A stretch of 64,000 nucleotides of DNA from Candidatus Hebobacterum abditum. Its GTDB lineage: Bacteria > Armatimonadota > Hebobacteria > Hebobacterales > Hebobacteraceae. The position numbers and the translations under genes are program-made. Positions within the stretch are counted from its first letter, which is position 1. Each line of letters starts with the position of its first letter. The stretch spans positions 1 to 64,000 of the forward strand of contig JALGXW010000015.1 of NCBI GenBank assembly GCA_029821875.1, given 5' to 3'. This document shows, in pieces, positions 1 through 64,000 of this stretch. The notes under the pieces were generated by a model. That model was given only the letters and a program-made list of their open reading frames with translations, was not told where the DNA came from and did no database searches.

Positions 1-285
1 ATGGTATAGCTGCAGGAGCCCGATGACTGCTGCAACCCACCACATCGCCCGCCAGGTCCGGCGGTGGAGCGCGAGGCGTACCTGCCTGGCGGCCGCACGG
101 GCCCGCGGGCTGACTTCTCTGGCCCCGGCGGGCGCCGCTGGCTGCTGGTCGCCTGGGTTACGCTCGCCGCCCGACACGCTGCGGCCCTCCCTGCTGGTAT
201 GGCGGAGGGCTCAGGGGATCGCTCAGCGAGGATTCGCCCCCTCACGGCGCTACTTCCGCGGGAGGGTCGGGAGGTCCTGCCGGCT
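1..285. other. Intergenic region downstream of the SLH gene
   Basis: I see no convincing gene here. Open frames exist on both strands, but they lack ribosome-binding sites and protein-like composition. The right end (about 221-284) is an imperfect repeat of the segment just upstream of the neighbouring gene (2451-2512). Confidence 0.5.
221..284. repeat. Family E repeat, copy 1
   Basis: This segment begins CTCAGCGAGGA and ends CGGGAGGTCCTGCCGGC (268-284). The same two blocks, in the same order and orientation, are found at 2451-2512. The two copies therefore flank the SLH gene as imperfect direct repeats, and copy 1 ends next to that gene's stop codon. Confidence 0.6.
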
Positions 286-2394
286 TCACATCAGCCCGAA
301 CGCCCTCGCGACATACACCGCCATCTGATGGGTGACGACCACCTCGGGACGGTAGAGCCCGTCCTCGTATCCCTTCACCACGGCGTTCTCGACGCAGTAC
401 TCGATGTGCGCGTAGGCCCAGAAGTCGGAGGGCACATCGGGGAAGTTCCGCGGCTCGGCCGGCATGTAGTCGGCCAGCCCGGCCTCTCCCTCGGGCGCGA
501 CCAGAGCGCGGGCCACATACACGGCCATCTGATCCCGGGTCACCTCGTGCTCGGGATGGTAGTAGCCGTCCTCGTATCCCTTCACCACGGCGTTCTCGAC
601 GCAGTACTCGATGTGCCGGTAGGCCCAGAAGTCGGCGGCCACGTCCGGGAAGTTGCGCGGGTCGGCCGGGATGTAGTCAGCCAGCGCGGCCTCGCCGCTG
701 GGCACCTCCAGCGCGCGGGCGATGTAGACGGCCATCTGGTCGCGAGTAACGGCGATCTCGGGATGGTAGAGCCCGTCCTCGTAGCCGGCGACGATCCCGG
801 CCGCCACACAGCCCATCACTTCCTCGCAGGCCCAGTGGTCGGGACCCACGTCTGGGAAGAACACCGTGATGTAGTCAGCCTTCGTCTTGGTCTCGGATCC
901 TGTCTCGTTGCTGACGGTGAGGCTGACCGTGTGGGTGCCGACCACGCTGTAGGCATGTGTCGGGTTCTGCTCCGTGGATGTCTGGCCGTCGCCGAAGTCC
1001 CAGACCCAGCTAGTCGGATCGTAGTGAGACAGGTCAGTGAACGAAACCTCCAGGGGCAGGTACCCCTCGACAGGGGCCGCCGAGAAGTCCGCTGCTGGTG
1101 CCAGATAGGCCAGGTCGCGGACGAACGCATCACGAACGCCATTGGTGTCGCCGGGCACAAGATTGGTCGCATATGACGAGAAGGTCACATACCGTCCATC
1201 CGCGCTGATAGAGCCTTCGCGAGACCTGCCGTTACCCTCGACCCCGTCGCCGTTCACACTGACCCGCACCGTTGTGCCCAAGGCGCGATCGTGGACGAAG
1301 ACGTCAGCTGCCCCATTGGTGTCCCCTGGCACGAGATCGGTGGCGTAGGACTCGAATGTCACGTGCCGGCCATCCTCGCTTATCTTCGGGTGACCGTCGC
1401 TCTGGCCGTTGCCCTGTGCCGCGTCGGTGCCGACGCTGACGCGCTCCGTCGTTCCCAGCAGGCGATCGCGGACAAACACGTCACGCTCCCCGTTGGTGTC
1501 TCCCGGCACGAGGTTGGTGGCATCGGAACGGAAGACCACATAGCGGCCGTCGCCGCTGATATCCGGGTTCTCGGTATGGCCGTTCGCCTCGGCCTCCTCG
1601 CTGCTGACGCTGACACGCTCTGTTATTCCCAGCAGGCGATCGCGGACAAAGGCATCCTCCAGTATGTAGGTGTCCTCTGGCACGAGGTTGGTAGCCATGG
1701 AATGGAAAGCCACAAAGCGGCCGTCGGCGCTGATCTGGGGACAGAGGGCGTTTATGTTCGCTTCCTCCCCCTCGCTGCTCACACTGACGCACTCGGTCGT
1801 TCCGAGGAGGCGATCCCGCACAAAGATGTCCATTAGCCCGTTCGTGTCCCCTGGCGCCAGATTGGTGGCAGTGGACATAAAGACCACGTACCTGCCGTCC
1901 GCGCTGATAGACGCCTTGGACGATCCCTCGTCTGCCTGTACCTCCTCGCTGCTGACGGTGACCCGCTCTGTTATCCCGAGGAAGCGGTCGCGGACGAATA
2001 TGTCAGATACCCCGTTCGTGTCCCCCGGCACGAGATTGGTCGCAGACGACGAGAAGGTCACATACCTGCCGTCCGCGCTGATGGGGGACCCGCCGGAGTG
2101 ATCGTCGCCTTCGACCCCGTCGCTGCTCACGCTGACCCGCTCCACCGTTCCGAGCAGGCGGTCGCGGACAAAGACGTCACGCGCCCCGTTGGTGTCCCCC
2201 GGCACGAGGTTGGTGGCGTCGGACGTGAAGCCCAGAAAGCGCCCGTCGGGTGTGACACTTGCGCCGCGGGAATCGCCGTCACCCTCTGTGCCAGCACCAC
2301 TTACACTGACGCGCTCGATGATGTCAGCGAAGCCCACACATGAGACGGCCAGCAGCCAGAGAGCGAGCCACGGCAGCAGACATCGTGAGGACAT
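286..2394 (-). CDS. Secreted seven-bladed propeller / PKD / triple SLH-domain protein
   Basis: This 702-residue protein is probably exported and bound to the cell surface. Residues 1-23 look like a signal peptide. Residues about 24-428 hold seven repeats of about 52 residues, each with a DGRYV.F.S.ATNLVPGDTNG-like core and FVRDR, matching a TolB/WD40-like seven-bladed propeller. A PKD domain (WDFGDG, HAY, Y/VSLTVSN) spans about 430-510. Three S-layer homology domains follow, beginning near 513, 582 and 651, each starting FPDV. The ATG at 2394 was preferred to a start nine codons upstream because AGGGGGAG lies just before it. The third SLH domain reads VTHQMAVY where the other two read VTRDQMAVY, consistent with a 3-nt deletion. 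The ligand of the propeller is unknown. Confidence 0.9.
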   Translation of the reverse strand: MSSRCLLPWLALWLLAVSCVGFADIIERVSVSGAGTEGDGDSRGASVTPDGRFLGFTSDATNLVPGDTNGARDVFVRDRLLGTVERVSVSSDGVEGDDHSGGSPISADGRYVTFSSSATNLVPGDTNGVSDIFVRDRFLGITERVTVSSEEVQADEGSSKASISADGRYVVFMSTATNLAPGDTNGLMDIFVRDRLLGTTECVSVSSEGEEANINALCPQISADGRFVAFHSMATNLVPEDTYILEDAFVRDRLLGITERVSVSSEEAEANGHTENPDISGDGRYVVFRSDATNLVPGDTNGERDVFVRDRLLGTTERVSVGTDAAQGNGQSDGHPKISEDGRHVTFESYATDLVPGDTNGAADVFVHDRALGTTVRVSVNGDGVEGNGRSREGSISADGRYVTFSSYATNLVPGDTNGVRDAFVRDLAYLAPAADFSAAPVEGYLPLEVSFTDLSHYDPTSWVWDFGDGQTSTEQNPTHAYSVVGTHTVSLTVSNETGSETKTKADYITVFFPDVGPDHWACEEVMGCVAAGIVAGYEDGLYHPEIAVTRDQMAVYIARALEVPSGEAALADYIPADPRNFPDVAADFWAYRHIEYCVENAVVKGYEDGYYHPEHEVTRDQMAVYVARALVAPEGEAGLADYMPAEPRNFPDVPSDFWAYAHIEYCVENAVVKGYEDGLYRPEVVVTHQMAVYVARAFGLM

Positions 2395-2450
2395 CGTGCT
2401 CCCCCTATAAGGGTAGCGCAAGGCCTCCGCCTCTAGCAGCTCAGATGGTA

Positions 2451-2512
2451 TCTCAGCGAGGAGCGCCCCTCAAAGGACTGCTTCAGCGGACGCGGCGGGA
2501 GGTCCTGCCGGC
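2451..2512. repeat. Family E repeat, copy 2
   Basis: This is the second copy of the segment at 221-284. It begins CTCAGCGAGGA and ends with an identical CGGGAGGTCCTGCCGGC (2496-2512). It lies between the divergent SLH and nitroreductase genes. Confidence 0.6.
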
Positions 2513-2577
2513 CGAAGGATGGCGGGGCGATGGCACCGAAGTCTCGGCCTGACGGCAACAACGGGGAGGAGGCAGGG

Positions 2578-3099
2578 ATGACCGTACGAGAGGCGATTCA
2601 GATGCGCCAGAGCGTGCGGCAGTACCGGGACCGGCCGGTCGAGCTGGACAAGCTCGAGCGCGTGCTGCATGCGGCTCGCCTTGCTCCATCGGCGAGCAAC
2701 CGTCAGGAGTGGCGGTTCGTCGTGGTCCAGGAGGAGGCGACGCGGCGCGCCCTGGCGGAGGCGGCCAACGGCCAGGACTTCGTGGGCGAGGCGCCGGTGG
2801 TGATCGCGGCCTGTGCGGAGAGCACGGATCACATCATGCCGTGCGGGCTGCCGTCATATGCCATCGATGTCGCCATCGCGCTGGAGCACATCGCGCTGCA
2901 GGCCACGGAGGAGGGCCTGGGGACCTGCTGGATCGGGGCCTTCGATCAGGAGAAGGTGAAGGAGGTGCTCGGCATTCCCGAGCAGGTGTGCGTGGTCGAG
3001 CTGATGCCGATGGGATACCCCGCCGACGAGCCGCGGGAGAAGGAGCGGCACGTGCTCGGCGACATCGTCATGGGCGAGCGCTGGGGCGGGCACTGGTAG
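2578..3099 (+). CDS. Nitroreductase family protein
   Basis: The product has 173 residues, the usual size for a compact FMN-dependent nitroreductase. The N-terminus has the family signature R-x-SVR-Y (FMN phosphate-binding region) followed by a helix with APSASNRQEW. A GLGTCWIGAF segment near the middle is the typical second FMN/dimer motif. The family reduces nitro groups, quinones or flavins with NAD(P)H in the cytoplasm; the substrate here cannot be told. The ATG at 2578 is chosen because GGGGAGGA lies 7-14 bases upstream; the frame is open 48 bases further but has no ribosome-binding site there. The next gene converges on it from the other strand. Confidence 0.9.
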   Translation: MTVREAIQMRQSVRQYRDRPVELDKLERVLHAARLAPSASNRQEWRFVVVQEEATRRALAEAANGQDFVGEAPVVIAACAESTDHIMPCGLPSYAIDVAIALEHIALQATEEGLGTCWIGAFDQEKVKEVLGIPEQVCVVELMPMGYPADEPREKERHVLGDIVMGERWGGHW

Positions 3100-3123
3100 G
3101 CCGCGCCGCCGGGCAGCCGCGAG

Positions 3124-3555
3124 CTACCCGACCAGCTTCTCCCCCACGCCGTAGAGCAGTCGGCCCTCCCGGCGGGAGACCTGCTCCTCCAGCACCTCGG
3201 CCACCTGAGCGTAGGTGACGAGGCCCATGTCCACGAGTATCTGGCCGAGGCGCTTCTTGTCCTTCTTCTGCCGCGCCAGCGCCTTCTCGAGATCGGCCTC
3301 GGAGATGAGGCCGTAGTTCATCAGCATCTGGCCCAGGGGCGGAGCGGCCGACGCGTTCCAGTTGATCGAGTCGAGAGGCTCGGCCCGCGGAGCGCCGAAC
3401 CGGCACACGGCGGAGAGCGTGCTCACCACGCCGAGAGCGAGTGAGACGAACCCCACGACCCACAGCGTCGCGCCTCCGCGCCACAAGGCGTAGCCGAGGC
3501 TGATGCCTCCAGTCACACCCATTGCGAATCCAAAGATGAGTCGTCCCCAACGCAT
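3124..3555 (-). CDS. Small membrane protein with MshEN/GspE-N-like tail
   Basis: This 143-residue protein has two hydrophobic helices in its first 65 residues (LIFGFAMGVTGGISLGYAL and LWVVGFVSLALGVV). A cytoplasmic tail carries two copies of the pattern LGQ(M/I)L...GL(I/V)...L...L..Q. That pattern is typical of the MshEN/GspE N-terminal domain, which in some ATPases binds cyclic-di-GMP. A regulatory or scaffold role at the membrane is inferred. The ATG at 3555 has GGAGG six bases upstream, so I prefer it to the ATG at 3612, which would add 19 basic residues without a ribosome-binding site. It is divergent from the tandem IclR regulator. Confidence 0.7.
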   Translation of the reverse strand: MRWGRLIFGFAMGVTGGISLGYALWRGGATLWVVGFVSLALGVVSTLSAVCRFGAPRAEPLDSINWNASAAPPLGQMLMNYGLISEADLEKALARQKKDKKRLGQILVDMGLVTYAQVAEVLEEQVSRREGRLLYGVGEKLVG

Positions 3556-3676
3556 TCCCAACCTCCAGCCGCGCAGGAGCCGGCGGCTCCAACGCTCGAG
3601 AAGCTTTGCCATCTGCGCCCGTGCCAGCCGAACTGCTCTGCGCGGTGCTTCCCATCATGCCGGAAGCGGGCGAAGC

Positions 3677-3720
3677 TGTTGTTTAGTCAGTATTATCTTC
3701 CATATACATAGGCGATATGT
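3677..3720. promoter_or_regulatory. AT-rich divergent promoter/operator region
   Basis: This short AT-rich island stands out in GC-rich DNA, between the small membrane protein gene and the tandem IclR gene. A TTGTTT box (3679-3684) and TATACA (3703-3708) are 18 bases apart on the plus strand. CATAT at 3701-3705 and GATATG at 3714-3719 form an imperfect dyad. It would suit the promoter and self-operator of the IclR-type gene, but no site is proven. Confidence 0.35.
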
Positions 3721-3783
3721 GGGCCTGAAGGGCCCCCGCGCAAGGCGGGAGGCGATGAACACGGAAGCACTGCGACGGGCGAT

Positions 3784-5544
3784 GTGCGTGACAGGCCCCC
3801 GCCGCAGGGCGTAGAATACAACTCCGAGGAGGCCGTGGCGGAAGGCAGGACCGTGAGCTCTGGACCCAAGAGCGGCAAGAAGGCGCAGCGCGGCCGGGGG
3901 GCGACGCTGAAGTCGCTCACGCGTGCCCTTCGCCTGCTGCGAGGGCTCGAAGGCGCGGGCGAGGGGAAGAGCCTCACCCAGCTCAGCCGAGAACACGCCC
4001 TGCACAAGACGACGGCTCTGCGGCTGCTGCGCAGCCTCGTGGCCGCGGGCGTGGTGGAGGTCGATGCAACCACCGGCCGCTACAAGGAGAGCCCGGCCTT
4101 CTGGGTTCGGGTGGCTCCGTTCCTCCGTCCGGCCTTGGCCCTGACCTCCGAAGTGCGATCTGTGCTCGACCGGCTCTCCCGGTCGGAAGGCGGCACCGCT
4201 CTCATCGTCCTACCCGACGCGACGAGTCGGAACACGGCGGCCCCCGTCTACGCGCTTCCCCCCGGTCCCGTGCGTGTGGACCCCTACCCCAGCATTGTGG
4301 CGGTCACCCCTCTGCACGCCACCGCGGGCGGCAAGTGCTATCTGGCACATGTGTCCGAGGCGGAACTGGCGGAGTACATAGCGCGCGGCTTGAGGCAGGT
4401 GACGGAGCACACCATCACCTCGGCGCGTGCGCTCAGGAGAGAGCTCTCGGCCGTGCGCCACGAGGGCTTCGCCCTCAACCGGGGCGAGGCCGGCAGTGGA
4501 GCGCCGGCCGTGGCGGTGCCGCTGCGACACGAGGATGACACGGTGGTGGGTGGGCTTTCGCTCGCCTTCGCGGGCGTCACCTTCGAAGAGGCGGAGCTGG
4601 AACGGCGTGTCCCGCGCCTCAGAGAAGTGGGCGACTCCATAGAGCAGCTCTTCTCCTACGCCTCCTTTCGCCGTTACATGGAGGAGGTGGCGCCGGATGC
4701 TCCCGTGCCACCTCCGGAAGCCGACGTCAGCCCACCTGACATGCAAGGCGCCAGCCCCTCGTTGGTGAGGTCGGTCGGCCGCGCCCTGCGCCTGATGGCC
4801 GTTCTCTGGGAGGCGCCGGAGGGCATGTCGCTGACAGAGCTCGCCCGGCACCGGGGGCTTCAGGAGGCCACCGCTGCTCGCCTCGTGCGGACCCTGGCCG
4901 CGGAGGGAGTGGCGCGCAGGGAGCCGAGCACCGGCCGCTACCACGTGGACCCGGTGTTCTGGCTTCGGCTGGCCCCTGTTCTGCAGAGCGCCTCCTCCCT
5001 GGAGAGCACCGTCAAGTTCGTGCTGGAACGGCTGGCCGCACATGCCGGCGCCACGGCGACGCTGGTCTGCCCGGACGCGGGGCGCTATCACGCCGTGGTC
5101 TGCTCCCACGCGCTGCCGCAGGTGCCAGCCTACTTCGACCCGACCCAGGATCGCTATCCACCCCTGCACTCCACAGCGGCGGGGAAGTGCTACCTGGCCT
5201 TCCAGCCGAAGTCGGTGGTGGAGGAGTACATAGGCCAGGGGCTGAGCGCGGAGACAGAGCACACCATCACCTCCCCGGATGACCTAAGGCGGGAGCTCGA
5301 TGTCATTCGCCGCCAGGGCCACGCCGTGAGCAAGGAGGAGTCCATCTCGGGCGCCGCCGAGGTCGCTGTCCCGGTCGCCGATGCCGCGGGAGACGTGCCG
5401 GCGGCGCTGGCGCTCGTGCCATTGGCGGCAGACCTCACGGACAGCAACGTGAGCCGCTGGCTTCCCCTGCTGCGGATCGCGGGATCACGGCTGGGGCGAG
5501 TGCTCACCGCGGACTGGTTCAGGCGAGCGGCGGCGGAGGGCTAG
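3784..5544 (+). CDS. Tandem (fused double) IclR-family transcriptional regulator
   Basis: The 586-residue product contains two complete IclR units in one chain. Unit 1 has a winged helix at about 42-105 and an effector-binding domain at about 110-290. Unit 2 has a winged helix at about 322-395 and an effector domain at about 400-575. Both effector domains keep the core motif H-(A/S)-TA-(G/A)-GKCYLA and a TEHTITS segment, so they are internal duplicates that have diverged. Ordinary IclR proteins are about 250 residues and work as dimers or tetramers, so this could be a covalent dimer able to sense two ligands. The start is uncertain: a GTG at 3853 preceded by GGAAGG would remove 23 low-complexity residues. 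Regulated genes are not evident. Confidence 0.9.
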   Translation: MRDRPPPQGVEYNSEEAVAEGRTVSSGPKSGKKAQRGRGATLKSLTRALRLLRGLEGAGEGKSLTQLSREHALHKTTALRLLRSLVAAGVVEVDATTGRYKESPAFWVRVAPFLRPALALTSEVRSVLDRLSRSEGGTALIVLPDATSRNTAAPVYALPPGPVRVDPYPSIVAVTPLHATAGGKCYLAHVSEAELAEYIARGLRQVTEHTITSARALRRELSAVRHEGFALNRGEAGSGAPAVAVPLRHEDDTVVGGLSLAFAGVTFEEAELERRVPRLREVGDSIEQLFSYASFRRYMEEVAPDAPVPPPEADVSPPDMQGASPSLVRSVGRALRLMAVLWEAPEGMSLTELARHRGLQEATAARLVRTLAAEGVARREPSTGRYHVDPVFWLRLAPVLQSASSLESTVKFVLERLAAHAGATATLVCPDAGRYHAVVCSHALPQVPAYFDPTQDRYPPLHSTAAGKCYLAFQPKSVVEEYIGQGLSAETEHTITSPDDLRRELDVIRRQGHAVSKEESISGAAEVAVPVADAAGDVPAALALVPLAADLTDSNVSRWLPLLRIAGSRLGRVLTADWFRRAAAEG

Positions 5545-5636
5545 CGGCGCGCCAATGGCCGCGAATCTGAACACACACGCCTGCGCATAGCGAAACGAAG
5601 TCGTCGGCTGCATGCGGGGTGGGTAAGATAAGTCGA

Positions 5637-5701
5637 GTCCGGCCCCGGCGGAATCGTGCTGAGTGAGCGCATCGCGTTGAAACTGTGCGCCGGGACCGGA
5701 C
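5637..5701 (+). other. Long imperfect hairpin, possible structured RNA or terminator
   Basis: The arm at 5637-5650 (GTCCGGCCCCGGCG) pairs with 5688-5701 (CGCCGGGACCGGAC) at 13 of 14 positions and encloses a 37-base loop. It begins 92 bases after the IclR stop codon. There is no U-tract, so a classical terminator is doubtful; a structured RNA or 3' processing element is possible. Confidence 0.45.
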
Positions 5702-5857
5702 TGATTCTCATCTGGACTCCCGCCCCCCTCTGCCGCGAGCACCGTCCCTATGAATGATAGCACGACCTCGGCCATCTGTCACGTCCGACATGGCGGTCTG
5801 TCTTCCGGCGGGCCGAGCCGTTTCCCTCCTGCCCAGGACGTAACGGCGAAACGACGC

Positions 5858-5879
5858 GCCCGGCAGATGCCTGCCGGGC
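5858..5879. terminator. Hairpin, possible terminator
   Basis: GCCCGGCA (5858-5865) and TGCCGGGC (5872-5879) form a perfect 8-bp stem with a 6-base loop. No run of T follows, so its role as a terminator is only a suggestion. Confidence 0.3.
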
Positions 5880-5891
5880 AAAGCCGCGCCT

Positions 5892-5917
5892 GGGGGACTG
5901 CCAGCGATCAGTCCCCC
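5892..5917. repeat. Family C palindrome, copy 1
   Basis: GGGGGACTG (5892-5900) pairs with CAGTCCCCC (5909-5917) around an 8-base loop and is followed by AGACCCCCTC. The same unit occurs in opposite orientation at 7331-7364, on the other side of the TPR gene. Confidence 0.75.
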
Positions 5918-6084
5918 AGACCCCCTCCTGTGAGTGCTCGGCGATACGGTGAGTGCGCTTCGAGAGGGGAGGGACACCCTCCCCCCTCGATTCTTCCCCC
6001 TCCCCGCGACCAGAGACGGCGGGGGATTATGCTTGCGACAGACGGTTTGCTGGCGCGAGGCGGGGCCGACTGCGGGTGTCTGTG

Positions 6085-6107
6085 GGGCAGGAGGCGCGCT
6101 CCTGCCC
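6085..6107. repeat. Family A palindrome (GGGCAGGAG/CTCCTGCCC)
   Basis: A perfect 9-bp stem closes on the loop gcgcg and is followed by TACGAACTC. The segment is identical to the copy at 7397-7419, including the flank. Its right end touches the stop codon of the TPR gene. Confidence 0.85.
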
Positions 6108-7114
6108 TACGAACTCGGCTCTTCCTCCTCCAGCCCCACCAGCTCCTTGAACTCCAGGTCGGCGTGGAGGCTCTCGAAATCCTCGTCCGTCCGCGCCAGC
6201 TCGCGGAGCGTCTCATCAAGCTCAATGGCCCTCTTCAGGTCGCGCATGGCCTCGTCCCTCTGATTCAGGCCTGAGTAGGCACAGGCCCGGTTGTAGTACA
6301 GCACGTCCTCCTTGGGCTCCAGCTTGATCCCTCGAGTATAGGCCGCTACCGCCTCCTCATATCTGCCGAGCTCGTCCAGCGTCCACCCTCTGTTATGGTG
6401 CGCCTCGGGGAAGTCGGGCTGGAGGCGGATGGCGCGGTCGTATTCCACCAGCGCCCGCTCGTAGTCCTCTTCGTAGAAGTAATCATTCGCCCGCGCAAGA
6501 TATGCCTCGGGGGTCAGTGGCTGGCCCAGGTCCTCGAGGCGGTCGGCCGCTATGCTCGCCTCTTCGAGTGTCTCTCTCTCCTCACGCGAAACCTTCCCGG
6601 TCACCTCTATCTCATCAGCCGCCTCGATCTGCTTCTTCAGGGCAGCGATCTCTTCAGCGTCCGCCTTTGCACTGGCGAGGAGCTCAATGGTCTCCTGCGA
6701 CATCCCCTCAGCGCTTTTGAGCAAATCCTCTGCTTCTTTTCTGACGGCCTGTACGCCCTTCAGCTCCCGATAGCCGAAGAACCCCAGCAGGCCCCCCACA
6801 ATCGCGATCGCTAGGGTAACGAACTTGGTGCACGTGCCGATCGTCGTTATCACATCGTGCGACGACTTTGCCGCATTCTCGCCGGCCGCCGCGGCGCGGG
6901 TGGTCGCCTCTTCTATCCCATTGAGACGCCCCTCCATCCGACTCATCCGGTCCGACAGGTCGGCGGTCTGGTGCCGCAGGCGCGTGTCTGCCTCGGTCTC
7001 GTAGAGGTATACCGGTGGCGCTTCGGCGTCCGCCGCCTGCGAAGAGGCCGGGGTCGAGGCTGAACAGCAGAGGGCGATGAGACCCAGGGCGATGACGTGC
7101 CAGCATCGGATCAT
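6107..7114 (-). CDS. Membrane-anchored coiled-coil TPR protein
   Basis: This 335-residue protein has a signal-peptide-like N-terminus (1-27) and a coiled-coil-prone stretch. A transmembrane helix follows at about 98-115 (FVTLAIAIVGGLLGFFGY), then a second coiled coil at about 115-190. Three or more tetratricopeptide repeats lie at about 204-305 (A..Y..A....P...A...RG). TPR arrays bind other proteins, so an envelope scaffold role is likely, with no specific partner visible. The ATG at 7114 is preferred over 7150 because GGAGG sits eight bases before it. The last codons and the stop lie inside or next to a family A palindrome, and matching repeats occur upstream, so the gene sits between repeat clusters. 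Confidence 0.85.
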   Translation of the reverse strand: MIRCWHVIALGLIALCCSASTPASSQAADAEAPPVYLYETEADTRLRHQTADLSDRMSRMEGRLNGIEEATTRAAAAGENAAKSSHDVITTIGTCTKFVTLAIAIVGGLLGFFGYRELKGVQAVRKEAEDLLKSAEGMSQETIELLASAKADAEEIAALKKQIEAADEIEVTGKVSREERETLEEASIAADRLEDLGQPLTPEAYLARANDYFYEEDYERALVEYDRAIRLQPDFPEAHHNRGWTLDELGRYEEAVAAYTRGIKLEPKEDVLYYNRACAYSGLNQRDEAMRDLKRAIELDETLRELARTDEDFESLHADLEFKELVGLEEEEPSS

Positions 7115-7196
7115 GGCGCCAGCCTCCTGTGCGACAGAGCGAGGGCTCATGAGCGGGGATACACAGCGGAGTGCCCCCTCCGCCCAAGGGGTTCGG

Positions 7197-7219
7197 GGGC
7201 AGGAGGGACGGTCCTGCCC
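7197..7219. repeat. Family A palindrome
   Basis: GGGCAGGA and TCCTGCCC arms close on a 7-base loop. It is followed 13 bases later by a family B element, forming an A-B pair. Confidence 0.8.
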
Positions 7220-7232
7220 GTTGAGCCACTAG

Positions 7233-7256
7233 GCTTCGGCAGCACGCTACCGAAGC
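7233..7256. repeat. Family B palindrome
   Basis: GCTTCGG and CCGAAGC arms enclose an inner AGC/GCT stem, followed by AACGGAAACACCCAC. The same flank (GAAACACCC) follows the copies at 7437 and 44695. Confidence 0.8.
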
Positions 7257-7330
7257 AACGGAAACACCCACTCGCCTCCGCTTCAGCACCTCGGCCCGGC
7301 CCATCGTCAGCAAACGATAGAAGCGAGTGA

Positions 7331-7364
7331 GGGGGTCTGGGGGACTGATCGCCAGCAGTCCCCC
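7331..7364. repeat. Family C palindrome, copy 2 (inverted)
   Basis: GGGGGACTG (7339-7347) pairs with CAGTCCCCC (7356-7364). Read on the minus strand, the unit matches 5892-5925 including the AGACCCCC tail, so the two copies form an inverted pair around the TPR gene. Confidence 0.75.
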
Positions 7365-7396
7365 AGCTCGGGCGTTCTCCTTTGCCGCCGGAGAAG

Positions 7397-7419
7397 GGGC
7401 AGGAGGCGCGCTCCTGCCC
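7397..7419. repeat. Family A palindrome
   Basis: A perfect 9-bp stem with loop gcgcg, followed by TACGAACTC. It is a duplicate of the copy at 6085-6107 and pairs with the B' element 17 bases downstream. Confidence 0.85.
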
Positions 7420-7436
7420 TACGAACTCACCTCTGG

Positions 7437-7458
7437 TTTCGGGAGCGAGCTCCCGAAA
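7437..7458. repeat. Family B' palindrome (TTTCGGGAGC/GCTCCCGAAA)
   Basis: Perfect 10-bp arms are separated by two bases, followed by CACCCAC. An almost identical element lies at 44695-44716. It is 29 bases upstream of the beta-helix gene start. Confidence 0.85.
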
Positions 7459-7487
7459 CACCCACAGACCTGCCAACGGAGTCAGGC

Positions 7488-8795
7488 ATGAACCTGAGTT
7501 TCGCAACGATGACGGTCGCAGCGGTGAGCATCTTCGCGCTGTGTTCGAGCGCGGCGGCCAACGTATATAAGGTAAGCGATCTCGATAGGCTGCAAGAGCT
7601 CTGCTCGGAGACGGCCGAGCCGGGGGATGTGATCGAGATTCAGCCGGGGACCTATTACCTCGACAGATCGCACATATCGGTGACGCGCAGCGGCGAGCCG
7701 GGCAATCCGATCATCATCCGCGGCCTGGTGAAGGATGGCGAGCGGCCGGTGATCGATGCCAGCCGGGTGAACGTGAAGCGCGGCATCTTCCGCACCGAGC
7801 AGAGCACTCACGACGTGGTGTTCGAGGACCTGGAGCTGCGCAACGCCTGGGGCGCCCGCTTCCCCGACCGGCAGAGGTATGGCACCAACGCGGGCGCGAT
7901 CTACTTCCAGGGCAAGAACCTGACGGCGCGGCGGGTTCACTCCCACCACAACGAGGACGGATGGTTCGCCATCCACGATGCCGACAACATCCTCATCGAG
8001 AACTGCGAGATCGGCCACAACGGCACCCAGCACAAAGGCCGCCACAACCCGACCCACAACTTCTACTTCTGCGCGGAGAGACAGGTGGTCCGCAACTCCT
8101 ACATCCACCACTCGACCGAGGCGCAGAACTTCAAGAGCCGCGGGCACAGCACCATCCTCGCCTACAACTGGATCGAGGAGGACGCGGGCTACAGCACCGA
8201 GGTGGCCAGCGGCAATGAGGGCAACACGCTGTGGATCGGCAATGTCATCATCAAGCGCACCGAGCAGGGCCGCCGGCAGCGGCGGATTCTCGGGGTGGGC
8301 GACGGCACCGGCGTGGCGAAGGGGCGGCTCACGATGATCAACAACACCATCATCTCCACCCTGCCCAACGACCTCTATCTGTTCACCGAGAAGTCTTCGA
8401 CCTGTGACGTGGTGCTCATCAACAACGTCTTCGCCGGGCCCTCGACGCGCTTCCTCGAACACAACGGCAAGGGCCGGATCACCGGCACGAACAACTGGTT
8501 CCAGAGGGGGATGAACATGCCCGAAGGTGTCGCCGACAACATCTTCGGCGACGATCCCGGCTTCGTCGACCTGGCCGGGCACGACTTCCGGCCGCGCCGC
8601 GGGTCGGCGCTCATCGACGCGGGGCACCCCTTCCCCGAGCACCTCAACGCGGAGCAACTCCTGGAGCAGATCCTCCCCAAGTACGAGCCGTCCCGCGACC
8701 CCGACGCGAGCATCAAGCGCATCATCCAGGGCACGGTCGACATCGGGGCGTTCGAGTATGGTCCGGGCGATGCCGAGGGGATCGCAGCGCGCTGA
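7488..8795 (+). CDS. Secreted right-handed parallel beta-helix protein
   Basis: The 435-residue product has a signal peptide (1-24). Residues about 25-345 form a parallel beta-helix, with repeated strands such as NLTARRVHSHHN, NILIENCEIGHN, QVVRNSYIHHS and TMINNTIIS. The opening CSETAEPGDVIEIQPGTYYL is the usual first coil of pectate-lyase-like and chondroitinase-B-like (PL6) folds, and the tail has the GSALIDAG and DIGAFEY segments found in such proteins. It probably binds or cleaves an acidic polysaccharide outside the cell; catalytic residues could not be assigned with confidence. GGAG lies six bases before the ATG. It heads a plus-strand block of carbohydrate-related genes. Confidence 0.85.
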   Translation: MNLSFATMTVAAVSIFALCSSAAANVYKVSDLDRLQELCSETAEPGDVIEIQPGTYYLDRSHISVTRSGEPGNPIIIRGLVKDGERPVIDASRVNVKRGIFRTEQSTHDVVFEDLELRNAWGARFPDRQRYGTNAGAIYFQGKNLTARRVHSHHNEDGWFAIHDADNILIENCEIGHNGTQHKGRHNPTHNFYFCAERQVVRNSYIHHSTEAQNFKSRGHSTILAYNWIEEDAGYSTEVASGNEGNTLWIGNVIIKRTEQGRRQRRILGVGDGTGVAKGRLTMINNTIISTLPNDLYLFTEKSSTCDVVLINNVFAGPSTRFLEHNGKGRITGTNNWFQRGMNMPEGVADNIFGDDPGFVDLAGHDFRPRRGSALIDAGHPFPEHLNAEQLLEQILPKYEPSRDPDASIKRIIQGTVDIGAFEYGPGDAEGIAAR

Positions 8796-8885
8796 GCGGA
8801 TCGGACGAACCGCCCATCTGGGCGCTTCGCCCCAGCGAAATCCCACACGTGGAGGAAAGTGACTGCCGCCTTTCCGGGGAAGTGA

Positions 8886-10892
8886 ATGAGCAGCATGCGC
8901 TCTCGCCATCCGCAAGACGTCGGGCAAGCCGATGCGTTTCGAGGCGGCGTCACACGGCGGGCCGTGATCATCGCCCTCATCCTTCTGCTCGGGGTAGCGT
9001 TCTTCAACTTCTACGTGGAGATGCTCTGGAAGGGCGGCTGGGATACATGGATGGTGTCGTCCGGCTGCCCGGCGATGACCCCGGTGTTCTTCCTCTTCCT
9101 GCTCACGGCTGCCACGTCGCTGCCCAGGCTCCGCCGAAAGGGCCTCACGCGCCAGGAGCTTCTGGCAGTCTACGTGATCGTGCTGGTGGGAGCGCCGGTT
9201 GTCACCTACGAAGTGCTCGCCTGGGTGCTGGTCAAGTCGGTTCACTACTACTACATGGTCCAGGTGAACCCGTACTGGTCGGGCCTCTTCCTGGCAGAGG
9301 TGCCCACTTGGTTCGCCCCAAGCGATCCCACTGCAGTGACCGGCTTCTTCGAGGGCCAGTCTCGGGTGCCCTGGGCGATGTGGTGGACTCCACTCGCGAC
9401 GTGGTCGTCTTTCATGGTGGCGCTCTTCGGTGCGAGCCTGTGTCTGGCTGCCCTGATACAGCGCCCGTGGATTACCGCGGAGCGGTTGACGTTCCCGATA
9501 GCCCAGGTGCCACTGACGATGGTCGAAGAGCCCGGCGCGGGGAAGCGTGGCTCGGCCGCGCGCTTCACTCTGTCCCGCGCCTTCTGGATCGGGCTCCTGA
9601 TCTCGTTCTGCCTTAGCGTGTTCAGCAGCCTTTCCGATCGCGTACCGGCCATCCCCCATATTTCCCTGGGCCCAACCGAGGTCATCGGCTGGCAGAAGGT
9701 AGGGCCTCTGGCCGGGCTGGGAGCGGTCTCGGTCGTCTTCTGGCCCTGGCTGATGGCCATCGCCTACCTCGTCCCGAAGGAGCTCTCATTCTCGGTGTGG
9801 TTCTTCTGGCTGGTTCGTCTCGGCCTCACCGTCGCGGCTGTCACCGCGGGGGCCACGCCACAGAGACCTGAGGACTGGTGGAGCAGCTCCTTCCCCGCCC
9901 CATACTACCAGGGCACGGGCGCGGTCCTCGCGTTGACTGGATGGATGCTGTGGGGTGCCCGCAAGCACCTCGGCAGGGCAGTGCGCAGCGCCTTCGGCCG
10001 CAGGCAGAGCGCAGACGACACGAGCGAACCGTTGCCGTATCGGTGGGCCGTGCTGGGGTTTCTGCTCTGCTGCGCCTTCATGGTCTGGGTCCTCTGGCTG
10101 GCTCAGTGCCGGGTGAGCTTCGCGCTCGCGCTGATCGCCTTGATCCTCGCCTACTTCCTGATCTGGGCACGCATCCGGGCGGAGACGGGGCTGGGTCTGC
10201 TCCCGTTCCCCATCGAGATCAACGAACTGATGATGGTGCCCTTCGGAAGCCGGATCTTCAGGCTCCGGGAGATGATCTCCCTGGTAAGCCTGCGGTGGGC
10301 CTATTCCCCTGGGATCACCACCTCCTACGAAGTATTCGCGAGCACCATGATCGAGTCGTACAGAATCGCCGACTCGGCGCGCCTGAACTCGCGTCGCCTG
10401 ACCGCGGGAATAGCAGGCGGCTTCGTCGTGTCCCTTGCTGTGGGGATTCCCCTGGTCTTGATTGGCATCTACCACTATGGCTGGTTCGGATTCGGCTTCA
10501 CGCGCAGCGGATGGCTCACCAATGTTGGCAGCTACGGTGGCGGGCAGATCGCGGGCTACCTGACCGATCCGCGGTACGCCGCGGCCGACGTCAACGGGCT
10601 GCTCGGCCTGCTGGGGGGCGGCGCGGCGGTGCTCTTCCTGGGACTGATGCGGCTTCGCTTCTGGTGGTGGCCGTTTCATCCTATCGGCTACCTTGCCGCC
10701 AACACCTGGGGCCTCCAGCTCTGGGCCATGCCGTTCTTCGTCGGCTGGCTGGCGAAGACGCTCATCATTCGGTACGCAGGCCTGCCGCTGTACCGACGCA
10801 CCATCCCGCTCGCGGCCGGCCTGATCGTCGGGGATCTGTTGAATGGCGGGCTGTGGGGAGTCGTCAGACTGGTGAGGCTAGGGGCCTACTAG
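8886..10892 (+). CDS. DUF6785/DUF6784-like multi-spanning membrane protein
   Basis: This 668-residue integral membrane protein has about 12-14 hydrophobic helices. It carries the segments typical of the large, uncharacterised DUF6785/DUF6784 proteins of Armatimonadota and planctomycete-like bacteria, such as LTRQELLAVY, WITAERLTFPIAQVPL, RAETGLGLLPFP and a long loop with YSPGITTSYEVFAS. The family resembles oligopeptide (OPT) transporters, so transport is a reasonable inference; the substrate is unknown. The ATG at 8886 follows GGGGAAGTGA. It lies 22 bases upstream of the secreted glycosidase-like gene and is likely cotranscribed with it, which hints at uptake of a sugar-derived product. Confidence 0.75.
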   Translation: MSSMRSRHPQDVGQADAFRGGVTRRAVIIALILLLGVAFFNFYVEMLWKGGWDTWMVSSGCPAMTPVFFLFLLTAATSLPRLRRKGLTRQELLAVYVIVLVGAPVVTYEVLAWVLVKSVHYYYMVQVNPYWSGLFLAEVPTWFAPSDPTAVTGFFEGQSRVPWAMWWTPLATWSSFMVALFGASLCLAALIQRPWITAERLTFPIAQVPLTMVEEPGAGKRGSAARFTLSRAFWIGLLISFCLSVFSSLSDRVPAIPHISLGPTEVIGWQKVGPLAGLGAVSVVFWPWLMAIAYLVPKELSFSVWFFWLVRLGLTVAAVTAGATPQRPEDWWSSSFPAPYYQGTGAVLALTGWMLWGARKHLGRAVRSAFGRRQSADDTSEPLPYRWAVLGFLLCCAFMVWVLWLAQCRVSFALALIALILAYFLIWARIRAETGLGLLPFPIEINELMMVPFGSRIFRLREMISLVSLRWAYSPGITTSYEVFASTMIESYRIADSARLNSRRLTAGIAGGFVVSLAVGIPLVLIGIYHYGWFGFGFTRSGWLTNVGSYGGGQIAGYLTDPRYAAADVNGLLGLLGGGAAVLFLGLMRLRFWWWPFHPIGYLAANTWGLQLWAMPFFVGWLAKTLIIRYAGLPLYRRTIPLAAGLIVGDLLNGGLWGVVRLVRLGAY

Positions 10893-10914
10893 GGCCGAGG
10901 AAGACGGCGGCGCT

Positions 10915-13356
10915 ATGCGCCGAAACCTTGTACGACTGCTGATGGCGGTGGGCACATGTCTATGCTGGGCCGTGACCGCGATAGGGAGAGCCGATATGAG
11001 CTACGGGAACGCTGGCGGCGAAACACTCGGATCGCTCGCGCGGCGGTTCCAGCCATTCACATCTCTGGATGCCGCTCTGGACGGACCGCGCAGCGAGTTC
11101 TTCGGGATCACCTCGGAGCGGAGGCCCAGGGATGCGAAGACTCGATACCTGGCAGGCGGTGTGAGTGGCGCGGAGGAGCCTCAGACCTTCCACTTGAGCT
11201 TCGAGGTCACGAACAACCAGATCCTCTGCTCGCTCACGTCGACCGGACTCCTCCAGAACCCGTGCATCTTCTCCCGCCTGGTGCCGGCCGAGCGCAGGGG
11301 GCGGGAGTTCATGGGAGAGCAGCTGCTGGGCGGCAGCCCCTGGTCGTTCGTCGTCGAGCGGGAGGGCGGCGAACCCGCCAGCCTGCACTTGACGCACGGC
11401 GTGAGTGTCGAGCTTCTCGGCAGTCTCTTCCCGCTGTTCACGAGTGAACACGGGGGCCTCCGGGCGCGCCTGCTCGCCTTTGCGCCGGAGGTGCGCGAGC
11501 CGCCGGTCGCGCCGCGGGCCATTGTGACCATCCTTCAGATCCATAACCCTGGGGGAGAGGCGACCGCTGCGAGCCTGCTGATTCCGAACGTGAGGGAGGC
11601 GAGCGATGCGGACCTCGCGTCGGACATGGCCGCCCCCAACGAGAGCCCACACCCGCGCTTCACCGAGCACGCCGTTCCCATCCGTCCCGGATACGAGGCC
11701 GTCACCTGTCTGGATGACACGGGCTGGCATCCCGCCTTCCCGAGAGTCGGCTTCGCGCTGCAGCCGGGTGAGGACGCCATCTTCTCCTTTGCCTTCCTAC
11801 TCGGCGAGACTCCCGAGGAGGTCCGGCAGACGCGACAGCTGGTCCGCGAGCGCACGGCCCTCGAATGGCTGAACGAGACGTGGCGATCCCGCGTGCATCG
11901 CTGCGGGCGACTCAGCATTCCCGAAGATCCGTACTATGCGGAGAGCTACCTCCGTCTCGTCGAGGAAGGCCGATCGGCCATCTTGCGCTCCGCCGACGGG
12001 ACCTACTTCGGGGGCGGCCCCGGCGGCTTCTCGGACTTCGGCATGACTCTGTTCCAGCCGGAGTTCGCGGCCGAAGCCATAGCGCGAACAGTCTCCGGTT
12101 GGCGTCCGAGAGCGGCCGGAGAGCCGGCCCCTCCTGGGTCCACTCATTCATTGGTGGGCGCGCTCGGGCCGCTTCCGCTGGCCGGTCTCTACTATCGGAT
12201 GACCGGCGATCGCCGCTTCTTCCGGGATCATGCAGAGATTCTCGACTTCGCCCGAGAGCGACTTGCCGACGTGCTTGCCAGTCGCGAGGGAGAGCCTTAC
12301 CTCTTCCCATCAGAGATGCTGTGGGACGGTCCCTCTCGGGGTGACTACCACACCGGATCCAACGTGATGGCCTGGCTCGCGTTCGAGGGCATGGCGCGGG
12401 TGGCGCGGGAGGCGTACGAGGAGACGGACCTCGCGAACGAGTGGTCTGCCATCGCTGGCAAGGTCAAGGAGGACACATTCGGACACTGTGTCGGCGAGGG
12501 CAGCCTGGGCCGCCGCTTCTTCGAGGGCGCCAACGTGGATGGCACCCTCGTCGCCGGACACGACGGCGAGGAGGCCTTCACGACGTTGATGCCCTTCTTC
12601 GGGTTCTGCGAGGCCGACGATCCCGCGTACGTCAACCACGCGAAGCTCGCGCTGTCGCCGGAGAATCCTCTCTACGTCCCCGAAGTGGATGGGATCGCCT
12701 GGTCGGACGGGCGCGACGGATCCTGGAAGGGCGATTGGGAGCAGGGCGCGCCGCCTCCCCGCGGGCCGACCACGATGCCGGGGCAGATGGCCATGTTCGC
12801 CGGCTGCAAGAGCGAGCGTGAACTGCACGACCGCCTGGAGCAACTGCGCGGGCTCACCGATCTCGATGGCTCCATCTGGTGGTGGCCCTATTCCTACCCG
12901 GCGGCGGACCCCGCGCTCGTGCGGCGTAGGGACGTAGGCGGCTGCGACCTGAGCAAATCGGGCTACGTCGCCGCGCTGTATCTGTGTATGTTCGTGAACA
13001 ACATGCTCGGGCTGCGCGTGGACGTTCCCGCGAGCCAGGTCTCGCTCCGTCCCTTCTGCCCCTGGCCCGAGTTTACGTGGGAGGACTGTCGGCTTGGCCG
13101 CGCCGTGTTCGACTTCTCCCATGAGCATCGGGATGGCAGCATCACCGGGCAGATCACGAGCCGGAACGAGAACGAGTTCAAGGGAGTTGTCGAGCTCACA
13201 CTCCCCGAGGACACGGCCGCCAAGGTGTGTAAGGTCAACGGTGTCGAAACCGAGGAGGTCGAGCACGCGGAGCGCTATGGTCGGCCGGCCGTCCGCGTCG
13301 CTGGAGCGATCTCTCCCGGGGGGACATTGCGCTTGGAGGTGCCGTATGGGAAGTGA
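10915..13356 (+). CDS. Secreted alpha/alpha-toroid glycosidase-like protein (paralog 1)
   Basis: The 813-residue product has a signal peptide (about 1-26), an N-terminal beta-sandwich, an alpha/alpha-barrel region (about 310-690) and a C-terminal beta domain (VSLRPFCPWPEFTWEDCRLG). This order is that of GH-type alpha/alpha-toroid enzymes, though no precise family can be named. The next gene is a clear paralog: the blocks LEWLNETWR, HTGSN, GRRFFEGA, VAGHDGEE, GFCEADDP and DGSIWWWPY are shared. This copy lacks a segment that paralog 2 has around WESACVWTKDNFHAML and a shorter stretch after it, which may remove substrate-binding residues. It could therefore be a binding or altered-specificity version. 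Its stop overlaps the start of paralog 2. Confidence 0.7.
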   Translation: MRRNLVRLLMAVGTCLCWAVTAIGRADMSYGNAGGETLGSLARRFQPFTSLDAALDGPRSEFFGITSERRPRDAKTRYLAGGVSGAEEPQTFHLSFEVTNNQILCSLTSTGLLQNPCIFSRLVPAERRGREFMGEQLLGGSPWSFVVEREGGEPASLHLTHGVSVELLGSLFPLFTSEHGGLRARLLAFAPEVREPPVAPRAIVTILQIHNPGGEATAASLLIPNVREASDADLASDMAAPNESPHPRFTEHAVPIRPGYEAVTCLDDTGWHPAFPRVGFALQPGEDAIFSFAFLLGETPEEVRQTRQLVRERTALEWLNETWRSRVHRCGRLSIPEDPYYAESYLRLVEEGRSAILRSADGTYFGGGPGGFSDFGMTLFQPEFAAEAIARTVSGWRPRAAGEPAPPGSTHSLVGALGPLPLAGLYYRMTGDRRFFRDHAEILDFARERLADVLASREGEPYLFPSEMLWDGPSRGDYHTGSNVMAWLAFEGMARVAREAYEETDLANEWSAIAGKVKEDTFGHCVGEGSLGRRFFEGANVDGTLVAGHDGEEAFTTLMPFFGFCEADDPAYVNHAKLALSPENPLYVPEVDGIAWSDGRDGSWKGDWEQGAPPPRGPTTMPGQMAMFAGCKSERELHDRLEQLRGLTDLDGSIWWWPYSYPAADPALVRRRDVGGCDLSKSGYVAALYLCMFVNNMLGLRVDVPASQVSLRPFCPWPEFTWEDCRLGRAVFDFSHEHRDGSITGQITSRNENEFKGVVELTLPEDTAAKVCKVNGVETEEVEHAERYGRPAVRVAGAISPGGTLRLEVPYGK

Positions 13357-15691
13357 CCAGAGTGCCAGCCGTCCGATGTCAGGCTCATTCGAGTCCTTCG
13401 GCTCACTCGCCGACGCGCTGGAGGGGCCTCGGAGCGGCGCCTTCGGCCTCGAGCCGGAGGGCCGGCCGCGGCACGGGACGACCTACTACCGGACCGACAC
13501 GCCGTACCTGTGCTTCGATGTCTCGAACAACCAGGTGCTGTGCACGATAGCGCAGACGGGACTGCTGGAGAACGCGTGCATCTGTGAGGGCCTGATTCCC
13601 GCGGAACTCAGCAACCGGTACCTCCCCGGCATCTATGTCTACAAGGAGCTGATCGGCGGCGGGCCGTGGCCTCTCGCCATTCGCCGCGGGGAGGGCGAGG
13701 CGACGAGCTTGCATGAACTCTCCGCCGTGGGCGCGGAGCTGCTGGGCAATCTCTTCCCGCTCTTCACATACGAAAACGACGGCCTTCGGATACGTCTGCT
13801 GGTCTTCGCGCCGATGGCCGAGGACGACAGCGTCACCGTTCCCCGCGCCGTCTTCGCCGTCGTGCACATTCGCAACGAGGGCGACCGGCCGTTCGAGGGC
13901 GCTCTCATCGGCCCGGCCGATGTGTCCGATGTCGCCCGGATGAGCGAGAGCGAAGGGGGACGCTCGCCGCATGAGGCCGTTGCCTGTCTCGACGGCGGCG
14001 ATGCGTACCCCGAGATCGGCCTCGCTCTCCAGCCCGGCGAAGATGCTGTCGTGTCGCTCGCCTTCCTGCTCGGCCGCGACGCGGAGGAGCTTCGCCGCGC
14101 CGAGCGTGTGCTCCGCGAGCGGACGGCGCTGGAGTGGCTCAATGAGACATGGCGATTCCACGCCCGGCGGTTCGGACAGCTCTCGATTTCCGAGGAGCCG
14201 TTCTACGCGGAGGGCCTCCTCCGCTTCGAGGAGCTGTGCCGGCAGTCGGTCATGCGGATGGCGGACGGGAAGTTCGGCGCCGGATTCTGGGGGAGCAACT
14301 TCGTGGGCGCGTCGGCGTGGGAGAGCGCGTGCGTGTGGACAAAGGACAACTTCCACGCCATGCTGCCCATGAGCATGTTCGAGCCGCGGCTGTGTGCGGA
14401 CGCAATCCTGTTCTTCCTGCGCTGGGGACTCCCGACGGGGCCGTACGGGCAGCACGGCGGCGGCAGCGACCGCTTCGCCAACCCGAGGCGGGTGACGCAC
14501 TCGCTTACGAACGGACTCGCCCCGCTTGTGCTGGCGGGCGCCTACTACCAGATGACAGGTGACCGCGCTTTCTTCCTCGATCACCCGGAGATTCTCGACG
14601 GGGCGCACGCTCTGCTCGAAGACGTACTGCAGAGTCGGCGGGGCGAGCCGTTCCTGTTCCCGTCGATGTTCATCTCAGACGGCCCCTCGCGGGGCGAGTA
14701 TCACACCGGCTCGAACCTGCTGGTCTGGTATTCATTCCACCACATGGCGCGGATCGCCCGCGAGGTGTACGACGAACAGGGCCTCGCCGAGGCGTGGTCG
14801 GAGTCGGCGGGCAAGGTGAAGGAGGCGATCCTGCAGCACTGTGCCGGCGAGGGCCCGCAGGGGCGGCGCTTCTTCGAGGGGGCCGAGGCCGACGGCAGTT
14901 TCGTCGCCGGCCACGATGGCGAGGAGACCGACACCACGCTCATGCCCTTCTATGGCTTCTGCGAGGCCGACGATCCGGCGCTCATCGAGCACGCCCGGCT
15001 CGGGCTGTCGCCGGAGAATCCCCACTACGCGCCGGTCGTCGACGGGATCTGGTGGGAGGAGACCGGCACCACCTTCCCGGGGTGGATGACCGCTCTGGCG
15101 AGCGCCTCCAACGAAGACGAAGTGCGGGCCCGACTCGAACAGATCCGCCGCCTCACCGATCACGATGGCTCCATCTGGTGGTGGCCGTACAAGTACGGCT
15201 GCACCGACCCGACCGAGGTGCGGCGCCGGGATCCGTACTTCCAGTTCGAGGGCCGCGAGGGCCTCGAAGACCTGGGGGTGGGGAAGTGCGGCTGGGCGGC
15301 CGGTGTCTATCTCTGTCTGTTCGTGAATAACATCCTCGGGCTGCGGGTGGACGTGCCGGCGGGGCAGGTTTCTCTCCGGCCTTTCTGTCCCTGGCCCGAG
15401 TTCACGTGGGAGGGCTGCCGCCTGGGCGCTTCGCGCTTCGACTTCGCCTACGAGCGCCGTGAGGGCCGGCTCATCGGCCGCATCACCAACCGGAATGACA
15501 TCGAGTTCGAGGGAGTGATCGAACTGACGTTGCCCGACGGCGCGAGCGTGAAGGCCTGCAAGGTGAACGGCGCGGAGGGCGCGCATGTCGAACACACGGA
15601 ACGCTACGGCCGGCCGGCAGTCAGGCTCAGGCACCCCGTGCAGCCCGGCCAGACGCTGTGCCTTGAGGTCGAGTACAGGGCGAAGAAGTGA
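13346..15691 (+). CDS. Alpha/alpha-toroid glycosidase-like protein without signal peptide (paralog 2)
   Basis: This 781-residue protein has the same domain order as the previous gene but begins directly at the beta-sandwich (FESFGSLADALEGPRSGAFG), so it appears cytoplasmic. The start is the ATG at 13346, with GGAGG six bases upstream; it overlaps the previous stop codon by 11 bases, which suggests translational coupling. A longer open frame begins at 13094, but that part is a shadow of the upstream gene. It keeps a complete barrel, including WTKDN near residue 330 and TGPYGQHGGGSDRF, absent or shortened in paralog 1. A pair with one exported and one internal copy would suit stepwise breakdown of an oligosaccharide; this is inference. 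Confidence 0.75.
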   Translation: MGSDQSASRPMSGSFESFGSLADALEGPRSGAFGLEPEGRPRHGTTYYRTDTPYLCFDVSNNQVLCTIAQTGLLENACICEGLIPAELSNRYLPGIYVYKELIGGGPWPLAIRRGEGEATSLHELSAVGAELLGNLFPLFTYENDGLRIRLLVFAPMAEDDSVTVPRAVFAVVHIRNEGDRPFEGALIGPADVSDVARMSESEGGRSPHEAVACLDGGDAYPEIGLALQPGEDAVVSLAFLLGRDAEELRRAERVLRERTALEWLNETWRFHARRFGQLSISEEPFYAEGLLRFEELCRQSVMRMADGKFGAGFWGSNFVGASAWESACVWTKDNFHAMLPMSMFEPRLCADAILFFLRWGLPTGPYGQHGGGSDRFANPRRVTHSLTNGLAPLVLAGAYYQMTGDRAFFLDHPEILDGAHALLEDVLQSRRGEPFLFPSMFISDGPSRGEYHTGSNLLVWYSFHHMARIAREVYDEQGLAEAWSESAGKVKEAILQHCAGEGPQGRRFFEGAEADGSFVAGHDGEETDTTLMPFYGFCEADDPALIEHARLGLSPENPHYAPVVDGIWWEETGTTFPGWMTALASASNEDEVRARLEQIRRLTDHDGSIWWWPYKYGCTDPTEVRRRDPYFQFEGREGLEDLGVGKCGWAAGVYLCLFVNNILGLRVDVPAGQVSLRPFCPWPEFTWEGCRLGASRFDFAYERREGRLIGRITNRNDIEFEGVIELTLPDGASVKACKVNGAEGAHVEHTERYGRPAVRLRHPVQPGQTLCLEVEYRAKK

Positions 15692-15741
15692 GGAGGCCGG
15701 CGGTCGGCGCAGTCTGCTCAAGGGGCCCGAGAGAGGGCCGG

Positions 15742-17679
15742 TCACTCCGTCGTCTTCATCGCCGTCGCGGCCGGCACGAGCCTGAAGCGGACGATGACCT
15801 CGGTGCCGTCGCCGTGCACGATTTCGATGGTGCCCCCGAGTTGGTCGGTCAACCCCCTGACGAGTTGAAGACCCAGGGTCTTCGGCTCCGCCATGTCGAT
15901 ATCCTCGGGAATACCTACGCCATCGTCCCTGATTCTGAGGGAGACCATCTGGTCGGGAAGCTGGGCGAGCGTGACCTCGATCGTTCCCCCGGGCCGGCCC
16001 TCGAACGCATGGCGGTAGGCATTGCTGGTCAACTCGCTCACGATGAGGCCGCAGGGAACGGCCTGCGCGAGGCTGAGGCGAACGTTGGAGGCGGCGATGA
16101 TCAGGTGAACGTCTGTGCTTCGGCCGGCGTGGACTTCGGCCAGGTGCTCGGCCAGGTTGCGCACGTGCAGCTCCATGTCCACCAGGTCGAATCGGTCCGC
16201 ACGGTAGAGCTCGGTGTGGATGAGGCCCATGGCGAAGATCCTGTCGCGGGCATCGCGGAGCACGGCCGCCGCCTCCGCGCTGTCGGCGCGCTCACGGCTC
16301 AACTCGAGGAGGGAGGCGATGATCTGGAGGTTGTTCCTCACCCGGTGGTGGGTTTCGGCGAGGATTACGTCCTTATCGGCCAGGGCCTGCCGCAGATCCG
16401 CTTCGGCCTGTCGGCGCTCGGTGACATCGATGCCGGTCGCGATGACGTACTCGACGTCGCTGTCGGGGCCGAGCAGGGCCGTGTTCGACCAGGCTATGCG
16501 ATGGCGGGTGCCGTCCTTCGCGACCCAGTAGTTCTCGTACTCGTTGGGAAAGCTGCCGCTCTGCAGCTCACGAAAGACGGCCTGCACGGGCGCCGATTCC
16601 TCGTCGGTGAGGAGGAAGTCCCAGACGGCCCGACCCCTCGCCTCCTCGAACGTGTAGCCGGTCAGGTCCTCACAGGCGCGGTTGAAGCGGACGATTCGTC
16701 CCTCGCGGTCGAGGACCACAACCAGCGCTCCCGCGGTTGACAGCACGGCCGAGACGAAGTCGCGCTCGGCCTTCAGCGCCTGCTCGCTCTGCCTGAGATC
16801 CCGGAAGAGAAGCGAGTACGGCCTTGCGAGGCCGATCTGGAGGACTCCCAGATAGATGAAATAGAAGGAGAGGATCTTCAGGTAGTGACCGATCAGATTG
16901 AAGAGGCCGTATACGTCGGTGTAGAGGGTGAAGGCCATCTCGGCGGCCATGGTCAACAGGATCGATGCGACCAGGAGCCGCAGCACAGCCGGGTCGAAGC
17001 TGCTCCGCCTGCGGAGCAGCATGCCGACGGAGCCGAGCAGGACCAACGAGATGACGTACTCGCTGATCTTCTTGAAGGGAGTGAGGCCGGCGCCCTCCAC
17101 CAGGCAGACCGGAAAGACACCCCACAGGAAGACCGAGGCCACGATGAGGGCGAATACGCCGACGTAGGCGATGAAGGTGACGTCCCCTCTGAGCCTCCGT
17201 CCGATGAAGAGAGGCGCGATCAGGAGCGAAAGGGCCTCCACATAGCGTGCGCCGATCCAGAGTTGGGTGGCAAAGTTGCCGCCTGCCTCCGGGATCACTC
17301 CCATGCCCTTATAGGCGAGCGTATGCACGAGGTCGAGGGCGCTGACGCACAGATAGGCAACTCCGAGAAGGAGCAGGTAGGGGTTGCGGGCGAAGCGGCG
17401 CGAGTTCCAGGCGAGCATGAAGATGGCGGCGCCGACCGTGATGCTGAAGCCCTCAGCCAGCACGTGGAACAGCAGGTAGCTGTGGAAGGTCGTGAGATAG
17501 AGTCCGCCCAGCACGGCGAGGCCGATGGCGGCCGACAGAACGCGACGGCCAGTCCCGCCTGAGGGCCTCTCCGCGTCGGCCGCTTCGCCTAAGGCCGGCC
17601 CCGATGATGGTCGCGCGAAGGCGGCCTCCCCACCGCGTCCCGCGTCGTTGCGCTTCACCCTCGCCTCGCCTTGGCCCAC
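15742..17679 (-). CDS. MASE3-PAS sensor histidine kinase (HisKA_2 type)
   Basis: The 645-residue protein starts at a GTG. A membrane sensor of the MASE3 type spans about 47-270 (FSITVGAAIFMLAWNSRR, YLCVSALDLVHTLAYKGMGV). A PAS domain follows at about 315-435 (GRIVRFNRACEDLTGY). A HisKA_2 dimerisation domain carries the phospho-acceptor H in ETHHRVRNNLQIIASLL, and a HATPase_c domain spans about 540-635 (N box SELTSNAYRHAF, G box RDDGVGIP, LGLQLV). It autophosphorylates on histidine; the ligand and the response regulator are unknown, and no regulator is adjacent. The start lies 15 bases after the stop of the small Cys-rich ORF of the ars operon, so cotranscription with arsenic genes is likely. 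Confidence 0.9.
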   Translation of the reverse strand: MGQGEARVKRNDAGRGGEAAFARPSSGPALGEAADAERPSGGTGRRVLSAAIGLAVLGGLYLTTFHSYLLFHVLAEGFSITVGAAIFMLAWNSRRFARNPYLLLLGVAYLCVSALDLVHTLAYKGMGVIPEAGGNFATQLWIGARYVEALSLLIAPLFIGRRLRGDVTFIAYVGVFALIVASVFLWGVFPVCLVEGAGLTPFKKISEYVISLVLLGSVGMLLRRRSSFDPAVLRLLVASILLTMAAEMAFTLYTDVYGLFNLIGHYLKILSFYFIYLGVLQIGLARPYSLLFRDLRQSEQALKAERDFVSAVLSTAGALVVVLDREGRIVRFNRACEDLTGYTFEEARGRAVWDFLLTDEESAPVQAVFRELQSGSFPNEYENYWVAKDGTRHRIAWSNTALLGPDSDVEYVIATGIDVTERRQAEADLRQALADKDVILAETHHRVRNNLQIIASLLELSRERADSAEAAAVLRDARDRIFAMGLIHTELYRADRFDLVDMELHVRNLAEHLAEVHAGRSTDVHLIIAASNVRLSLAQAVPCGLIVSELTSNAYRHAFEGRPGGTIEVTLAQLPDQMVSLRIRDDGVGIPEDIDMAEPKTLGLQLVRGLTDQLGGTIEIVHGDGTEVIVRFRLVPAATAMKTTE

Positions 17680-17694
17680 TCAGGCCCCCCCAGA

Positions 17695-17916
17695 CTATGC
17701 TGGGCCGCGCTCCCCTACCTGGTGCGCCAGTGTTGAGAGAAGGAGGAGCGCGGCTCGCGTGCCCGGCTCGCACCATTCCTGCCGCGGATCGAAGGCGTGC
17801 ATTCCCGGCGGCGGGAGATCTGACCTGCGATAGCGACACCACTGCTTCGTCCCGCCGCTTAGGTCCGAGCAGATCGGATAGCACGGGCACTGCATGATCT
17901 CCTCTTGCTCTTTCAC
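17695..17916 (-). CDS. Small Cys-rich protein in the ars operon
   Basis: A 73-codon frame starts at a GTG that overlaps the acr3 stop codon (GTGA). An internal ATG nine codons in is preceded by GAGGAG. The product has five cysteines, four spaced as CPCYPIC and QWC and one as EWC, plus a hydrophobic C-terminal stretch ALLLLSTL. Codon usage resembles real genes (mostly G or C in third position). Its place between the arsenite pump and the kinase, with no gaps, suggests a thiol-based metal or metalloid binding role. I know no family for it, and it could still be a chance ORF. Confidence 0.5.
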
Positions 17917-18998
17917 GGGACTGCTCCTTCTGCGGCTCCGCCCTCCCGTGTGAAGAAGCGGCGACGGAAAGCCAGTGACAGATTGACCAGGCTGATGAGG
18001 ACCGGCACCTCGACGAGCGGCCCGATGACCGTCGCAAAAGCCTGCCTCGAGTGTATGCCGAAGACGGCAACGGCGACCGCGATGGCGAGCTCGAAGTCGT
18101 TGCTGGCGGCGGTGAAGGCGAGGGTCGCGGTCTTCGGATAGTCGGCACCGACCCGCTTGGCGAGGAGGAACGTCACCATCCAGACGAAGATGAAGTAGAC
18201 CAGCAATGGCAGCGCGACTCGCGCCACATCCAACGGGAGCCGGATGATGTGCTCGCCCTGCAGCGAGAACATCACGACGATCGTGAAGAGCAGGGCTATG
18301 AGTGTGATGGGGCTGATGCGCGGGATGAAGCGGTCGTGATACCAGCGCTTCCCCTTCCGCGAGATGAGGCTGAAGCGAGTGATGATTCCCGCGAGGAACG
18401 GAATGCCAAGGTAGACGAACACGCTCCGAGCGATCTCTCCCATTGAGACTCTCACGGCAGCTCCGCTCAGGCCCAGAAGCGGGGGCAGCACCGTGATGAA
18501 CACGTAGGCATAGATGGAGTACGTAAGCACCTGGAAGATAGCGTTGAAGGCGACGAGCCCGGCGACGTACTCGGGATCGCCCTTCGCCAGGTCGTTCCAC
18601 ACGAGCACCATCGCGATGCAGCGAGCAAGGCCCACCAGTATCACGCCGACCATGTAGTCGGGCAGGTCGGGCAGCAGGAGAATGGCCAGCGCAAACATCA
18701 CGATGGGCCCCACAACCCAGTTCATCACGAGCGCGAGCACCAGCAGCCTGCGGTTGCGGAAGACCGTCCCCAGTTCTTCGTAGCGCACCTTCGCCAGAGG
18801 TGGATACATCATCAGGATCAGGCCGATCGCAATGGGGATCGACGTGGTGCCGACCTGAAGCCGCGTGATCAGGTCAACGACCCCCGGGACCCAATAGCCC
18901 GCACCCACCCCGGCCGCCATGCCGAGGAAGATCCACAACGTCAGGTAGCGATCCAAGAAAGATAGCCTCGCCGGCCTCGCCGCCATTTGCCCTAGCAT
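17913..18998 (-). CDS. acr3: Arsenite efflux transporter, ACR3 family
   Basis: The 361-residue product has ten hydrophobic helices and the ACR3 opening [20 protein letters not shown]. It carries the essential cysteine in [19 protein letters not shown] and the conserved glutamate in [19 protein letters not shown]3 pumps arsenite out of the cytoplasm using the proton motive force. The start could be 18998 or the ATG four codons later (18986); the longer frame to 19085 is disfavoured because it overlaps the end of arsR. It lies 58 bases downstream of arsR on the same strand, and its stop overlaps the following Cys-rich ORF. Confidence 0.95.
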
Positions 18999-19056
18999 CC
19001 CCGAAGATATGATGACATGCGCATTAACGCATCTGTGAGCCGACTGAGAAACGCTC

Positions 19057-19416
19057 TCAGTCGCACGCGACCACCTCGCGGCCAACGCGGGGCCGGAGGC
19101 TGCCCTTGAGCCGGCGCCGGTCCTGCCGGCTGACCGCCTCCTGGTCGGCCCGGGCGCACACGGCGGCGACCAGCCCTCTCTCCACGGCCGACAGGTCTGG
19201 GCTCATGGCATAGTGCATCCATCTGCCCTGCCGCCAGTCAACGAGGAGGCCAGCGCCCTTCAGCACACGGAGGTGGCGGGAGACATTGTACTGGGCGATG
19301 GCCAGGGCGTCGACCAGCTCGCACACACACAGCTCCTGCCGGCTGGAGAGCAACTCCACCAGTCGGAGGCGAGTCGGGTCGGCCAGGGCCTTCAACATTC
19401 TCACCAGGTCGGTCAT
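19057..19416 (-). CDS. arsR: ArsR-family arsenic-responsive repressor
   Basis: This 119-residue winged-helix protein has the ArsR core [14 protein letters not shown] and the metal-binding ELCVCEL motif (Cys30 and Cys32), the As(III)/Sb(III) sensing pair of classical ArsR. The recognition helix is in [20 protein letters not shown]. It should repress its own operon and let go when arsenite binds the cysteines. I place the start at the ATG at 19416 because the -10 box of a near-consensus promoter covers the upstream alternatives (19461 GTG, 19440 ATG). GAGG lies 11 bases before the chosen ATG. The gene leads the arsR-acr3-Cys ORF-kinase operon. Confidence 0.93.
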
Positions 19417-19440
19417 CGTTACACATGCCTCACTGCGCAT

Positions 19441-19469
19441 ATGATATCCGCCCTGCAGCACAATGTCAA
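19441..19469 (-). promoter_or_regulatory. Near-consensus sigma-70 promoter of the ars operon
   Basis: On the minus strand there is a perfect -35 TTGACA (19469-19464), a 17-base spacer and a -10 TATCAT (19446-19441). The -10 overlaps two self-complementary hexamers, GATATC and CATATG, where ArsR would be expected to bind. The arsR start codon follows 25 bases after the -10. Confidence 0.8.
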
Positions 19470-19525
19470 GCCTCGAGGCACTCAGGGGGAGCAGGCGAGA
19501 TCGAGGTGCGGCCGTGCGAGACGAC

Positions 19526-19699
19526 TCAGGCGCGTACCTCCCGCAGGGCAGCGAGGACCACCGGCATCGACTCTCGCCAGGTGCGCGGGAGGTCTTCCGA
19601 CACCTCGAAGGCGAGGCGGCCAGATTCGCTGGCGCCGTTCAGCAGATCCCCGTCTGGTAGGCGGAAGACGGCCTGGCGCACGAGTTCCCGCGCCCGCTC
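19526..19699 (-). pseudogene. Remnant of the 3' end of a URO-D-like gene
   Basis: On the minus strand this stretch encodes the C-terminus GRLAFEVSEDLPRTWRESM then PVVLAALREVRA and a stop. The URO-D-like gene at 21295-22353 ends with the same residues apart from a few changes, and the DNA of the last 95 bases is about 90% identical. Upstream the match fades over some 80 bases (ELVRQAVFRLPDGDLL) until the stop codon of the ECF sigma gene. The remnant and the intact 3' end lie in the same orientation on either side of the sigma gene. Confidence 0.8.
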
Positions 19700-21184
19700 C
19701 TACGCATCCACCGCCTTCAGCTCGTCCGGATCGCCTGAGGACTCCGCCGATACGAATTGTCGGCCCATCATGATGAACCCGCCCGGATGCTCCAGCTTGA
19801 TCGCCGGCTGCCCCGTCCTTTCCTGTGTCGCCTCAAACGTCAACTGGCACTCTGACACGTTGCGCGCCCACTCGGGTGCCACCGCGACCCGTACGGCAAC
19901 ACCTCGCAGCCAGTCTACCTCGGCCAACTCGCGCAGCGCCCCCTGTGCGCGTCCGCTTAGCTCCCCGAAAGGCACACGCTCGCCCGCCTCCAGCCGCCGC
20001 CTATCCTCCTCGCTAAGCGACGCTATCCAAGTCGACGCTAGCTTCTCGAACTGATGCTGGACCTCGGCATAGAGTTCGGGTGCGGGCACCGGAAGCTGCG
20101 CACTCATTCCCGCGCGCAGCCCCGCAACCGCGTGGCGAACGTCCTCTACCAGTCGCGCTTGCAGCTCGGGTTGGGATGTGGGCGCAGTCCCCTGGGGCAT
20201 GTCGACCGAGATCTGGTATCGCCGCGGCCGCCCGGGCAGAGTCGTGCCCCGCATGCCTCCCGCCTTCGGGTCTGCACTGCCCCAAAGCTGCAGCGTTCGC
20301 TGCCCCTTGCGATCCCGCCCCAGACCTACCCAGGTGGCGTCCTTCAGCTCGGACGTGTGGCTGAGCAGATGGAAGATAATGCGGTCGAGCCACAGCCACT
20401 GCACCGCGAGGGCGAGTCTCTCCCTCGCCGCCTGGGGCAGCTCCTGTACCGGAATCGCCTCCCCCGCCGCGGCGCGTTCCGCCAGCCGCTCCGGCAGCCC
20501 CTCTCGCACTTCCGCGACCAGCCCTTGCCAGCGCTCTGTCACCACCTCTCCCAGCTTCGGGAGTTCCGGCGGCAGGCCCCGCCTCAGATCTCGTTCGAGC
20601 GCGCGGACCGTTCCGATGACGTCCTTCCGGAAGGTCTCGCCCAGCGGCTTCGCGCCGAAAGCATCCTTTACCATCGCCACGACCTCCGTCCGCAGGTGTT
20701 GGCGGGCGCGAGCGAGCCGCGTCTTCACCGTCTCCGGCCGCACTCCCAGGAAGCCGGCGATCTCGGCCTGCGAGTAGCCACCGACATAGGCCAGCGTGAG
20801 GGCCAGCCGGTCTGGCGCTCGCAGCCGGGCCAGCGCCTCTCGGACCACGACCTTGGTCTCGGAGGGCGGGGGCGCGTCCGCGGTCCCGGTGGCCGCCTCC
20901 AGCGCGACCGTGCTCACCTGACGGCGGCGGCACTGCGCGCGGTGGAGGTTGGTGGCGATCGTGCGCAGCCAGCCCGCGAACTTCGCTGGCTCGCGGAGCT
21001 GGCCCAGCTTGACGAAGGCCTGCACGAAGGCCTCCTGCGCGAGATCGCGGGCGGCCTCGAAGTCCCCGGTGAGGTGGTAGCCCAGCCCGTAGACCATATC
21101 TCGGTAGCGGTCCACCAGCTCGCCGAAGGCCTCCCGGTCGCCCTGCCGCGCCCGCGCCACCAACTGCCGGTCCGTCGGCCTCAT
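19700..21184 (-). CDS. ECF sigma factor with long C-terminal extension
   Basis: The 494-residue product begins with a standard ECF sigma factor: region 2 at about 10-75 (DRYRDMVYGLGYHLTG, DLAQEAFVQAF) and region 4 at about 125-175 (LTLAYVGGYSQAEIAGFLGV then TVKTRLARAR). About 310 further residues have no family I recognise; they include an amphipathic, arginine-rich helical part and a beta-rich end. Such extensions are known in several ECF groups, where they modulate activity in place of an anti-sigma factor, and no anti-sigma gene is adjacent here. The start at 21184 has GAGGA six bases upstream. It lies between a URO-D-like gene and a copy of that gene's 3' end. Confidence 0.88.
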   Translation of the reverse strand: MRPTDRQLVARARQGDREAFGELVDRYRDMVYGLGYHLTGDFEAARDLAQEAFVQAFVKLGQLREPAKFAGWLRTIATNLHRAQCRRRQVSTVALEAATGTADAPPPSETKVVVREALARLRAPDRLALTLAYVGGYSQAEIAGFLGVRPETVKTRLARARQHLRTEVVAMVKDAFGAKPLGETFRKDVIGTVRALERDLRRGLPPELPKLGEVVTERWQGLVAEVREGLPERLAERAAAGEAIPVQELPQAARERLALAVQWLWLDRIIFHLLSHTSELKDATWVGLGRDRKGQRTLQLWGSADPKAGGMRGTTLPGRPRRYQISVDMPQGTAPTSQPELQARLVEDVRHAVAGLRAGMSAQLPVPAPELYAEVQHQFEKLASTWIASLSEEDRRRLEAGERVPFGELSGRAQGALRELAEVDWLRGVAVRVAVAPEWARNVSECQLTFEATQERTGQPAIKLEHPGGFIMMGRQFVSAESSGDPDELKAVDA

Positions 21185-21294
21185 TTCCGTCCTCGCTCGT
21201 CCCACAATAACACGGATGCGGACGGAGAAGGAAAGGTAACACCACCGCGCTGGCGCACGGCCCACGCGTGCCTCCCGCCCCTGCGCTACCCGGC

Positions 21295-22353
21295 TCAGGC
21301 ACGCGTCTCCCGAAGGGCGTCGAGGACCACCGGCATCGACTCTCGCCACGTGCGCGGGAGGTCTTCCGACACCTCGAAGGCGAGACGGCGGCCGTCGGGC
21401 GCGGCCTGCTGGACGGCCTCCAGCACGGTGGCCCGAATCCGTTCGGGCGGGAGCTCGTAGGTCTCGAGGTTGATGTTGGACCAGAAGAGCTTGTCCGGCC
21501 AGGCGGCCCGCGCCTCGGCCAGGGTCAGGTCGCCCTCGGGGGGCGGGGTGAGCGATTCGAGGAGGTCGATGGGCGAGCCCGCGATGGCCTCCTTGCAGGA
21601 GGCGAGCCGCCCGTCGAAGTGGGTGCTGACGATCTTCCCCGCGCTCTGAAGCAGGGGGAACAGCTCCTCGTACACCGGCAGATGGTAGCGGCGGAACCGC
21701 TCCGGCCCCATCGTGTCGGCGGTGAAGTTCTCCAGCATCGACACGTAGCGGCCGGGCCCCTCGGCGGTGATCTCCACCGCCGTTCGAAGGTTCCGCAGCA
21801 GCGCCTCGCAGAGGGCCTCGATCTCCTCCTCCAGCTCCGCGAGGTGCCAGCCGAAGTTCTCCAGGCCCGCGTAGTCCACGAGTATGGTCTGGATCGGAGA
21901 GCGCCCCAGGCCGGCATGGACGATGGAGTGCTCGCCGTGCTCCTGCTCGGCCTGGGCGAAGGCCTCGTGCTGCGGGAAGATCTCCGTGTTCTCCACCACG
22001 TACTGCATGACCCGGTAGTCCTCGGCCGTCTCCAGGAAGTACTTCGCGTGCCATCCCTCTCGAGAGGTGGCGGAGATCTCGCCGACGGGTGTGCGCATCG
22101 TGTAGCGGTCGAACTTCTGCCCGTCTTCAGTCCAGGAGTCGTGGCCGTGCTCGACGTTCTTCGTGCGAGAGCCGAAGGTGCCGACGCCCCAGGTTGTGAG
22201 CAGGCCGGCCTCGTACATGGGCTGCCAGGCCGGATCGTCCAGCACGCCGCGCTGCCACAGCGACCAACGGTAGATGGTGTAGGGAATCTGGTCCGGCCGC
22301 TCTCCCGACCAGAAGGCTTCGATGCGCTCTCTCGGGTCCATGGATGCGCTCAT
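21295..22353 (-). CDS. Uroporphyrinogen decarboxylase-like (URO-D superfamily) protein
   Basis: The 352-residue product has the URO-D/methyltransferase TIM-barrel layout: an opening DPRERIEAFWSGERPDQIPY, a central ENFTADTMGPERFRRYHLPVYEEL and a C-terminal block with HFDGRLASCKEAIA and PDKLFWSNINLET. HFDG and ENFT are where heme or methyltransferase members place substrate or metal ligands. Heme synthesis is unlikely, because the N-terminal arginine motif of HemE is absent. This group is greatly expanded in Armatimonadota and similar phyla, probably for methyl transfer. The first ATG is used; a second at 22341 is equally possible. A duplicate of its 3' end lies at 19526-19699. Confidence 0.8.
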   Translation of the reverse strand: MSASMDPRERIEAFWSGERPDQIPYTIYRWSLWQRGVLDDPAWQPMYEAGLLTTWGVGTFGSRTKNVEHGHDSWTEDGQKFDRYTMRTPVGEISATSREGWHAKYFLETAEDYRVMQYVVENTEIFPQHEAFAQAEQEHGEHSIVHAGLGRSPIQTILVDYAGLENFGWHLAELEEEIEALCEALLRNLRTAVEITAEGPGRYVSMLENFTADTMGPERFRRYHLPVYEELFPLLQSAGKIVSTHFDGRLASCKEAIAGSPIDLLESLTPPPEGDLTLAEARAAWPDKLFWSNINLETYELPPERIRATVLEAVQQAAPDGRRLAFEVSEDLPRTWRESMPVVLDALRETRA

Positions 22354-22407
22354 CTCCCCAGCGGCTCAGAGGACGCCGTAGTGATGGGCCTCATCGTACA
22401 TTTGGCA

Positions 22408-22431
22408 GCTTCGGTAGCTTGCTGCCGAAGC
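22408..22431. repeat. Family B palindrome (minus orientation)
   Basis: GCTTCGG (22408-22414) pairs with CCGAAGC (22425-22431), with an inner AGC/GCT. On the minus strand it reads GGCAGCAAGCTACC in its centre, the same asymmetry as the copy at 7233, and it follows the family A element at 22497-22456. Confidence 0.8.
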
Positions 22432-22455
22432 CCCCGTGCTATAGAACGAACGCCT

Positions 22456-22497
22456 GGGCAGAAGCCACGCCGCCGGAGGCAGCCAAGGCTTCTGCCC
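22456..22497. repeat. Family A palindrome with compensatory stem changes
   Basis: The arms here are GGGCAGAAGC (22456-22465) and GCTTCTGCCC (22488-22497). One base in each arm differs from the usual GGGCAGGAG/CTCCTGCCC, and the two changes preserve pairing. The loop is 22 bases. The flank TACGAAG matches the other copies. Confidence 0.8.
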
Positions 22498-22534
22498 TAC
22501 GAAGTGAAGCCGCTGAGGCAGGGAGCGGGGACGG

Positions 22535-23002
22535 TTAGTTTGTGACCTTGAGGCTGTCGACGCAGCTTCTGAGCTTGGCCGACAGAGGGGGCCATTGCTC
22601 CTTGGTCGCGGTGGCGGTGGCGAGGTAGACCTTGCCGTTCTTCATCTTCGCCCGCGAGTACCAATGCAGCGAGCGCCCCGCCATCTCTCCGGTGTACTCT
22701 ACGATCCACTCGGAGGAGCCTTCCTTACGCTGATTGAGAACGGTGAGCCCGGCCTGACGGAACTGGCCCTGGGAGAGGGAGATGTACCCGTCCAGAGTGC
22801 CGGGGTAGGGCTGGATCTGAACGTTGACGTTGGCGGCGAAGCCACCGGAGGCAGGGAGCACCATCGAGAGCGCTTGAGCGCCTTCCAGTGGTGCGATGGA
22901 GTAGCCGGCCCCGGGAAGAGCCACTTGGTCGGAGGCAGCGGTGGCGAACCCGGCGGTGGCACAGAGACAGAACAGCACGGTCAGGACAGTACTTCGCTTC
23001 AT
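22535..23002 (-). CDS. Small secreted protein, PsbP/DUF1795-like
   Basis: The 155-residue product has a signal peptide (1-22, ending ATA-A) and a compact domain with alternating strands. Its order (GYSIAPLEGAQALSMVLPAS, NVNVQIQPYPGTLDGYI, WIVEYTGEMAGRSLHWYSRAKMKNGKVYLATATA then a final helix) resembles the PsbP/DcrB-like fold of small periplasmic proteins. The function is unknown. The ATG at 23002 has a strong AGGAGGGGG just upstream, so the longer frame to 23215 is rejected. It is in a minus-strand run after the second URO-D-like gene. Confidence 0.75.
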   Translation of the reverse strand: MKRSTVLTVLFCLCATAGFATAASDQVALPGAGYSIAPLEGAQALSMVLPASGGFAANVNVQIQPYPGTLDGYISLSQGQFRQAGLTVLNQRKEGSSEWIVEYTGEMAGRSLHWYSRAKMKNGKVYLATATATKEQWPPLSAKLRSCVDSLKVTN

Positions 23003-23105
23003 TTCCCCCTCCTTACTCTCGCGGCTAGGCGACGCCGCGGGCGAGCTTGTATGGGTGACCAGTTCTCCGAATGTCGAGTGACTCCTGCCCCACGTCTCTG
23101 CGCGG

Positions 23106-24161
23106 CTACAGCTGCCCGTAGCTATGGGCCTCGTCATACATGGCGAGGATGTTCTCGACGGGCGTGACGGCCTGCAGCGCGTGGCAGGGCGCGAGGATGT
23201 AGCCCGTGCCGTCACTGGCGAGGGTGTCGATGGCGCGCCGCACCAGCGCCCTCACCTCCTCCGGCGTGCCGAAGGGCATGGCCTGCTGGTTGTCCATGGC
23301 GCCGTGGAAGCAAAGGCGGTCGCCGAAGTCGGCCTTGAGCCCCTCCATCTCCATGCCCGGGCAGCGCCACTGGACGGGGTTGAGAATGTCGATGCCCATC
23401 TCCACCAGGTCGGGCAGGAAGGCCCGCACCGCGCCGTCGTCGTGGTGGAAGACCCTGACGCCGAACTCGCGGCAGAGGCCGATGAAGCGCTCCATGTGCG
23501 GCCGGTAGAACTCGCGGAAGGTGTCGAGGCTGATGAGCGGGCCGGTCTGCCCGCCCAGGTCGTCGGTGACCTCCGACACGTCTATCAGGCCGTCGGCGGC
23601 CTCGAACATGCGGCAGTGATGGTGGTAGAAGAAGTCGCTGATCCGGCCCAGCAGGTGGTGGGTGAACTCCGGGTCGTCGTGTGGGTCCAGCAGCGACTGC
23701 TCCAGGCCGCGCAGCAGGTTGTGGTAGTAGAAGATCGCCATGTAGCCGCACTTGACGGCCCGCCGCTCGCGGCCGACCTGCGCGGCCTCCTTCATCTGCG
23801 AGTAGTCGAACCAGTCCGCGCTCGGCCATTGGTAGGCTTCGAGGTCGTCGATGGTCTTCGCCTGCGCGAGTGGATTGAAAGACTGCTCGTAGTAGACGCC
23901 GGTGCCGTAGTCGATGGCGCGGGTGCGAATGCCCCAGTAGTCGACGGCCTCGCCCTCGGGCATCTCGGGAAGGGGCGGGCCGATGTACTCGGGACCGGTG
24001 CCGGCGAAGCTGTCGAGGTGGAGCGCCTCCATCATGTCCACCTCCGGGCCGAAGTGATCGCTCAGCATCTTCCACACCTCAGGGGTGGCCCAGATGTCGG
24101 TGGGGATGCGGTCGAGCGGCTTGCGCTCGATGGCGGCCAGCATTCGCTCGCGGGAGTTCAC
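23106..24161 (-). CDS. Uroporphyrinogen decarboxylase-like protein (second paralog)
   Basis: The 351-residue product opens NSRERMLAAIERKPLDRIPT, the standard start of URO-D superfamily proteins. A central segment reads LISLDTFREFYRPHMERFIGLCREFG, the HHDDGAVRAFLPDLVEMGIDILNPVQ block follows, and the end reads GTGYILAPCHALQAVTPVENILAMY. HHDDG and APCHALQ are typical of members related to corrinoid methyltransferases, with possible metal-binding His and Cys. The substrate is unknown. The GTG at 24161 is chosen because it lies at the family's usual N-terminus; GGAGAG is 11 bases upstream. It is only distantly similar to the copy at 21295-22353. Confidence 0.82.
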   Translation of the reverse strand: MNSRERMLAAIERKPLDRIPTDIWATPEVWKMLSDHFGPEVDMMEALHLDSFAGTGPEYIGPPLPEMPEGEAVDYWGIRTRAIDYGTGVYYEQSFNPLAQAKTIDDLEAYQWPSADWFDYSQMKEAAQVGRERRAVKCGYMAIFYYHNLLRGLEQSLLDPHDDPEFTHHLLGRISDFFYHHHCRMFEAADGLIDVSEVTDDLGGQTGPLISLDTFREFYRPHMERFIGLCREFGVRVFHHDDGAVRAFLPDLVEMGIDILNPVQWRCPGMEMEGLKADFGDRLCFHGAMDNQQAMPFGTPEEVRALVRRAIDTLASDGTGYILAPCHALQAVTPVENILAMYDEAHSYGQL

Positions 24162-24276
24162 TGGTGAGTTCTCTCCGATGGCAATGGGCGATGGCGATCG
24201 CCGGATAGTGACCGCCTCTGATCTCTCTCCACTTCGGCCCCACGGGCGCGACACCTGCTCTGGCCGTGCTGTTGCT

Positions 24277-24301
24277 GTCACTCTGAGCGAAGCGGAGAAT
24301 C
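24277..24301. repeat. Family D repeat (GTCACTCTGAGCGAAGCGGAGAATC)
   Basis: This element, in the divergent promoter region, matches a segment at 35980-36004 with five base changes. The type GTCATTCTGAGCGAAGCGAAGAATC is a widespread intergenic repeat in many bacteria, from general knowledge. Confidence 0.6.
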
Positions 24302-24357
24302 CCGCCGTTGTTGACTGAGCCGTGAGGTCGAGGCTGTGGTAAGCTTGAGGAGGGAGG

Positions 24358-25110
24358 ATGCTGATGCAGAGCCCTGCGCGAAGGCTGCTGTTCGCCACGG
24401 CTTGTCTCTTCGGCCTGATGCTGTGGGCATCCGTCGCCCCGGTCGGCATGAGAGCGCGAAACGGCCACGACTGGACGGCGGTCTTCCTCCTCTGCCTCCT
24501 CCCTGGCGTCGCTGCCGTGTACCTGTTCGTGTCGGGGTGGCGACTGGGGCGGCGAGGTCCCGAGCGATTCGTAGTCGGTCTCCTCTTCCTGCTGGCGGCG
24601 GCGTGGCTCATCGGCGCCGTCCGGCAGGACGAAGCGGCACACGCGGCGCGTGTGCAGTCCCTTAGAAACGTCAAGAACATCGCCTTGGCCTTCCAGATGT
24701 ACGTCGCCGACAACGACGACATATTCCCTCCCGCCGGCGATTGGTGTGACCGCATCGAGGAGTATGTGAAGAACAGAGACGTCTTCCGCTCCCCGATCGT
24801 CAGAGGGCTCGACTGTGCCTTCGCCTACAACGCCGCCCTCGATGGCGCGTCGCTCGCCCAACTCGACCATCCCGCCGATACCGTCGTCATCTTCGAAAGC
24901 GACCAGGGATGGAACGCCGTTGGCGGCCGCGGGTTGCTGCCGGACGAACCGCGCCACCTCGGTGGCGACAACTACGGCTTCGCCGATGGCAGCGCGCGAT
25001 GGCTCAACCGCAAGAAGCTCCCCGACGGCACCTGGGCAAAGGAGCCGGAGGTGGAGGTGAGGTGGGAGGTGGGCGTCAAGGAAGCGGCGGGGCCAAGAGC
25101 GGAGGGATGA
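24358..25110 (+). CDS. Membrane protein with prepilin-like (DUF1559-type) C-terminal domain
   Basis: The 250-residue product has three hydrophobic helices in the first 95 residues (LFATACLFGLMLWASVA, FLLCLLPGVAAVYLFV, FVVGLLFLLAAAWLIGAV). A soluble domain follows that begins SLRNVKNIALAFQMYVADNDDIFPPA. That helix-and-loop is the signature of the type II pseudopilin-like proteins of planctomycete-like bacteria, and the later FADGSARWLNRKKLPDG is their usual DG-x-W/V block. The cleavable type IV pilin leader is missing, so it is not a pilin itself. AGGAGGGAGG directly precedes the start; the ATG two codons later is an alternative. It is followed by an STN-domain gene. Confidence 0.75.
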   Translation: MLMQSPARRLLFATACLFGLMLWASVAPVGMRARNGHDWTAVFLLCLLPGVAAVYLFVSGWRLGRRGPERFVVGLLFLLAAAWLIGAVRQDEAAHAARVQSLRNVKNIALAFQMYVADNDDIFPPAGDWCDRIEEYVKNRDVFRSPIVRGLDCAFAYNAALDGASLAQLDHPADTVVIFESDQGWNAVGGRGLLPDEPRHLGGDNYGFADGSARWLNRKKLPDGTWAKEPEVEVRWEVGVKEAAGPRAEG

Positions 25111-25184
25111 GGGAGGGGGCTCCGGGAGGCAGTTGCCGAAGGAACGAGGGGGCTGCGTCTGAGTTGGCACGGGAGGTGGCTATC

Positions 25185-26516
25185 GTGAAGGCTCAGTGCC
25201 GTGTGTTACTGATGGCGGCCGTTCTGGCGATAGGTGTCGTCGCGGCGCCACGCGCCCAGGCGACCTCGGGCGGGCCGCTGTACGTCTCAGTCGACCTGAA
25301 AGATGCTCCGTTCGAGGAGGCGCTGCGGCAGCTGTTCTCAGGGCAAATGCTCCGCCTCGCGAACTACGTCCTTGAGTCGGAGCCGCCAGCGGGGACTCGT
25401 GCGACGGTGAAGGTGACCAGGATGAGGGCCCCTGATGCACTCACCACCGTCTTGAGCCAATACGGCATGACCTACCGATGGGTCGGTCACACGATCTGGA
25501 TCTCTCCAGAAGCCGAGCGTCCCGAAGCGGAGCCGCGGCTGATCCTCTACCTAAGGCGCAATGGCGACCGCACACAACTGCGGCTGCGCGCCTCCCCATA
25601 CGAGAGTGGCGGCGAGAAGCTGCTCTGGGAGAGCCGGAAGGACGTCATCCAGTTTGCCCACTGTCTGCCGTCCCCGTCGTTCAAGTACGCGGCCGTCTCG
25701 TGGTATGGCAGCACGTACGACGAGACTGGCGAAGGTGGGCCCTGGCTGCTGCTCATCCCCTTGGCGGGGGGTGATGCCAAGAGGATCGGGATACCACGGC
25801 CGGTGTCAGCACTCCTCTGGACGGAGGATGACGAACTGGAGATCGTTGAACGCGACGGTGCGCACTGGCGCTTCCATCCGTCCACGGGCAGACTCACGCC
25901 CGAACCGGTCGAGGGCGACGAGGTCCTGGAGGCCCCGCACGGCGCGCAAGTCCAGGCTCTTGAAGCGCTGCTGAGTAAGGTCAGGCTTCCGACGGTCTTC
26001 CCTGTCGAGCCCCTCGACTCGATCATGCAAGCGGAAGTTTGGGACTCGCTCGGCCCGCGCCGACCACCACTGGCGGCCGTCTCGCCGGATGGCCGGTACG
26101 CGGCACTGGTCGGGGCAGAGGCTGCCGTATACATCGTGGATACCGCGACGGGAGCCGTGCACCAGAAGATCCCTGCGACCCGGTTGGTCCAGCCGGAGGG
26201 GGTGGTTGTGGGACAGCTGCATTGGTCGCAGGACAGCACGCGCCTGCTCTTCACCGAGAGCCACTTCCACGCCGCCCGCTTCCATGGCGTGGGAGGCTCC
26301 TACCGACGAAGGCCGAGCGTTACCGACTGGACGGAACTCGTGCGCGAGTACTCAGTGGCCACGGACCGGACGGAGACACTGACGGTCGGCTACGATGCCT
26401 ACCTGGTTCCGGCGGCAATGACAGATGAACTCCTTGCAGGGCCCCATCCACGCGACTGGCAGGCCGCAGACGATCAGCGCAGATGGGGTCGGTATGCGAG
26501 AGATGAGAGTGAGTAA
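25185..26516 (+). CDS. Secreted STN-domain protein with propeller-like tail
   Basis: The 443-residue product has a signal peptide (about 1-28) and a secretin/TonB N-terminal (STN) domain at about 32-110. The STN part reads VSVDLKDAPFEEALRQLFSG, then VTRMRAPDALTTVLSQYGMTYRWVGHTIWI. STN domains normally sit in front of secretins or TonB receptors, but no beta-barrel follows. Instead there are about 320 residues with TolB/WD40-like pieces (YAAVSWYGSTYDE, LAAVSPDGRYAALVG, LHWSQDSTRLLFTES). A periplasmic sensor or binding role is plausible. The GTG at 25185 has GGAGG eight bases upstream; the open frame back to 24909 overlaps the previous gene and is not used. Confidence 0.75.
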   Translation: MKAQCRVLLMAAVLAIGVVAAPRAQATSGGPLYVSVDLKDAPFEEALRQLFSGQMLRLANYVLESEPPAGTRATVKVTRMRAPDALTTVLSQYGMTYRWVGHTIWISPEAERPEAEPRLILYLRRNGDRTQLRLRASPYESGGEKLLWESRKDVIQFAHCLPSPSFKYAAVSWYGSTYDETGEGGPWLLLIPLAGGDAKRIGIPRPVSALLWTEDDELEIVERDGAHWRFHPSTGRLTPEPVEGDEVLEAPHGAQVQALEALLSKVRLPTVFPVEPLDSIMQAEVWDSLGPRRPPLAAVSPDGRYAALVGAEAAVYIVDTATGAVHQKIPATRLVQPEGVVVGQLHWSQDSTRLLFTESHFHAARFHGVGGSYRRRPSVTDWTELVREYSVATDRTETLTVGYDAYLVPAAMTDELLAGPHPRDWQAADDQRRWGRYARDESE

Positions 26517-26556
26517 GCCGCGGACGCCGAGCCATCGAGGGGATGGGAGAGGGGGA

Positions 26557-26578
26557 CTTCGGCCACAAGCTTCCGAAG
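26557..26578. repeat. Family B palindrome
   Basis: CTTCGG and CCGAAG arms surround a 10-base centre containing AAGCTT, followed by CAACAG. It lies 32 bases upstream of the next gene. Confidence 0.7.
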
Positions 26579-26610
26579 CAACAGAGACAGCATTCCCGGA
26601 GGGGACAGCG

Positions 26611-27084
26611 ATGCTGGCAGGGCCGCATCTGGCCGTTGGGGCCTTGACGGGGAGGGTCTTCCGTCGCGCCTGGATCGCGCTGCCGCTGGCCTTCGCCAGC
26701 CACTACGCGCTCGACGCGCTGCCCCACTCCTATCTCTCCCTGCGCGAGCCCGGTCAGCTACCGCTCAAGCTGGCCATCGCCATCGTCGATGGCTTGATTG
26801 GCGTCGCGCTGGTGCTCTGGATCGCGCGAGGGCAGCCCCATCGGTGGGTCATACTTGGCGCAGCTGTCGCGGCCACGCCTGTGGACCTCTTCAACCCCGT
26901 GAATCCGCTTGGCAGATGGCTCGCCGAGACTCCCGGAGCAGCGTGGCTGGTGTCGCTGCATATGGAGGGTTCGTGGCACGTGCCCTTCGGCAGCGACTGG
27001 CTGGCTGAGTTCGGCCTGTCTGTTGCGGTGCTCCTCCTTGTCGCCCTGGCCGCGTGGGCGGGCAACGTGCGGCAGGCGACCTAG
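26611..27084 (+). CDS. Small membrane protein, YdjM-like
   Basis: The 157-residue product has four or five hydrophobic segments and opens AGPHLAVGALTGRVFRRAW. A SHYALDALPH motif follows early. That pattern (H near the start, then S-H-x3-D-x3-H) is shared with YdjM-like inner-membrane proteins, sometimes called metal-dependent hydrolases. Activity is unproven. The ATG at 26611 has GGAGGGG six bases upstream, so the longer frame to 26425 is not used. It converges on the MFS transporter gene. Confidence 0.7.
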   Translation: MLAGPHLAVGALTGRVFRRAWIALPLAFASHYALDALPHSYLSLREPGQLPLKLAIAIVDGLIGVALVLWIARGQPHRWVILGAAVAATPVDLFNPVNPLGRWLAETPGAAWLVSLHMEGSWHVPFGSDWLAEFGLSVAVLLLVALAAWAGNVRQAT

Positions 27085-27153
27085 CCACTCGCCTCCTGCC
27101 CGGCGTGCTACGGTACCAACGGAGGCACCCGCAGTCTGTCTCCCGCCGTCCGG

Positions 27154-28371
27154 CTAGTTCAGCTTCTCCACCTTGTAGCCGCCGCGAGCGCGATCCCTGA
27201 GATAGACCAGCCCGAAGATGACTACGAGCGCGATGGGCAGCACGACCACATACTGAAGAGCGCCCTCCGGCCCGAATGTGTCATAGAGCTTGCCCATCGC
27301 GGGCTGAGAGAACCCTGCGGAGGCCATGCCGGCTGCTCCCATGAGGCCGAGCAAGAATGCTCCCCCCCTTGGGAATCGCTCAGACGTAACGCCGAGCATT
27401 GTCGGCCAGAAGTAGCAGATGCCGAGCGCAAAGACGAACGAGGCGGCGTAGGCCATAGCCGGTGTGCGGACGGCGCTCAGCCACAGCAGCCCCAGGATGC
27501 CGACGGCCGACGACGCCAGGAGGACACCGGTGGGCGCGAGCTTATGCACAACCGGGCCGGCGAACAGCCGGCCGACGAGCATGATGAGGCTTATCCATGC
27601 CAGCACGAGTATCCCGGACTCGATGCCGCTGTTCTTCATGATCTGGCCGATCCACTGGTTCGTGCCCAACTCGACCGCTGCCGTCAACAACATGGCGAAC
27701 AAGAAGATGAGGAACAGTGGGCGGAGAGCTTCGCCGAACATGTCCTTGGCCGACACGCCGGACTCCACGCGTTCCGTGTGCGGCAGCCTCAGCGAGAGGA
27801 AGAGCAGCCCGTAGACGACGGTGGGGATCATGATCAGCCACATCTTGATCTGCCACCCTTGTCCCGCCTGCGTCAGCGCGTAGGAAGCGACACCGCCCAG
27901 GACGATCCCACCCGGCCACCACGCATGCAGCAAGTTGAGCTTGTGGGTCTTTTGGTCCGGGTAGACCGTCGCCACCAGCGGGTTGATGCCTGCTTCCACG
28001 AAGCCGTTGCCAAAGCCGATGATGAGCGTCGCGGCGGCCAGTACCAGCCAGCCAGGCGCGTAGATAGTCAGAAGAGTGCCGGCCATATGGAAGAGGAAGG
28101 CAAGCCCGAGTATCGTCTTCATCCCGATGAGGTCGCAGAGGCTCCCCCCAATCAGGATGGCGATCGTGAACCCCCAGAAGGCGAGGCCCATGATCCAGCC
28201 GAGCTGCGTGCTCGTCAATGCGAAGTGCTCGCTCAAGTCGCCGAGGATGTCTCCCCTGACCGCGAAGATGACGGCCGTGGAGATCAACGCGATGCAACTG
28301 GCGAGGAAGAGGCGATAGTCGTGGAAACCTGCCTGAGTCTCGACCTTGGTGTCCGAAGCCGCTGTGCCCAT
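27154..28371 (-). CDS. MFS transporter
   Basis: The 405-residue product has twelve hydrophobic helices with an FHDYRLFLASCIALISTAVIF start and the MFS loop motif GGSLCDLIGMKTIL between helices 2 and 3. GFGNGFVEAGINPLVATVYPDQKTHKLNLLHAWWPGG matches the fucose/sugar-porter (FHS-type) branch, where HAWWPGG-like loops are common. It probably moves a sugar or sugar derivative; the substrate cannot be told. There is no strong ribosome-binding site before the ATG. It faces a convergent neighbour and has its own promoter region to the right. Confidence 0.85.
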   Translation of the reverse strand: MGTAASDTKVETQAGFHDYRLFLASCIALISTAVIFAVRGDILGDLSEHFALTSTQLGWIMGLAFWGFTIAILIGGSLCDLIGMKTILGLAFLFHMAGTLLTIYAPGWLVLAAATLIIGFGNGFVEAGINPLVATVYPDQKTHKLNLLHAWWPGGIVLGGVASYALTQAGQGWQIKMWLIMIPTVVYGLLFLSLRLPHTERVESGVSAKDMFGEALRPLFLIFLFAMLLTAAVELGTNQWIGQIMKNSGIESGILVLAWISLIMLVGRLFAGPVVHKLAPTGVLLASSAVGILGLLWLSAVRTPAMAYAASFVFALGICYFWPTMLGVTSERFPRGGAFLLGLMGAAGMASAGFSQPAMGKLYDTFGPEGALQYVVVLPIALVVIFGLVYLRDRARGGYKVEKLN

Positions 28372-28670
28372 TGGATCTCTACGCTCCCTCAGAGATAGCA
28401 GCAGTCTCGCCGAGTCCAGCCGAGCTGCGTGCTGGCCCCCCGGCGGCGATTCACCGCTGTTTCTGCACGGCCCCGATCCTTCCTGCAGGGCGTACGTCTT
28501 CCGCGATCTCGAGACAAGGGGGGAGGCGAGAATCGGGGCCGCGTTGGGTGGGTGTACCTGCTCCTGGGATGGAAGGCCGTGGAGGCCAGAGAGCCGCGCA
28601 AGCCTCGGGACGTTCCAGGGGCCGGTCTCACGGGCCCCCGAGAGGGAGCATCTGTTTCGGCGAGGCCGCG
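28372..28670. other. Intergenic region upstream of the MFS gene
   Basis: No gene is apparent. It contains the expected promoter of the MFS gene and, at 28604-28642, a hairpin near the end of the DUF1846 gene. Confidence 0.5.
28604..28642 (-). terminator. Nested hairpin, possible terminator of the DUF1846 gene
   Basis: GGGGCC (28618-28623) pairs with GGCCCC (28633-28638), and an outer CTCGG (28604-28608) can pair with CCGAG (28638-28642). It begins just downstream of the DUF1846 stop codon. There is no U-run. Confidence 0.3.
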
Positions 28671-30194
28671 CTAGCGGAGGAAGTAGCCCTGTGACGTGGC
28701 CTCGGCATCAGTGGTAAGCGAGATGCCGAGCTTGCGGAGGCCCGTCTCATCCCCGGCCCCGGGCTCGTGCGTGAGGTGCATCTGGGCGCCACGGAGCCTG
28801 GGCAGCATGTCCACGCCGGCCTTGGCCGCCGGGTTGTTGGCGGCGCTGATGCCGAGGGCGACGAGGACCTCCTGCACGTTGAGGCTGGGCGAGCTGGAGT
28901 CCAGGTAGTTGGACTTCAGATCGGTGAGGCTCTGGATGACGTTCTCCGGCAGCAGGTGAATGGTAGCGGGGATGCCGGCGAGGTGCTTGACGCCGTTGAT
29001 GATGGCGGCGGAGGCCGAATGGAAGAGGTGGGAGTTCGTCCCGGTGATGATCGTGCCGTCCAGGAGTTGCAGTGCGGCCCCGCAGTAGAAGCCGTCCTTC
29101 CCGCGTTTGCTCCGTTGGGCCTGGGCCGCAGCCTCGTGCGCCGGCTCGACGACGGGCCGATCGGTGGGTGTGACCCCCAGCCGGGCCATGAGGTTCTCGG
29201 TGCGCTCGACGGGCTGGCGGGGACAGACGCTGCGACGCCATTCCCAGAGGTGCCGGTAGTAGCGCCGGATGACCTCCTGCGTGGCGGCCTCCCGCACTGC
29301 GCGGTCGTCCGTGATCCCCGCACCAGCCCGGTTCACACCCATGTCGGTGGGCGACTGGTATACGAGCGCTCCGTCGCCATCACCCGCGATGCGGTCCATG
29401 ATGGCCTTGAGGATGGGGAAGCTCTCCACGTCGCGGTTGTAGTTGGTGGCGGTGACGCCGTAGGCCTGGAGGTGGAACGGATCGATCATGACTATGTCGC
29501 CCAAGTCGGCGGTGGCGGCCTCGTAGGCGACGTTGACCGGGTGGTCAACTGCAAGCTCCCAGATGGGGAAAGTCTCGAACTTGGCATAGCCCGAGGCGAC
29601 GCCGCGGCGATGGTCGTGGTAGAGTTGCGAGAGGCAAGTGGATAGCTTCCCGCTGCCGGGCCCGGTGCCAGTCACCACGACGATGGGGGCGTGGGTCTCG
29701 ATGTACGGATTGCGTCCGTACCCGTCGTCCGAGACGATGAGGTCCACATCGTTGGGGTAGTTAGGGATCTCGGGCTGGGTGTAGGCCGGGATGTCCTTGC
29801 TCTTCAACTGCTGCATCAGGCGCTCGGAGGCGGTACCCTCGTGGAAACGCGTCACGACAACGGAGGAGACCTCGATGCCCCAGTCGCGGAGGTCGTCGAT
29901 GGACTTGAGGGTCGCGAGGTCGTAGGTGATGCCGAAGTCGCCGCGGATGCGGCCCCGCTCCAGGTCGGCCGAGTAGACGCAGAAGACAACCTCGATCTGA
30001 TCCTTGAGCCCCTGCAGCAGTCGCATCTTGACGTTGGCGTCGTAGCCGGGCAGAACGCGCGCTGCATGGAGGTCGTAGGTGAGCTTGCCGCCGAACTCCA
30101 AGTACAACTTGCCTTCGGAGCGATCCACTCGCTCCAGGATGGCCGCGGTCTGTTCCTCCAGGTACTTCTCGTTGTCGAACCCCTTGGGAGGCAT
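28671..30194 (-). CDS. DUF1846 family protein
   Basis: The 507-residue product is of the usual DUF1846 length and opens KGFDNEKYLEEQTAAILERV. It contains LYLEFGGKLTYDLHAARVLPGYD, a P-loop-like GTGPGSGKLSTCLSQLYHD (about 175-195), and NYNRDVESFPIL. DUF1846 proteins have a solved structure but no established reaction; the GSGK loop suggests nucleotide binding. The GTG at 30203 and the ATG at 30194 are in frame; I use the ATG, which has GGAG 12 bases upstream. The neighbour to the right has the same orientation. Confidence 0.9.
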   Translation of the reverse strand: MPPKGFDNEKYLEEQTAAILERVDRSEGKLYLEFGGKLTYDLHAARVLPGYDANVKMRLLQGLKDQIEVVFCVYSADLERGRIRGDFGITYDLATLKSIDDLRDWGIEVSSVVVTRFHEGTASERLMQQLKSKDIPAYTQPEIPNYPNDVDLIVSDDGYGRNPYIETHAPIVVVTGTGPGSGKLSTCLSQLYHDHRRGVASGYAKFETFPIWELAVDHPVNVAYEAATADLGDIVMIDPFHLQAYGVTATNYNRDVESFPILKAIMDRIAGDGDGALVYQSPTDMGVNRAGAGITDDRAVREAATQEVIRRYYRHLWEWRRSVCPRQPVERTENLMARLGVTPTDRPVVEPAHEAAAQAQRSKRGKDGFYCGAALQLLDGTIITGTNSHLFHSASAAIINGVKHLAGIPATIHLLPENVIQSLTDLKSNYLDSSSPSLNVQEVLVALGISAANNPAAKAGVDMLPRLRGAQMHLTHEPGAGDETGLRKLGISLTTDAEATSQGYFLR

Positions 30195-30421
30195 TGGCCC
30201 CACACACTCCTGTGCTGAATATGGACCCTATCCGGTGTGCACCCCCGAAATCCTATGCGGGCTTTCCTGGGCGATGTCTTTCATCTCTGAGTAGGTGCTG
30301 TCCTGCCTCTCATGAGTGCGGTTTCCGCCTTCGTGTTGAGCGCCGGGCATGTGCTGGGCGCCGTCTGGGAACTCGATCGCGATGCGCTCAGATTTCGTTG
30401 GGCGCCGCCAGCGCCTCCCGT

Positions 30422-32527
30422 TCAGTCGAGGTCGAACACCACCATGGCGTGGCAGTCGAGCCTGTCGATTTGCACCTTGACTTCGTCGCCCTCCTGCTGG
30501 TAGATGAGCGGGGTGTCGGTCGGCTGGAGATGCACGGCCCGCACCGGCCTGCCGACGCGGGCGGTCAGCTCGAGATGGTGGACCGGGATGATCTCCTGGA
30601 TGACGTGGCGGGTGTGGTAGAGTTCCCGTCCCACCTCCGGCTGGCAGTTGACGAGATGGACGACGAGCTGCTCCCCGTCCTCTCGCTCGAAGGCCGTCAG
30701 CTCCACCGAGGCCGGGGCCTTCAGTTCCACCTGCAGCGGCGCGGCGGAGGCATGGCGCACCGCGTCGGACAGCACGCACTTCAGCTCGGGGAAGCTCAGA
30801 TCGATATAGTCCCGGTCGATACCTCCCGCGAAGTAGACTGCCCGGCCCTTCCCGAAAGTATGGAGCGTGCAGGCCGGCCAGTCGGTCGGCACGGCCGGCG
30901 GGTTGGTCATGATGTTCACGAACCTGTCGGCCGATGGCTCCGCCAGTGGATAGACGATGCGGGCGAGGGCCTCCGCTCCCTGCAGCTCGACCTTGGCCAG
31001 CGGCCCGCGGCTGGTGATATACCCATCGGCCGGCAGGCGGCGGGCGATGGGCGCGTCCGCGTCGAAGCGGCTGTAGACTTTGGAGTACATCCCGGTGTCC
31101 GCGACATAGGAGACGCCCAGCACGTCGCGGAGCTGGTAGTCTCCGCCGGGCTCTCCCCGCTCGTTCCAGAGCGATGTCGCGCCGGTGCAGACGAGGCCGC
31201 CACCTCCGCGCACGAACTCGCGGACCGCCTCCACCTCCTCCGCGGAAAGGCAGACGGCGTTCGGGACGACCAGCACCTGATAGCCCGCGAGCGTGTCCGC
31301 GTCCAGATCCACGATGATGTCGTAGGGGATGTGCTCCTCGATGAGCGCGCGGCAGGCCCCGAAGAGGTGATTGTCATAGCGGTTCTCGCGGTCGTCCCGC
31401 CCGTACCAGACGCGCGACCGCTCCGAGTAGAGCACCGCCACCGACTTCACCGGCGTGCCCCCGAGCCACGGCTCGCATTCCCGTATCTCGCCCAGCACGC
31501 GGCCGATGCGGTCCCACATGGGCTGCTGCACCGTCCCGTCGGGGAACATGATATCGAAGAACATCACCGCGCCGCCGTTGGCGAGGGCGGTGAAGGCTTC
31601 GCTGCGCAGGTGGTCGAGGGACTTCATGTTGGGCGCGTCGGCATGGGAGCCGGGCCGGGTCATGATGCCGATCTCGGGCATCTGCCGGCTGATGGCCCGG
31701 GCGATGTTCGTGCACACGCTCATGTGCAGATAGCCGCCGCCGAAGTAGATGTCCGAGTAAAGGTAGTCGGCCTCGCGGCCCAGCGCGACGGTCTGCCCGC
31801 TGATCGCGCCCCCGCGGAGGACCTGGTGCTGCACCCCGAGCGAGATGTCTGGGTTCGCCTGCTTGGCGGCGCGGCAGATGTCGCGGACGAAGAGGTGGTT
31901 GGTGTCGAGCCGGAACTGGACGAAGCTGCGGTACAGCGGATCCTCCCAGTCCTCCTCCTGCGGAGGCGGCGCGCCGTGGCGGTCGCGGAACAGCCGCGTG
32001 CAGCTCTCACAGTGGCAGGGGTTGGAGTGGAAGAAGGTCATGTCGAGGAAGATGCCGTCGATGTCGTGTGTCTCGATGAGCCTGGTCAGCATGGCGATGA
32101 GGTGGTCTTTGTAGGGGCTGTTGAGGCAGAGGATCTTCCCCCAGCTCCCTTCGTCCGCCGCCACCGGTCGCCCCTCCGCGTCCACCTGCCGCCACTCCGC
32201 GTGCTCGTCGTACAGCTTCTTGTCATAGACGGTGGAGAAGTAGGCGGCGACCAGCTTGCCCTGCGCGTGGAAGTGGTCGAGAAAGGCGCGCAGCTGGTCA
32301 ACTCCCTTCAGACCGCGGTGCATGCCCTCCCAGCCGACATCGCAGAACCAGTGTCCGTTGTGCGTCCGCGCGGTCGAGTAGATCACATCCGCGTCGAGCG
32401 CCTCTACGTGCCGGAGGAAGTCCGAGATATTGTAGCGCTCGAAGATTCGCGGGTCCCAGTCTTCGTAATGCTGGCTGGTGTAGAAACGGCGGTAACACTT
32501 CGCGATTCTCTGTGCTTGCTCGGACAT
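30422..32527 (-). CDS. Glycosidase-like protein with beta-galactosidase-trimerisation-like domain
   Basis: The 701-residue product has a TIM-barrel-like N-terminal half (about 1-360), with IYSTARTHNGHWF, GIFLDMTFFHSNPCHCESC and ALANGGAVMFFDIMFPDG. A Rossmann-like middle domain follows (about 375-560: VAVLYSERSRVWYG, YQVLVVPNAVCLSAEEVEAV, FVRGGGGLVCTG), and a beta-sandwich tail ends it. The order is that of GH42/alpha-fucosidase-like enzymes with a beta-galactosidase trimerisation domain. The catalytic residues cannot be named from sequence alone. No signal peptide is visible, so it is probably intracellular. The start at 32527 has GGAG about 10 bases upstream. The cupin gene lies 96 bases upstream on the same strand and may be cotranscribed. 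Confidence 0.7.
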   Translation of the reverse strand: MSEQAQRIAKCYRRFYTSQHYEDWDPRIFERYNISDFLRHVEALDADVIYSTARTHNGHWFCDVGWEGMHRGLKGVDQLRAFLDHFHAQGKLVAAYFSTVYDKKLYDEHAEWRQVDAEGRPVAADEGSWGKILCLNSPYKDHLIAMLTRLIETHDIDGIFLDMTFFHSNPCHCESCTRLFRDRHGAPPPQEEDWEDPLYRSFVQFRLDTNHLFVRDICRAAKQANPDISLGVQHQVLRGGAISGQTVALGREADYLYSDIYFGGGYLHMSVCTNIARAISRQMPEIGIMTRPGSHADAPNMKSLDHLRSEAFTALANGGAVMFFDIMFPDGTVQQPMWDRIGRVLGEIRECEPWLGGTPVKSVAVLYSERSRVWYGRDDRENRYDNHLFGACRALIEEHIPYDIIVDLDADTLAGYQVLVVPNAVCLSAEEVEAVREFVRGGGGLVCTGATSLWNERGEPGGDYQLRDVLGVSYVADTGMYSKVYSRFDADAPIARRLPADGYITSRGPLAKVELQGAEALARIVYPLAEPSADRFVNIMTNPPAVPTDWPACTLHTFGKGRAVYFAGGIDRDYIDLSFPELKCVLSDAVRHASAAPLQVELKAPASVELTAFEREDGEQLVVHLVNCQPEVGRELYHTRHVIQEIIPVHHLELTARVGRPVRAVHLQPTDTPLIYQQEGDEVKVQIDRLDCHAMVVFDLD

Positions 32528-32623
32528 CGGCACAACTCTCCTTGTTCGGGGTGGCGCAGCCAGGTCCCGATGGGGGCCAGCGGCGCCGGCGTTGCTGAGT
32601 GGCACGGGCGCTATTGCGCCCTG

Positions 32624-33013
32624 CTAGCGCTGTTCGGTGGCGCGCTCGAGGCAGGTCGCGTAGAGCGTCTCGGCCGGGTAGGCGGGTGCGAAGACCGTGA
32701 CGAAAGTCAGCGTCTCTTCACCGGTGTTCAGCAGCTTGTGCATCTCCCCTGACTCGACCCAGAGCGCGGTGCCAGGGCCAAGTGTCAGGGCGGCGTCGCG
32801 GGAGGTGCTCTGCGCTCTCCCGGAGATGATGTAGATCAACTCTGGCCGGTCGTGCTCGTGCATGTCAGTCCCGCCACCCGGCGGGATCGTGACGTGCGAG
32901 AACGTCATCTCCGCGGCCCCCCGCCGGTCGGGCGCGAAGAGCACCTTGATGGTTCGATCATAGGGAGAGGGAACCGTGATGCCCTCTTCTTCCTCAACCT
33001 TCGCGATTCTCAT
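32624..33013 (-). CDS. Cupin-domain protein
   Basis: The 129-residue product is a single-domain cupin: IPPGGGTDMHEHDRPELIYIISG carries the two histidines and the glutamate of cupin motif 1, and VESGEMHKLLNTGEE supplies the motif 2 histidine. These residues bind a metal ion in most cupins. It may be a sugar isomerase, a small oxygenase or a ligand-binding protein. GAGGTGAG precedes the ATG at 33013. The glycosidase-like gene follows on the same strand, in line with a sugar-related role. Confidence 0.85.
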   Translation of the reverse strand: MRIAKVEEEEGITVPSPYDRTIKVLFAPDRRGAAEMTFSHVTIPPGGGTDMHEHDRPELIYIISGRAQSTSRDAALTLGPGTALWVESGEMHKLLNTGEETLTFVTVFAPAYPAETLYATCLERATEQR

Positions 33014-33104
33014 CGCCTCACCTCGTGTGTCCACCGGTCTCATCGACGCGCAGAGGCCACATGTGAGTTCGACCCGGTGTGAAGACGCCGAAAGCGGCCG
33101 CCGG

Positions 33105-33242
33105 CTACTGCCCGCTCCTCATCTCGTACATCTCGCGGCCGATCTCTCGCGAGGCGGCGATGGCCGCGGCCTGCCGCAGGAATTCCCTGCGGGTGACGGT
33201 CCGCTTCTCCTGCTTCCTTGCGATTATCGTCTCTCCGCGGGG
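33105..33242 (-). other. Twin-arginine-like open stretch without normal start codon
   Basis: On the minus strand a frame encodes KRTVTRREFLRQAAAIAA then SREIGREMYEMRSGQ and a stop. TRREFLRQAAAIAA resembles a Tat signal (S/T-R-R-x-F-L). The frame has no ATG, GTG or TTG before it; an in-frame TAG lies at 33243-33245. It may be the remnant of a Tat-exported protein or a peptide with a non-canonical start. Confidence 0.3.
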
Positions 33243-33263
33243 CTATCCCGCCGGCAGATCGCT

Positions 33264-35816
33264 CTACTCCACCGCCTCCGCCACGGCCTCCAGGAACTTC
33301 TGGTGATACTTGCCGAAGTTCTTGCCGGCCATGTTGCGCGTCATCACGACGACCATGTCCTTCTCCGGACTGATGAGCAGATCGGCCGAGGAGGCCGCGC
33401 CGTGGCCGAAGGTTTGCTTGCCGAACTCCTTCTCACTCATCCAGTAGCACCCGATGCCGACCTCGCTGGTCTTGTCCGACCCGAGGACCTTGGTCAGCTT
33501 GTCCGGCATCATCTGAGCGAAGGTGTCCTCGCTGAAGAAGCGCATGTCGCCATAGGCGCCGCGGTTGAGCAGCATCTGTCCGATCTTCGCCAGGTCCATC
33601 GGCGCGGCGCGTGAGTCCCAGCTATTGCCGAAGACGTCGAGGTTCTCACATCCCAGCGGGTCGAGCAGGTGGCGCTTGTAGAACTGCGGGATCGCCTCCC
33701 CGCTCGCCATCTCGATGATCTTGCCCGCGATCGAGTAGCCCGCGCCGTTGTACTCGAACCGCTTGCCCACATCCAGATGCGGATAGTAGTAGCCGATGAG
33801 CTGGTCGAAGTCGTGAAGCTCGTCGCCCCAGTGCCCCCACAGCCCAGCGGTGTGGGTGTAGAGGTGGCGGATGGTGATGGGCGTCTCCACCTCGACGCCG
33901 CGGAAGGGCGGGAGGAACTTGTCCACCGTGTCGTCGAGCTCGACCCGCCCCTGGTCCACCAGCGTCATCGTCAGCGTGGCGGAGAGGAGCTTCGTGATGG
34001 AGGCGTTCCAGCTCTTGTCGGTCAGCGTCATCGGCCGGCCGTCGCGCTCGCCGTAGGCCTTGTGGAGGAAGACGACACCATGGCGGGCGAGGCAGACGGC
34101 GAAGCCCTCACCGCTGTCGGCCGCCCATTCCTTCAGCAGCGCGTCGATCTTCTCCACTCCCTCGGGGTCCGCGCCGGCCTCTTCGAGAGTGCCCTCGCGC
34201 AGCACCGGCGCGGGGTCGCCCTCCTTCGGCCGCGGGCACTCGAACGCTTCCGGGTAGGCTTCATCCATTTCATACAGCTTGCGCTTGAGCCCGACCCACC
34301 ACTGGCGGTCCTGCGCGAAGAAGTCGTTGGCGACGGTGGTCTTCGGCCCCTCCGGAGTCGTCTCGGCCAGACTGGCGGCGAGGGCGGCGATGCTCGGCTC
34401 GCGGTCGAAGTTGAAACGGAAGAGCATCCAGAAGACATCGTTGATCGCGTCGGCCTGCCGCTCGGCGATCCGCGGGTCGAAGCCCTTCATTGGCGGCAGG
34501 GCCACCTGAAGGCCGGAGTACCGGGGGAACCACTTCAGCTCGTAACTCTCCGGCATGCGGAAGAGCGTGCGGTAGAGGGTGAGCAGCTTGCCCTGCTCCG
34601 GCACGATCTTCACCACCGCGCCGTAGCGCCCGGGCTCGTCCGCCGAGTCAACTTCATTGTAGTGCTGATCGTAGAACGTGCGCTCGACGGTGTAGGAGCC
34701 GATCATATCCTCCGCGAGGTTGGGCCGCTCGAAGTCACACGATGGGAAGTTGGTGCCCCCGAAGACATAGGGCCGGAAGTGGAACGGCATTCCCTCGATC
34801 AGCTCCCGGGCGCGGGCCTGCTCGATGTCGGGAAGCTCGCACGGCACGACGACCTCGTCGTCGAGACAGACGGCGACCTCAGGGAGTGGCTCTCCCCGCG
34901 GCGGCAGCGGGACGACGAGCTTCGCCGACACGCGTCCCTCCTTCTCGGCCAGCTCCGCGCTCGCGACCGCGCACGTGCCCTCACATAGCTCCACCGATTC
35001 GCCCGCCAGCTCCGCCACCGCGGCGACGTCAACGCGGATGCGGCGGAAGCGCTCGTAGGAGCCGCGGGCGGCGATGCGCACGGGCGGCCCCGCCTCCTCG
35101 GCCAGACAGACGATGTGGCTGGCGCGGGAGCCGCCGTCGGACCGCATGCGCGGATGCCAGATCACGCTGAAGCGGTCGTCCGGCCCGTCGGAGTCATTGA
35201 CGAAGACCTGGAACCCGATCTCCTCGCCACCCGTCGGCGCGAGCTGCAGGTTGCTCCAGGGGAAGAACATCTCGAGGACATAGCCGCCTTCCTGCTCTCG
35301 CACTTCAATGTCGGCGGTCATCTCTTCCGACTTGTCGGCGCGCTGGTCGCCGGGCTGGATGCGAGTGTCGGGGTACTCGGGGTCCAGGCCGGGGCTGACG
35401 ATGAACTGCGCGTGGGCGGCGGTCTCCCGATCGGCCGCCACGAACAGCTCGATGGAGTCGTGCTCCCACAGCTCTTTGGCGCTCCGGCTCTCATAGGGCG
35501 TGTCGTCGAGCACACTCACCAGCACCAGCAGGCCGTCGCTGTTCCAGCCGAGGCGGCACTCCGCATCGAGATCGTCGGGGGGCCGCATACTGATATCGTC
35601 GCTGACCAGCAGCTCGATATGGAAGCCGCGGTCGCCCCAGTCAGTCGGATCGCCGTCGACGGTGATGCCGTCGATGGGCGGCACATCGGATACGACGGGG
35701 CCCCCGGCCTGGGCCGCCGACGAGCAGACTGCGGCGAGCACGACGAGCAGCAGCCCAACGCGAGCGGCCGCCGAAGAAGCACGAGCGGCCGACACAACGA
35801 CACTGAGCCTCAACAT
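33264..35816 (-). CDS. Secreted CBM9-like / class C beta-lactamase-type hydrolase fusion
   Basis: The 850-residue product has a signal peptide (about 1-37). A CBM9/DOMON-like carbohydrate-binding domain spans about 40-215 (DGDPTDWGD, LWEHDSIELFVAAD, GFQVFVNDSDGPDDRFSVIWHP). A middle region (about 260-540) is unrecognised. A serine-hydrolase domain of the beta-lactamase/penicillin-binding type C spans about 560-850, with S-x-x-K in NASITKLLSATL, a tyrosine in YNGAGYSIAGKIIEM and FGHGAAS as the KTG-like box. This class includes esterases and peptidases as well as beta-lactamases. Joining a sugar-binding module to it suggests action on an acylated polysaccharide. The ATG has GGAGG seven bases upstream; the open frame continues to 36410, but that part is a shadow. 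Confidence 0.8.
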   Translation of the reverse strand: MLRLSVVVSAARASSAAARVGLLLVVLAAVCSSAAQAGGPVVSDVPPIDGITVDGDPTDWGDRGFHIELLVSDDISMRPPDDLDAECRLGWNSDGLLVLVSVLDDTPYESRSAKELWEHDSIELFVAADRETAAHAQFIVSPGLDPEYPDTRIQPGDQRADKSEEMTADIEVREQEGGYVLEMFFPWSNLQLAPTGGEEIGFQVFVNDSDGPDDRFSVIWHPRMRSDGGSRASHIVCLAEEAGPPVRIAARGSYERFRRIRVDVAAVAELAGESVELCEGTCAVASAELAEKEGRVSAKLVVPLPPRGEPLPEVAVCLDDEVVVPCELPDIEQARARELIEGMPFHFRPYVFGGTNFPSCDFERPNLAEDMIGSYTVERTFYDQHYNEVDSADEPGRYGAVVKIVPEQGKLLTLYRTLFRMPESYELKWFPRYSGLQVALPPMKGFDPRIAERQADAINDVFWMLFRFNFDREPSIAALAASLAETTPEGPKTTVANDFFAQDRQWWVGLKRKLYEMDEAYPEAFECPRPKEGDPAPVLREGTLEEAGADPEGVEKIDALLKEWAADSGEGFAVCLARHGVVFLHKAYGERDGRPMTLTDKSWNASITKLLSATLTMTLVDQGRVELDDTVDKFLPPFRGVEVETPITIRHLYTHTAGLWGHWGDELHDFDQLIGYYYPHLDVGKRFEYNGAGYSIAGKIIEMASGEAIPQFYKRHLLDPLGCENLDVFGNSWDSRAAPMDLAKIGQMLLNRGAYGDMRFFSEDTFAQMMPDKLTKVLGSDKTSEVGIGCYWMSEKEFGKQTFGHGAASSADLLISPEKDMVVVMTRNMAGKNFGKYHQKFLEAVAEAVE

Positions 35817-35979
35817 GAGTTTACCTCCGAGAGTAGATAACTTCAGGGAAGCCGCCGGGGCGCGCCACGCCCCGGCGACCCCGCTTGCTTTCTCCGGGAC
35901 GAACGCCCGATCCTCTTCGTGGGGCCGCGGTAGGCGGCCGTACCCCTGCCCGCCGCCGAACCGGAGTTCTCGGCTGTCG

Positions 35980-36004
35980 GTCATCCTGAGAGGAGCGGAG
36001 GATC
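35980..36004. repeat. Family D repeat (GTCATCCTGAGAGGAGCGGAGGATC)
   Basis: A copy of the element at 24277-24301, in the gap between the FG-GAP gene and the CBM9/beta-lactamase gene. Confidence 0.6.
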
Positions 36005-36054
36005 TTGCCCCGCGATGGCGCACGACGCCGGCCGTTAGGGGACAGGCGGGGCGC

Positions 36055-37377
36055 CTACGGGTTGCCCGCGTCCGGGCTCTTGAAGATGCAGACGCGGTAG
36101 CGGTCGAAGATGAGGACTTCGTCGAGCCCGTCGCCGTCGATGTCCTGGGCGAGGGTGCGGTAGCGCACCCCGCAGTCGTAGGACCGCTCGGCCCGGATGC
36201 GCCGGCGCGGCTGGGCGTACTCGTCCTTCCACGGGAACACGTCCACAAGCTGCCCGTCGCCATCGATGAAGGATGGCCAGAGATCGCGGCTCCAGGCCGG
36301 GTCGCTGTCATATGGCGTGGGCGTGATCGGCCGGAGCTGTGGCTCGAAGAGGGCCCACTCGGTGCGGCCGATGCCGCTCCACCACTGCACGGGCGTGCCC
36401 GCGTAGCCATTGATGTCGGTGCGGTGCCACAGGGCCTCGCCGTTCTGGTCGAGGCCCCACAGCCCCTCGTTCTTCTCGCACATGATGATGCGAGTCTCGC
36501 CGTTCGGCCCCCACGGGCCCTCCGCGGAGCGCTGGCTGTGCTTGCCCCGCACCCGCCACAGGATGTTCCCCTTGAGATCGGTCACGAGGAAGTCCTTCGA
36601 TCCGGAGTAGCGCACCTCGAGCTCGCCGTCGAGGTTGAGGTCGCTCACCGCGATGTTGTCTGCGTGGTTGCTGACGTAGTCGAACCCATAGCCCAGGTCG
36701 AGGGACCAGGTCTCCGAAAGGTCATCGTCCAGCAGGCTGTAGCCGATCAGGAGTTCGTCCTTGCCATCGCCGTCGGCATCGAGTGCGACCATGCTGTGCC
36801 CGGCCCCCTGCACCGCGAACGGCTCCTGCCAGACACGCAGGTCGGGCCTGAAGACCATGGTGGGGTTCGAGTACGACCACGGGGGATAGGCCCGGTCGTT
36901 GACCTTGCAGATGAGGTGTCTCTGCCCGGCCGACCGGATGAACTGCGCCGTGTAGAGCAGGTCGAAGTTGTCGGAGGGCAGCTCGACGAATGACCGCTGC
37001 CGGCCAGTCGCGCCGTCGAGGATCACCAGCGCGCTGCCTCGAATCATCGCCACCTCGCAGTGGCCGTCGCCGTCGATGTCCTCCGCCAGCATCGACTTCG
37101 GGCCGTGGCTGGTGAAGGGAACATCGCGGCGGTAGGGCCGGCCGACCTGCCACAGCACCTCGCCCTCCAGCGAGACCGCGGTCAGGCAGTGCAGGGAGCG
37201 GTCGGTGTCGTCCGCATCGGACCGGTCGGCATGGAGGCGTGACTTGAGCTGCCCCGGGCTCTGGAGGATGAGCAGCTCCAGCTCGCCGTCGCCATCGATG
37301 TCGGCCAGCTCGGCGCGGTCGCCGCCAAACTCGGCGACGGAGAACTCCTTAATCAGGATCGCGGTTCCGGGATCCAT
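36055..37377 (-). CDS. FG-GAP/VCBS-like calcium-loop propeller protein
   Basis: The 440-residue product contains repeated calcium-binding loops of the form D-x-D-G-D-G-x-x-E (IDGDGELELL, DIDGDGHCEVA, DADGDGKDELLIG, DLNLDGELEV, DIDGDGLDEVLIF) spaced through a beta-propeller. This resembles FG-GAP repeats and the rhamnogalacturonan lyase PL11 propeller. There is no clear signal peptide with this start. The first codon has no ribosome-binding site, and a family A palindrome ends 40 bases upstream. It likely binds or cuts polysaccharide with calcium, consistent with the neighbours. Confidence 0.7.
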   Translation of the reverse strand: MDPGTAILIKEFSVAEFGGDRAELADIDGDGELELLILQSPGQLKSRLHADRSDADDTDRSLHCLTAVSLEGEVLWQVGRPYRRDVPFTSHGPKSMLAEDIDGDGHCEVAMIRGSALVILDGATGRQRSFVELPSDNFDLLYTAQFIRSAGQRHLICKVNDRAYPPWSYSNPTMVFRPDLRVWQEPFAVQGAGHSMVALDADGDGKDELLIGYSLLDDDLSETWSLDLGYGFDYVSNHADNIAVSDLNLDGELEVRYSGSKDFLVTDLKGNILWRVRGKHSQRSAEGPWGPNGETRIIMCEKNEGLWGLDQNGEALWHRTDINGYAGTPVQWWSGIGRTEWALFEPQLRPITPTPYDSDPAWSRDLWPSFIDGDGQLVDVFPWKDEYAQPRRRIRAERSYDCGVRYRTLAQDIDGDGLDEVLIFDRYRVCIFKSPDAGNP

Positions 37378-37394
37378 GCTCGGTTCAGTTCGTA

Positions 37395-37417
37395 GGGCAG
37401 GAGCGCGCCTCCTGCCC
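37395..37417. repeat. Family A palindrome (opposite orientation)
   Basis: A perfect 9-bp stem with loop cgcgc, preceded by GTTCGTA, which is the reverse complement of the flank after the copies at 6085 and 7397. It occupies most of the gap between two same-strand genes. Confidence 0.85.
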
Positions 37418-37446
37418 CACGGTGATGTTCCTACCTCTAGCTGGCC

Positions 37447-40008
37447 TCAGCTGTGATGTTCGGGGTGGTCTTCCACGGGCGTGTGCCTGTGGTAGTTCCC
37501 CTGCTGGTGGAGGCGGTTGTGCAGGTCGCGGTGGGCCGAGGTGAGCAGGAGTCGCATTCGCTTGTGGGCCGCATCGTCGGCCCGCGTGCCGACCGTGTCG
37601 AGATAGGCCAGCGCCCCCTCTATCTGCTCCAGGATCGTCACCGCGTCGGCCGCCGCCAGGATGGGCGTGCCCTCCACCTCCACCATCACCGGCGAGGAGT
37701 GGGCCGCGATCATCTCCGGCTTGTCCGTCTGATGCCCGCGCACCAGCAGCGCCAGCCACGAGCTCCGGTCCAGCCTGACCGACCAGTGGCCCTCGTCCTC
37801 TTGGGGCCGCACCTTCTGGCTCTCGCGGACCTCGCCGTTGACGATCAGCTCCACCCGCGACATCGGCACTGTCACACTCGCGACGTGCCAGGCGACATCG
37901 ACCGTGCCTCCTGTGCGGTCCATATCGATGCGCGATCCGGGCCCCGCGCCCTCGACCGAGAACTCCAGCAGCGGCCCATAGGTGGCGAAGGTCCGCGCCT
38001 TCCGTATCGCCTCCTTCCAACCCTCGTAGGTGAACTCGCGATCGGCGTCGAGAAGCGCGTAGGTGCGAATCGTCCCGACGGCCGTGCGGGCGGACATCTT
38101 GTCGGTGCCGCCAACCGCGGCGACCATGTACCCGCTGCTCAGATAGCGATACCAATCGACGAGCGAGTACGGACTGATGCCAGTGTAGAGATCGTCCCAG
38201 GCGGTCATCTCGGCCGCATCGGCCGCGCCGGTCACCAGCGCGGCCGCGGTCTCGGCCCTGGGGTTAGGGAAGTGTGGCACGACCACCACGCCGTTCTGCC
38301 GCTTGCACCGCTGCGCCCATTCGGTCATCAGGCACTCGATCGGGTCTCCGATAGCCGATTCATCCGGGCCGCCGGTGGTCATCGGGCCGATGAGGCCGCC
38401 CTCGTAGCCGAGCAGAGAGATGTGCCCGAGCACGTGCTGGCGGTTCTCCGTGCCCACGCGGACCAGGTACTCGCCGTCGCCACCCGCCTCCCGCGAGCCC
38501 CAGGTCGTGCGGCCGTCGAAGTCTCCCACGTTCGTCATCAGCTCGCCCCACTGGGAGGCGAGCAGGTTGACGATGTTCACGCCCTCGCCCGCGCCCTCCA
38601 GCAGGGCCGAGGCCGGTGAGAGAAAGTGCACGTGCGTGTCGGCGCTCACCCACCCGCGCTCGCGCCACGGCAGGACCTTGTCGAGCTCGAGCACGATCTC
38701 GTCGGTCTTGGGCGTGACCGGGAAGACCTTCCTCACCGGCGTGATCTCGAATCCCTTCGACACCTCCAGGTACACCTTGCCGAGCGGCAAGTCGATGCTG
38801 GTCTCGCCCGGGATGTAAGTGCAGTGGTGGATGCCCTGGTGGGTCCAGTCCACGCTGTAGTCCTCGAACCAGGTTGGGTTGGGGATGCGGTGGCGGTCGA
38901 TGGGCGCGAGGTACTCGCCGGCCTCGCCGTGCAGGTGGAGCTTCACCGCCACCGGCTTCTTCGTTCCCTTCTCGACCACGCGAATGGCGACGCGCTGGGT
39001 GGCCGGCACCACCCGCGCCAGCTTTCTCCTGGCGCCCCTGCGGGCGAGCGACGCGGCCGCCACCTTCTTGCCGCTGGCGAGGTGGAAGCAGGCATCGGGA
39101 TGCGCGGTGTACTCCACGAGAATGTCGCGCCCGGAGACCTCCGGCAGCTTGTTGTTGTAGCTGCCCTCCCAGGCCGCGTTGGGATACACGGGCCGCTTGG
39201 CTGCCGAGATGACCTGCCCCATGTCCAGCTTGATCTGCGCGAGCAGGCCCATGCCGTCGAGGTCCGGCTCGAACGCCTCCCCTCTGGACAGGCGCAGGAG
39301 GGCTTTCTCCCGCCTCTGCCATCGCAGCGGATGGGAGGAGGCCTTGCCCGCCGACACGGCCGAAAGGATCACGGCCCCGCTCTTTGGCTCCAGGCGAAGG
39401 CCGACCATGGCCTTGCGCGGGTGCGGATTCTCCCAGGCGAAGAGCCAGTTGACCCAGGTGCTGGCATCGGCCGCCTCGGCCCTGGTCTCGCCTCGCCCCC
39501 AGGAGAACATCGTCTGCTCGTGATGGGCTCGGATTGGCCGCGGCTTCGTGTTGGCCACCGCGCCGAAGCAGTTCTCGCCCCAGCCGCGCTGGAAGGCGCC
39601 GATTTCATGGCGCCGGCGGATGGGGAGGACTTCCTCCGTGCCGTCGGCGTAGATCACGACATAGTCGGCCGCATGCTCACCCAGCCGGCCGAGGCCGGTC
39701 TTCTCCTGCGGGAAGCCGCTGTCATCTGTCTTCATCTCCCGTGCGTCGGAGGTGTGCACGAAGACGAGCCAGTGGGCTCTTACCTTTGGCAGCTTCACCG
39801 ACACCGGGTCCTTCCTCAGCAAGACCGGCCGTCCCACGCGGAACGGGATCCCCCATCCCACACAGGCGCCGCTGGGCGCGTGATCGGCCGCCCCGCGCAT
39901 GTGCTTGGAGAGGGAGCGAAGCTTGGGGATGTCTGCAAGCCGGATGTTCCCGTTCAGCCGCAGGGGCTGGAAGTTCGAAGTGCTCGGGCCGTCGACTACG
40001 GTTGGCAT
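37447..40008 (-). CDS. CehA/McbA-type PHP metallohydrolase with His-rich tail
   Basis: The 853-residue product has an N-terminal region of about 430 residues. A PHP/CehA-like metallohydrolase domain follows, with the H-x-H metal motif in WVSADTHVHFLSP, then LLGYEGGLIGPMTTGGPDE, VVVPHFPNPRAE and AAVGGTDKMS, which supply further metal ligands. The family includes carbaryl hydrolase CehA and many uncharacterised secreted enzymes. The final 30 residues are unusual: seven or eight histidines (SAHRDLHNRLHQQGNYHRHTP then EDHPEHHS), a possible metal-binding tail. No signal peptide is visible. The ATG at 40008 has GGAG eight bases upstream. It is in the minus-strand carbohydrate block. Confidence 0.8.
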   Translation of the reverse strand: MPTVVDGPSTSNFQPLRLNGNIRLADIPKLRSLSKHMRGAADHAPSGACVGWGIPFRVGRPVLLRKDPVSVKLPKVRAHWLVFVHTSDAREMKTDDSGFPQEKTGLGRLGEHAADYVVIYADGTEEVLPIRRRHEIGAFQRGWGENCFGAVANTKPRPIRAHHEQTMFSWGRGETRAEAADASTWVNWLFAWENPHPRKAMVGLRLEPKSGAVILSAVSAGKASSHPLRWQRREKALLRLSRGEAFEPDLDGMGLLAQIKLDMGQVISAAKRPVYPNAAWEGSYNNKLPEVSGRDILVEYTAHPDACFHLASGKKVAAASLARRGARRKLARVVPATQRVAIRVVEKGTKKPVAVKLHLHGEAGEYLAPIDRHRIPNPTWFEDYSVDWTHQGIHHCTYIPGETSIDLPLGKVYLEVSKGFEITPVRKVFPVTPKTDEIVLELDKVLPWRERGWVSADTHVHFLSPASALLEGAGEGVNIVNLLASQWGELMTNVGDFDGRTTWGSREAGGDGEYLVRVGTENRQHVLGHISLLGYEGGLIGPMTTGGPDESAIGDPIECLMTEWAQRCKRQNGVVVVPHFPNPRAETAAALVTGAADAAEMTAWDDLYTGISPYSLVDWYRYLSSGYMVAAVGGTDKMSARTAVGTIRTYALLDADREFTYEGWKEAIRKARTFATYGPLLEFSVEGAGPGSRIDMDRTGGTVDVAWHVASVTVPMSRVELIVNGEVRESQKVRPQEDEGHWSVRLDRSSWLALLVRGHQTDKPEMIAAHSSPVMVEVEGTPILAAADAVTILEQIEGALAYLDTVGTRADDAAHKRMRLLLTSAHRDLHNRLHQQGNYHRHTPVEDHPEHHS

Positions 40009-40115
40009 AACAACTCTCCTGAGAGCGTGGATATGCTCCAACCTTACGCGCGGAGCGCTGGAGTCCTGCCGTCCGTGCCGATCCAGACGCATCCCAGCGC
40101 CAGCACCAGAACACG

Positions 40116-40141
40116 ACGCCCGGCCGCTGTGGGCCGGGCGT
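40116..40141. terminator. GC-rich hairpin, likely terminator
   Basis: ACGCCCGGCC (40116-40125) pairs perfectly with GGCCGGGCGT (40132-40141) around a six-base loop. It lies between two genes read to the left, just past the stop codon of the gene at 40175. There is no T-run beyond CGTGTTCT. Confidence 0.5.
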
Positions 40142-40174
40142 GCATGCTTGGGCTGTGACTCTGCGGACGGGGCC

Positions 40175-41566
40175 TCAGGAGTTGTGCCGCAAGCCTATCT
40201 TGACACGACGGTCGACCCGCTCGAAGTCCGGCAGGTCACGGCCGTTCCTGAATTCGATGTGGAAATCCCACTTTGCGTCAAAGGGAGTCCACCACTCCAG
40301 CGACTCGAAGTCGATACTGCCGGCCTGCCTATCGCGGCCGAGCATGGCTCTGATACGGAGGGTGCCGGGCCCGGCCAAGCCGACGTACTCGGCGCTGAGG
40401 AGGTACCTGCCGATCCACTCCTCCTCGGTGTCGTCCCAGCCGCCTTGGCCGGTGAGGAAGGCGATGGCTCCTGGCGCGAGGAGGCGGGCGAGATACCCGT
40501 CCACCATAGGCCGCACCTCGCTGAAATTGCTGTCGCTCTCAGTCCCGAACCGGAGTCCGATCTGCCGTCTCGCTCCGTCCTTCACGAACGTGTAATCATA
40601 GGTGGCCTTCACCCAATTGCGGTTCTCCGCGTCATCCGCAGAGTCAATGTGCGCTTCCGCGGTGAAGTTTCTGTAGAAGTCATACCCCCAGCAAGAGCCC
40701 TCCGTCGGAGCGTCGGTGAGCAGCACCTTCCACTCCCCCCCCTCTTTGCCGCTGACGCGAAGCTGAAAGGTCTCGGACAGCGCCTCCAGGCCGGTCCGCT
40801 GACCGCCGAACACGAGCGTTTGCTGGCCCAGCGAGAGTGTGTACACGCGGTCGGGGTAGGCGCCGCGCGGAAGTACGAGGTCGATATGGTCTGGCACAAC
40901 AGAGCCCTCGTACTTCAGGAAGGCCGCTAGTTGATCCACCCTACGGGCGTCAATCTTCGTCCAGCTGATGTCCTTGGGGTCAGGACGGTGTGCCGGGGCT
41001 ACGGTTATCGTCTTGTACAGTCTGTAGAGCTCCGTGCCCTCCTCAGGCTCTACGCCTTCCTCGCGCAGTGCCAGCGCGTCAGTAGACTCCTGTGGCGGCG
41101 CGATCCGGATCTCGTCGATGTCCGCCTCGCTCTCCCGCCCGAAGACGCCGACGGTCAGTCGCAGCTTGGCCCGGAGGTCGCCATCGACTGCGATACGATA
41201 GTGTTCTGGGTTGAGAGATTGGTCTAACTCTGACTCCCTGTCCTTGAAGTCTCCCCCCCTCAGTAGTACCGGATCGCTGGTTGCCCGGTCCCAAAGCCGA
41301 TCTGCGATGGCCCACTTCGTCAGTCCCTCGGGGCTGAGAGTCGGCGCGTCCTCCACGTATACGCGCACGCGCTGCGTGCTCACGATCGCTCCCTGCCCTC
41401 GCTTGGGGAACTCCGCTCTCAGCAGCGTCACGTCCGCCCATGATGTCTCCCCCACCTCCTGAGGATCAGATGAGGCGGGTCCACACATTCCCACTGCAAT
41501 CGCGACCAAGGTGCTCAGCGCGACCACAGCCACTCGGTGCACAGCGTGTTCCACCAGCAAACGCAT
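40175..41566 (-). CDS. Secreted protein of unknown function
   Basis: The 463-residue product has a signal-peptide-like start (hydrophobic about 10-27, VAVVALSTLVAIAVGMCG) and no domain I recognise. It is rich in beta-strand pattern and contains carbohydrate-binding-like segments (KATYDYTFVKDGARRQIGLRFG, YVGLAGPGTLRIRAMLGRD, WDFHIEFRNGRDLP). It might be a beta-sandwich lectin or lyase. The ATG at 41566 has AGGAGG nine bases upstream and is preferred over 41677. It reads toward the CehA-like gene, with the hairpin at 40116-40141 between them. Confidence 0.65.
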   Translation of the reverse strand: MRLLVEHAVHRVAVVALSTLVAIAVGMCGPASSDPQEVGETSWADVTLLRAEFPKRGQGAIVSTQRVRVYVEDAPTLSPEGLTKWAIADRLWDRATSDPVLLRGGDFKDRESELDQSLNPEHYRIAVDGDLRAKLRLTVGVFGRESEADIDEIRIAPPQESTDALALREEGVEPEEGTELYRLYKTITVAPAHRPDPKDISWTKIDARRVDQLAAFLKYEGSVVPDHIDLVLPRGAYPDRVYTLSLGQQTLVFGGQRTGLEALSETFQLRVSGKEGGEWKVLLTDAPTEGSCWGYDFYRNFTAEAHIDSADDAENRNWVKATYDYTFVKDGARRQIGLRFGTESDSNFSEVRPMVDGYLARLLAPGAIAFLTGQGGWDDTEEEWIGRYLLSAEYVGLAGPGTLRIRAMLGRDRQAGSIDFESLEWWTPFDAKWDFHIEFRNGRDLPDFERVDRRVKIGLRHNS

Positions 41567-41630
41567 GGTCTCTGCCTCCTTTGTCCGGGCTGACGCTCGC
41601 CCCGACCTCTCAGTCCCCAGGTCATGCGAT

Positions 41631-41978
41631 CTAGGCACTGCCGGTATGCCCTCTGAAGAGTATCTCCAGGCCCTCAACGAGTTCTTGCCAGGTGCCCTCC
41701 ACCAGCCCTCGCGGTAGCTTCTCCCTGCGCCCCAGGTAGTCCAGACCGGTCGGCGCGCGGAAGACCTTCTGGAGTCTGTCGGTCAACTTGGTCCTCAGCG
41801 CGCGCACGCTCCCTGGGTCTTGGTGGGCGATGCTGTTGCTGATCTTGTCCTCATATGCAGGGTAAGACCGCGGCGTGTGATGAGCCATGTCTTTTGAGCG
41901 CCACCTGATCGCCACCGTGAGTACCTGCGAAGAGATCGCGTGTTGCACTCTCGTTAGGCACGGCCATTCCTTCGCCAT
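41631..41978 (-). CDS. Small hypothetical protein
   Basis: The 115-residue frame opens AKEWPCLTRVQHAISSQVLT and ends with a helix-rich part (YLGRREKLPRGLVEGTWQEL). Codon use resembles neighbouring genes, and GGAGG is eight bases before the ATG at 41978. I recognise no family. It is moderately basic with no membrane segment. Confidence 0.5.
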   Translation of the reverse strand: MAKEWPCLTRVQHAISSQVLTVAIRWRSKDMAHHTPRSYPAYEDKISNSIAHQDPGSVRALRTKLTDRLQKVFRAPTGLDYLGRREKLPRGLVEGTWQELVEGLEILFRGHTGSA

Positions 41979-42541
41979 CCTTCTCGCCTCCATCCGCGTG
42001 GTTCCCGGCCCTACGGCCAGGCGCGAGGGAGGGCCGAGTCGTGCGATCCGAGGTCTCCGCGCGAGGCCCAAGGCGATGCCGCTGGGGTGGCGATGATACA
42101 GGAGAGAGAAGAGGAAGCTCTGCTGGGTCCGCCCCCCTCCGCAGGGCAGAGTATCCGTCAGGCCAGGACCTGTGTCAAGACCGAACGGCTGTTTACTGTG
42201 TAAGGGCCCTCACGCACGACCGACGACCAGGGCCAGGCGGAAGATCTCCCGCTCGTAGTCAGTGCGACCGACATCTCTGCCGGTTTCCTGCCAGCCCGCG
42301 CCGGCGACGGCACTCCTGCTCGCGGTTTCGGTGAGGTCGTCACGGCACCGGCGCACCGATAAGCGGGTGCCGAAGAGGGTTTGCGGGGCACACCCGCGCG
42401 GAGTAGCATGGGGATGTCGATGCCCGTCGAGCGCGCCCCGGCCAGCGGGGAGATTTCCCCAGGGCCGCGGTGTTTCGGCCGCAAGTCGCGTAAGTAAGGG
42501 TAGATGGCTCCAGCACGACCGGCATCGAGAGGGCCCGGCTA
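41979..42541. other. Long intergenic region with a possible gene remnant
   Basis: No clear gene lies in this 560-base stretch. On the minus strand a 48-codon frame (stop at about 42214, possible GTG near 42360) ends AGWQETGRDVGRTDYEREIF then RLALVVGRA, which looks protein-like but has no ribosome-binding site. A promoter for the ECF sigma gene that follows is expected near the right end. Confidence 0.4.
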
Positions 42542-43150
42542 ATGGACAGGGGAGCCGCTCGGGAGCGAGTGCTCACCACTGGGAAGGCCGAGGAAGAGTC
42601 GCTGGCACGACGCCTGAGAGAGGGCGACGAGGCGGCCTTCGGCGAGCTCTGGGACCGATTTGGCCCGCGGCTGGTCGCCTACGCGGCGACGCGCTTGGGC
42701 GGAGACAGGGAGCTGGCAGACGACGTCACCGCGCAGAGCCTGGCCGCCGCGGTGAAGTCCTTCGGCCGCTTCAGCCCTGAGAGGGGGAGCCTGTCCACCT
42801 GGATTTATGGTGTCGCCCGACGGGTGATTCAGGGAGAGCTCCGCAAGCAGCGCAGGCGCCGCTCGGTCCCGGCATCGGCCGAAGTGTCGTTGGAGGCGAA
42901 CGCGGACCTCGTGGTGGGAGTGGACTTGGAGTCCGACTTGTCCTCACGCGTGGAGGCACAGCGCAAAGTCCAGATACTGGCCTCCGCCCTCTCGTCGGCA
43001 GAGATGGAAGTGCTCGCCCTGCACTTCGTGGATGAGTTCTCGGTGAAAGAGATTGCTCAGATCGTGGGCCGGTCGTGGCGAGCCGTCGATTCACTCCTCT
43101 ATCGCGCCAAGGAGAAGGCGCGAGAAAGGCTGGCAGCAGATGACCAATGA
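42542..43150 (+). CDS. ECF sigma factor
   Basis: The 202-residue product has sigma region 2 at about 20-90 (DEAAFGELWDRFGPRLVAYAATRLG, then ADDVTAQSLAAAVKSFGRFS) and region 4 at about 140-195 (LSSAEMEVLALHFVDEFSVKEIAQIVGRSWRAVDSLLYRAKEKAR). It should direct RNA polymerase to a small stress or envelope regulon. Its stop codon overlaps the start of the next gene by 11 bases, which is the usual arrangement for a sigma factor and its membrane regulator. Confidence 0.93.
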   Translation: MDRGAARERVLTTGKAEEESLARRLREGDEAAFGELWDRFGPRLVAYAATRLGGDRELADDVTAQSLAAAVKSFGRFSPERGSLSTWIYGVARRVIQGELRKQRRRRSVPASAEVSLEANADLVVGVDLESDLSSRVEAQRKVQILASALSSAEMEVLALHFVDEFSVKEIAQIVGRSWRAVDSLLYRAKEKARERLAADDQ

Positions 43151-44582
43151 GCGGAACGACAAAGACTTGGCAGAGCTGCTCAAGGCGGCCCGCGCTATCC
43201 CCGGATCGAGTGCCCGGCAGAAGGCCGTGTCCGCGATGGCGGAGGCCGCACCGGCCGCCGGCTCTCGCCGACGCAGTTCGATCTCCTGGCGGCGGGCCGT
43301 GCCGGCGGCAGCGTTCATTGTTGTGCTGGTGGCGTCGGGGTTCTGGCTGCTTCCCAAACGACAGACCGTCGCGCTCGCCGATGTGGCGCGTGCCATGGCC
43401 AACGTGCAGAGCGCGCACCTCGTGGGCTGGCGCGTTGACGAGGATACCGGCGACCGGCACGCCATCGAGGCCTGGTTCGAGGGCCCTTCGAAGTACCGGA
43501 TATGGACGGAAGGGCGGGAGGACGTCGCCGACGATGGTGAGACGCTGGTCCTTGTCAGCAGCCTCGGCTCAGTCGGTTTGCCGCGCATTGCTGAGATCAG
43601 ACGGTCCGGGGACCCCTACGACCTTGAGGATGGCATGACCTACCTCGACCTCCTCAAAGGGGCGGGGGTGATGCAGGCGGCCCTGGACAACAGTGGAGCG
43701 CGGCTGACGGAGTCGATCCCGGTCACCCTTCCTGATGGGCGAACGGGGGCCGATCTCGTACTCTCCGTCGCTGGCAGCGCGGACTACCCCACATGGGTGC
43801 TGACCGTTGATGCGGACACCGACCTGCTGGTGCAGTGGGAGATCTACGCCGATGGCGAGCTCTGGGAGAAGGTCGAGCGAACCGAGTACGATGTCGATAT
43901 ACCCGACTCGATCTTCACGGTGGAGATTCCCGAGGATGCGCTCGTCTTCGACCAGCGCTGGTCTGCGCCGCCTGAAGTGCGCGCAGAACGGGAGGCGATG
44001 GCCGACCGGCTGAAAGAGGCCGGCGGCGCCTTTGTCTGCAAGTTCGTAGACCACGACGAGTGGGTCCACGGCACATCGGGAAGCGGACACCATAGTAAGC
44101 TGTTCTTCAGGTGGCTGGACAGGGACCCGATGATCATCTACTACCTGCCGGACGAGAACGTGTACCACGTGCTTGGCCGAGCGCTCGCGTACCTCGAGGA
44201 CGGCAGCGGCTTCTGGCAGGTGGTCGAGGACGCCGAGTTCGTGCCGGCCACCCCGCCCGACACCTCGCCGGAGATCAGAATCGCCGAGTGGGAGAGCCGG
44301 CTCTCGCCGGAAGTCAAGGCAGAGCGTGAGGCGAAGCGGAAGGAGCTGCGGGCGGCTGGCGGACAACCGATAGCCGACATCCCGAGCGGGAGATGCAGCA
44401 GCGGCTCACATCCGAAGGTGTGGTTCAAGTGCCTGGCCGACGATGGAATCGAGGTCTACTATCTGCCGGACCGGAATGTCTACTACGTGATAGGCAAGGC
44501 CCTCGTGTGGTCGGCCGACTTCGAGGAAGTGGTCGAGGATGCCGAAGTGCCCGCACCGGGTGAGCCCGAAGGGTTGCCGTAA
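43140..44582 (+). CDS. Putative membrane-bound sigma regulator with RseB/LolA-like domain
   Basis: The 480-residue product has a short cytoplasmic N-terminus (about 1-52), one transmembrane helix (about 55-73, VPAAAFIVVLVASGFWLL) and a periplasmic domain of about 180 residues. That domain (VALADVARAMANVQSAHLVGWRV, FEGPSKYRIWTEG, WVLTVDADTDLLVQWEIYAD, VDIPDSIFTVEIPEDAL) resembles the RseB/LolA fold. Two repeats of about 95 residues follow, each beginning PEV(R/K)AEREA and containing YYLPD-NVY-V-G-AL. In other bacteria RseB-like domains sense envelope stress and work with an anti-sigma factor. The overlap with the sigma gene (ATG at 43140) supports partnership; inhibition of the sigma factor is inferred. 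Confidence 0.75.
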   Translation: MTNERNDKDLAELLKAARAIPGSSARQKAVSAMAEAAPAAGSRRRSSISWRRAVPAAAFIVVLVASGFWLLPKRQTVALADVARAMANVQSAHLVGWRVDEDTGDRHAIEAWFEGPSKYRIWTEGREDVADDGETLVLVSSLGSVGLPRIAEIRRSGDPYDLEDGMTYLDLLKGAGVMQAALDNSGARLTESIPVTLPDGRTGADLVLSVAGSADYPTWVLTVDADTDLLVQWEIYADGELWEKVERTEYDVDIPDSIFTVEIPEDALVFDQRWSAPPEVRAEREAMADRLKEAGGAFVCKFVDHDEWVHGTSGSGHHSKLFFRWLDRDPMIIYYLPDENVYHVLGRALAYLEDGSGFWQVVEDAEFVPATPPDTSPEIRIAEWESRLSPEVKAEREAKRKELRAAGGQPIADIPSGRCSSGSHPKVWFKCLADDGIEVYYLPDRNVYYVIGKALVWSADFEEVVEDAEVPAPGEPEGLP

Positions 44583-44631
44583 GCAGTCACGCGCCTCCTT
44601 AACGCCGGGCACAGATGAGTGCTCGCGTTCG

Positions 44632-44659
44632 CGGGGCAGGAGCTACAGCTCCTGCCCCG
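44632..44659. repeat. Family A palindrome, perfect 13-bp stem
   Basis: CGGGGCAGGAGCT and AGCTCCTGCCCCG are separated by only two bases, so the whole element is nearly a perfect palindrome. It is followed 35 bases later by a family B' element, as in the pair at 7397-7458. Confidence 0.85.
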
Positions 44660-44694
44660 CGTGTGGCCTTCAGTAGGATAGCTGACTCGCGGTG

Positions 44695-44716
44695 TTTCGG
44701 GAGCAAGCTCCCGAAA
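44695..44716. repeat. Family B' palindrome (TTTCGGGAGC/GCTCCCGAAA)
   Basis: Perfect 10-bp arms with a two-base centre, then CACCCCAC. It matches the element at 7437-7458 apart from one centre base. Confidence 0.85.
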
Positions 44717-44754
44717 CACCCCACTCACACGACACACTCATGCTGCGAGGCTGC

Positions 44755-44990
44755 TTACTGCCCTCCCCCGAACTCCCGCTCCATCCAGCGAGCGGCGAAG
44801 TCCACTAGCTCGGCCGCGTCGAAGAGATAGGACTGGGCCGCGGCGACACGGCGGCGACCTGCGCCTGCGAGGGTTGCAGGATGTCCCGGAATGCGCGCTG
44901 AAACACAAGCCATCGTCGGCCGAGCCTCACCTGTTGGTATCTCTCGCTAGAGGCATCGGGCGGATCGTCATCATAGGCTGCCCGATGTGG
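44755..44990 (-). pseudogene. Frameshifted gene remnant
   Basis: On the minus strand, protein-like sequence runs in one frame (DASSERYQQVRLGRRWLVFQ then RAFRDILQPSQAQVAA) and then continues in another frame (AQSYLFDAAELVDFAARWME then REFGGGQ and a stop at 44755). The change falls near 44850. Neither part alone has a good start or ribosome-binding site. This looks like the decayed end of a gene of unknown family, upstream of the APH-fold gene. Confidence 0.4.
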
Positions 44991-45000
44991 GGCATGGCGC

Positions 45001-46065
45001 ATGGAGCGCATCGATCGACCCAATGATGACTTCAGGGAGAAGCTCTCTCCCGCCCACCTCGAGGAAATCTGTTCGCGACACGGCTTGCCGCTTCCCAGGA
45101 ATGTCCGACCAGAACATCGGGGTAATGAGAAGGTCATCTACCATCTGGACGAGCAGTTCACGTTGGCCTTCTGCGTGACCGACGATGTGCAGCGCAATGT
45201 TGAGTCGCTTGTTGTCCTCAACGAGCTGCCTCTCATACCTACACCGCGCGTCCTTGCCTGGATGAAAGAGGACCCGGCAACAGGTGTGCCCTACATCGTC
45301 ATGGGGCGGTGTCCTGGGATCCGCCTCGATGAGCTGTGGGATGTCTTGGGCCCGCGCGAGCGGCTGGCCATGTTGGAAGCACTTGGGGCCGGGATGGGGC
45401 GCTATCATACGGTAAGCGGGACCGATGCGCGACAAGCAGCTGACAAGGTCTCGCTGAGTCATGTCGTGCATGATTCCAGCGAGCGGCCCTTGCGGAGGGT
45501 CGAGGATTGGGCGCGGCTGGTATACGACAACCTGGGCCAACTGGCAGATCGTCTCGGGCTGCTAGGCCTCGCTGCGTCGTCCGTGGAGCAGTGTCTGGAG
45601 GCCAGGTGCGCCGAGTGGTTCTCACACAATGTGAGAGGCTTGGTTGAACCGGGGCTGATACATGAGGAACCGTGGGCAGAACACTTCTACGTGGAGAAGA
45701 GCGAGGAAGGATTCCGCCTATCGGGATGTGTCGACTTCGAAGAGGTGAACATAGCCGACGCGCTGTGTGAGATGGCTACTCTGTACGCCTCAATACTCGG
45801 CCTCGATCGCGAATACTACGAGGCCTTCAGGCGGGGATATGAGCGTTTCTTTCAGTTCCCGCGGAACCATGAGAAGACAGTCCGACTGGCATCTGTTCTC
45901 TTCGATGCATGGGCTTTGGTTTGGCTGACGGCGCGTGTCCCCGAACCCATCCCGAAGTGGTGGCGGGAGTGGGTAGAGCAGCGCTTCAGGCGCTTGGCGG
46001 GTTGGCTGGGCGAAGCACAGCCGGTGAGCCGAGCACTCTTTCGTCGAGACATAGGTCCCTGGTAA
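45001..46065 (+). CDS. APH-fold kinase-like protein with degenerate catalytic loop
   Basis: The 354-residue product follows the aminoglycoside/choline kinase layout: N-lobe with VIYHLDEQFTLAFCV and PTPRVLAWMKEDPATGVPYIVMGRCPGI, and C-lobe with LGAGMGRYHTVSG. The usual catalytic loop HGD(x4)N is replaced by HEEPWAEH, so the catalytic Asp and the Mg-binding Asn are not conserved. The later DFE of GCVDFEEVNIADALCEMA, equivalent to the metal-binding DFG/DWE, is kept. The protein may be a pseudokinase or use a different substrate. The ATG has no clear ribosome-binding site. Confidence 0.75.
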   Translation: MERIDRPNDDFREKLSPAHLEEICSRHGLPLPRNVRPEHRGNEKVIYHLDEQFTLAFCVTDDVQRNVESLVVLNELPLIPTPRVLAWMKEDPATGVPYIVMGRCPGIRLDELWDVLGPRERLAMLEALGAGMGRYHTVSGTDARQAADKVSLSHVVHDSSERPLRRVEDWARLVYDNLGQLADRLGLLGLAASSVEQCLEARCAEWFSHNVRGLVEPGLIHEEPWAEHFYVEKSEEGFRLSGCVDFEEVNIADALCEMATLYASILGLDREYYEAFRRGYERFFQFPRNHEKTVRLASVLFDAWALVWLTARVPEPIPKWWREWVEQRFRRLAGWLGEAQPVSRALFRRDIGPW

Positions 46066-46137
46066 GACGAGGGGAACGAGAGTCCATACGGCAGGACATC
46101 CGTGTCCTCTCCCGCGATGCCTGGGAGCCTGTTCGTT

Positions 46138-46160
46138 GGACAGGAGCTTGCCTCCTGCCC
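46138..46160. repeat. Family A palindrome
   Basis: CAGGAG and CTCCTG arms form the core of a GGACAGGAG/CTCCTGCCCC stem with one mismatch, loop cttgc. It is in the gap between convergent genes. Confidence 0.7.
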
Positions 46161-46223
46161 CGCGTCCCACATCCGGGCGGCGGCGATGCTTCGCGTGGCC
46201 CCTCTACAGGCGTGGGCCGCGCC

Positions 46224-47855
46224 CTAGCCGCGAAGTGCCGCGGCCAGGTCGGGCACGTCGCGGGCGAAGGCAGGGGCGTTCTCTGCCCCCGCGAAGTTGA
46301 GCCCGCGCTGGTGCCAGAACCTCGTGGTGCTCAGAAGGGAGGCGACGAGCCAGCGACGCAGCGGGGTCGGCGCCCCCGCGCGTGAGACGCCTTGCAGCGC
46401 GTGGATGGCGGCTCCCGCCACCTCCGGCTTGTTCTCCTGCAGCCATCCCTCATCGTGGCCAAGCAGGTAGGCCTGCCACCCCCAGAGGTAGCCGAGTGTA
46501 GTATAGAGTCGATGAGGATCGTCGCGCAGAACGTGGCGCATTTGGGTGTTGCAGAACCAGCGAGTTTCCTCGAGTTGCGAATCGTCGCCGCCGATGATCC
46601 GAAGGTAGATCCCCAGGCGGCGGAGGGTCTGGAACCCACACCGGGACTCAAGCCCGCCATCAAGGCCGTCGCCATAGAACACCCGCTCGAGGATCCCATC
46701 TGCGGTGACCTGCTTGCGCCACCGTTTGGCGAGTGTCTTCATCTCTTCCTCTGGCCCGAAGAAGGCGGCGCGGACGAGTTCGACGAAACACCTTGCCGCC
46801 TCGTGCTTCTCGGGCGTCGGCTCGCCCAGCCATTCGGCCACCTCCTCGTCGAGGGGCTCTGCGGCCTCCTGCCCAGCATCGACCCACCGCTGGGCCGCCA
46901 GGGCCAGGCGCTCGGCTTGGCGGGCCACACTATCAGGCACGTCTCCACATCTGCCGGCCGCGGTCGGGCGAAACTCCTCGTCCCCGATCATCCCGATGAG
47001 GCTGTCCAGCCCCTCCAGCCACCGATGAGAGCATATCTCGAAGCCCCACTCCGGCACCGCGCCTTTGACCTGGCGCGCCCATTCGGGCATCTCGCCGATG
47101 TCCGCCTCCATGGCATCGAGGAGTTCGGCCTCCGCCTTCTGCGCTTCCTCGTTGGCCGTCTGTGCCTCCGCCAGCGCCTCCCACCACGCGCTCGTGAGCT
47201 CGTCCATCTCCGTCAGCGACACCACCTTGCGAGGGAACTCCGCTGGCAGCTTGTGCTCATTGAAGACCTCTCCCACCATGGGACTCACCTCTTCCACAGC
47301 ATAGGGCGCCAGGGCTCCCCTGAGTTTCTCTCGGGCGCGATGGATGAGAGACTTCGCAGTGCCGAGAGGGATGTCCAGGAAGTCGGCGACCTTCTGGTAC
47401 GACAGGCCGTTCAGGTGGAACATCGTCAGGGGCAGGCGGTACTTGTCGGGCAAGGATGAGATCGCCTGCAGCACCGCCTCGCCCAGCTCCCGTCTCTCGA
47501 CGATTTCGGGCGGCCCGGGCCGGAAGTCCGGGATGTCGAGGCTATCGAGATCGACTCGGCCGTTCAACTGCTCGAAGGAGCCCCGGCGGAACGCCCGTAG
47601 CCAGTTCATCGCCACGCCGAAGGTCACCCGCCGGAGCCAGGCGGCGAAGCGGCCGGCGTCCGCGAGCTGGCTCAGGTTGACGTAGGCGCGGATGAAGGTC
47701 TCCTGAGCAATGTCCTGCGCGTCGGCCCAGTTGTCGACCAGGGTGTAGGCCAGGCCGTAGACGTGGCCCTGGTAGCGCGCCACCAGCGCGCCGTAGGCCT
47801 CGGCATCGCCGTCCCGCGTCATTGCTACGAGCTGGGCGTCGGTTGGGTCCGCCAC
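46224..47855 (-). CDS. ECF sigma factor with large C-terminal extension
   Basis: The 543-residue product begins with ECF region 2 (YGALVARYQGHVYGLAYTLV, then AQDIAQETFIRAYVNLSQL) and region 4 (LPLTMFHLNGLSYQKVADFL, then IPLGTAKSLIHRAREKLRG). About 360 further residues (about 185-543) are helix-rich, with many charged residues and no family that I know. It starts at a GTG preceded by AGGGG. The extension does not resemble that of the other long ECF protein at 19700-21184. The upstream histidine kinase, 95 bases away on the same strand, could be cotranscribed and provide the signal. Confidence 0.88.
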   Translation of the reverse strand: MADPTDAQLVAMTRDGDAEAYGALVARYQGHVYGLAYTLVDNWADAQDIAQETFIRAYVNLSQLADAGRFAAWLRRVTFGVAMNWLRAFRRGSFEQLNGRVDLDSLDIPDFRPGPPEIVERRELGEAVLQAISSLPDKYRLPLTMFHLNGLSYQKVADFLDIPLGTAKSLIHRAREKLRGALAPYAVEEVSPMVGEVFNEHKLPAEFPRKVVSLTEMDELTSAWWEALAEAQTANEEAQKAEAELLDAMEADIGEMPEWARQVKGAVPEWGFEICSHRWLEGLDSLIGMIGDEEFRPTAAGRCGDVPDSVARQAERLALAAQRWVDAGQEAAEPLDEEVAEWLGEPTPEKHEAARCFVELVRAAFFGPEEEMKTLAKRWRKQVTADGILERVFYGDGLDGGLESRCGFQTLRRLGIYLRIIGGDDSQLEETRWFCNTQMRHVLRDDPHRLYTTLGYLWGWQAYLLGHDEGWLQENKPEVAGAAIHALQGVSRAGAPTPLRRWLVASLLSTTRFWHQRGLNFAGAENAPAFARDVPDLAAALRG

Positions 47856-47950
47856 GTTCTCGCCCCTGGGTCGAAGTCCGTTCCCTTCAGGCCACCATCA
47901 CATCAATGTCAACCGTTCGGGGCAAAAGGTTGCATCATCCGCGCCCGCCC

Positions 47951-49852
47951 CTACGCCGTGGTCTCTACTCCGTGTACGGGCAGCTCCACCACGAAGCGCG
48001 CTCCGCCATCGGGGGAGGGGGCGAGGCCAATCGTGCCCCCATGCGCTTCCACGATCTGCTTGCATATGGCGAGCCCCAGGCCGGTGCTGCTTGGCTTGCC
48101 GTAGGAGACGAAGGGATCAAACAGGTTGTCCGCGATCTCGTCCGGGATGCCGGGGCCGCTGTCCTGGACCGCGATCTGCAGCACCTCCCCGACCCTCCTC
48201 GCCTCAACCAGGAGCGTCCCTTCAGTTTCCGCCATCGCCTCCCTGGCGTTCGACGCGAGATTGGCAAGAACGCGGAGGATTCGATCCCTGTCCGCGTTGA
48301 CGGTAGTGTCGTCGGCGCGGATGGTGAGCTTGATGCCGGCCCGCTCCATATCGGGTCCGATGGCTCGTTCCAGAGCGGCCAGCAGCTCCGGGGCCGAGAC
48401 CGACTCCAAGCTGAGGCCGGCCGGCTTGCCGCGGGAGAAGTCGAGCAGCTCCTGCACCATCGACAGAATGCGATCCGCCTCGTGCGAGACGATCTGGCAG
48501 AACTCCGTGCGCTCCTCGGGCGTCTCGGTGTCAGGCAGCAGGGCCGCCACTCCCTTGATGGAGGTGAGAGGGTTCCTGATGTCGTGCACGATCCCAGCGG
48601 CCGTACGCCCGACGAGGGCCAGCCGCTCCTGGTCGCGAGCCTCGGCGAGCTGCTCCGCCATCTCGTTGAAGGCGTCTGCCAGCACCTCCACCTCGTCGCC
48701 GGTTTGCACTGTCACTCGATGATCGAGAACACCCTCGCCCAACAGCCTGGCCCCCCGCTCCACCTGCCGAAGCGGATCGCTTAGCTGTCGGCTCAGGTAG
48801 AGGCTGAACACGAATGCGCCCACCAGGCTTGCCGCGAAGACGGCCCCCAACGCCAGCCGGACCCGCCTCACCGGGGCGAGGGTGAGGGCCCTCGGAACCT
48901 CCTGCATCAACATCCAATACCGCTCCGGGTCCCAAGGGCACGGATTGACGCGGTGATACGATACGACGCGGTCGCCCAGATCCAGGGTTCCCGCTTGGCC
49001 GGCCAGAACGATGCTGGCCTGACCTCCGTAGTCGGCTCGAAGGTTCTGGCCCGTGCGCAGATCCGCTGGTCCGCCCCACTCTTTCCGCCGGGAGTAGTGG
49101 GCCAGATAGAATCCGTTCTGGTCAACGAGAATCCGGCGCCCCTGCCCTACGCCGCCGAAGCTCCTGATCGGGCCCAACAAGCGATTCCCTCCCATGTTGG
49201 TAATGACGATGCCGACGGGCTCCCCGCGGGCGAACACCGGTGTGGAGTAGCGGAGCACTGGACGCAGCGGCCATTCGATCTCCCCTCTCTCCCGGTTGAG
49301 GTCGAGAGGGGAGACGTACACGTGCCCCTCGGGCACGGCCATCGTCTTCTGGAAGTAGTAGCGTTCGCTCTTCGACTGGAGTTCGGCTGTTGGCGCCGCC
49401 CAGTTCCGGCGGCCGTCCGAATCAACTCGGACCGTCTCCAGGCCGCTGCGATCGATGAAGCGGACCTGATCGTAGATGAGCTTAGTCTCGGCGAAGGCGC
49501 GAAACAGTTCCTCAACGCCCCTCCGGGCGGCCGCCGCCGCCTCGCCGTCGTCTCGGGCCATCGCCTGCGCGAGCGCGTCCACGCTGGGTGACTGACTGAG
49601 GAAGAGCACGTCCTCCCGCGCTCCGGAGAGAGCGGACTCGAGCGCGCCTGCGCCCTGCCGGCACTCGACGTGGATGTCCTCGACTGTCTGTGCCGCTACC
49701 GACTGCTCTGTCCACACGCGGATGTAAACCGCGATGACCAACAGCGGCAGTGCCATCGCTGCCATCAGGGCCCCCAGGAGCTTCCGGCGGATCGGTAGCC
49801 GCACACGGGTTCGAGTCGCTCTCGATGGATCAGTCCGGGGCTGTTTCTTCAT
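47951..49852 (-). CDS. dCache-like sensor histidine kinase
   Basis: The 633-residue product has a transmembrane helix at about 24-45 and an extracytoplasmic Cache-type sensor at about 46-320 (IYDQVRFIDRSGLETVRVDS, YYFQKTMAVPEGHVYVSPLD). A second helix follows at about 326-347, then a HAMP linker, HisKA with the acceptor His in GIVHDIRNPLTSIKGV, and HATPase_c with N box NLASNAREAM and G boxes DSGPGIP and GLGLAICKQIVEAHGG. Cache sensors bind small molecules such as amino acids or carboxylates. No response regulator is adjacent; the next gene downstream is an ECF sigma factor. GGGAG is five bases before the ATG at 49852. Confidence 0.92.
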   Translation of the reverse strand: MKKQPRTDPSRATRTRVRLPIRRKLLGALMAAMALPLLVIAVYIRVWTEQSVAAQTVEDIHVECRQGAGALESALSGAREDVLFLSQSPSVDALAQAMARDDGEAAAAARRGVEELFRAFAETKLIYDQVRFIDRSGLETVRVDSDGRRNWAAPTAELQSKSERYYFQKTMAVPEGHVYVSPLDLNRERGEIEWPLRPVLRYSTPVFARGEPVGIVITNMGGNRLLGPIRSFGGVGQGRRILVDQNGFYLAHYSRRKEWGGPADLRTGQNLRADYGGQASIVLAGQAGTLDLGDRVVSYHRVNPCPWDPERYWMLMQEVPRALTLAPVRRVRLALGAVFAASLVGAFVFSLYLSRQLSDPLRQVERGARLLGEGVLDHRVTVQTGDEVEVLADAFNEMAEQLAEARDQERLALVGRTAAGIVHDIRNPLTSIKGVAALLPDTETPEERTEFCQIVSHEADRILSMVQELLDFSRGKPAGLSLESVSAPELLAALERAIGPDMERAGIKLTIRADDTTVNADRDRILRVLANLASNAREAMAETEGTLLVEARRVGEVLQIAVQDSGPGIPDEIADNLFDPFVSYGKPSSTGLGLAICKQIVEAHGGTIGLAPSPDGGARFVVELPVHGVETTA

Positions 49853-50034
49853 CGTGACTCCCAGTCGCCGCCTGTCGCTGCACACTCCGTCCGGCGCTTT
49901 CCCACAGACACGATGCTGGCCCGCGATGGCCAACTCGTGAACGAGATGACGCGAAGATGTGAAGGTAAGGGGGGATGTCCGGTTTCGGCACAGGCCCTGA
50001 CACCCGCGCCCCTGCTTCGCGAGCGCTGTTCGTT

Positions 50035-50057
50035 GGGCAGGAGCTTGCCTCCTGCCC
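50035..50057. repeat. Family A palindrome
   Basis: A perfect 9-bp GGGCAGGAG/CTCCTGCCC stem with loop cttgc. It lies upstream of the methyltransferase start; a longer open frame reads through it, but the encoded peptide (GQELASCPC) is repeat-derived. Confidence 0.85.
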
Positions 50058-50085
50058 TTGTACTACTCCCACCGGAGGGCGCGAA

Positions 50086-50868
50086 GTGAAAGAGGCCGAG
50101 GAGGCCGGTCAGGCCCGAACCACCGAGACGTGGGATTCGTTCTGGGGACATCTTCTGCTCTGGCGCTTTCACGAGGACAATCCCGAGCGCTGGGCCGCCA
50201 GGGAGCAGAAGGCGGACTGGCTGATCGAGACACTGGCCCTGTCACCCGGCGCTCGCGTATTGGACCTCGCCTGCGGGGACGGCCTGCTCTCCATCTGCCT
50301 CGCGAGGAAAGGATGTGAGGTCACGGCCCTCGACCGCGTCGCTCCGGTGCTCGACGCGGCCCGCAAGGAAGCCGATGCCAGCGGCGTGCGGGTCGATTTC
50401 ATCGCCGCCGACATGCGGACACATGACCTCGGCGGTACGATGTTCGACGCGGTTGCCTTCTTCGATACGCTGGGGCTCATAGGGCGGGCCGCGGAGGCCG
50501 CGCTCTTCGACCGCCTGCGTGCGTCTCTCAGCGAGGGCGCACGCGTCGCCCTCGACTGGCCGCGCGAGCCCGGGCAGGCCAAGTGGGAGCGCGAGTTCCC
50601 AGACGGCACGCTGCGGGTCAGCGCGAGCTACGATGCTGAGAGTCGCGTGCAGGCCATACACCCGGAGTTCCACCGCAGCGACGACACGGTGATCGAGCTG
50701 CACGATCCCTACGCTCCCCCCGGCCACCGCGGCATCAGACGTTACATCTACCCCCTCGATGAGGCGAAGGCTCTCCTGGCCGAGGCCGGCTACGAGGCCG
50801 AGGAAGTGCCGCACTACAGCACCCCCGACTACCACATGCTGTTGGCCAGGCCGCGGCCCCTCACATGA
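50086..50868 (+). CDS. SAM-dependent methyltransferase
   Basis: The 260-residue product has the class I methyltransferase core: motif I VLDLACGDGLLSICLARKG, an acidic residue after the second strand (TALDR), VDFIAADMRTHDL and a fourth strand in FDAVAFFDTLGLI. It probably methylates a small molecule or lipid; the substrate is unknown. I place the start at a GTG at 50086 with GGAGG seven bases upstream. The longer open frame to 49975 reads through a family A palindrome and is not real. It converges with the LuxR-type gene, overlapping by 8 bases. Confidence 0.88.
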   Translation: MKEAEEAGQARTTETWDSFWGHLLLWRFHEDNPERWAAREQKADWLIETLALSPGARVLDLACGDGLLSICLARKGCEVTALDRVAPVLDAARKEADASGVRVDFIAADMRTHDLGGTMFDAVAFFDTLGLIGRAAEAALFDRLRASLSEGARVALDWPREPGQAKWEREFPDGTLRVSASYDAESRVQAIHPEFHRSDDTVIELHDPYAPPGHRGIRRYIYPLDEAKALLAEAGYEAEEVPHYSTPDYHMLLARPRPLT

Positions 50869-51841
50869 TCGTCTGGAGGTAGCTCGCCAGGTTCGCTTCG
50901 CTCCCGACGATCCCGAGCTTGCGTCGGATGCGTTCCCGGTGGCGGCTGATCGTGGCGGGAGACACACCTCGCATCTGCGCGATCTCCTTGCTCGTGAGCC
51001 CGGTTCGGATCATGTTGCAGATGGCGATCTCGGTGGGGGTGAGGGAGCGCTGCTGATCGGAGAGTCGGGTGATGAACGGAGACGTGATCTCTTCGAGATT
51101 GTCGCGCAGCAGCTCGACGTATCTCCTCTGGGGCTTGGGCACCGCCATCGCCAGCGCGTAGACGATCGGCATGAGGACCTTCTCGACGTTGGACTGGATG
51201 TCTCTCTGGATATCGCGCTTCTCTTCCTCGATTCTGGAGAGCACGGTGCGGAGCGCGATGTTCGCCTCCTGCAGGGCCTTGCGCTCGACGGTGAGCTGCC
51301 TGTTCGTCTCCTGGAGTTCCTCCTCGGCGAGGATCCGCTTGGCCATGGCGGCGATGTGCTCGGCCACCGCCTCCAAGAGAATGCGCTCCTCTCTGAGAAA
51401 CGGCCCCTCATACAGTGGCGGGCGCTCTTCCAGGTAGAAGACGGCGACCTCGCCAACCGGCTCGTTGTAGAGCACGATCTGCGCGGCCTGCCGCCACTTC
51501 GAGACCTCAAAGCCACTGCTCGTGTAGGTCTCCCCCTGGAAGACGATCCGTGCGCACGTGATCTCCGGGTACTGCCAGGACGGGGGCAGGATGTTGACCA
51601 CGCGCTGCAACACCTCCGCCAGAGAATCAAGGCTTTGCTTGTCGAGCTGGGCCAGGCCGTAGAGGCAGTTCAGCTCCTTGATGCGCTCGTGCAGCGCTCG
51701 CTCCAGCTTGGACGGCTCTGACTCCGCGATGGGAGTCACCCACCACCGACCGGGCGGGGGATCGGCCATGCCTCCCCCGCCTGCCTCCTCGGCGACGCGA
51801 TCTATGGAGGACTCGCTCGACGGGACCCGTGATTCATCCAT
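50861..51841 (-). CDS. LuxR-type transcriptional regulator with GAF-like sensor
   Basis: The 326-residue product has a GAF-like sensory region at about 50-170 (KELNCLYGLAQLDKQSL, LPPSWQYPEITCARIVFQ, GEVAVFYLEERPPLYEGPFL). A coiled-coil linker spans about 170-225, and a LuxR-type helix-turn-helix closes the protein (LTPTEIAICNMIRTGLTSKEIAQMRGVSPATISRHRERIRRKLGI). The GAF-like part is of the sort found in membrane-independent kinases and may bind a small ligand or sense redox state. The gene is divergent from the NADH-dehydrogenase-like operon with a 160-base gap, so it is a good candidate for that operon's regulator. Confidence 0.88.
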   Translation of the reverse strand: MDESRVPSSESSIDRVAEEAGGGGMADPPPGRWWVTPIAESEPSKLERALHERIKELNCLYGLAQLDKQSLDSLAEVLQRVVNILPPSWQYPEITCARIVFQGETYTSSGFEVSKWRQAAQIVLYNEPVGEVAVFYLEERPPLYEGPFLREERILLEAVAEHIAAMAKRILAEEELQETNRQLTVERKALQEANIALRTVLSRIEEEKRDIQRDIQSNVEKVLMPIVYALAMAVPKPQRRYVELLRDNLEEITSPFITRLSDQQRSLTPTEIAICNMIRTGLTSKEIAQMRGVSPATISRHRERIRRKLGIVGSEANLASYLQTIM

Positions 51842-52001
51842 GTGCCACTCACCTCAGTGCGATTTATAGGCAAGAAAGGAGCATTATCATCCCCTACGCT
51901 AAATGGGCGATAGCAGTGCATTCTTTTGGGGTTTACGAGCCACATGATAGCCACTACTGTCTGGGGAGTCAAGCACCAGTTCCGGAGCAGGGGAGTTGAA
52001 C
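51842..52001. promoter_or_regulatory. Divergent control region between LuxR gene and iron-sulfur operon
   Basis: This comparatively AT-rich region holds an imperfect dyad: ATCCCCT (51889-51895) and GGGCGAT (51905-51911), five of seven positions paired. TTATAGG and TTTTGGGG lie nearby. Promoters for both directions must be here; exact boxes are not resolved. Confidence 0.45.
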
Positions 52002-52490
52002 ATGTCAACGACATCTCTCGAAGCCATCCTCGAGGGCCGCCGCAGCCAGCCGCAGGAACTGATCGAGGTGCTCCAGGACGTCCAGGAGCTGTTCGGCTAC
52101 ATCCCCCAGGAGTCGATGATCAGCGTCTCCAGGGAACTCGGCGTGCCGCTCATTGAGGTGTATCGGGTGGCCAGCTTCTACAAGGCCTTCTCGCTGGAGC
52201 CCCGCGGGAAGCACGTCATCACGGTGTGCCTGGGCACGGCCTGCCACGTGCGCGGCGCGGCCCGTCTGGTGGATCAGGTCACCGGCCAGCTCGAGGTCGA
52301 GCCGGGCGGCACGACGAGCGACGGGCTGTTCACGGTGGAGTGCGTGAACTGCCTGGGAGCGTGCGCGCTCGGGCCCGTGCTCGTGCTGGACGGAGTCTAC
52401 CACGACCACATGAGCCCGCGGAAGCTGAGCCGGCTTATCGAGGCCGTTCGCAGCGCGGAGGAAGAGGTCGCAGTCCGTGCCGAGGCTTGA
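52002..52490 (+). CDS. NuoE/HndA-like [2Fe-2S] subunit
   Basis: The 162-residue product has the thioredoxin-like [2Fe-2S] fold of NuoE: C-x4-C in CLGTACHVRG and C-x3-C in ECVNCLGACALGP, with the LQDVQELFGYIPQESM helix in front. It carries electrons beside an NADH-oxidising subunit. The ATG at 52002 has GGGGAG six bases upstream. It overlaps the next gene by 14 bases, so it is the first gene of a three-gene operon. Confidence 0.93.
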   Translation: MSTTSLEAILEGRRSQPQELIEVLQDVQELFGYIPQESMISVSRELGVPLIEVYRVASFYKAFSLEPRGKHVITVCLGTACHVRGAARLVDQVTGQLEVEPGGTTSDGLFTVECVNCLGACALGPVLVLDGVYHDHMSPRKLSRLIEAVRSAEEEVAVRAEA

Positions 52491-54330
52491 CACGAAGGAC
52501 GACCTGTCCGCGCTTCGCACCTCCCTGGCGGCCGCCCGGAGCCACGTGCGCGCCTCGATCACGGTCTGCGGAGGCACCGGCTGCCAGGCCTCGGGCTGCC
52601 GAGCGGTCATCGCCGCGCTCCAGCAGGAGCTTCGCGCCCAGGGCTACGAGGAGAGCGTCCACCTGCGAGTGACCGGCTGCCACGGCTTCTGCGAGCAGGG
52701 GCCGATCATGGTCGTCGAGCCGGGGAACATCTTCTACTGTCACCTCGCGCCGGCCGACATGCCGGAGATAGTGGCCGACACGATCGGCCGCGGCGAGATC
52801 GTCGAGCGCCTGCTCTACACTGACCCCGTCTCGGGCAACACCGTGCGCGCCGAGTCGGAGATCCCCTTCTACCGCGCCCAGGATCGCACACTGCTGGCCT
52901 TCAACCCGAGGATCGATCCGCGTTCCCTCGCCGACTTCGTCGCGGTCGGCGGCTACTCCGCGCTGGCGAGGACCCTCGCCGAATACGACCCGGAGGAAGT
53001 CATACGCGAGATCACCGCTTCGGGCCTGCGGGGACGGGGAGGTGGCGGCTTCCCCACGGGACGGAAGTGGGCCTCCTGCCGGGCCGCGCCGGGGGATGAG
53101 AAGTACGTGATATGCAACGCTGACGAAGGCGACCCCGGCGCCTACATGGACCGAAGCCTCCTGGAGGGCAATCCGCACTTGGTGCTCGAGGGAATGCTGA
53201 TCGGGGCCTACGCCGTCGGCGCGCAGCACGGCTACATCTATGTTCGCAATGAGTATCCGCTGGCTGTGGCGCACGCTCGCGAGGCGGTGGAGCAGGCCCG
53301 CGAGTTCGGGCTGCTCGGGAGGGACATCCTCGGCTCCCACCTCAGTTTCGATGTGGAGGTCGCCCGCGGCGGCGGCGCTTTTGTGTGCGGAGAGTCCACC
53401 GCACTTATGGCCTCCCTCGAGGGCAAGGTCGGCGAGCCCAGGCCCAAGGACGTCCACACCGTGGAGCAGGGCCTCTGGAACAAGCCCACCACCCTCAACA
53501 ACGTCGAGACCTGGGCCAACGTCCCCCTGATCATGCAGCACGGCGCGGCCTGGTTCTCCCAGAAGGGCACGAAGGGCAGCAAGGGCACGAAGATATTCGC
53601 CCTCACCGGCCGGGTGAAGAACACCGGCCTGGTGGAGGTGGAGATGGGCACGCCGTTGCGGACGATTCTCTTCGACATCGGAGGCGGGGCCAGCGACGGT
53701 GTGGCCATTAAGGCGGTGCAGACCGGCGGACCGTCGGGAGGCTGCCTGCCGGCGGAGCAGTTCGACCTGCCCGTTGACTTCGACACGCTCGCGCAGGCCG
53801 GCTCCATGGTCGGGTCCGGCGGCATGGTGGTGATGGACGAGCATAGCTGCATGGTCGATGTGGCGCGCTACTTCCTGAAGTTCCTCCAGGATGAATCATG
53901 CGGAAAGTGCGTCCCCTGCCGCATCGGGATCGATCGCATGCTCGAGATCGTCACCGACATCACCGAGGGCCGCGGCCGGCCCGAGCAGATCGACCTGATG
54001 GAGGAGCTGGGCGAGACCGTGCGCGAGACGGCGCTCTGCGCGCTCGGCAAGACCGCGCCGAATCCGGTGCTGTCCACGCTGCAGTACTTCCGCGAGGAGT
54101 ACGAGGCGCATATCGCACAGCAGCGATGCCCTGCCGGCGTGTGTCGCGCCCTCATCGAGTATGTAATCGACGAAGAGAAGTGCACCGGCTGCGGCGCCTG
54201 CACCCGCGCCTGCCCGCGGGACGCCATACGCGGCGAGGCGAAGAAGCCGCACGCGATCGACGCCGGGCTATGCCATCGCTGTGGCATCTGCGCGGCCGAG
54301 TGCAGATCCGATGCGGTCGTGGTGAGGTAG
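52477..54330 (+). CDS. NuoF/HndC-like NADH-binding subunit
   Basis: The 617-residue product combines an N-terminal thioredoxin-like [2Fe-2S] domain (about 28-120) with the NuoF core. FMN/NADH-binding glycines lie in SGLRGRGGGGFPTGRKW, followed by CNADEGDPGAYMDR and GESTALMASLEG. A [4Fe-4S] site is in ESCGKCVPCRIG, and two [4Fe-4S] ferredoxin motifs lie at the C-terminus (CTGCGACTRACP and CHRCGICAAEC). This domain order is that of the flavin subunit of HydABC, Hnd and formate dehydrogenase complexes, which can bifurcate electrons between NAD(H) and ferredoxin. It starts at a GTG. No hydrogenase or formate dehydrogenase gene follows, so its redox partner is unknown. Confidence 0.95.
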   Translation: MPRLDTKDDLSALRTSLAAARSHVRASITVCGGTGCQASGCRAVIAALQQELRAQGYEESVHLRVTGCHGFCEQGPIMVVEPGNIFYCHLAPADMPEIVADTIGRGEIVERLLYTDPVSGNTVRAESEIPFYRAQDRTLLAFNPRIDPRSLADFVAVGGYSALARTLAEYDPEEVIREITASGLRGRGGGGFPTGRKWASCRAAPGDEKYVICNADEGDPGAYMDRSLLEGNPHLVLEGMLIGAYAVGAQHGYIYVRNEYPLAVAHAREAVEQAREFGLLGRDILGSHLSFDVEVARGGGAFVCGESTALMASLEGKVGEPRPKDVHTVEQGLWNKPTTLNNVETWANVPLIMQHGAAWFSQKGTKGSKGTKIFALTGRVKNTGLVEVEMGTPLRTILFDIGGGASDGVAIKAVQTGGPSGGCLPAEQFDLPVDFDTLAQAGSMVGSGGMVVMDEHSCMVDVARYFLKFLQDESCGKCVPCRIGIDRMLEIVTDITEGRGRPEQIDLMEELGETVRETALCALGKTAPNPVLSTLQYFREEYEAHIAQQRCPAGVCRALIEYVIDEEKCTGCGACTRACPRDAIRGEAKKPHAIDAGLCHRCGICAAECRSDAVVVR

Positions 54331-54340
54331 TGAGGGAGAC

Positions 54341-55030
54341 ATGCTGCAACAGGTGACCCTGTCGATAGACGGCGCGCAAGTGGAAGCCGTTAGGGGGACA
54401 AGTGTGCTCGACGTCGCCGTCGAGTACGGCATCTGCATTCCGCACCTCTGCCACATTCCGTCTCTCTCGGACTTCGGCGGCTGCCGCCTCTGTGTCGTCG
54501 AGCTCATTGAGAACAGCCGCTCGAAGGTCACCACCTCCTGCACGCTGCTCGTGCAGGACGACATGGTGGTGCGCACCAACACGGAGAAGATCAGGAAGCT
54601 CCGCCGCAACATCGCCGAGCTGCTCGTCGCCCAGGCGCCCAACTCGCGTGCGATCCAAGACATCGCCGTGCGCTGCGGTGTGAGCCAGGTCCGCTATCCC
54701 TTCCGCAACGAGAGCTGCGTGCTGTGCGGCCGCTGTGTGAGGCTCTGCACCGAGTTGTGGAGCGCCCGCGCCATTGGCTTCGTGGGCCGCGGCAAAGACC
54801 GCCACGTTGACTTCCCCTTCGGCGTTCGCCCCGACGTCTGCAAGCAGTGCCAGGCTTGCGTGCAGCACTGCCCCATGACCATCACGCCCTGTGACGGCCC
54901 GATGGAGCCGGGCGAGGAGCGGCTCTGCGGGAAGTGCGAGGCACAGCTCCTCATCGCGGAGAGCGCCCCCGACTCCTGCATCTGGTGTGAGCTTGGCGTG
55001 GGCTTCGGCTGCGCCCGACACGCCAGCTGA
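54341..55030 (+). CDS. HoxU/NuoG-N-like iron-sulfur subunit
   Basis: The 229-residue product begins with a plant-type [2Fe-2S] ferredoxin domain (GICIPHLCHIPSLSDFGGCRLCVVE, then TSC). Two [4Fe-4S] motifs follow, CVLCGRCVRLC and CKQCQACVQHCP, and more cysteines lie near the end (CGKCEAQ, CIWCELGVGFGC). The His-ligated cluster usually found in HoxU and NuoG is missing, because the H-x3-C-x2-C-x5-C motif does not occur. It ends after about 230 residues, without the catalytic part of a hydrogenase or NuoG. It is 10 bases from the NuoF-like gene and likely acts as an electron relay. Confidence 0.88.
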   Translation: MLQQVTLSIDGAQVEAVRGTSVLDVAVEYGICIPHLCHIPSLSDFGGCRLCVVELIENSRSKVTTSCTLLVQDDMVVRTNTEKIRKLRRNIAELLVAQAPNSRAIQDIAVRCGVSQVRYPFRNESCVLCGRCVRLCTELWSARAIGFVGRGKDRHVDFPFGVRPDVCKQCQACVQHCPMTITPCDGPMEPGEERLCGKCEAQLLIAESAPDSCIWCELGVGFGCARHAS

Positions 55031-55135
55031 AATCGCCTTCTGCCCACCATCGTTCCCGGAGAGGCGTTGCCTGGCCGAAGCCGAATGGCCTCCGGCATAG
55101 CGCAACCACGCGGAACGACCCCGAAGGAGTGACCG

Positions 55136-56362
55136 ATGAGCACGATTGAGGAGCCGGCACGTCAGCTCGAGGTGATCGAGCAGGCCGATGTGGTCGTGGC
55201 GGGCGGCGGACCGGGCGGGGTGGCGGCCGCCATCGCGGCCGCGCGGGAGGGCGCCGACGTCTTGTTGGTGGAGCGCTACGGATATCTCGGCGGCCTAGCC
55301 ACCGGCGGGAATGTGATAGGCCTTCCCCCGTTCGAGGAAGGCGGCGATCAGGTGATTCAGGGGCTGGCGCGTGAGTTTCGCTCCACGCTGGAGGCCCGCG
55401 GAGATGCACGCTCGCCGGCCGGCGCCTGGAGAGCGGATGGCTTCGACTTCGATCCCGAGGCCTGGAAGGCACTCTCGCTTTCCCTCTGTCGAGAGGCCGG
55501 CGTGCGCTTCCTGTTCCACTCCTGGATCGCTGCGAGCATGGCGAACGACGGAAGCATCGAGGCCATCGCCATCGAGACCAAGTCCGGCCGCCTCGCCATT
55601 CGCGGCAAGGTCTTCGTTGACGGGACGGGCGATGGCGACGTGCTCGCCTGGGCCGGCGCGGCCTTCGAGAAGTCCGACCACCGAATCGGCCTCGTGCCCC
55701 GCTTCGGCGCCATCGACTACGGCCGCTTCGACTCCTGGCGCAAGGAGGCGGCGGGACCGTGGGAGGCCTTCTGCGCGGAGATGAAGGCACGTGTCGGCGA
55801 AGCGTGGCACCCCATCCATTCCTATCGGGACGATGTCACCTGGCTCAACAACGGGCTGCCCGGCGACGCGCTGGACGTGCGCGATCTGACTCGCATCGAA
55901 ATCACGCTCCGGGAGAAGATCGCGGAGGTCCATGCCCTCTACCGCGAGCGAGTGCCGGGCTTCGAAGAGTCATTTGTGCTCGACACCGCGCCGCAGATCG
56001 GAACCCGGGAGAGCCGCCGCATCACCGGCCCCTACCGGCTCACCCTCGACGACCTCTCCGGCGGGAGGTTCGAGGATTCGGTCGGCCTGGGCAATCGCTA
56101 CGACATCGAGGGGCACGTGTGGCAGTTCCCCTATCGCTGCCTTGTGGCGGAGAGAATCGAGAACGGGCTCGCCACCGGCCGCTGCATCTCGACCACCCAT
56201 GAGGCCCACGAGTTCACGCGAGAGATCCACACCTGCCTCGTCGTCGGCCAGGCGGCCGGCGTTGCGGCCGCCATCGCGGTGAAGTACGGCGCAGCCGTCT
56301 CCCAGATCGACGTCGCCGACCTCCAATCCCGCCTGCGAGCACAGGGGGCGCGGTTGGAGTAG
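55136..56362 (+). CDS. FAD-dependent oxidoreductase
   Basis: The 408-residue product has an FAD Rossmann fold (VVVAGGGPGGVAAAIAAAREGADVLLVERYGYLGG), FVDGTGDGDVLAWAGA in the middle and a C-terminal block with THEAHEFTREIHTCLVVGQAAGVAAAIAVK. This is the FAD_oxidored group, common near sugar or organic-acid genes in planctomycete-like bacteria; the reaction is unknown. AAGGAG precedes the ATG by seven bases. It lies 105 bases after the three-gene iron-sulfur module on the same strand and may use it as an electron acceptor or donor, which is only a proposal. Confidence 0.85.
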   Translation: MSTIEEPARQLEVIEQADVVVAGGGPGGVAAAIAAAREGADVLLVERYGYLGGLATGGNVIGLPPFEEGGDQVIQGLAREFRSTLEARGDARSPAGAWRADGFDFDPEAWKALSLSLCREAGVRFLFHSWIAASMANDGSIEAIAIETKSGRLAIRGKVFVDGTGDGDVLAWAGAAFEKSDHRIGLVPRFGAIDYGRFDSWRKEAAGPWEAFCAEMKARVGEAWHPIHSYRDDVTWLNNGLPGDALDVRDLTRIEITLREKIAEVHALYRERVPGFEESFVLDTAPQIGTRESRRITGPYRLTLDDLSGGRFEDSVGLGNRYDIEGHVWQFPYRCLVAERIENGLATGRCISTTHEAHEFTREIHTCLVVGQAAGVAAAIAVKYGAAVSQIDVADLQSRLRAQGARLE

Positions 56363-56456
56363 GCAGAGCTGGGAGCCCAGCCAACGCGCTCTCGCGCCGT
56401 GTCGCGTATGTGCTAGAATCAGGTGTGGATCGCGCCTCGGCGATTCCGGGGGGACA

Positions 56457-58193
56457 ATGCGGCTCTGGTCCATCAACACGATCTCCTGGCTCGTCCTGCT
56501 CGCCGCCCTCGCAGCGCTGGCGGCGATTTCCGGACTCCGTCACGCTGTTCTTGGTGCTGTCCGACCGCAGCTCTACAACCTCGACTTCCGCGATGTCGCT
56601 CAGGAACATCCTGATGACCCGCACGCCTGGCTCGCGGCCTTGCCTGAGGAGTGGTACGGAGAGGTCCCGCTGCACGAGCGAGAACCATTCTACGAGCGCG
56701 CGTCCCAGCTCGCGCCCGACAGCGCGGCCCCACACTTCATCTACGCGGGACTGGCACTGGGCGGCATCGGCGGCATCAGCCTTCGGCGGGAGGAGGAGAA
56801 TGCTCTCTATCCGGACGACTACCCCTTGCACCTCAAGATCCACCAGAGATACCTCCGCCAATCGGAGCGAGACAGACTCACGAGGGCGAGCGATGCGCTG
56901 GAGCGCGCGGCCGAACTCGACCCTGAGAACGCAGCCATAGACGCCCTCCGAATCACCATCGCGCTCATCGAGCATGAAGACGCGCACGCGTTCGACCTGC
57001 TGCGCTCGACCCTCCCGAAGCGGAGGTGGAGCCTGTACCGGAGGGAATTCTCCCAGGCAGCCTACGAAGGGGCGTGCCGCTACCTGCCGCCCGACGTGGC
57101 CGTGCTCACAGGGGCACTCGCCCACCCCGATACCCTCTTCGGGACACACTTCCGGCATCTTGCATCCGTGCTCGCCGGCTTCGCTACGCTGGCCGAACAG
57201 GGCGGGGACCACGAAGAGGCGATCTCCCTGCGCAGGTCTGTGACGCACCTCGGGCTGCTTATGCTCTCCGGGGAGGCTACGATCATCGACGGCTACACGG
57301 GGTGGGGCGTCTGGGACGCCGCCGCGAGCCGGCCTCTCACCGATGCTGAGCGCGAGGCAGCAGAAGCCGAGGCCGGTCTCGCCCGGAGGCAGTCGAGTGG
57401 CGAGTCGGCGGCCCCGGCGCGGGCCGGCGCAATCAGGAAGGCCAGGTGCGCGAAGCTGGCCGCCTATCTGCGCGAGCGGGGCGAGGACGGATTGGCGAGC
57501 GATGTGCTTGGGCTCGCCGAGGCGCACGAGGAATGGAACGAGAGGGTCGCACTCGTGGTCTGGCAGACATCCTTGCCTGTCGATAGGCAGTTGGCGCTGG
57601 ACTTCGCCATCGAACAGTCCAGCCATGCCCTTGTCGCGTGCTTGGCAGTTCTGTTGGCTTGCGGCCTTGCAGCGCTGGTTCTTTGTCGGCGCGGGCGGCC
57701 ACCGCGCACCATCTCATGGCCGCGTACCGGCTGGCTGTTGATCGTCTGGGGCTGTCTCGCAACTGTCTATCTGGCCGGGATCTTTGGCCCTGGTGGCAGG
57801 CGGCTTCGCGTAACCTCCCAGGTCCCGGGCGAGCTCATGCCGGAAGGCTGGACATGCCCAGTGTGGGGCGACTACTTCGCGGTGGTGGGCCTTCCGGTGC
57901 TCCTGCTTTCAGTGGCGCTCGTCATCCTCTTCCATCGCGACCGGCATCCCGAGGCCCGGCCGGCCGGCATGCTCGAACACTACCTGGGGACCTCGGCCGC
58001 GGTCCTGCTGCCTCTGGCGGCCCTCGCCTGCCTGGTGACCATCAGCTTCGCCACGAGCCGGGCGCGGCTTCGCTCCCACGACGCGGAGCGCCACCGTGCC
58101 ATCATGGAGGAGGGAGAGCTGGCCCACTACGGCCTTACGATTCCCCTCGAATCGACTTCTCTGTCGCCGGCATTTCCTCAAGCCAGCCCCTGA
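56457..58193 (+). CDS. Multi-spanning membrane protein with large soluble domain, unknown
   Basis: The 578-residue product has an N-terminal helix (about 7-27, WLVLLAALAALAAISGL), a helix-rich soluble domain of about 370 residues with TPR-like pieces (ALERAAELDPENAAIDALRI) and four hydrophobic helices in the last 190 residues. I know no family. Its 3' end overlaps the convergent TPR gene by 59 bases. Confidence 0.75.
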   Translation: MRLWSINTISWLVLLAALAALAAISGLRHAVLGAVRPQLYNLDFRDVAQEHPDDPHAWLAALPEEWYGEVPLHEREPFYERASQLAPDSAAPHFIYAGLALGGIGGISLRREEENALYPDDYPLHLKIHQRYLRQSERDRLTRASDALERAAELDPENAAIDALRITIALIEHEDAHAFDLLRSTLPKRRWSLYRREFSQAAYEGACRYLPPDVAVLTGALAHPDTLFGTHFRHLASVLAGFATLAEQGGDHEEAISLRRSVTHLGLLMLSGEATIIDGYTGWGVWDAAASRPLTDAEREAAEAEAGLARRQSSGESAAPARAGAIRKARCAKLAAYLRERGEDGLASDVLGLAEAHEEWNERVALVVWQTSLPVDRQLALDFAIEQSSHALVACLAVLLACGLAALVLCRRGRPPRTISWPRTGWLLIVWGCLATVYLAGIFGPGGRRLRVTSQVPGELMPEGWTCPVWGDYFAVVGLPVLLLSVALVILFHRDRHPEARPAGMLEHYLGTSAAVLLPLAALACLVTISFATSRARLRSHDAERHRAIMEEGELAHYGLTIPLESTSLSPAFPQASP

Positions 58194-59013
58194 GTGCTGC
58201 CCCCGCCTCTGGATCGAGCCCCGCGACAATCTCGGCCTGTGCCAGGGCCTTGTCCCGTTCGCCCAGGTACCAATAGGCCTTCGCCAGTTCGAAGCGCAGA
58301 TCGACGTTGTCCGGCATGGCCTCGACGCCGTTCGCCAAAGCGCGGGCCGCTTCTCCGACTCGGCCCTGACCCGCGAGCGCCGAGTGTAGTTCCCAGTGGA
58401 GTCGGGTCCGTGTCTCGGTGCTTAGAGCTGGCGCAGTCCCCAGGGCAGCAGCGGCTTCCGTGAGCTTTCCCGCATCAAGGAGCATGTGGACGAGCCACTC
58501 CTGGACGTCAGCGTAACCCGGCGCCAGCCGGATCGCTTCGCGGTAGACATCCGCCGCCTCCCCCAGGCGCCCCTGCTCCTCCAGAGCCCACCCCAGGTCT
58601 AGATGAGAGTAGACGTAGTCTGGCTCGAAGTCGAGGGCCCGTCTGAGCGCGGCCTCGGCCTCCTGCCAGTACCCAAGCCCGCAGTAGGCATACCCCATCG
58701 CAGCATACGCCTCGACGTAGTCAGTCTCCAGCAACACTGCCTGCTTGAACGCCTCGACGGCCTTCTCGTACTCTTCGGCATCGGCGTAAGCGTGGCCGAG
58801 CTCGTAGTGGGCGTCGGCGCTGAGCGGGTTATCCGCCACGGCCCGCTCCTTTCGCTCAACGCCGCCAAAGACATAGCGAGGTACGGAGAACTTCGCGCTG
58901 TCACTCGTGGGCCTGTCGCCAGGCGCGAGGCGGATAACCCCGACCCAGGCGAGCGCGGCGTTTGCCCCGAGCCAGAGGACCAACGCGATTGGCAGCCACC
59001 ATCTGGACTTCAT
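58135..59013 (-). CDS. Membrane-anchored TPR protein
   Basis: The 292-residue product begins with a hydrophobic helix (about 5-26, WLPIALVLWLGANAALAWVGVI). It continues with four or five tetratricopeptide repeats at about 60-205 (YELGHAYADAEEYEKAVEAFKQAVLLETDY, then similar units) and more divergent ones after. TPRs mediate protein assembly. The ATG at 59013 has GGAGG ten bases upstream. Its 3' end lies within the convergent membrane protein gene. Confidence 0.85.
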   Translation of the reverse strand: MKSRWWLPIALVLWLGANAALAWVGVIRLAPGDRPTSDSAKFSVPRYVFGGVERKERAVADNPLSADAHYELGHAYADAEEYEKAVEAFKQAVLLETDYVEAYAAMGYAYCGLGYWQEAEAALRRALDFEPDYVYSHLDLGWALEEQGRLGEAADVYREAIRLAPGYADVQEWLVHMLLDAGKLTEAAAALGTAPALSTETRTRLHWELHSALAGQGRVGEAARALANGVEAMPDNVDLRFELAKAYWYLGERDKALAQAEIVAGLDPEAGAALRGWLEEMPATEKSIRGES

Positions 59014-59275
59014 CGGCGCGACACCTCCCAAGGCAGGAAGTGCGACTGCACGATTCTACCACAGCGGGCCGCGCTCCGGCCGCCGGCGCCGAGAGAGCGC
59101 TGAGAGGCGCGAGCCCCGGCGCGATGCGGCCCCCCTCGGCCCCACCGCCCCCCCCTGGCGCCTTGCCTCCCTCCTCGACACATGGGCGGCTCTGTTGGCG
59201 TGACTGAGTCCGACGAGAGAACTAAACGCCTCTTCACAGCATCTAACCCTGTGGATCGGATGCAAAGGGGGCGCT

Positions 59276-59656
59276 ATGAACGGCCCACTGGCTTTGAAGC
59301 CCACTCACACCATCCCCGTCATCGCGGCGAGTCTGGCGGCGCTGGTGCTGTTCTGCTTGCTGATGTCCTATCAGTTCGTTCCGCGTCTCGCCGCCTTGGA
59401 CGTCCAAGATCGCCTCTCTGCGTCGAGCCGGTTCCTGGTGGGGTCGGCCGACTTCCTGGCCACGAAGTGGTACCTGCTCGCGGCCGCCCTCGGGGTCGTG
59501 CTCGGGGGGCTGCATGTGTTCGCCTTCAGACGAGGCCGAGGGCCCATCAGCCAGCTGAGTCAGTGGGTGCTGGCCGTTCTCGTGTCGGCCCTCGCCATCG
59601 GCGCCTTCGTCCTCACCGCCGGGGTGTTGGTGTCGATGGTGCACCTGCCGGGCTGA
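59276..59656 (+). CDS. Small membrane protein, GspF/PilC-like fragment
   Basis: The 126-residue product has three hydrophobic helices. VGSADFLATKWYLLAAALGVVLGG resembles the last part of the GspF/PilC inner-membrane proteins (S-D-F-L...W/Y..L), but the cytoplasmic domain of that family is missing. It may be an unrelated small membrane protein. A truncated relative of its N-terminus lies 120 bases downstream. Confidence 0.6.
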   Translation: MNGPLALKPTHTIPVIAASLAALVLFCLLMSYQFVPRLAALDVQDRLSASSRFLVGSADFLATKWYLLAAALGVVLGGLHVFAFRRGRGPISQLSQWVLAVLVSALAIGAFVLTAGVLVSMVHLPG

Positions 59657-59779
59657 GCCGGCGGGCATTCGCCTCTCTCCTTCGCTGAAGCTTCGGAGAA
59701 CAGGTCGGCGTATACCCGCCCTGGAGTGACGGGAGGCAAGTCGCCGGGCCCGTGCCGCTCCGGTGCGAGGAGGGGAGCT

Positions 59780-59856
59780 GTGAGCAACCGAACAGCGTTG
59801 CAGCCCACTCACATCGTCGCTGTGATCGTTGCGAGCGTGGGCGCCCTCAGTCCCCT
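59780..59856 (+). pseudogene. Truncated duplicate of the preceding small membrane protein gene
   Basis: A GTG preceded by AGGAGGGGAGCT opens a frame reading SNRTALQPTHIVAVIVASVG. The gene at 59276 opens NGPLALKPTHTIPVIAASLA. The frame is open for 79 codons (59780-60016), but after about 25 codons it loses all similarity and runs antisense to the ribbon-helix-helix gene. It looks like a tandem copy that lost all but its first 25 codons. Confidence 0.6.
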
Positions 59857-60035
59857 TTCGCTCGCCGCTTCTCGCGGGCGGAAGCGCGGCCGCCGCGACC
59901 GCGCTTCCTCACGGCCTCCCGCAGGAGGTACTCGATCTGTGCGTTCACACTGCGGAGCTCCTGCGAGGCCAGTCGCTGGAGCTTCTCCCAGAGCTCTTTG
60001 TTCATCCGCAGTATGAAGGTCTTGCGTTCGGGCAC
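59847..60035 (-). CDS. Small Arc/ribbon-helix-helix protein
   Basis: The 62-residue product has an Arc-type ribbon-helix-helix (RKTFILRMNKELWEKLQRLA, then SVNAQIEYLLREAV) and a basic tail. Small proteins of this kind, with the same ELRSVNAQIEYLLREA motif, often lie beside SPFH genes in other bacteria. It begins eight bases after the SPFH stop codon on the same strand, so they form an operon; it might bind DNA or help the SPFH protein assemble. Confidence 0.88.
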   Translation of the reverse strand: MPERKTFILRMNKELWEKLQRLASQELRSVNAQIEYLLREAVRKRGRGGRASAREKRRAKGD

Positions 60036-60043
60036 AGGTCAGT

Positions 60044-60913
60044 CTACTGGTACAGTGTTCCGGTGTTGAGCACCGGCTGCGCGGCCGACTCGCTGCAGAG
60101 CACCACCAACAGGTTGGAGACCATGGCCGCCTTGCGCTCCTCGTCCAGGCTGAGCCTCTGGACTTCCTCCAACCTGTCCAACGCCATCTCCACCATCCCC
60201 ACCGCGCCCTCCACGATCCGCTGCCGGGCGGCGATGATGGCGGCCGCCTGCTGACGACGGAGCATCGCGCCTGCGATCTCGGGCGCATAGGCCAGATGGG
60301 AGAGACGCGCCTCCATCACCTCTACTCCGGCCCGGCCCAGTCGCTCCTGGAGCTCGGCCTGGAGACTGCTGGAGACCTCGTCCACATTGCGGCGCAGCGA
60401 GGTCGTGTTCTCGTCTGCATCGTACGGGTACGCTGACGCAAGATGCCGCACCGCTGTCTCGCTCTGCGTGGCCACGTAGTCCACGTAGTCGTCGACCTCG
60501 AAGCTCGCGGCGAAGGTATCCCGCACCCGCCACACCACGATGGCGGCGATCTCGACGGGATTCCCCGTCAGATCGTTGACCTTCAACTGCTCGCCGTTCA
60601 GCGTGCGCGCCCGCAGCGAGACGGCGCGCCTCGTGTTGAACGGATTCACCCACTGAAAGCCGCTGCGCTTGACCGTGCCTTTGTAGCTCCCGAAGAGAAG
60701 CAGCACCCGGCTCCGGTTCGGCTCAACGATCATGAGCCCAATCGGGATCAGCACGGCGACGAGGCCCAGCACCACGACGGGGACAATCTTGCCCGCGGTT
60801 GGCTCCCCGGTCGCCAGCTGATAGACCGGGAGCGCGAGGAGCCCGGCCACGACGACCTCGACCAGCAGCATCAGCCACCCCGACACAGCTTTGACTTCCA
60901 CTTCTCGCGTCAT
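60044..60913 (-). CDS. SPFH-domain (stomatin/prohibitin/flotillin-like) membrane protein
   Basis: The 289-residue product has two hydrophobic helices in its first 65 residues. An SPFH domain spans about 75-245 ([65 protein letters not shown]), followed by a coiled-coil-rich C-terminus ([24 protein letters not shown]). SPFH proteins form large ring or cage assemblies at the membrane and affect stress resistance. GAGGAG is nine bases upstream of the ATG. The promoter carries a phased operator at 60928-60955. Confidence 0.93.
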
Positions 60914-60927
60914 GTGTGGTCGCTCCT

Positions 60928-60955
60928 CATATCTTTAGGATATCAATATGATATC
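60928..60955 (-). promoter_or_regulatory. Phased operator upstream of the SPFH gene
   Basis: Three hexamers follow each other at exact 11-base spacing: CATATC (60928), GATATC (60939) and GATATC (60950). The last two with their AATAT spacer form a 17-base inverted repeat. This AT-rich block stands alone in GC-rich DNA directly upstream of the SPFH gene, so it is probably a repressor site. Confidence 0.65.
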
Positions 60956-61021
60956 ACACGGGAGCCCACCTGTCAAGGTCGCTTTTGTTCGGGAGGAGGA
61001 CATCCTGGGGCATGCCAAAAG

Positions 61022-61095
61022 GGGCAGGAGGCAAGTGGCTAGGCCGTCGGAGGCGGCCGCCATCCCGGGCCCTGAGGGCCCAGGGACTCCTGCCC
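61022..61095. repeat. Family A element with long insert
   Basis: GGGCAGGAG (61022-61030) and CTCCTGCCC (61087-61095) are the usual arms but lie 56 bases apart. The insert ends with its own palindrome GGGCCCTGAGGGCCC (61067-61081). Confidence 0.65.
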
Positions 61096-61160
61096 AACGG
61101 GAACGACGCGATGCCCGTTCGGCTCCGCTCGGGGCAGGCCTTCGCTACGCTGAGGGAGTA

Positions 61161-61183
61161 GGGCAGGAGCGTGTCTCCTGCCC
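61161..61183. repeat. Family A palindrome
   Basis: A perfect 9-bp stem with loop cgtgt. It lies ten bases from the stop codon of the NIF3-like gene. Confidence 0.85.
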
Positions 61184-61192
61184 AGTCCCCGT

Positions 61193-62041
61193 CTACAGGT
61201 CCTCCATCACGGGAACGTCGTCGAGGAACTCCGCCTCGAGTCCGAGTTCCTGGAAGTAGAGGCACATGGCGAGGCAGGCGAACTTCTCGGTCGAGTAGTG
61301 CGTGCCGCCGAGCAGCGAGAGGCCGAGTCCGGCCGCCAGATCGTGGGCCGGGCGAGAGACGTCGTTCAGTACTGTGATGCCGGTGAGATAGGCATTGAGT
61401 CCCCTGTCGGCCACGCACTGGATCACCTCGGGCTCATTGCCGCCTCCGGCCACCACCGCGACGAGCCCGTCGCGGATCGCCGCCTCGCCATATGGATACA
61501 TGCTGGTTCTGTGGCCCAACACCTCGGAGAACCGCGCCGACAGCTCGGCCACCGTCTTGACGGACGTCTTGCAGATGACACCTGGCTTCACTCCGCAGTA
61601 CTCGAAGTCCAGGTCCTCGGCGACCTCAAGCCCGAGGGCCGAGGCGAGCGTCACCGAGGTGGAGTAGGGGCCGTTGCGGTCGAGCGGGACATGGAGGACA
61701 TAGACGGCAATCCGGCGGCGGCGCAGCATCTCCATATCATCTGACGAGATCGCGCCGAATACGGTTGGCGCGAGCCGGATGTCCCACGTCATCGCATGAT
61801 GGGTCAGGAGGAGAGCATCGGACGCGTCCGCCGCGTAGAGCTTCTCCAGCACCGGAGGCGACGGGAACACGGCCGTGTAGACCCGATTGATCTCCCTCGC
61901 GTTGTCGAGGAAGACTCCCATGAACCGCTCGTGGAACTGGGGGGCGACGAAACGCGCCTCGCCGTAGTCCTCCCACTCGTCGCGGCATTCCGAGAGACGG
62001 AAGTCGGCATCCAGTTTCCGATAGAGGTCTTCGCTGTTCAT
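61193..62041 (-). CDS. NIF3/YbgI-like dinuclear metal protein
   Basis: The 282-residue product follows the NIF3 family: LLLTHHAMTWDIR carries the first His pair and GGTHYSTEKFACLAM the last metal-binding segment (His and Glu), with VVAGGGNEPEVIQCVADRG as the conserved middle. NIF3 proteins form hexamers around two metal ions; some are GTP cyclohydrolase-like or phosphohydrolase-like, but most are uncharacterised. The ATG has no strong ribosome-binding site. The upstream gap contains degenerate pieces of families A and B. Confidence 0.88.
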   Translation of the reverse strand: MNSEDLYRKLDADFRLSECRDEWEDYGEARFVAPQFHERFMGVFLDNAREINRVYTAVFPSPPVLEKLYAADASDALLLTHHAMTWDIRLAPTVFGAISSDDMEMLRRRRIAVYVLHVPLDRNGPYSTSVTLASALGLEVAEDLDFEYCGVKPGVICKTSVKTVAELSARFSEVLGHRTSMYPYGEAAIRDGLVAVVAGGGNEPEVIQCVADRGLNAYLTGITVLNDVSRPAHDLAAGLGLSLLGGTHYSTEKFACLAMCLYFQELGLEAEFLDDVPVMEDL

Positions 62042-62119
62042 TGGCCAGCCGGCGTGTGTGCGTCGGCCGGGAGTGCATCTCCTGCCCTACGGCCTAGCGA
62101 AGCAACGCGGGAAAGCGTA

Positions 62120-62803
62120 TCACTCGCTGCTCGACGGGCCCTCCTTCGGCTTCAGCGTGGCGAAGTCGTTGCTGATGACTGGCTCCGCGCCGCTGTCAGA
62201 TACGTCGCTCCAGAAGTAGACGCCCACCACTCCACCCCTAGCCGCGAAGCCGACGTCCACGTTCGAGAGATCCTCCGCGGCCCCCTCCTCCCGGAGCAGC
62301 GCGAGGAAGAGCTTCTCCGGCGGCAGGCCCTGCCCCGGCGGGCCGGCTCCGGGGACGAGTGCAGCCACCTCACTCGCCGCTTCGATCCAGCTGTCGAGCG
62401 CGGTCTTCTGGGGGGGCGGCAGCGACGGGACGAAGAGGCGGACCTCGCGATGAGCACGGAACTCCTCCACCTCCTCGTCGGTCAGCGCGCCGAACAGCTC
62501 GAACGCTCGAGGCCACAATACCTCCAGCACGGCCGTCACGAAGGCCTCCATCTCCGGGCCCGTCTGGCGCATCCGCTCCAGCTCATCGGTAGGCAGGAAC
62601 CCGAGCACCTCGACCGCGCGCAGGAACTCCTCGGACGGTTCCTCCGGGGCCCACTCGGGCAGGGCGGCCTCGCAGGACTCCTCGGCCGTCTGTTCTTCTT
62701 CTGCCTGTTCCTCCGCCGCGAGGACAGCGGGCGTGCCGCAGATCACCGATACAACCAGAGCCAGAGCCAACGCGCAAGAGAAGAGCAACTGGGTGGAGGA
62801 CAT
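62120..62803 (-). CDS. Secreted acidic protein of unknown function
   Basis: The 227-residue product has a signal peptide (about 1-30, FSCALALALVVSVICGTPAVLA). A glutamate-rich linker (AEEQAEEEQTAEESCEAALP) follows, then a helix-rich domain (VEVLGFLPTDELERMRQTGP, LFGALTDEEVEEFRAH) and a beta-rich end. I know no family. The longer frame to 62866 begins inside a repeat remnant and is not used. Confidence 0.7.
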   Translation of the reverse strand: MSSTQLLFSCALALALVVSVICGTPAVLAAEEQAEEEQTAEESCEAALPEWAPEEPSEEFLRAVEVLGFLPTDELERMRQTGPEMEAFVTAVLEVLWPRAFELFGALTDEEVEEFRAHREVRLFVPSLPPPQKTALDSWIEAASEVAALVPGAGPPGQGLPPEKLFLALLREEGAAEDLSNVDVGFAARGGVVGVYFWSDVSDSGAEPVISNDFATLKPKEGPSSSE

Positions 62804-63018
62804 GTGCTTCACTTCCCCCTTCCTTTGGCTGCGGCGATTCGCCGGGCAGGTGCTTGCATCCTGCACCAGTCATTGTGCGTTCCCGTTGGACGGGAGCCTT
62901 GGCCGCCTCGGGCGGCGTGCTTCCTGCCCCTTCTCCAGATGAGGGGTGGCGAGCGGCCGTGCTCCACACCTCTCTCAAGCCGCTCGCCCTTCCTTCGACT
63001 GTCGCGCGAGGGCGCGAC
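62804..63018. other. Intergenic region with degenerate family A pieces
   Basis: There are GGGCAGGTGCTTGCATCCTGC near 62844-62864 and TTCCTGCCCC near 62920-62930, which look like decayed family A arms. I see no gene here. Confidence 0.4.
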
Positions 63019-63111
63019 CTACTTGGCTTTGCGTTCGCTCTTCGCCTTAGCAGGCTTCTTCGCAGTGTGCTTCCTCTTCGAGTCTCTGCATCCGCACCCG
63101 CAACGTGCCAT
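63019..63111 (-). CDS. Cys/Lys-rich microprotein (30 residues)
   Basis: A 31-codon frame begins with an ATG eight bases after GGAGG, a strong ribosome-binding site that overlaps the stop codon region of the ECF sigma gene. The product is MARCGCGCRDSKRKHTAKKP followed by AKAKSERKAK: three cysteines as C-x-C-x-C, then a lysine- and alanine-rich tail with 14 basic residues overall. It starts 5 bases after the sigma stop codon, so it is cotranscribed. It could bind metal and nucleic acid or act as a small anti-sigma-like factor; nothing is known. Confidence 0.6.
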   Translation of the reverse strand: MARCGCGCRDSKRKHTAKKPAKAKSERKAK

Positions 63112-63116
63112 TCGTC

Positions 63117-63755
63117 TCACCTCCCTTCCGTCAGAGTATCGGCGCAGACGCAGCCCGGGCTGCCGCACCGTGTCATAATCTGCTCGACCATCTCCTCCGA
63201 GGAAATCTGCAGGGACAGCAGTTCCCTCACCACCGGCAGGAGCTTCCGCTTCGCCTGTTCGCGGCCCTCGCGGAGGCGGCTCTTGACGGTCGTCGGCGAC
63301 AGGCCGAGAGTCGCAGCGATTTCCTCCTCCGTGCAGCCGGCCAGGTAGTGGAGGCCCAACGCCCCGCGGCTCTTCGGCGACACTTCAGCCAACATATCGT
63401 TGACGATATTGCCCAGTTCCGATTGCCTGAACCGAGCCGCCGAGTCCGGGTCCGCCGGCTCAGGGAGGGTCTCCAGTGGCACTGGCGCGGCCCGCTGGCG
63501 GCGAAGCCACATTCGGCACACGTTCCTCGCCACACGGCGCAGCCAGGGCAGGAACTTGTCCGGGTCCCGTAGGTCCGCCAAGTCGCGGTAGACCCGGACG
63601 AAGACCTCTTGGGTCAGGTCTTGGGCCTCGGCCGCCTGTCCCACCTGGCTCAGGCAGATCGCGTACACCAGGCCGCGGTAGCGGGCCACCAGCGCACTGA
63701 ATGCTGACGCATCGCCTTCGACGGCCCTCTGGACCAGTGTCGTGAGATCTGTCAT
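63117..63755 (-). CDS. ECF sigma factor with C-terminal Cys cluster
   Basis: The 212-residue product has region 2 at about 15-80 (FSALVARYRGLVYAICLSQV, DLTQEVFVRVYRDLADL) and region 4 at about 125-175 (ALGLHYLAGCTEEEIAATLG, then LSPTTVKSRLREGREQ). The last 20 residues, TRCGSPGCVCADTLTEGR, carry three cysteines that could bind a metal or sense redox. GAGGAG lies five bases before the ATG. The microprotein gene follows directly. Confidence 0.92.
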   Translation of the reverse strand: MTDLTTLVQRAVEGDASAFSALVARYRGLVYAICLSQVGQAAEAQDLTQEVFVRVYRDLADLRDPDKFLPWLRRVARNVCRMWLRRQRAAPVPLETLPEPADPDSAARFRQSELGNIVNDMLAEVSPKSRGALGLHYLAGCTEEEIAATLGLSPTTVKSRLREGREQAKRKLLPVVRELLSLQISSEEMVEQIMTRCGSPGCVCADTLTEGR

Positions 63756-63862
63756 CAGTGCTCCTCATCTACCTGGGTGCGCGGCGCGCCCGAAAAGTTG
63801 GGTGACACAGCCCAGAATTTCGGCGCGGAGGGAGACATATCTGCCCCGGCCTCGAACATCTT

Positions 63863-63892
63863 GTTGCTTCGGTAGCTTGCTGGCAAAGCAAC
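63863..63892. repeat. Family B element, partly degenerate
   Basis: GTTGCTTCGGTAGC on the left faces GCTGGCAAAGCAAC on the right. The outer arms GTTGCTT and AAGCAAC pair, but the inner CCG has become GGC. Confidence 0.65.
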
Positions 63893-63942
63893 ACAAGGAC
63901 ACGGAGGTGCGGCCCTGCGGGGGATGACCGCCCACAGACGCG

Positions 63943-63973
63943 CACAGGGCACGGAGTGGTCCCGTGCCCTGTG
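63943..63973. terminator. Strong 12-bp hairpin
   Basis: CACAGGGCACGG (63943-63954) pairs perfectly with CCGTGCCCTGTG (63962-63973) around a seven-base loop. It may end a gene that lies beyond the window's right edge. Confidence 0.45.
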
Positions 63974-64000
63974 CACCTGATTGAGCTGTTGGTTATCTCA

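Follow-up and report, generated by a model that had tools for sequence, protein, structure and literature searches.

Two probable REP/RAYT systems behind the interspersed palindromes of an Armatimonadota genome

Palindromes in the window and in the genome

The window, by which we mean the whole 64-kb stretch of DNA analysed here, contains palindromes of two families, A and B. All of them lie outside gene calls, except that the A palindrome at 6085 has one base in common with the stop codon at 6107, which agrees with the original prediction that they occur only between genes or at gene ends. That prediction had counted at least ten A and six B palindromes. All six B palindromes were recovered, four of them matching the consensus exactly (7235, 7438, 22410 and 44696) and the others (26558 and 63868) differing from it at two positions each, while family A amounts to nine, six with exact arms (6085, 7397, 37395, 44634, 50035 and 61161) and three degenerate (7197, 22456 and 46138); a tenth at 62065, with two mismatches and an E value of 0.92, is doubtful. 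The two spellings given earlier for family B represent two subfamilies, B1 and B2.

The four A-B pairs that had been named in the window are all present. The first joins a degenerate A with one arm mismatch and without a GT foot (7197-7219, minus strand) to a B1 with the foot GTTG (7233-7260, minus), and the second an A with exact arms and the foot GTAG (7397-7422, minus) to a B2 without assigned strand (7436-7459). In the third, a B1 on the plus strand (22408-22431; foot of GCAG type, degenerate) is followed by a GTAG-footed A on the minus strand (22456-22500), a long-loop form with an inner hairpin in which both arms have changed together (GGGCAGAAG / CTTCTGCCC). The fourth consists of an A with exact arms and a GT foot on neither side (44634-44657) and a B2 with 13-bp arms (44691-44720), both without assigned strand. 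Elsewhere in the window, exact arms with the foot GTAG are found at 6085-6110 (minus), where the TAG of the foot is the called stop codon of the minus-strand gene 6107-7114, and at 37392-37417 and 61158-61183 (both plus). The foot is GTTG at 50032-50057 (plus, exact arms) and at 46135-46160 (plus, one arm mismatch). Two degenerate B1 elements, each with two mismatches, complete the set, one with a GTTG foot (26556-26583, minus) and the other with GTTG on both sides (63862-63889, plus).

A scan of the 4.31 Mb Armatimonadota assembly from which the window comes identified 47 exact family A palindromes and 20 of family B with no more than one mismatch, and the control searches, with a reversed pattern in the case of A, returned none of either. 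The elements are thus not confined to the few copies in the window, nor do they occur equally often inside genes: 46 of the 47 exact A copies lie outside called genes, so that family A is almost exclusively intergenic, as REPs are, while 81% of random 23-mers fall within genes. The genes on either side of these 47 copies are tandem in 29 cases, convergent in 7 and divergent in 8. A covariance model gave 81 matches to family A in the same genome; these count one palindrome on both strands, as seen in the window, and the figure of 47 was therefore used. The abstract of PMC2817692 gives over 100 copies as usual for REPs, a number that the 47 exact copies do not reach.

Family A is also tagged, intergenic and multi-copy in relatives, and the same arms recur at unrelated genes, including those of other genera. 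Exact A copies number 50 in genome G002, 16 in G006 and 15 in G008, in none of which a RAYT was found; loss of the RAYT or assembly gaps may explain this. G005 has no exact A copy and G007 one, and the RAYTs of both belong to another clade.

Feet, RAYT genes and the guide contact

According to excerpts of PMC3686654, REPs are short palindromes whose 5' foot carries the conserved tetranucleotide GT[A/G]G. Of 41 family A copies that could be oriented, 39 have GT[ATG]G at one foot and 5 have it at the opposite foot; the feet read GTAG in 24, GTTG in 12, GTGG in 3 and otherwise in 2, so that most A copies carry the REP tetranucleotide, alongside a GTTG subfamily. B1 feet are mostly GTTG, which places family B outside the strict definition, and it is a GTTG-tagged variant, REP-like in plan but not a strict REP member. 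Foot and loop are linked, and the flanks of A copies conserve nothing beyond foot and hairpin. Of the flanks that had been proposed as conserved, TACGAA beside A is the reverse complement of TTCGTA, a frequent variant of the 5' foot GT[AT]G, and no separate flank. Part of GAAACACCC after B belongs to the B2 arm, and next to the B1 at 7233-7256 this sequence starts five bases away.

Two RAYT genes lie outside the window in the same genome (G000), one for each repeat family. RAYT-A (G000:C37:188055-188537) scores 126.6 bits against the RAYT model NCBIfam NF047646, above its cut-off of 80, and is framed by inverted A repeats at C37:188013 (plus), 188558 (minus) and 188678 (plus). Finding this gene answers the earlier call to look for a RAYT. 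RAYT-B (G000:C99:30418-30897, minus strand) was located by homology, the match covering C99:30436-30870, and is framed by inverted B1 repeats at 30333 and 30377 (plus) and 30910 (minus). Its score of 55.4 against NF047646 (E 5.9e-15) is below the cut-off of 80, and it is a member of a divergent RAYT-like clade. The best solved relative of both proteins is the TnpArep structure 4er8, with which their HUH motifs (MPDHYH / MPEHFH) and the tyrosine of their Y...N motif (YLHDN) align. RAYT genes of G001, G003 and G004 likewise lie between matching palindromes. At loci of the RAYT-B clade in distant families, B-like palindromes occur at 7 of 12, on both sides in 4, and none was counted at the other 5, one imperfect B-like hairpin at L232 being left out of the count.

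A new link connects the RAYT residue contacting the guide with the foot of the repeat. RAYTs without the guide-contact Gln have GTT-type feet in 9 of 9 cases, and those with Gln have GTAG in 15 of 16, in a Fisher test that ignores relatedness. The tree comprises 30 hand-picked RAYTs, of which the 25 with a readable foot were counted and 5 dropped; among 26 surveyed RAYT loci, 10 yielded no partnered palindrome, and L265, L271 and L272, whose palindromes have no usable foot, were left out. Feet were read by eye, that of G005 from one flank. Where flanks disagreed (G003:C24, G003:C71 and G288), GTAG on either side was scored as GTAG, and our RAYT-B was scored as GTTG although two of its three copies read CTTG. 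The RAYT tree shows two or more origins of the Gln change: in the RAYT-B clade Lys replaces Gln and the neighbouring motif is lost, RAYT-B itself lacking both the Gln and the Arg contacts, and in a gene pair of G003 the residue is Ser or Ala.

By analogy with the known family, such a change of contact residue would alter how the guide is read. It is an evenly balanced judgement whether these are guide-switched RAYT/REP pairs. In two lineages or more, the contact residue of the enzyme would then have changed along with the guide of its repeats, which went from GTAG to GTT-type. If so, they would be natural, retargeted single-strand transposases. In the experiments reported in parts of PMC8266576, GTTG abolished cutting by the Stenotrophomonas TnpAREP, and altering the guide shifted the site of cutting for Marinomonas, but for neither E. 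coli nor Stenotrophomonas. The published complementarity model predicts that a guide with T3-G4 picks out CA, not CT. The flanks give no support for this predicted CA site: the frequencies of CT, CA and GA next to A copies with GTAG or GTTG feet reveal no conserved cutting site, and GTTG feet show no enrichment of CA as compared with GTAG feet (0.25 against 0.43 upstream, 0.54 against 0.48 downstream). How RAYTs choose their REP and their cutting site is only partly known, and pairs with GTTG guides and altered contacts provide natural test material.

Two proposed REP/RAYT systems and the rival readings

We consider, with a probability of about 0.88, that this genome has two separate REP/RAYT systems and that the palindromes are their REP-type elements. 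On this reading each element is a hairpin preceded on its 5' side by a tetranucleotide guide, RAYT-A going with the mostly GTAG-tagged family A and RAYT-B with the mostly GTTG-tagged family B; as in the known family, the enzymes would bind the elements, cut them and spread them in single-stranded form. The original prediction of REP-like elements with a distant RAYT is upheld, and is corrected in that B belongs to another system, which has a RAYT of its own, and that A and B make up no fixed BIME unit.

GC-rich hairpins outside genes, often near gene ends, could also be terminators or stabilisers of mRNA ends maintained by selection, their likeness to RAYT-flanking repeats being secondary. Convergent contexts are in keeping with this, as they make up 16% of the 44 A copies with both neighbours outside genes (7 of the 47), where random intergenic positions give about 10%. 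Terminators would, however, hardly share their arms between unrelated genes and across genera, carry an asymmetric foot, lie between divergent genes (8 of 47 A) or stand as matched inverted copies across RAYT genes. In addition, a scan of window positions 5000-8500 placed no terminator-like site on a palindrome, and the window has no Rfam match. We regard this explanation as unlikely. Action on mRNA ends, which had been suggested earlier, finds no support as a main role in the scanned stretch or in the gene contexts; a secondary effect on mRNA may exist.

Still less probable is that the RAYT-like genes are active insertion sequences of the IS200/IS605 type and the scattered palindromes their ends or MITEs. 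The superfamily is the same, hairpins stand on both sides of the genes, and G003 contains eight RAYT-A-like matches; these are only 31-61% identical to RAYT-A and so not fresh copies. Our genome has a single gene per repeat family, A flanks show no conserved sequence past the hairpin and its foot, and RAYT-A reaches 25.6 on the IS200 model, for which the cut-off is 55. A two-sided operator for a DNA-binding regulator, which might be suggested by inverted repeats that are sometimes near gene starts and by the divergently placed A copies, is the most remote of these readings, given the one-sided foot, the link of foot and loop, the association with RAYT genes and the hairpin arms that change together, both at 22456 and in G238.

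Pairing of A with B and comparison with known systems

Seven of the 20 B palindromes lie within 100 bp of an A. We relied on the stricter within-stretch null, which predicts 1.1 and did not reach seven in any of 5,000 shuffles; a uniform intergenic null predicts 0.29. Among ten neighbour pairs no more than 150 bp apart, eight join A with B (seven of them within 100 bp), one joins A with A and one joins two B1 in direct orientation, and regular inverted doublets of one REP, which define BIMEs and REPINs, were not found. Order and orientation, thought earlier to be conserved, vary over seven exact and two degenerate pairs: A may precede or follow B, with the feet in differing directions. This variability and the comparison with G002, whose aligned sequence has the A neighbouring the B2 at 7436-7459 and not the B2 itself, led us to reject a fixed A-B unit. 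Since A and B each have their own RAYT, they form two REP/RAYT systems rather than one BIME unit, and the pairs would have originated, as the known family suggests, by separate insertions.

In the portions of PMC2817692, PMC3686654, PMC6006769 and PMC8266576 that deal with them, proteobacterial REP/RAYT (TnpAREP) REPtrons have the same plan: intergenic palindromes with a 5' tag, a RAYT with inverted cognate repeats on its two sides, a separate RAYT for each family and several families per genome. The present systems differ in their Armatimonadota host, in the clustering of A with B repeats, in the GTTG of many A and most B copies where those portions give GT[A/G]G, and in a RAYT-B without the Gln and Arg contacts. 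REPINs and BIMEs, as treated in parts of PMC3116915, are likewise non-autonomous and believed to depend on a RAYT acting in trans for their movement, but REPINs are inverted doublets of one REP, whereas the unit conserved in the present genome is one foot with its hairpin and many pairs are of A with B in no fixed order. IS200/IS605 elements also have an HUH enzyme of the Y1 class and hairpins preceded by 5' guides (described in sections of PMC8266576), while RAYT-A falls below the IS200 cut-off and is not multi-copy in its own genome. GTAG-tagged stem-loops are known from several phyla, and a survey of prokaryotes names Proteobacteria, Cyanobacteria, Chloroflexi and the PVC group in the parts seen of PMC3733652; its main text contains no occurrence of "Armatimonad", and our literature search returned no paper with both REP/RAYT and Armatimonadota terms. 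The present findings would place REP/RAYT systems in the Armatimonadota, with two of them in one genome and their repeats clustering together.

Comparison with relatives also bears on individual sites. Two candidate empty sites in the window were rejected: at 22408 homology with G003 breaks in a region that is rearranged, and G002 has some 13 unrelated bases in place of the B2 at 7436. Of five intergenic sites compared with G001, four were not clean; at the fifth, C87:118017, a B1 present in our genome is cleanly missing from the same place in the congener.

Placement and anatomy of the palindromes

The palindromes of families A and B noted earlier, two families of REP-type repeat, were recovered at their given positions in the window by a motif search and a hairpin scan. 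In the whole assembly (4,312,816 bases in 103 contigs) the A pattern has 47 exact matches and its reversed form, used as a control, 0; for B, allowing at most one mismatch, the counts are 20 and 0. The A copies of G001, from the same genus, sit where JALGXV010000193.1 (Candidatus Hebobacteria bacterium M3-38_Bin_440) has them, and those of G002, from the same family, where CP070816.1 (Armatimonadota bacterium bin117) does, with a length difference of 100 bases for the latter. As NCBI assigns Candidatus Hebobacteria to Armatimonadota, the own assembly is probably an Armatimonadota member congeneric with M3-38_Bin_440. Genes were called with our own codon-usage caller in 379,400 bases (81% coding) from 30 stretches picked for holding elements, so that percentages are approximate. 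Nearly all palindromes lie outside genes, as proposed: 46/47 A and 19/20 B lack an overlap of 10 or more bases with a called gene, while random 23-mers overlap one in 81% of cases. The two exceptions, one A and one B, are neighbours on contig C4 (C4:8342-8414). In four of the 47 A copies (window 6107-6109; C37:188013; C92:75805; C99:36865) the foot, the tetranucleotide beside the hairpin, is GTAG and supplies the called stop codon TAG of the incoming gene.

The loop alone (cNNgN) sets the orientation of 41 of the 47 A copies. Their 5′ foot is GTAG in 24, GTTG in 12, GTGG in 3 and another sequence in 2, and the opposite foot is GT[ATG]G in 5 of the 41. The flanks, inspected for all 47 copies, show no conservation except a frequent C immediately 5′ of the foot, and the conserved unit is foot plus hairpin. 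Foot and loop are tied: among the 32 own copies with a five-base loop and a GT foot, GTTG occurs in 9/9 with T at loop position 2 versus 2/23 others (p=2e-6). The link is weaker when all loci including other organisms are pooled (74 five-base-loop, GT-foot copies of 100), where T-loops have 21 T, 8 A and 3 G and G-loops 3 T, 35 A and 1 G. Some A copies hold an inner hairpin within the loop, and one of these copies, at window 22456-22497, has both arms altered together. Long-loop A copies occur at C59:52297, C87:31079, C92:74349, C92:75764 and locus L217 of G002, a relative from the same family that also has B1-like copies with extra sequence in their loops; in each case the short form looks as if it were the long form minus the inner hairpin.

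An exact A lies within 100 bp of 7 of the 20 B palindromes, compared with 1.1 expected when positions are drawn at random from the intergenic parts of the stretches analysed, and 7 was reached in 0 of 5,000 shuffles. The fixed order and orientation originally described for A-B pairs did not hold, as both vary. In G002 the A close to gene 7488 shares the loop and the TTCGTAG foot and differs by one arm base, and B2, one of the two B subfamilies, is absent there. At C87:118017 the own B1 is missing from the congener G001 between conserved flanks, and G001 has a B1 at another spot of the corresponding gap. We infer that the pairs are separate insertions that tend to fall near existing repeats, the direction of change not being polarised. 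Homology to contig 76 of another relative, G003, ends at window 22401, just short of the B1 at 22408, and restarts at window 23116, where the final 25 bases are nearly repeated; this is a rearrangement breakpoint adjoining REPs.

Two RAYT genes and their framing palindromes

By analogy with known systems, a REP-associated tyrosine transposase (RAYT) would read tag and hairpin in single-stranded DNA, and its tyrosine would cut and then rejoin, letting the repeats spread in trans. Among open-licence PMC papers we found none on REP systems in an Armatimonad, and a single one, PMC10290634, matching Hebobacteria. Pfam PF01797 matches a single gene in the own genome (C37:188094-188378), RAYT-A (C37:188055-188537). 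Its product of 161 residues reaches 126.6 bits against NF047646, where the cut-off is 80, but 25.6 against the IS200 model, which requires 55, and its closest solved relative is TnpArep, 4er8 (E 1.3e-10). A palindromes stand beside the gene at C37:188013 (forward), C37:188558 (reverse) and C37:188678 (forward, foot GCAG).

The RAYT-A protein as query identified a second gene, RAYT-B, on the minus strand (C99:30436-30870, E 4.8e-12, 30% identity; ORF 30418-30897), which scores 55.4 on NF047646, below the cut-off, and again has 4er8 as its closest solved relative (E 0.0015). B1 palindromes adjoin it at C99:30333 and C99:30377, with an inverted copy at C99:30910. A search of 291 genomes of the phylum found relatives at 49-61% identity in eight genomes from five other families. 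We inspected 12 loci of this clade (the own, ten others and a split relative in G004), and 7 have B-like palindromes, on both sides in the own genome, G231, G238 and the second G229 gene, and on one side only in G229, G032 and the second G246 gene. The B1 arms in G231 are identical to the own, G238 has GCTTCGGTATC paired with GATGCCGAAGC, both arms altered, and B2-like TTTCGGG hairpins occur at G032 and the second G229 gene. B1 and B2 thus both accompany the RAYT-B lineage. B2 palindromes also adjoin two A-type RAYTs of G003, so B2 is not restricted to that lineage.

In G001, G003 and G004 the hairpins framing RAYTs vary between genes and match across each gene. Exact A copies number 0 in G005 and 1 in G007, whose RAYTs form another clade on the tree. 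G002, G006 and G008 contain 50, 16 and 15 A copies with no RAYT found, which counts against co-diversification. The 3 Mb assembly of G003 has eight RAYT-A-like matches, several with their own framing palindromes.

Foot and contact residue

The REP foot is GT[AG]G in PMC3686654 and PMC6006769, the latter naming residues W94, Q95 and R104, and PMC8266576 includes Q95, D100 and R104 in its set of residues that contact GTAG, which has further members. With positions taken from the 4er8 alignment, RAYT-A retains W-Q...R; the RAYT-B clade has WKE or FKE with the remainder of the motif gone, and two G003 genes have WS and WA with the remainder retained. Across 25 RAYTs with a readable foot, GTAG accompanies 15 of the 16 that bear the Gln, and GTT-type feet accompany 9 of the 9 that do not (p=5e-6, a statistic that ignores relatedness); the exception, G003:C27, combines Gln with GTTC. 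The 11 rows of the RAYT-B clade branch apart from the two Ser/Ala genes on the tree, each group with 100/99 support, implying at least two joint changes of residue and foot. Caution is needed on this link: the own RAYT-A carries Gln, yet the foot is GTTG in 12 of the 41 orientable A copies. GTTG is absent (0 occurrences) from the main texts of PMC3733652, PMC6006769, PMC3686654 and PMC2817692; PMC8266576 describes it as a mutant foot that abolished cutting.

Other repeats nearby

The 379 kb analysed also contain 4 copies of a third palindrome, CTGGGGGACTG paired with CAGTCCCCCAG or near forms (window 5890-5919 and 7337-7366; C22:3838 and C22:49927). All four have an A no more than about 200 bp away, and the surroundings of this palindrome match many sites in relatives. 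A GCCGGTAGGCCCCCGACGGCTTCCGCCCGAGAGTGTACTCTCGGGC-like palindromic repeat common to G001 adjoins two A copies at C99:5727-5780 and C99:9994-10045. The 5′ end (16209-16386) of a minus-strand gene at C99:15281-16405 matches dozens of sites, 80-91% identical, across three relatives; these probably belong to one gene family whose N-terminus is conserved.

Follow-up and report, generated by a model that had tools for sequence, protein, structure and literature searches.

A cysteine-tailed ECF sigma factor and its adjacent or fused CGCGC peptide in Armatimonadota

The locus and its relatives

The window analyzed here is a 64,000-nt stretch of contig JALGXW010000015.1 (79,874 b), from the 4.3-Mb draft genome of Candidatus Hebobacterum abditum. 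Its last genes, both on the minus strand, encode a sigma factor and, after a gap of only 5 bases (63112-63116), a peptide of 30 codons. A sequence-only reading of this DNA had described a sigma factor ending in the tail CGSPGCVC with a microprotein 5 bases further on, and the coordinates, sequence, and spacing are as it described them. The features of the locus are listed below in the order of transcription; G011, G045, G229, and G232 are the four other genomes in which the system was found.

63792..63803, minus strand: putative −35 element ACCCAACTTTTC in a candidate ECF promoter that belongs to the operon itself; identical 12-mer in G011 and G045
63772..63779, minus strand: putative −10 position (CACCCAGG), 17 bp past AACTT; the spacing matches that in relatives, and the sequence is a weak, poor −10 in the window
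63117..63755, minus strand: ECF sigma factor gene, 212 aa, with Pfam and NCBIfam domains
63144..63167, minus strand: cysteine tail CGSPGCVC of the sigma factor (Cys197, Cys202, and Cys204; C-X4-C-X-C)
63117..63125, minus strand: ribosome-binding site of the peptide gene (GGGAGGTGA), with the sigma stop codon inside it
63019..63111, minus strand: CGCGC peptide gene, 30 codons, MARCGCGCRDSKRKHTAKKPAKAKSERKAK, pI 10.5, with counterparts in four other lineages
63088..63102, minus strand: CGCGC motif (TGCGGGTGCGGATGC) inside the peptide gene, with codon differences at third positions only
63001..63018, minus strand: G+C hairpin directly 3′ of the peptide stop codon, terminator-like, without a T-run

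Hairpins of −20 to −34 kcal/mol per 60–70 nt follow the peptide stop codon directly in all four readable loci (window, G011, G229, and G232); none has a T-run, so they are terminator-like only.

The sigma factor has the regions 2 and 4 and the length of about 200 aa that are typical of ECF sigma factors (PF04542, 2.8e-17; PF08281, 2.9e-11). It also matches TIGR02937 in NCBIfam, and SigE, SigH, RpoE, and SigW in PDB. Its C-terminus reads ...MTRCGSPGCVCADTLTEGR, also given as ...RCGSPGCVCADTLTEGR. The ortholog in G011, a same-class relative (contig JAKIYB010000198.1, “Armatimonadetes bacterium isolate UR.bin144”), is 52% identical over the whole length and has the tail CGSVRCDC (L002, the same as L051). 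In the G011 protein (L002:1498-2127, minus strand), about nine residues are missing from region 2.2 (YAICVA---DLTQDVF), the segment that contacts RNA polymerase; the gap is either a flaw of the assembly or genuine, in which case it would be informative about function.

A model of the tail, made from the last 54 residues of the window and G011 sigma factors and not using the peptide, was searched over 291 Armatimonadota genomes and added three tailed sigma factors with E ≤ 1e-8. A refined five-row model, searched over the same genomes, matched all five with E < 1e-23, the next best match being 4e-4. By construction, such models would miss relatives that have no cysteine tail. The five tailed sigma factors come from five different families, one per family, and the distribution is patchy (5/291 genomes, all draft assemblies or metagenome-assembled genomes of uncultured bacteria), with the system absent from the one same-genus genome examined. 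Weak matches at L134, L135, L137, L139, and L140 were rejected, being without a cysteine tail or unrelated. There was no match in samples reached via members of Planctomycetota (343), Bacillota (300), or Actinomycetota (397), and one weak match in a sample reached via Hydrogenedentota (68), all four being samples without a positive control. Searches of plasmids and viral contigs gave nothing; the viral L177 is an unrelated DNA-binding ORF.

The three tail cysteines are invariant in all five proteins, as is Cys34 of region 2. The tail has C-X4-C-X-C spacing, but C-X3-C-X-C in the fused forms described below. None of the five has a cysteine in the linker, and none of the other ECF loci inspected has a cysteine tail. 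In a tree built from the sigma bodies, with the tail removed, the five group as a single clade (93/75 support; recovered in 92% of bootstrap trees), with G229 and G232 nested inside it as a pair (support 100/100). AlphaFold models of the tail, run for two sequences, were unreliable (pLDDT < 50).

A conserved peptide, separate or fused

The sigma factor and the CGCGC peptide are a conserved pair, encoded by adjacent or fused reading frames. When related genomes were searched for the microprotein behind the sigma factor, as the sequence-only reading had proposed, a stretch encoding CGCGC was found directly behind the tail at all five tailed loci. The peptide is a separate ORF at three of these (window, G011, and G045) and an in-frame fusion with the sigma factor at the other two (G229 and G232). 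The G011 peptide, MATKTETTKTTQASGQKQCGCGCQAKKDNK, has 30 codons and an ATG start that lies seven bases behind the sigma stop region; the G045 peptide, MCCGPCQPAPAPAPACGCGCGCGPSASF..., is a separate frame rich in Pro, Ala, and Cys that is truncated by the contig end. In the G011 and G045 loci (L051 3780-3800 and the L163 junction), only one TGA separates the peptide from the sigma factor, whose frame it shares, such that one base change or readthrough would yield a fused form like that of G229 and G232. In these two genomes, the sigma frame continues without a stop into ...RCGSGCECGLIIPEKEGSQ(V/M)A(E/D)KK...KSCGCGC(I/T)GKK, i.e., a K-rich linker followed by SCGCGCxGKK. AAGGAGG and a GTG or ATG start are retained at both fusion junctions, and a free peptide might conceivably be made from the same message as the fused sigma factor. 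The ribosome-binding site predicted to be strong in the window (GGGAGGTGA) is likewise matched elsewhere, with GGAGG ahead of the peptide start at 5/5 loci.

Across loci, the peptide has 27–30 residues and a pI of 9.3–10.5. The earlier description of a peptide that starts ARCGCGC and has a lysine-rich tail applies to the window but does not hold as a general layout: in G011, G229, and G232, the order is reversed, with CGCGC after the lysine-rich stretch. Neither the sequence nor the position of the basic stretch is conserved, and the G045 peptide, as far as it can be read, has no such stretch. Indeed, the peptide diverges strongly outside CGCGC, which counts against the explanation favored below. 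No relative of the peptide scored above any cut-off in Pfam, NCBIfam, PHROGs, or PDB. Searches with the peptide alone reliably recover only the peptide itself; other matches were rejected as having no CGCGC or lying inside large ORFs.

Is so short a frame a gene? The window has a single occurrence of a degenerate CGCGC pattern, against 0.04 expected in shuffles; genome-wide, the pattern occurs 6 times, against 8 for a reversed control, meaning that the motif alone is not rare. The other sites in the window genome are in unrelated frames, some of them in long oxidoreductase-like proteins. By contrast with the genome-wide rate, which predicts ~9e-5 occurrences per 130 nt behind a gene, the pattern is observed at 4/4 further tailed sigma loci, and the other ECF loci of the initial collection all lack it. 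Because CGCGC recurs behind tailed sigma genes, the ORF stands above chance. The motif evolves as protein: over its fifteen bases in five lineages, pairwise differences number 0, 0, and 26 at codon positions 1, 2, and 3. This is the opposite of the unconserved ORF with noncoding-like substitutions that the sequence-only reading had named as its refutation. For the fused pair, dN/dS estimates are about 0.23 (peptide part) and 0.02 (sigma tail), both from small samples. With only thirty codons and a motif at chance level genome-wide, an untranslated, chance reading frame might be suspected; the motif at 5/5 loci, the restriction of its changes to third positions, and the GGAGG at every locus leave that reading barely credible. 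On these comparisons, we take the 30-codon ORF to be a real conserved gene.

Promoter sequences and gene neighborhoods

The sigma genes of the window, G011, and G045 share an identical upstream 12-mer, ACCCAACTTTTC, in each case 17 bases ahead of a −10-like position. G229 and G232 have CCGACCTTTTG, followed after 16 bases by TATCTA. The corresponding −10-like sequences are CATCTGA in G011 and CAACTAC in G045; the −10 region of the window matches poorly, a point against the favored explanation. We infer that the −35-like pattern is what would be expected if the sigma factor transcribed its own operon from an ECF promoter. An 11-mer, CCCAACTTTTC, is present in single copy in the 4.3-Mb window genome and in the 8.3-Mb G045 genome, both times before the sigma gene; in G011, another copy lies within a reading frame. 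When one mismatch is allowed, the 12-mer recurs three more times in the window genome, each time within a long reading frame, and other exact or near −35 matches in G000 and G011 were set aside for lying inside such frames. Because the −35-like CCCAACTTTTC precedes three sigma genes and is found nowhere else in the window and G045 genomes, the operon probably controls mainly itself. The search, which would miss targets with a diverged −35, suggests that the sigma factor has few other strong targets.

The genes nearby give a hint of the signal. In G045, a string of genes on one strand (L163:908-4473, minus strand) leads into the genes for the sigma factor and the CGCGC peptide and encodes, in order, ArsR, an ArsP_1 permease, Thioredoxin_3, an unassigned CXXC protein, DsbD_2, and AhpC/TSA (AhpC-TSA); it is a possible metalloid or thiol stress cluster. 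The G011 neighbors are ArsR-rhodanese, DsrE, an Fe-S protein, and a cysteine desulfurase-like protein. Because of these G045 and G011 genes, metalloid or sulfur/thiol stress is hinted at as the signal. The neighbors in the window, G229, and G232 have no metal theme, which weighs against the favored explanation. No match to an anti-sigma family was found among the neighbors scanned. At L160:3364-3840 (plus strand), a rubrerythrin-like ferritin-fold gene lies about 2.4 kb beyond the sigma gene, on the opposite strand.

Possible regulation and known systems

Cysteine clusters at the C-terminus of ECF sigma factors can serve as sensors. CorE and CorE2 of Myxococcus xanthus, formerly ECF44 and now in or near ECF238, sense Cu or Cd/Zn through a C-terminal cysteine domain (PMC3107203, PMC8999054), and OrbS senses Fe(II) through a C-terminal cysteine cluster (PMC9023288). 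These precedents support reading the tail as an on-board cysteine sensor. The explanation we favor, with a probability of about one half, is a self-controlled, CorE-like ECF sigma factor that has such a sensor and works with a very small peptide. A metal or thiol signal shared by the two proteins, as the sequence-only reading had suggested, is reasonable because a conserved gene is tied to the sigma factor and both have invariant cysteines. Zinc binding, anti-sigma activity, and DNA or RNA contacts of the lysine-rich part, which that reading also raised, are speculative. The pair may be a metal- or thiol-responsive switch with its sensor split into two genes.

Fusion of two otherwise separate neighbors is classic evidence of a direct working link, and the natural fusion in two lineages supports such a link between sigma factor and peptide. 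Metal binding by the tail and peptide, the ligand, and the direction of control are what we infer beyond this. One and the same soft metal or metalloid ion would be bound by both the tail (C-X3/4-C-X-C) and the CGCGC peptide, or both would react to a common thiol stress. The activity of the sigma factor would be set by contact between the two, made in cis in the fusions and in trans elsewhere. Active sigma factor would raise sigma factor and peptide together, since the only strong promoter copy lies before the operon. Because it would thus chiefly make more of both, the peptide would be expected to act as a brake that completes or strips the metal site of the tail and shuts the sigma factor off once the stress has passed. 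The more specific version, a bipartite sigma factor whose metal or thiol site is completed by a separate ~30-residue peptide, with a fused tail in sister lineages and an operon that mainly targets itself, is tentative and somewhat less probable than the favored explanation as a whole.

The peptide could instead be just an output of the sigma factor's response, a minimal metal or thiol buffer resembling a metallothionein, which would end the response by lowering free metal and leave the sigma factor untouched. The three closely spaced thiols of CGCGC and the single conserved promoter for both genes would suit such a scavenger, and the ribosome-binding site and start inside the fusions could still give free peptide. 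One three-thiol site per peptide would, however, be a weak stoichiometric buffer, and a peptide meant to scavenge freely would have little reason to be joined to a sigma factor, as it is in two lineages; we consider this reading unlikely, at perhaps half the weight of the favored one. A true micro anti-sigma or co-sigma factor, whose basic stretch would contact the sigma factor, RNA polymerase, or promoter DNA and whose cysteines would act as a redox latch, seems distinctly less probable than a scavenger. High charge, the fusions, and the need of a self-controlled operon for restraint are in its favor, but the peptide resembles no anti-sigma family in Pfam, NCBIfam, or PDB, and what is conserved is CGCGC rather than the basic stretch. 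There is very little to recommend a sactipeptide-like RiPP precursor with maturation genes elsewhere: its match to TIGR04067 in NCBIfam (E 0.0086) scores 16.1 bits, far below the curated cut-off of 45, the peptide is fused to the sigma factor in two lineages, and no maturase is among the neighbors scanned.

Several known systems share parts of the favored architecture. Like CorE and CorE2, the tailed proteins are ECF sigma factors with no anti-sigma factor among the neighbors scanned, a short cysteine tail ending in CXC after region 4, and, probably, partial self-control. The CorE extension has 38 residues and six cysteines, four of them invariant in the group (181, 184, 192, and 194; C-X2-C-X7-C-X-C), and a CXC also lies in the sigma2-sigma4 linker of the CorE group (PMC3107203); most of ECF238 also has no linker cysteine (PMC8999054). 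Unlike CorE, the tailed sigma factors have three tail cysteines, no linker cysteine, and a CGCGC peptide that is separate or fused; no such peptide is described next to corE (PMC3107203, PMC8999054). Because the four invariant tail cysteines and the linker CXC were looked for and not found, we place the tailed sigma factors outside the CorE group as defined. OrbS of Burkholderia cenocepacia (ECF243) differs in its C-X2-C-X3-C-X5-C cluster, in being an iron-starvation sigma factor, and in having no partner peptide. ZAS proteins such as ChrR and RsrA are likewise small, cysteine-bearing partners encoded beside an ECF sigma gene. Unlike the CGCGC peptide, however, their domains are far longer and have a His/Cys zinc motif; the 30-aa peptide has no such motif and no match in Pfam or NCBIfam. 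Bacterial metallothioneins are also very short and contain cysteines and CXC motifs, whereas the CGCGC peptide has three cysteines in 30 residues and no match in Pfam, NCBIfam, or PDB.

We found no description of the separate CGCGC peptide and its fused counterpart in the open-access literature, and the arrangement is likely novel. It adds a conserved protein of 27–30 residues that is absent from the family libraries searched, and the natural split and fused versions of one regulator make peptide regulation of a sigma factor directly testable. If the favored explanation is true, the CGCGC peptide would be among the smallest sigma factor partners known, and the system would show an on-board sensor arising by fusion or being lost by splitting. 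Two more ECF sigma domains are encoded in the window (20654-21166 and 47280-47831, minus strand), in frames with open lengths of 808 and 557 aa; these are sigma domains with very long extensions.
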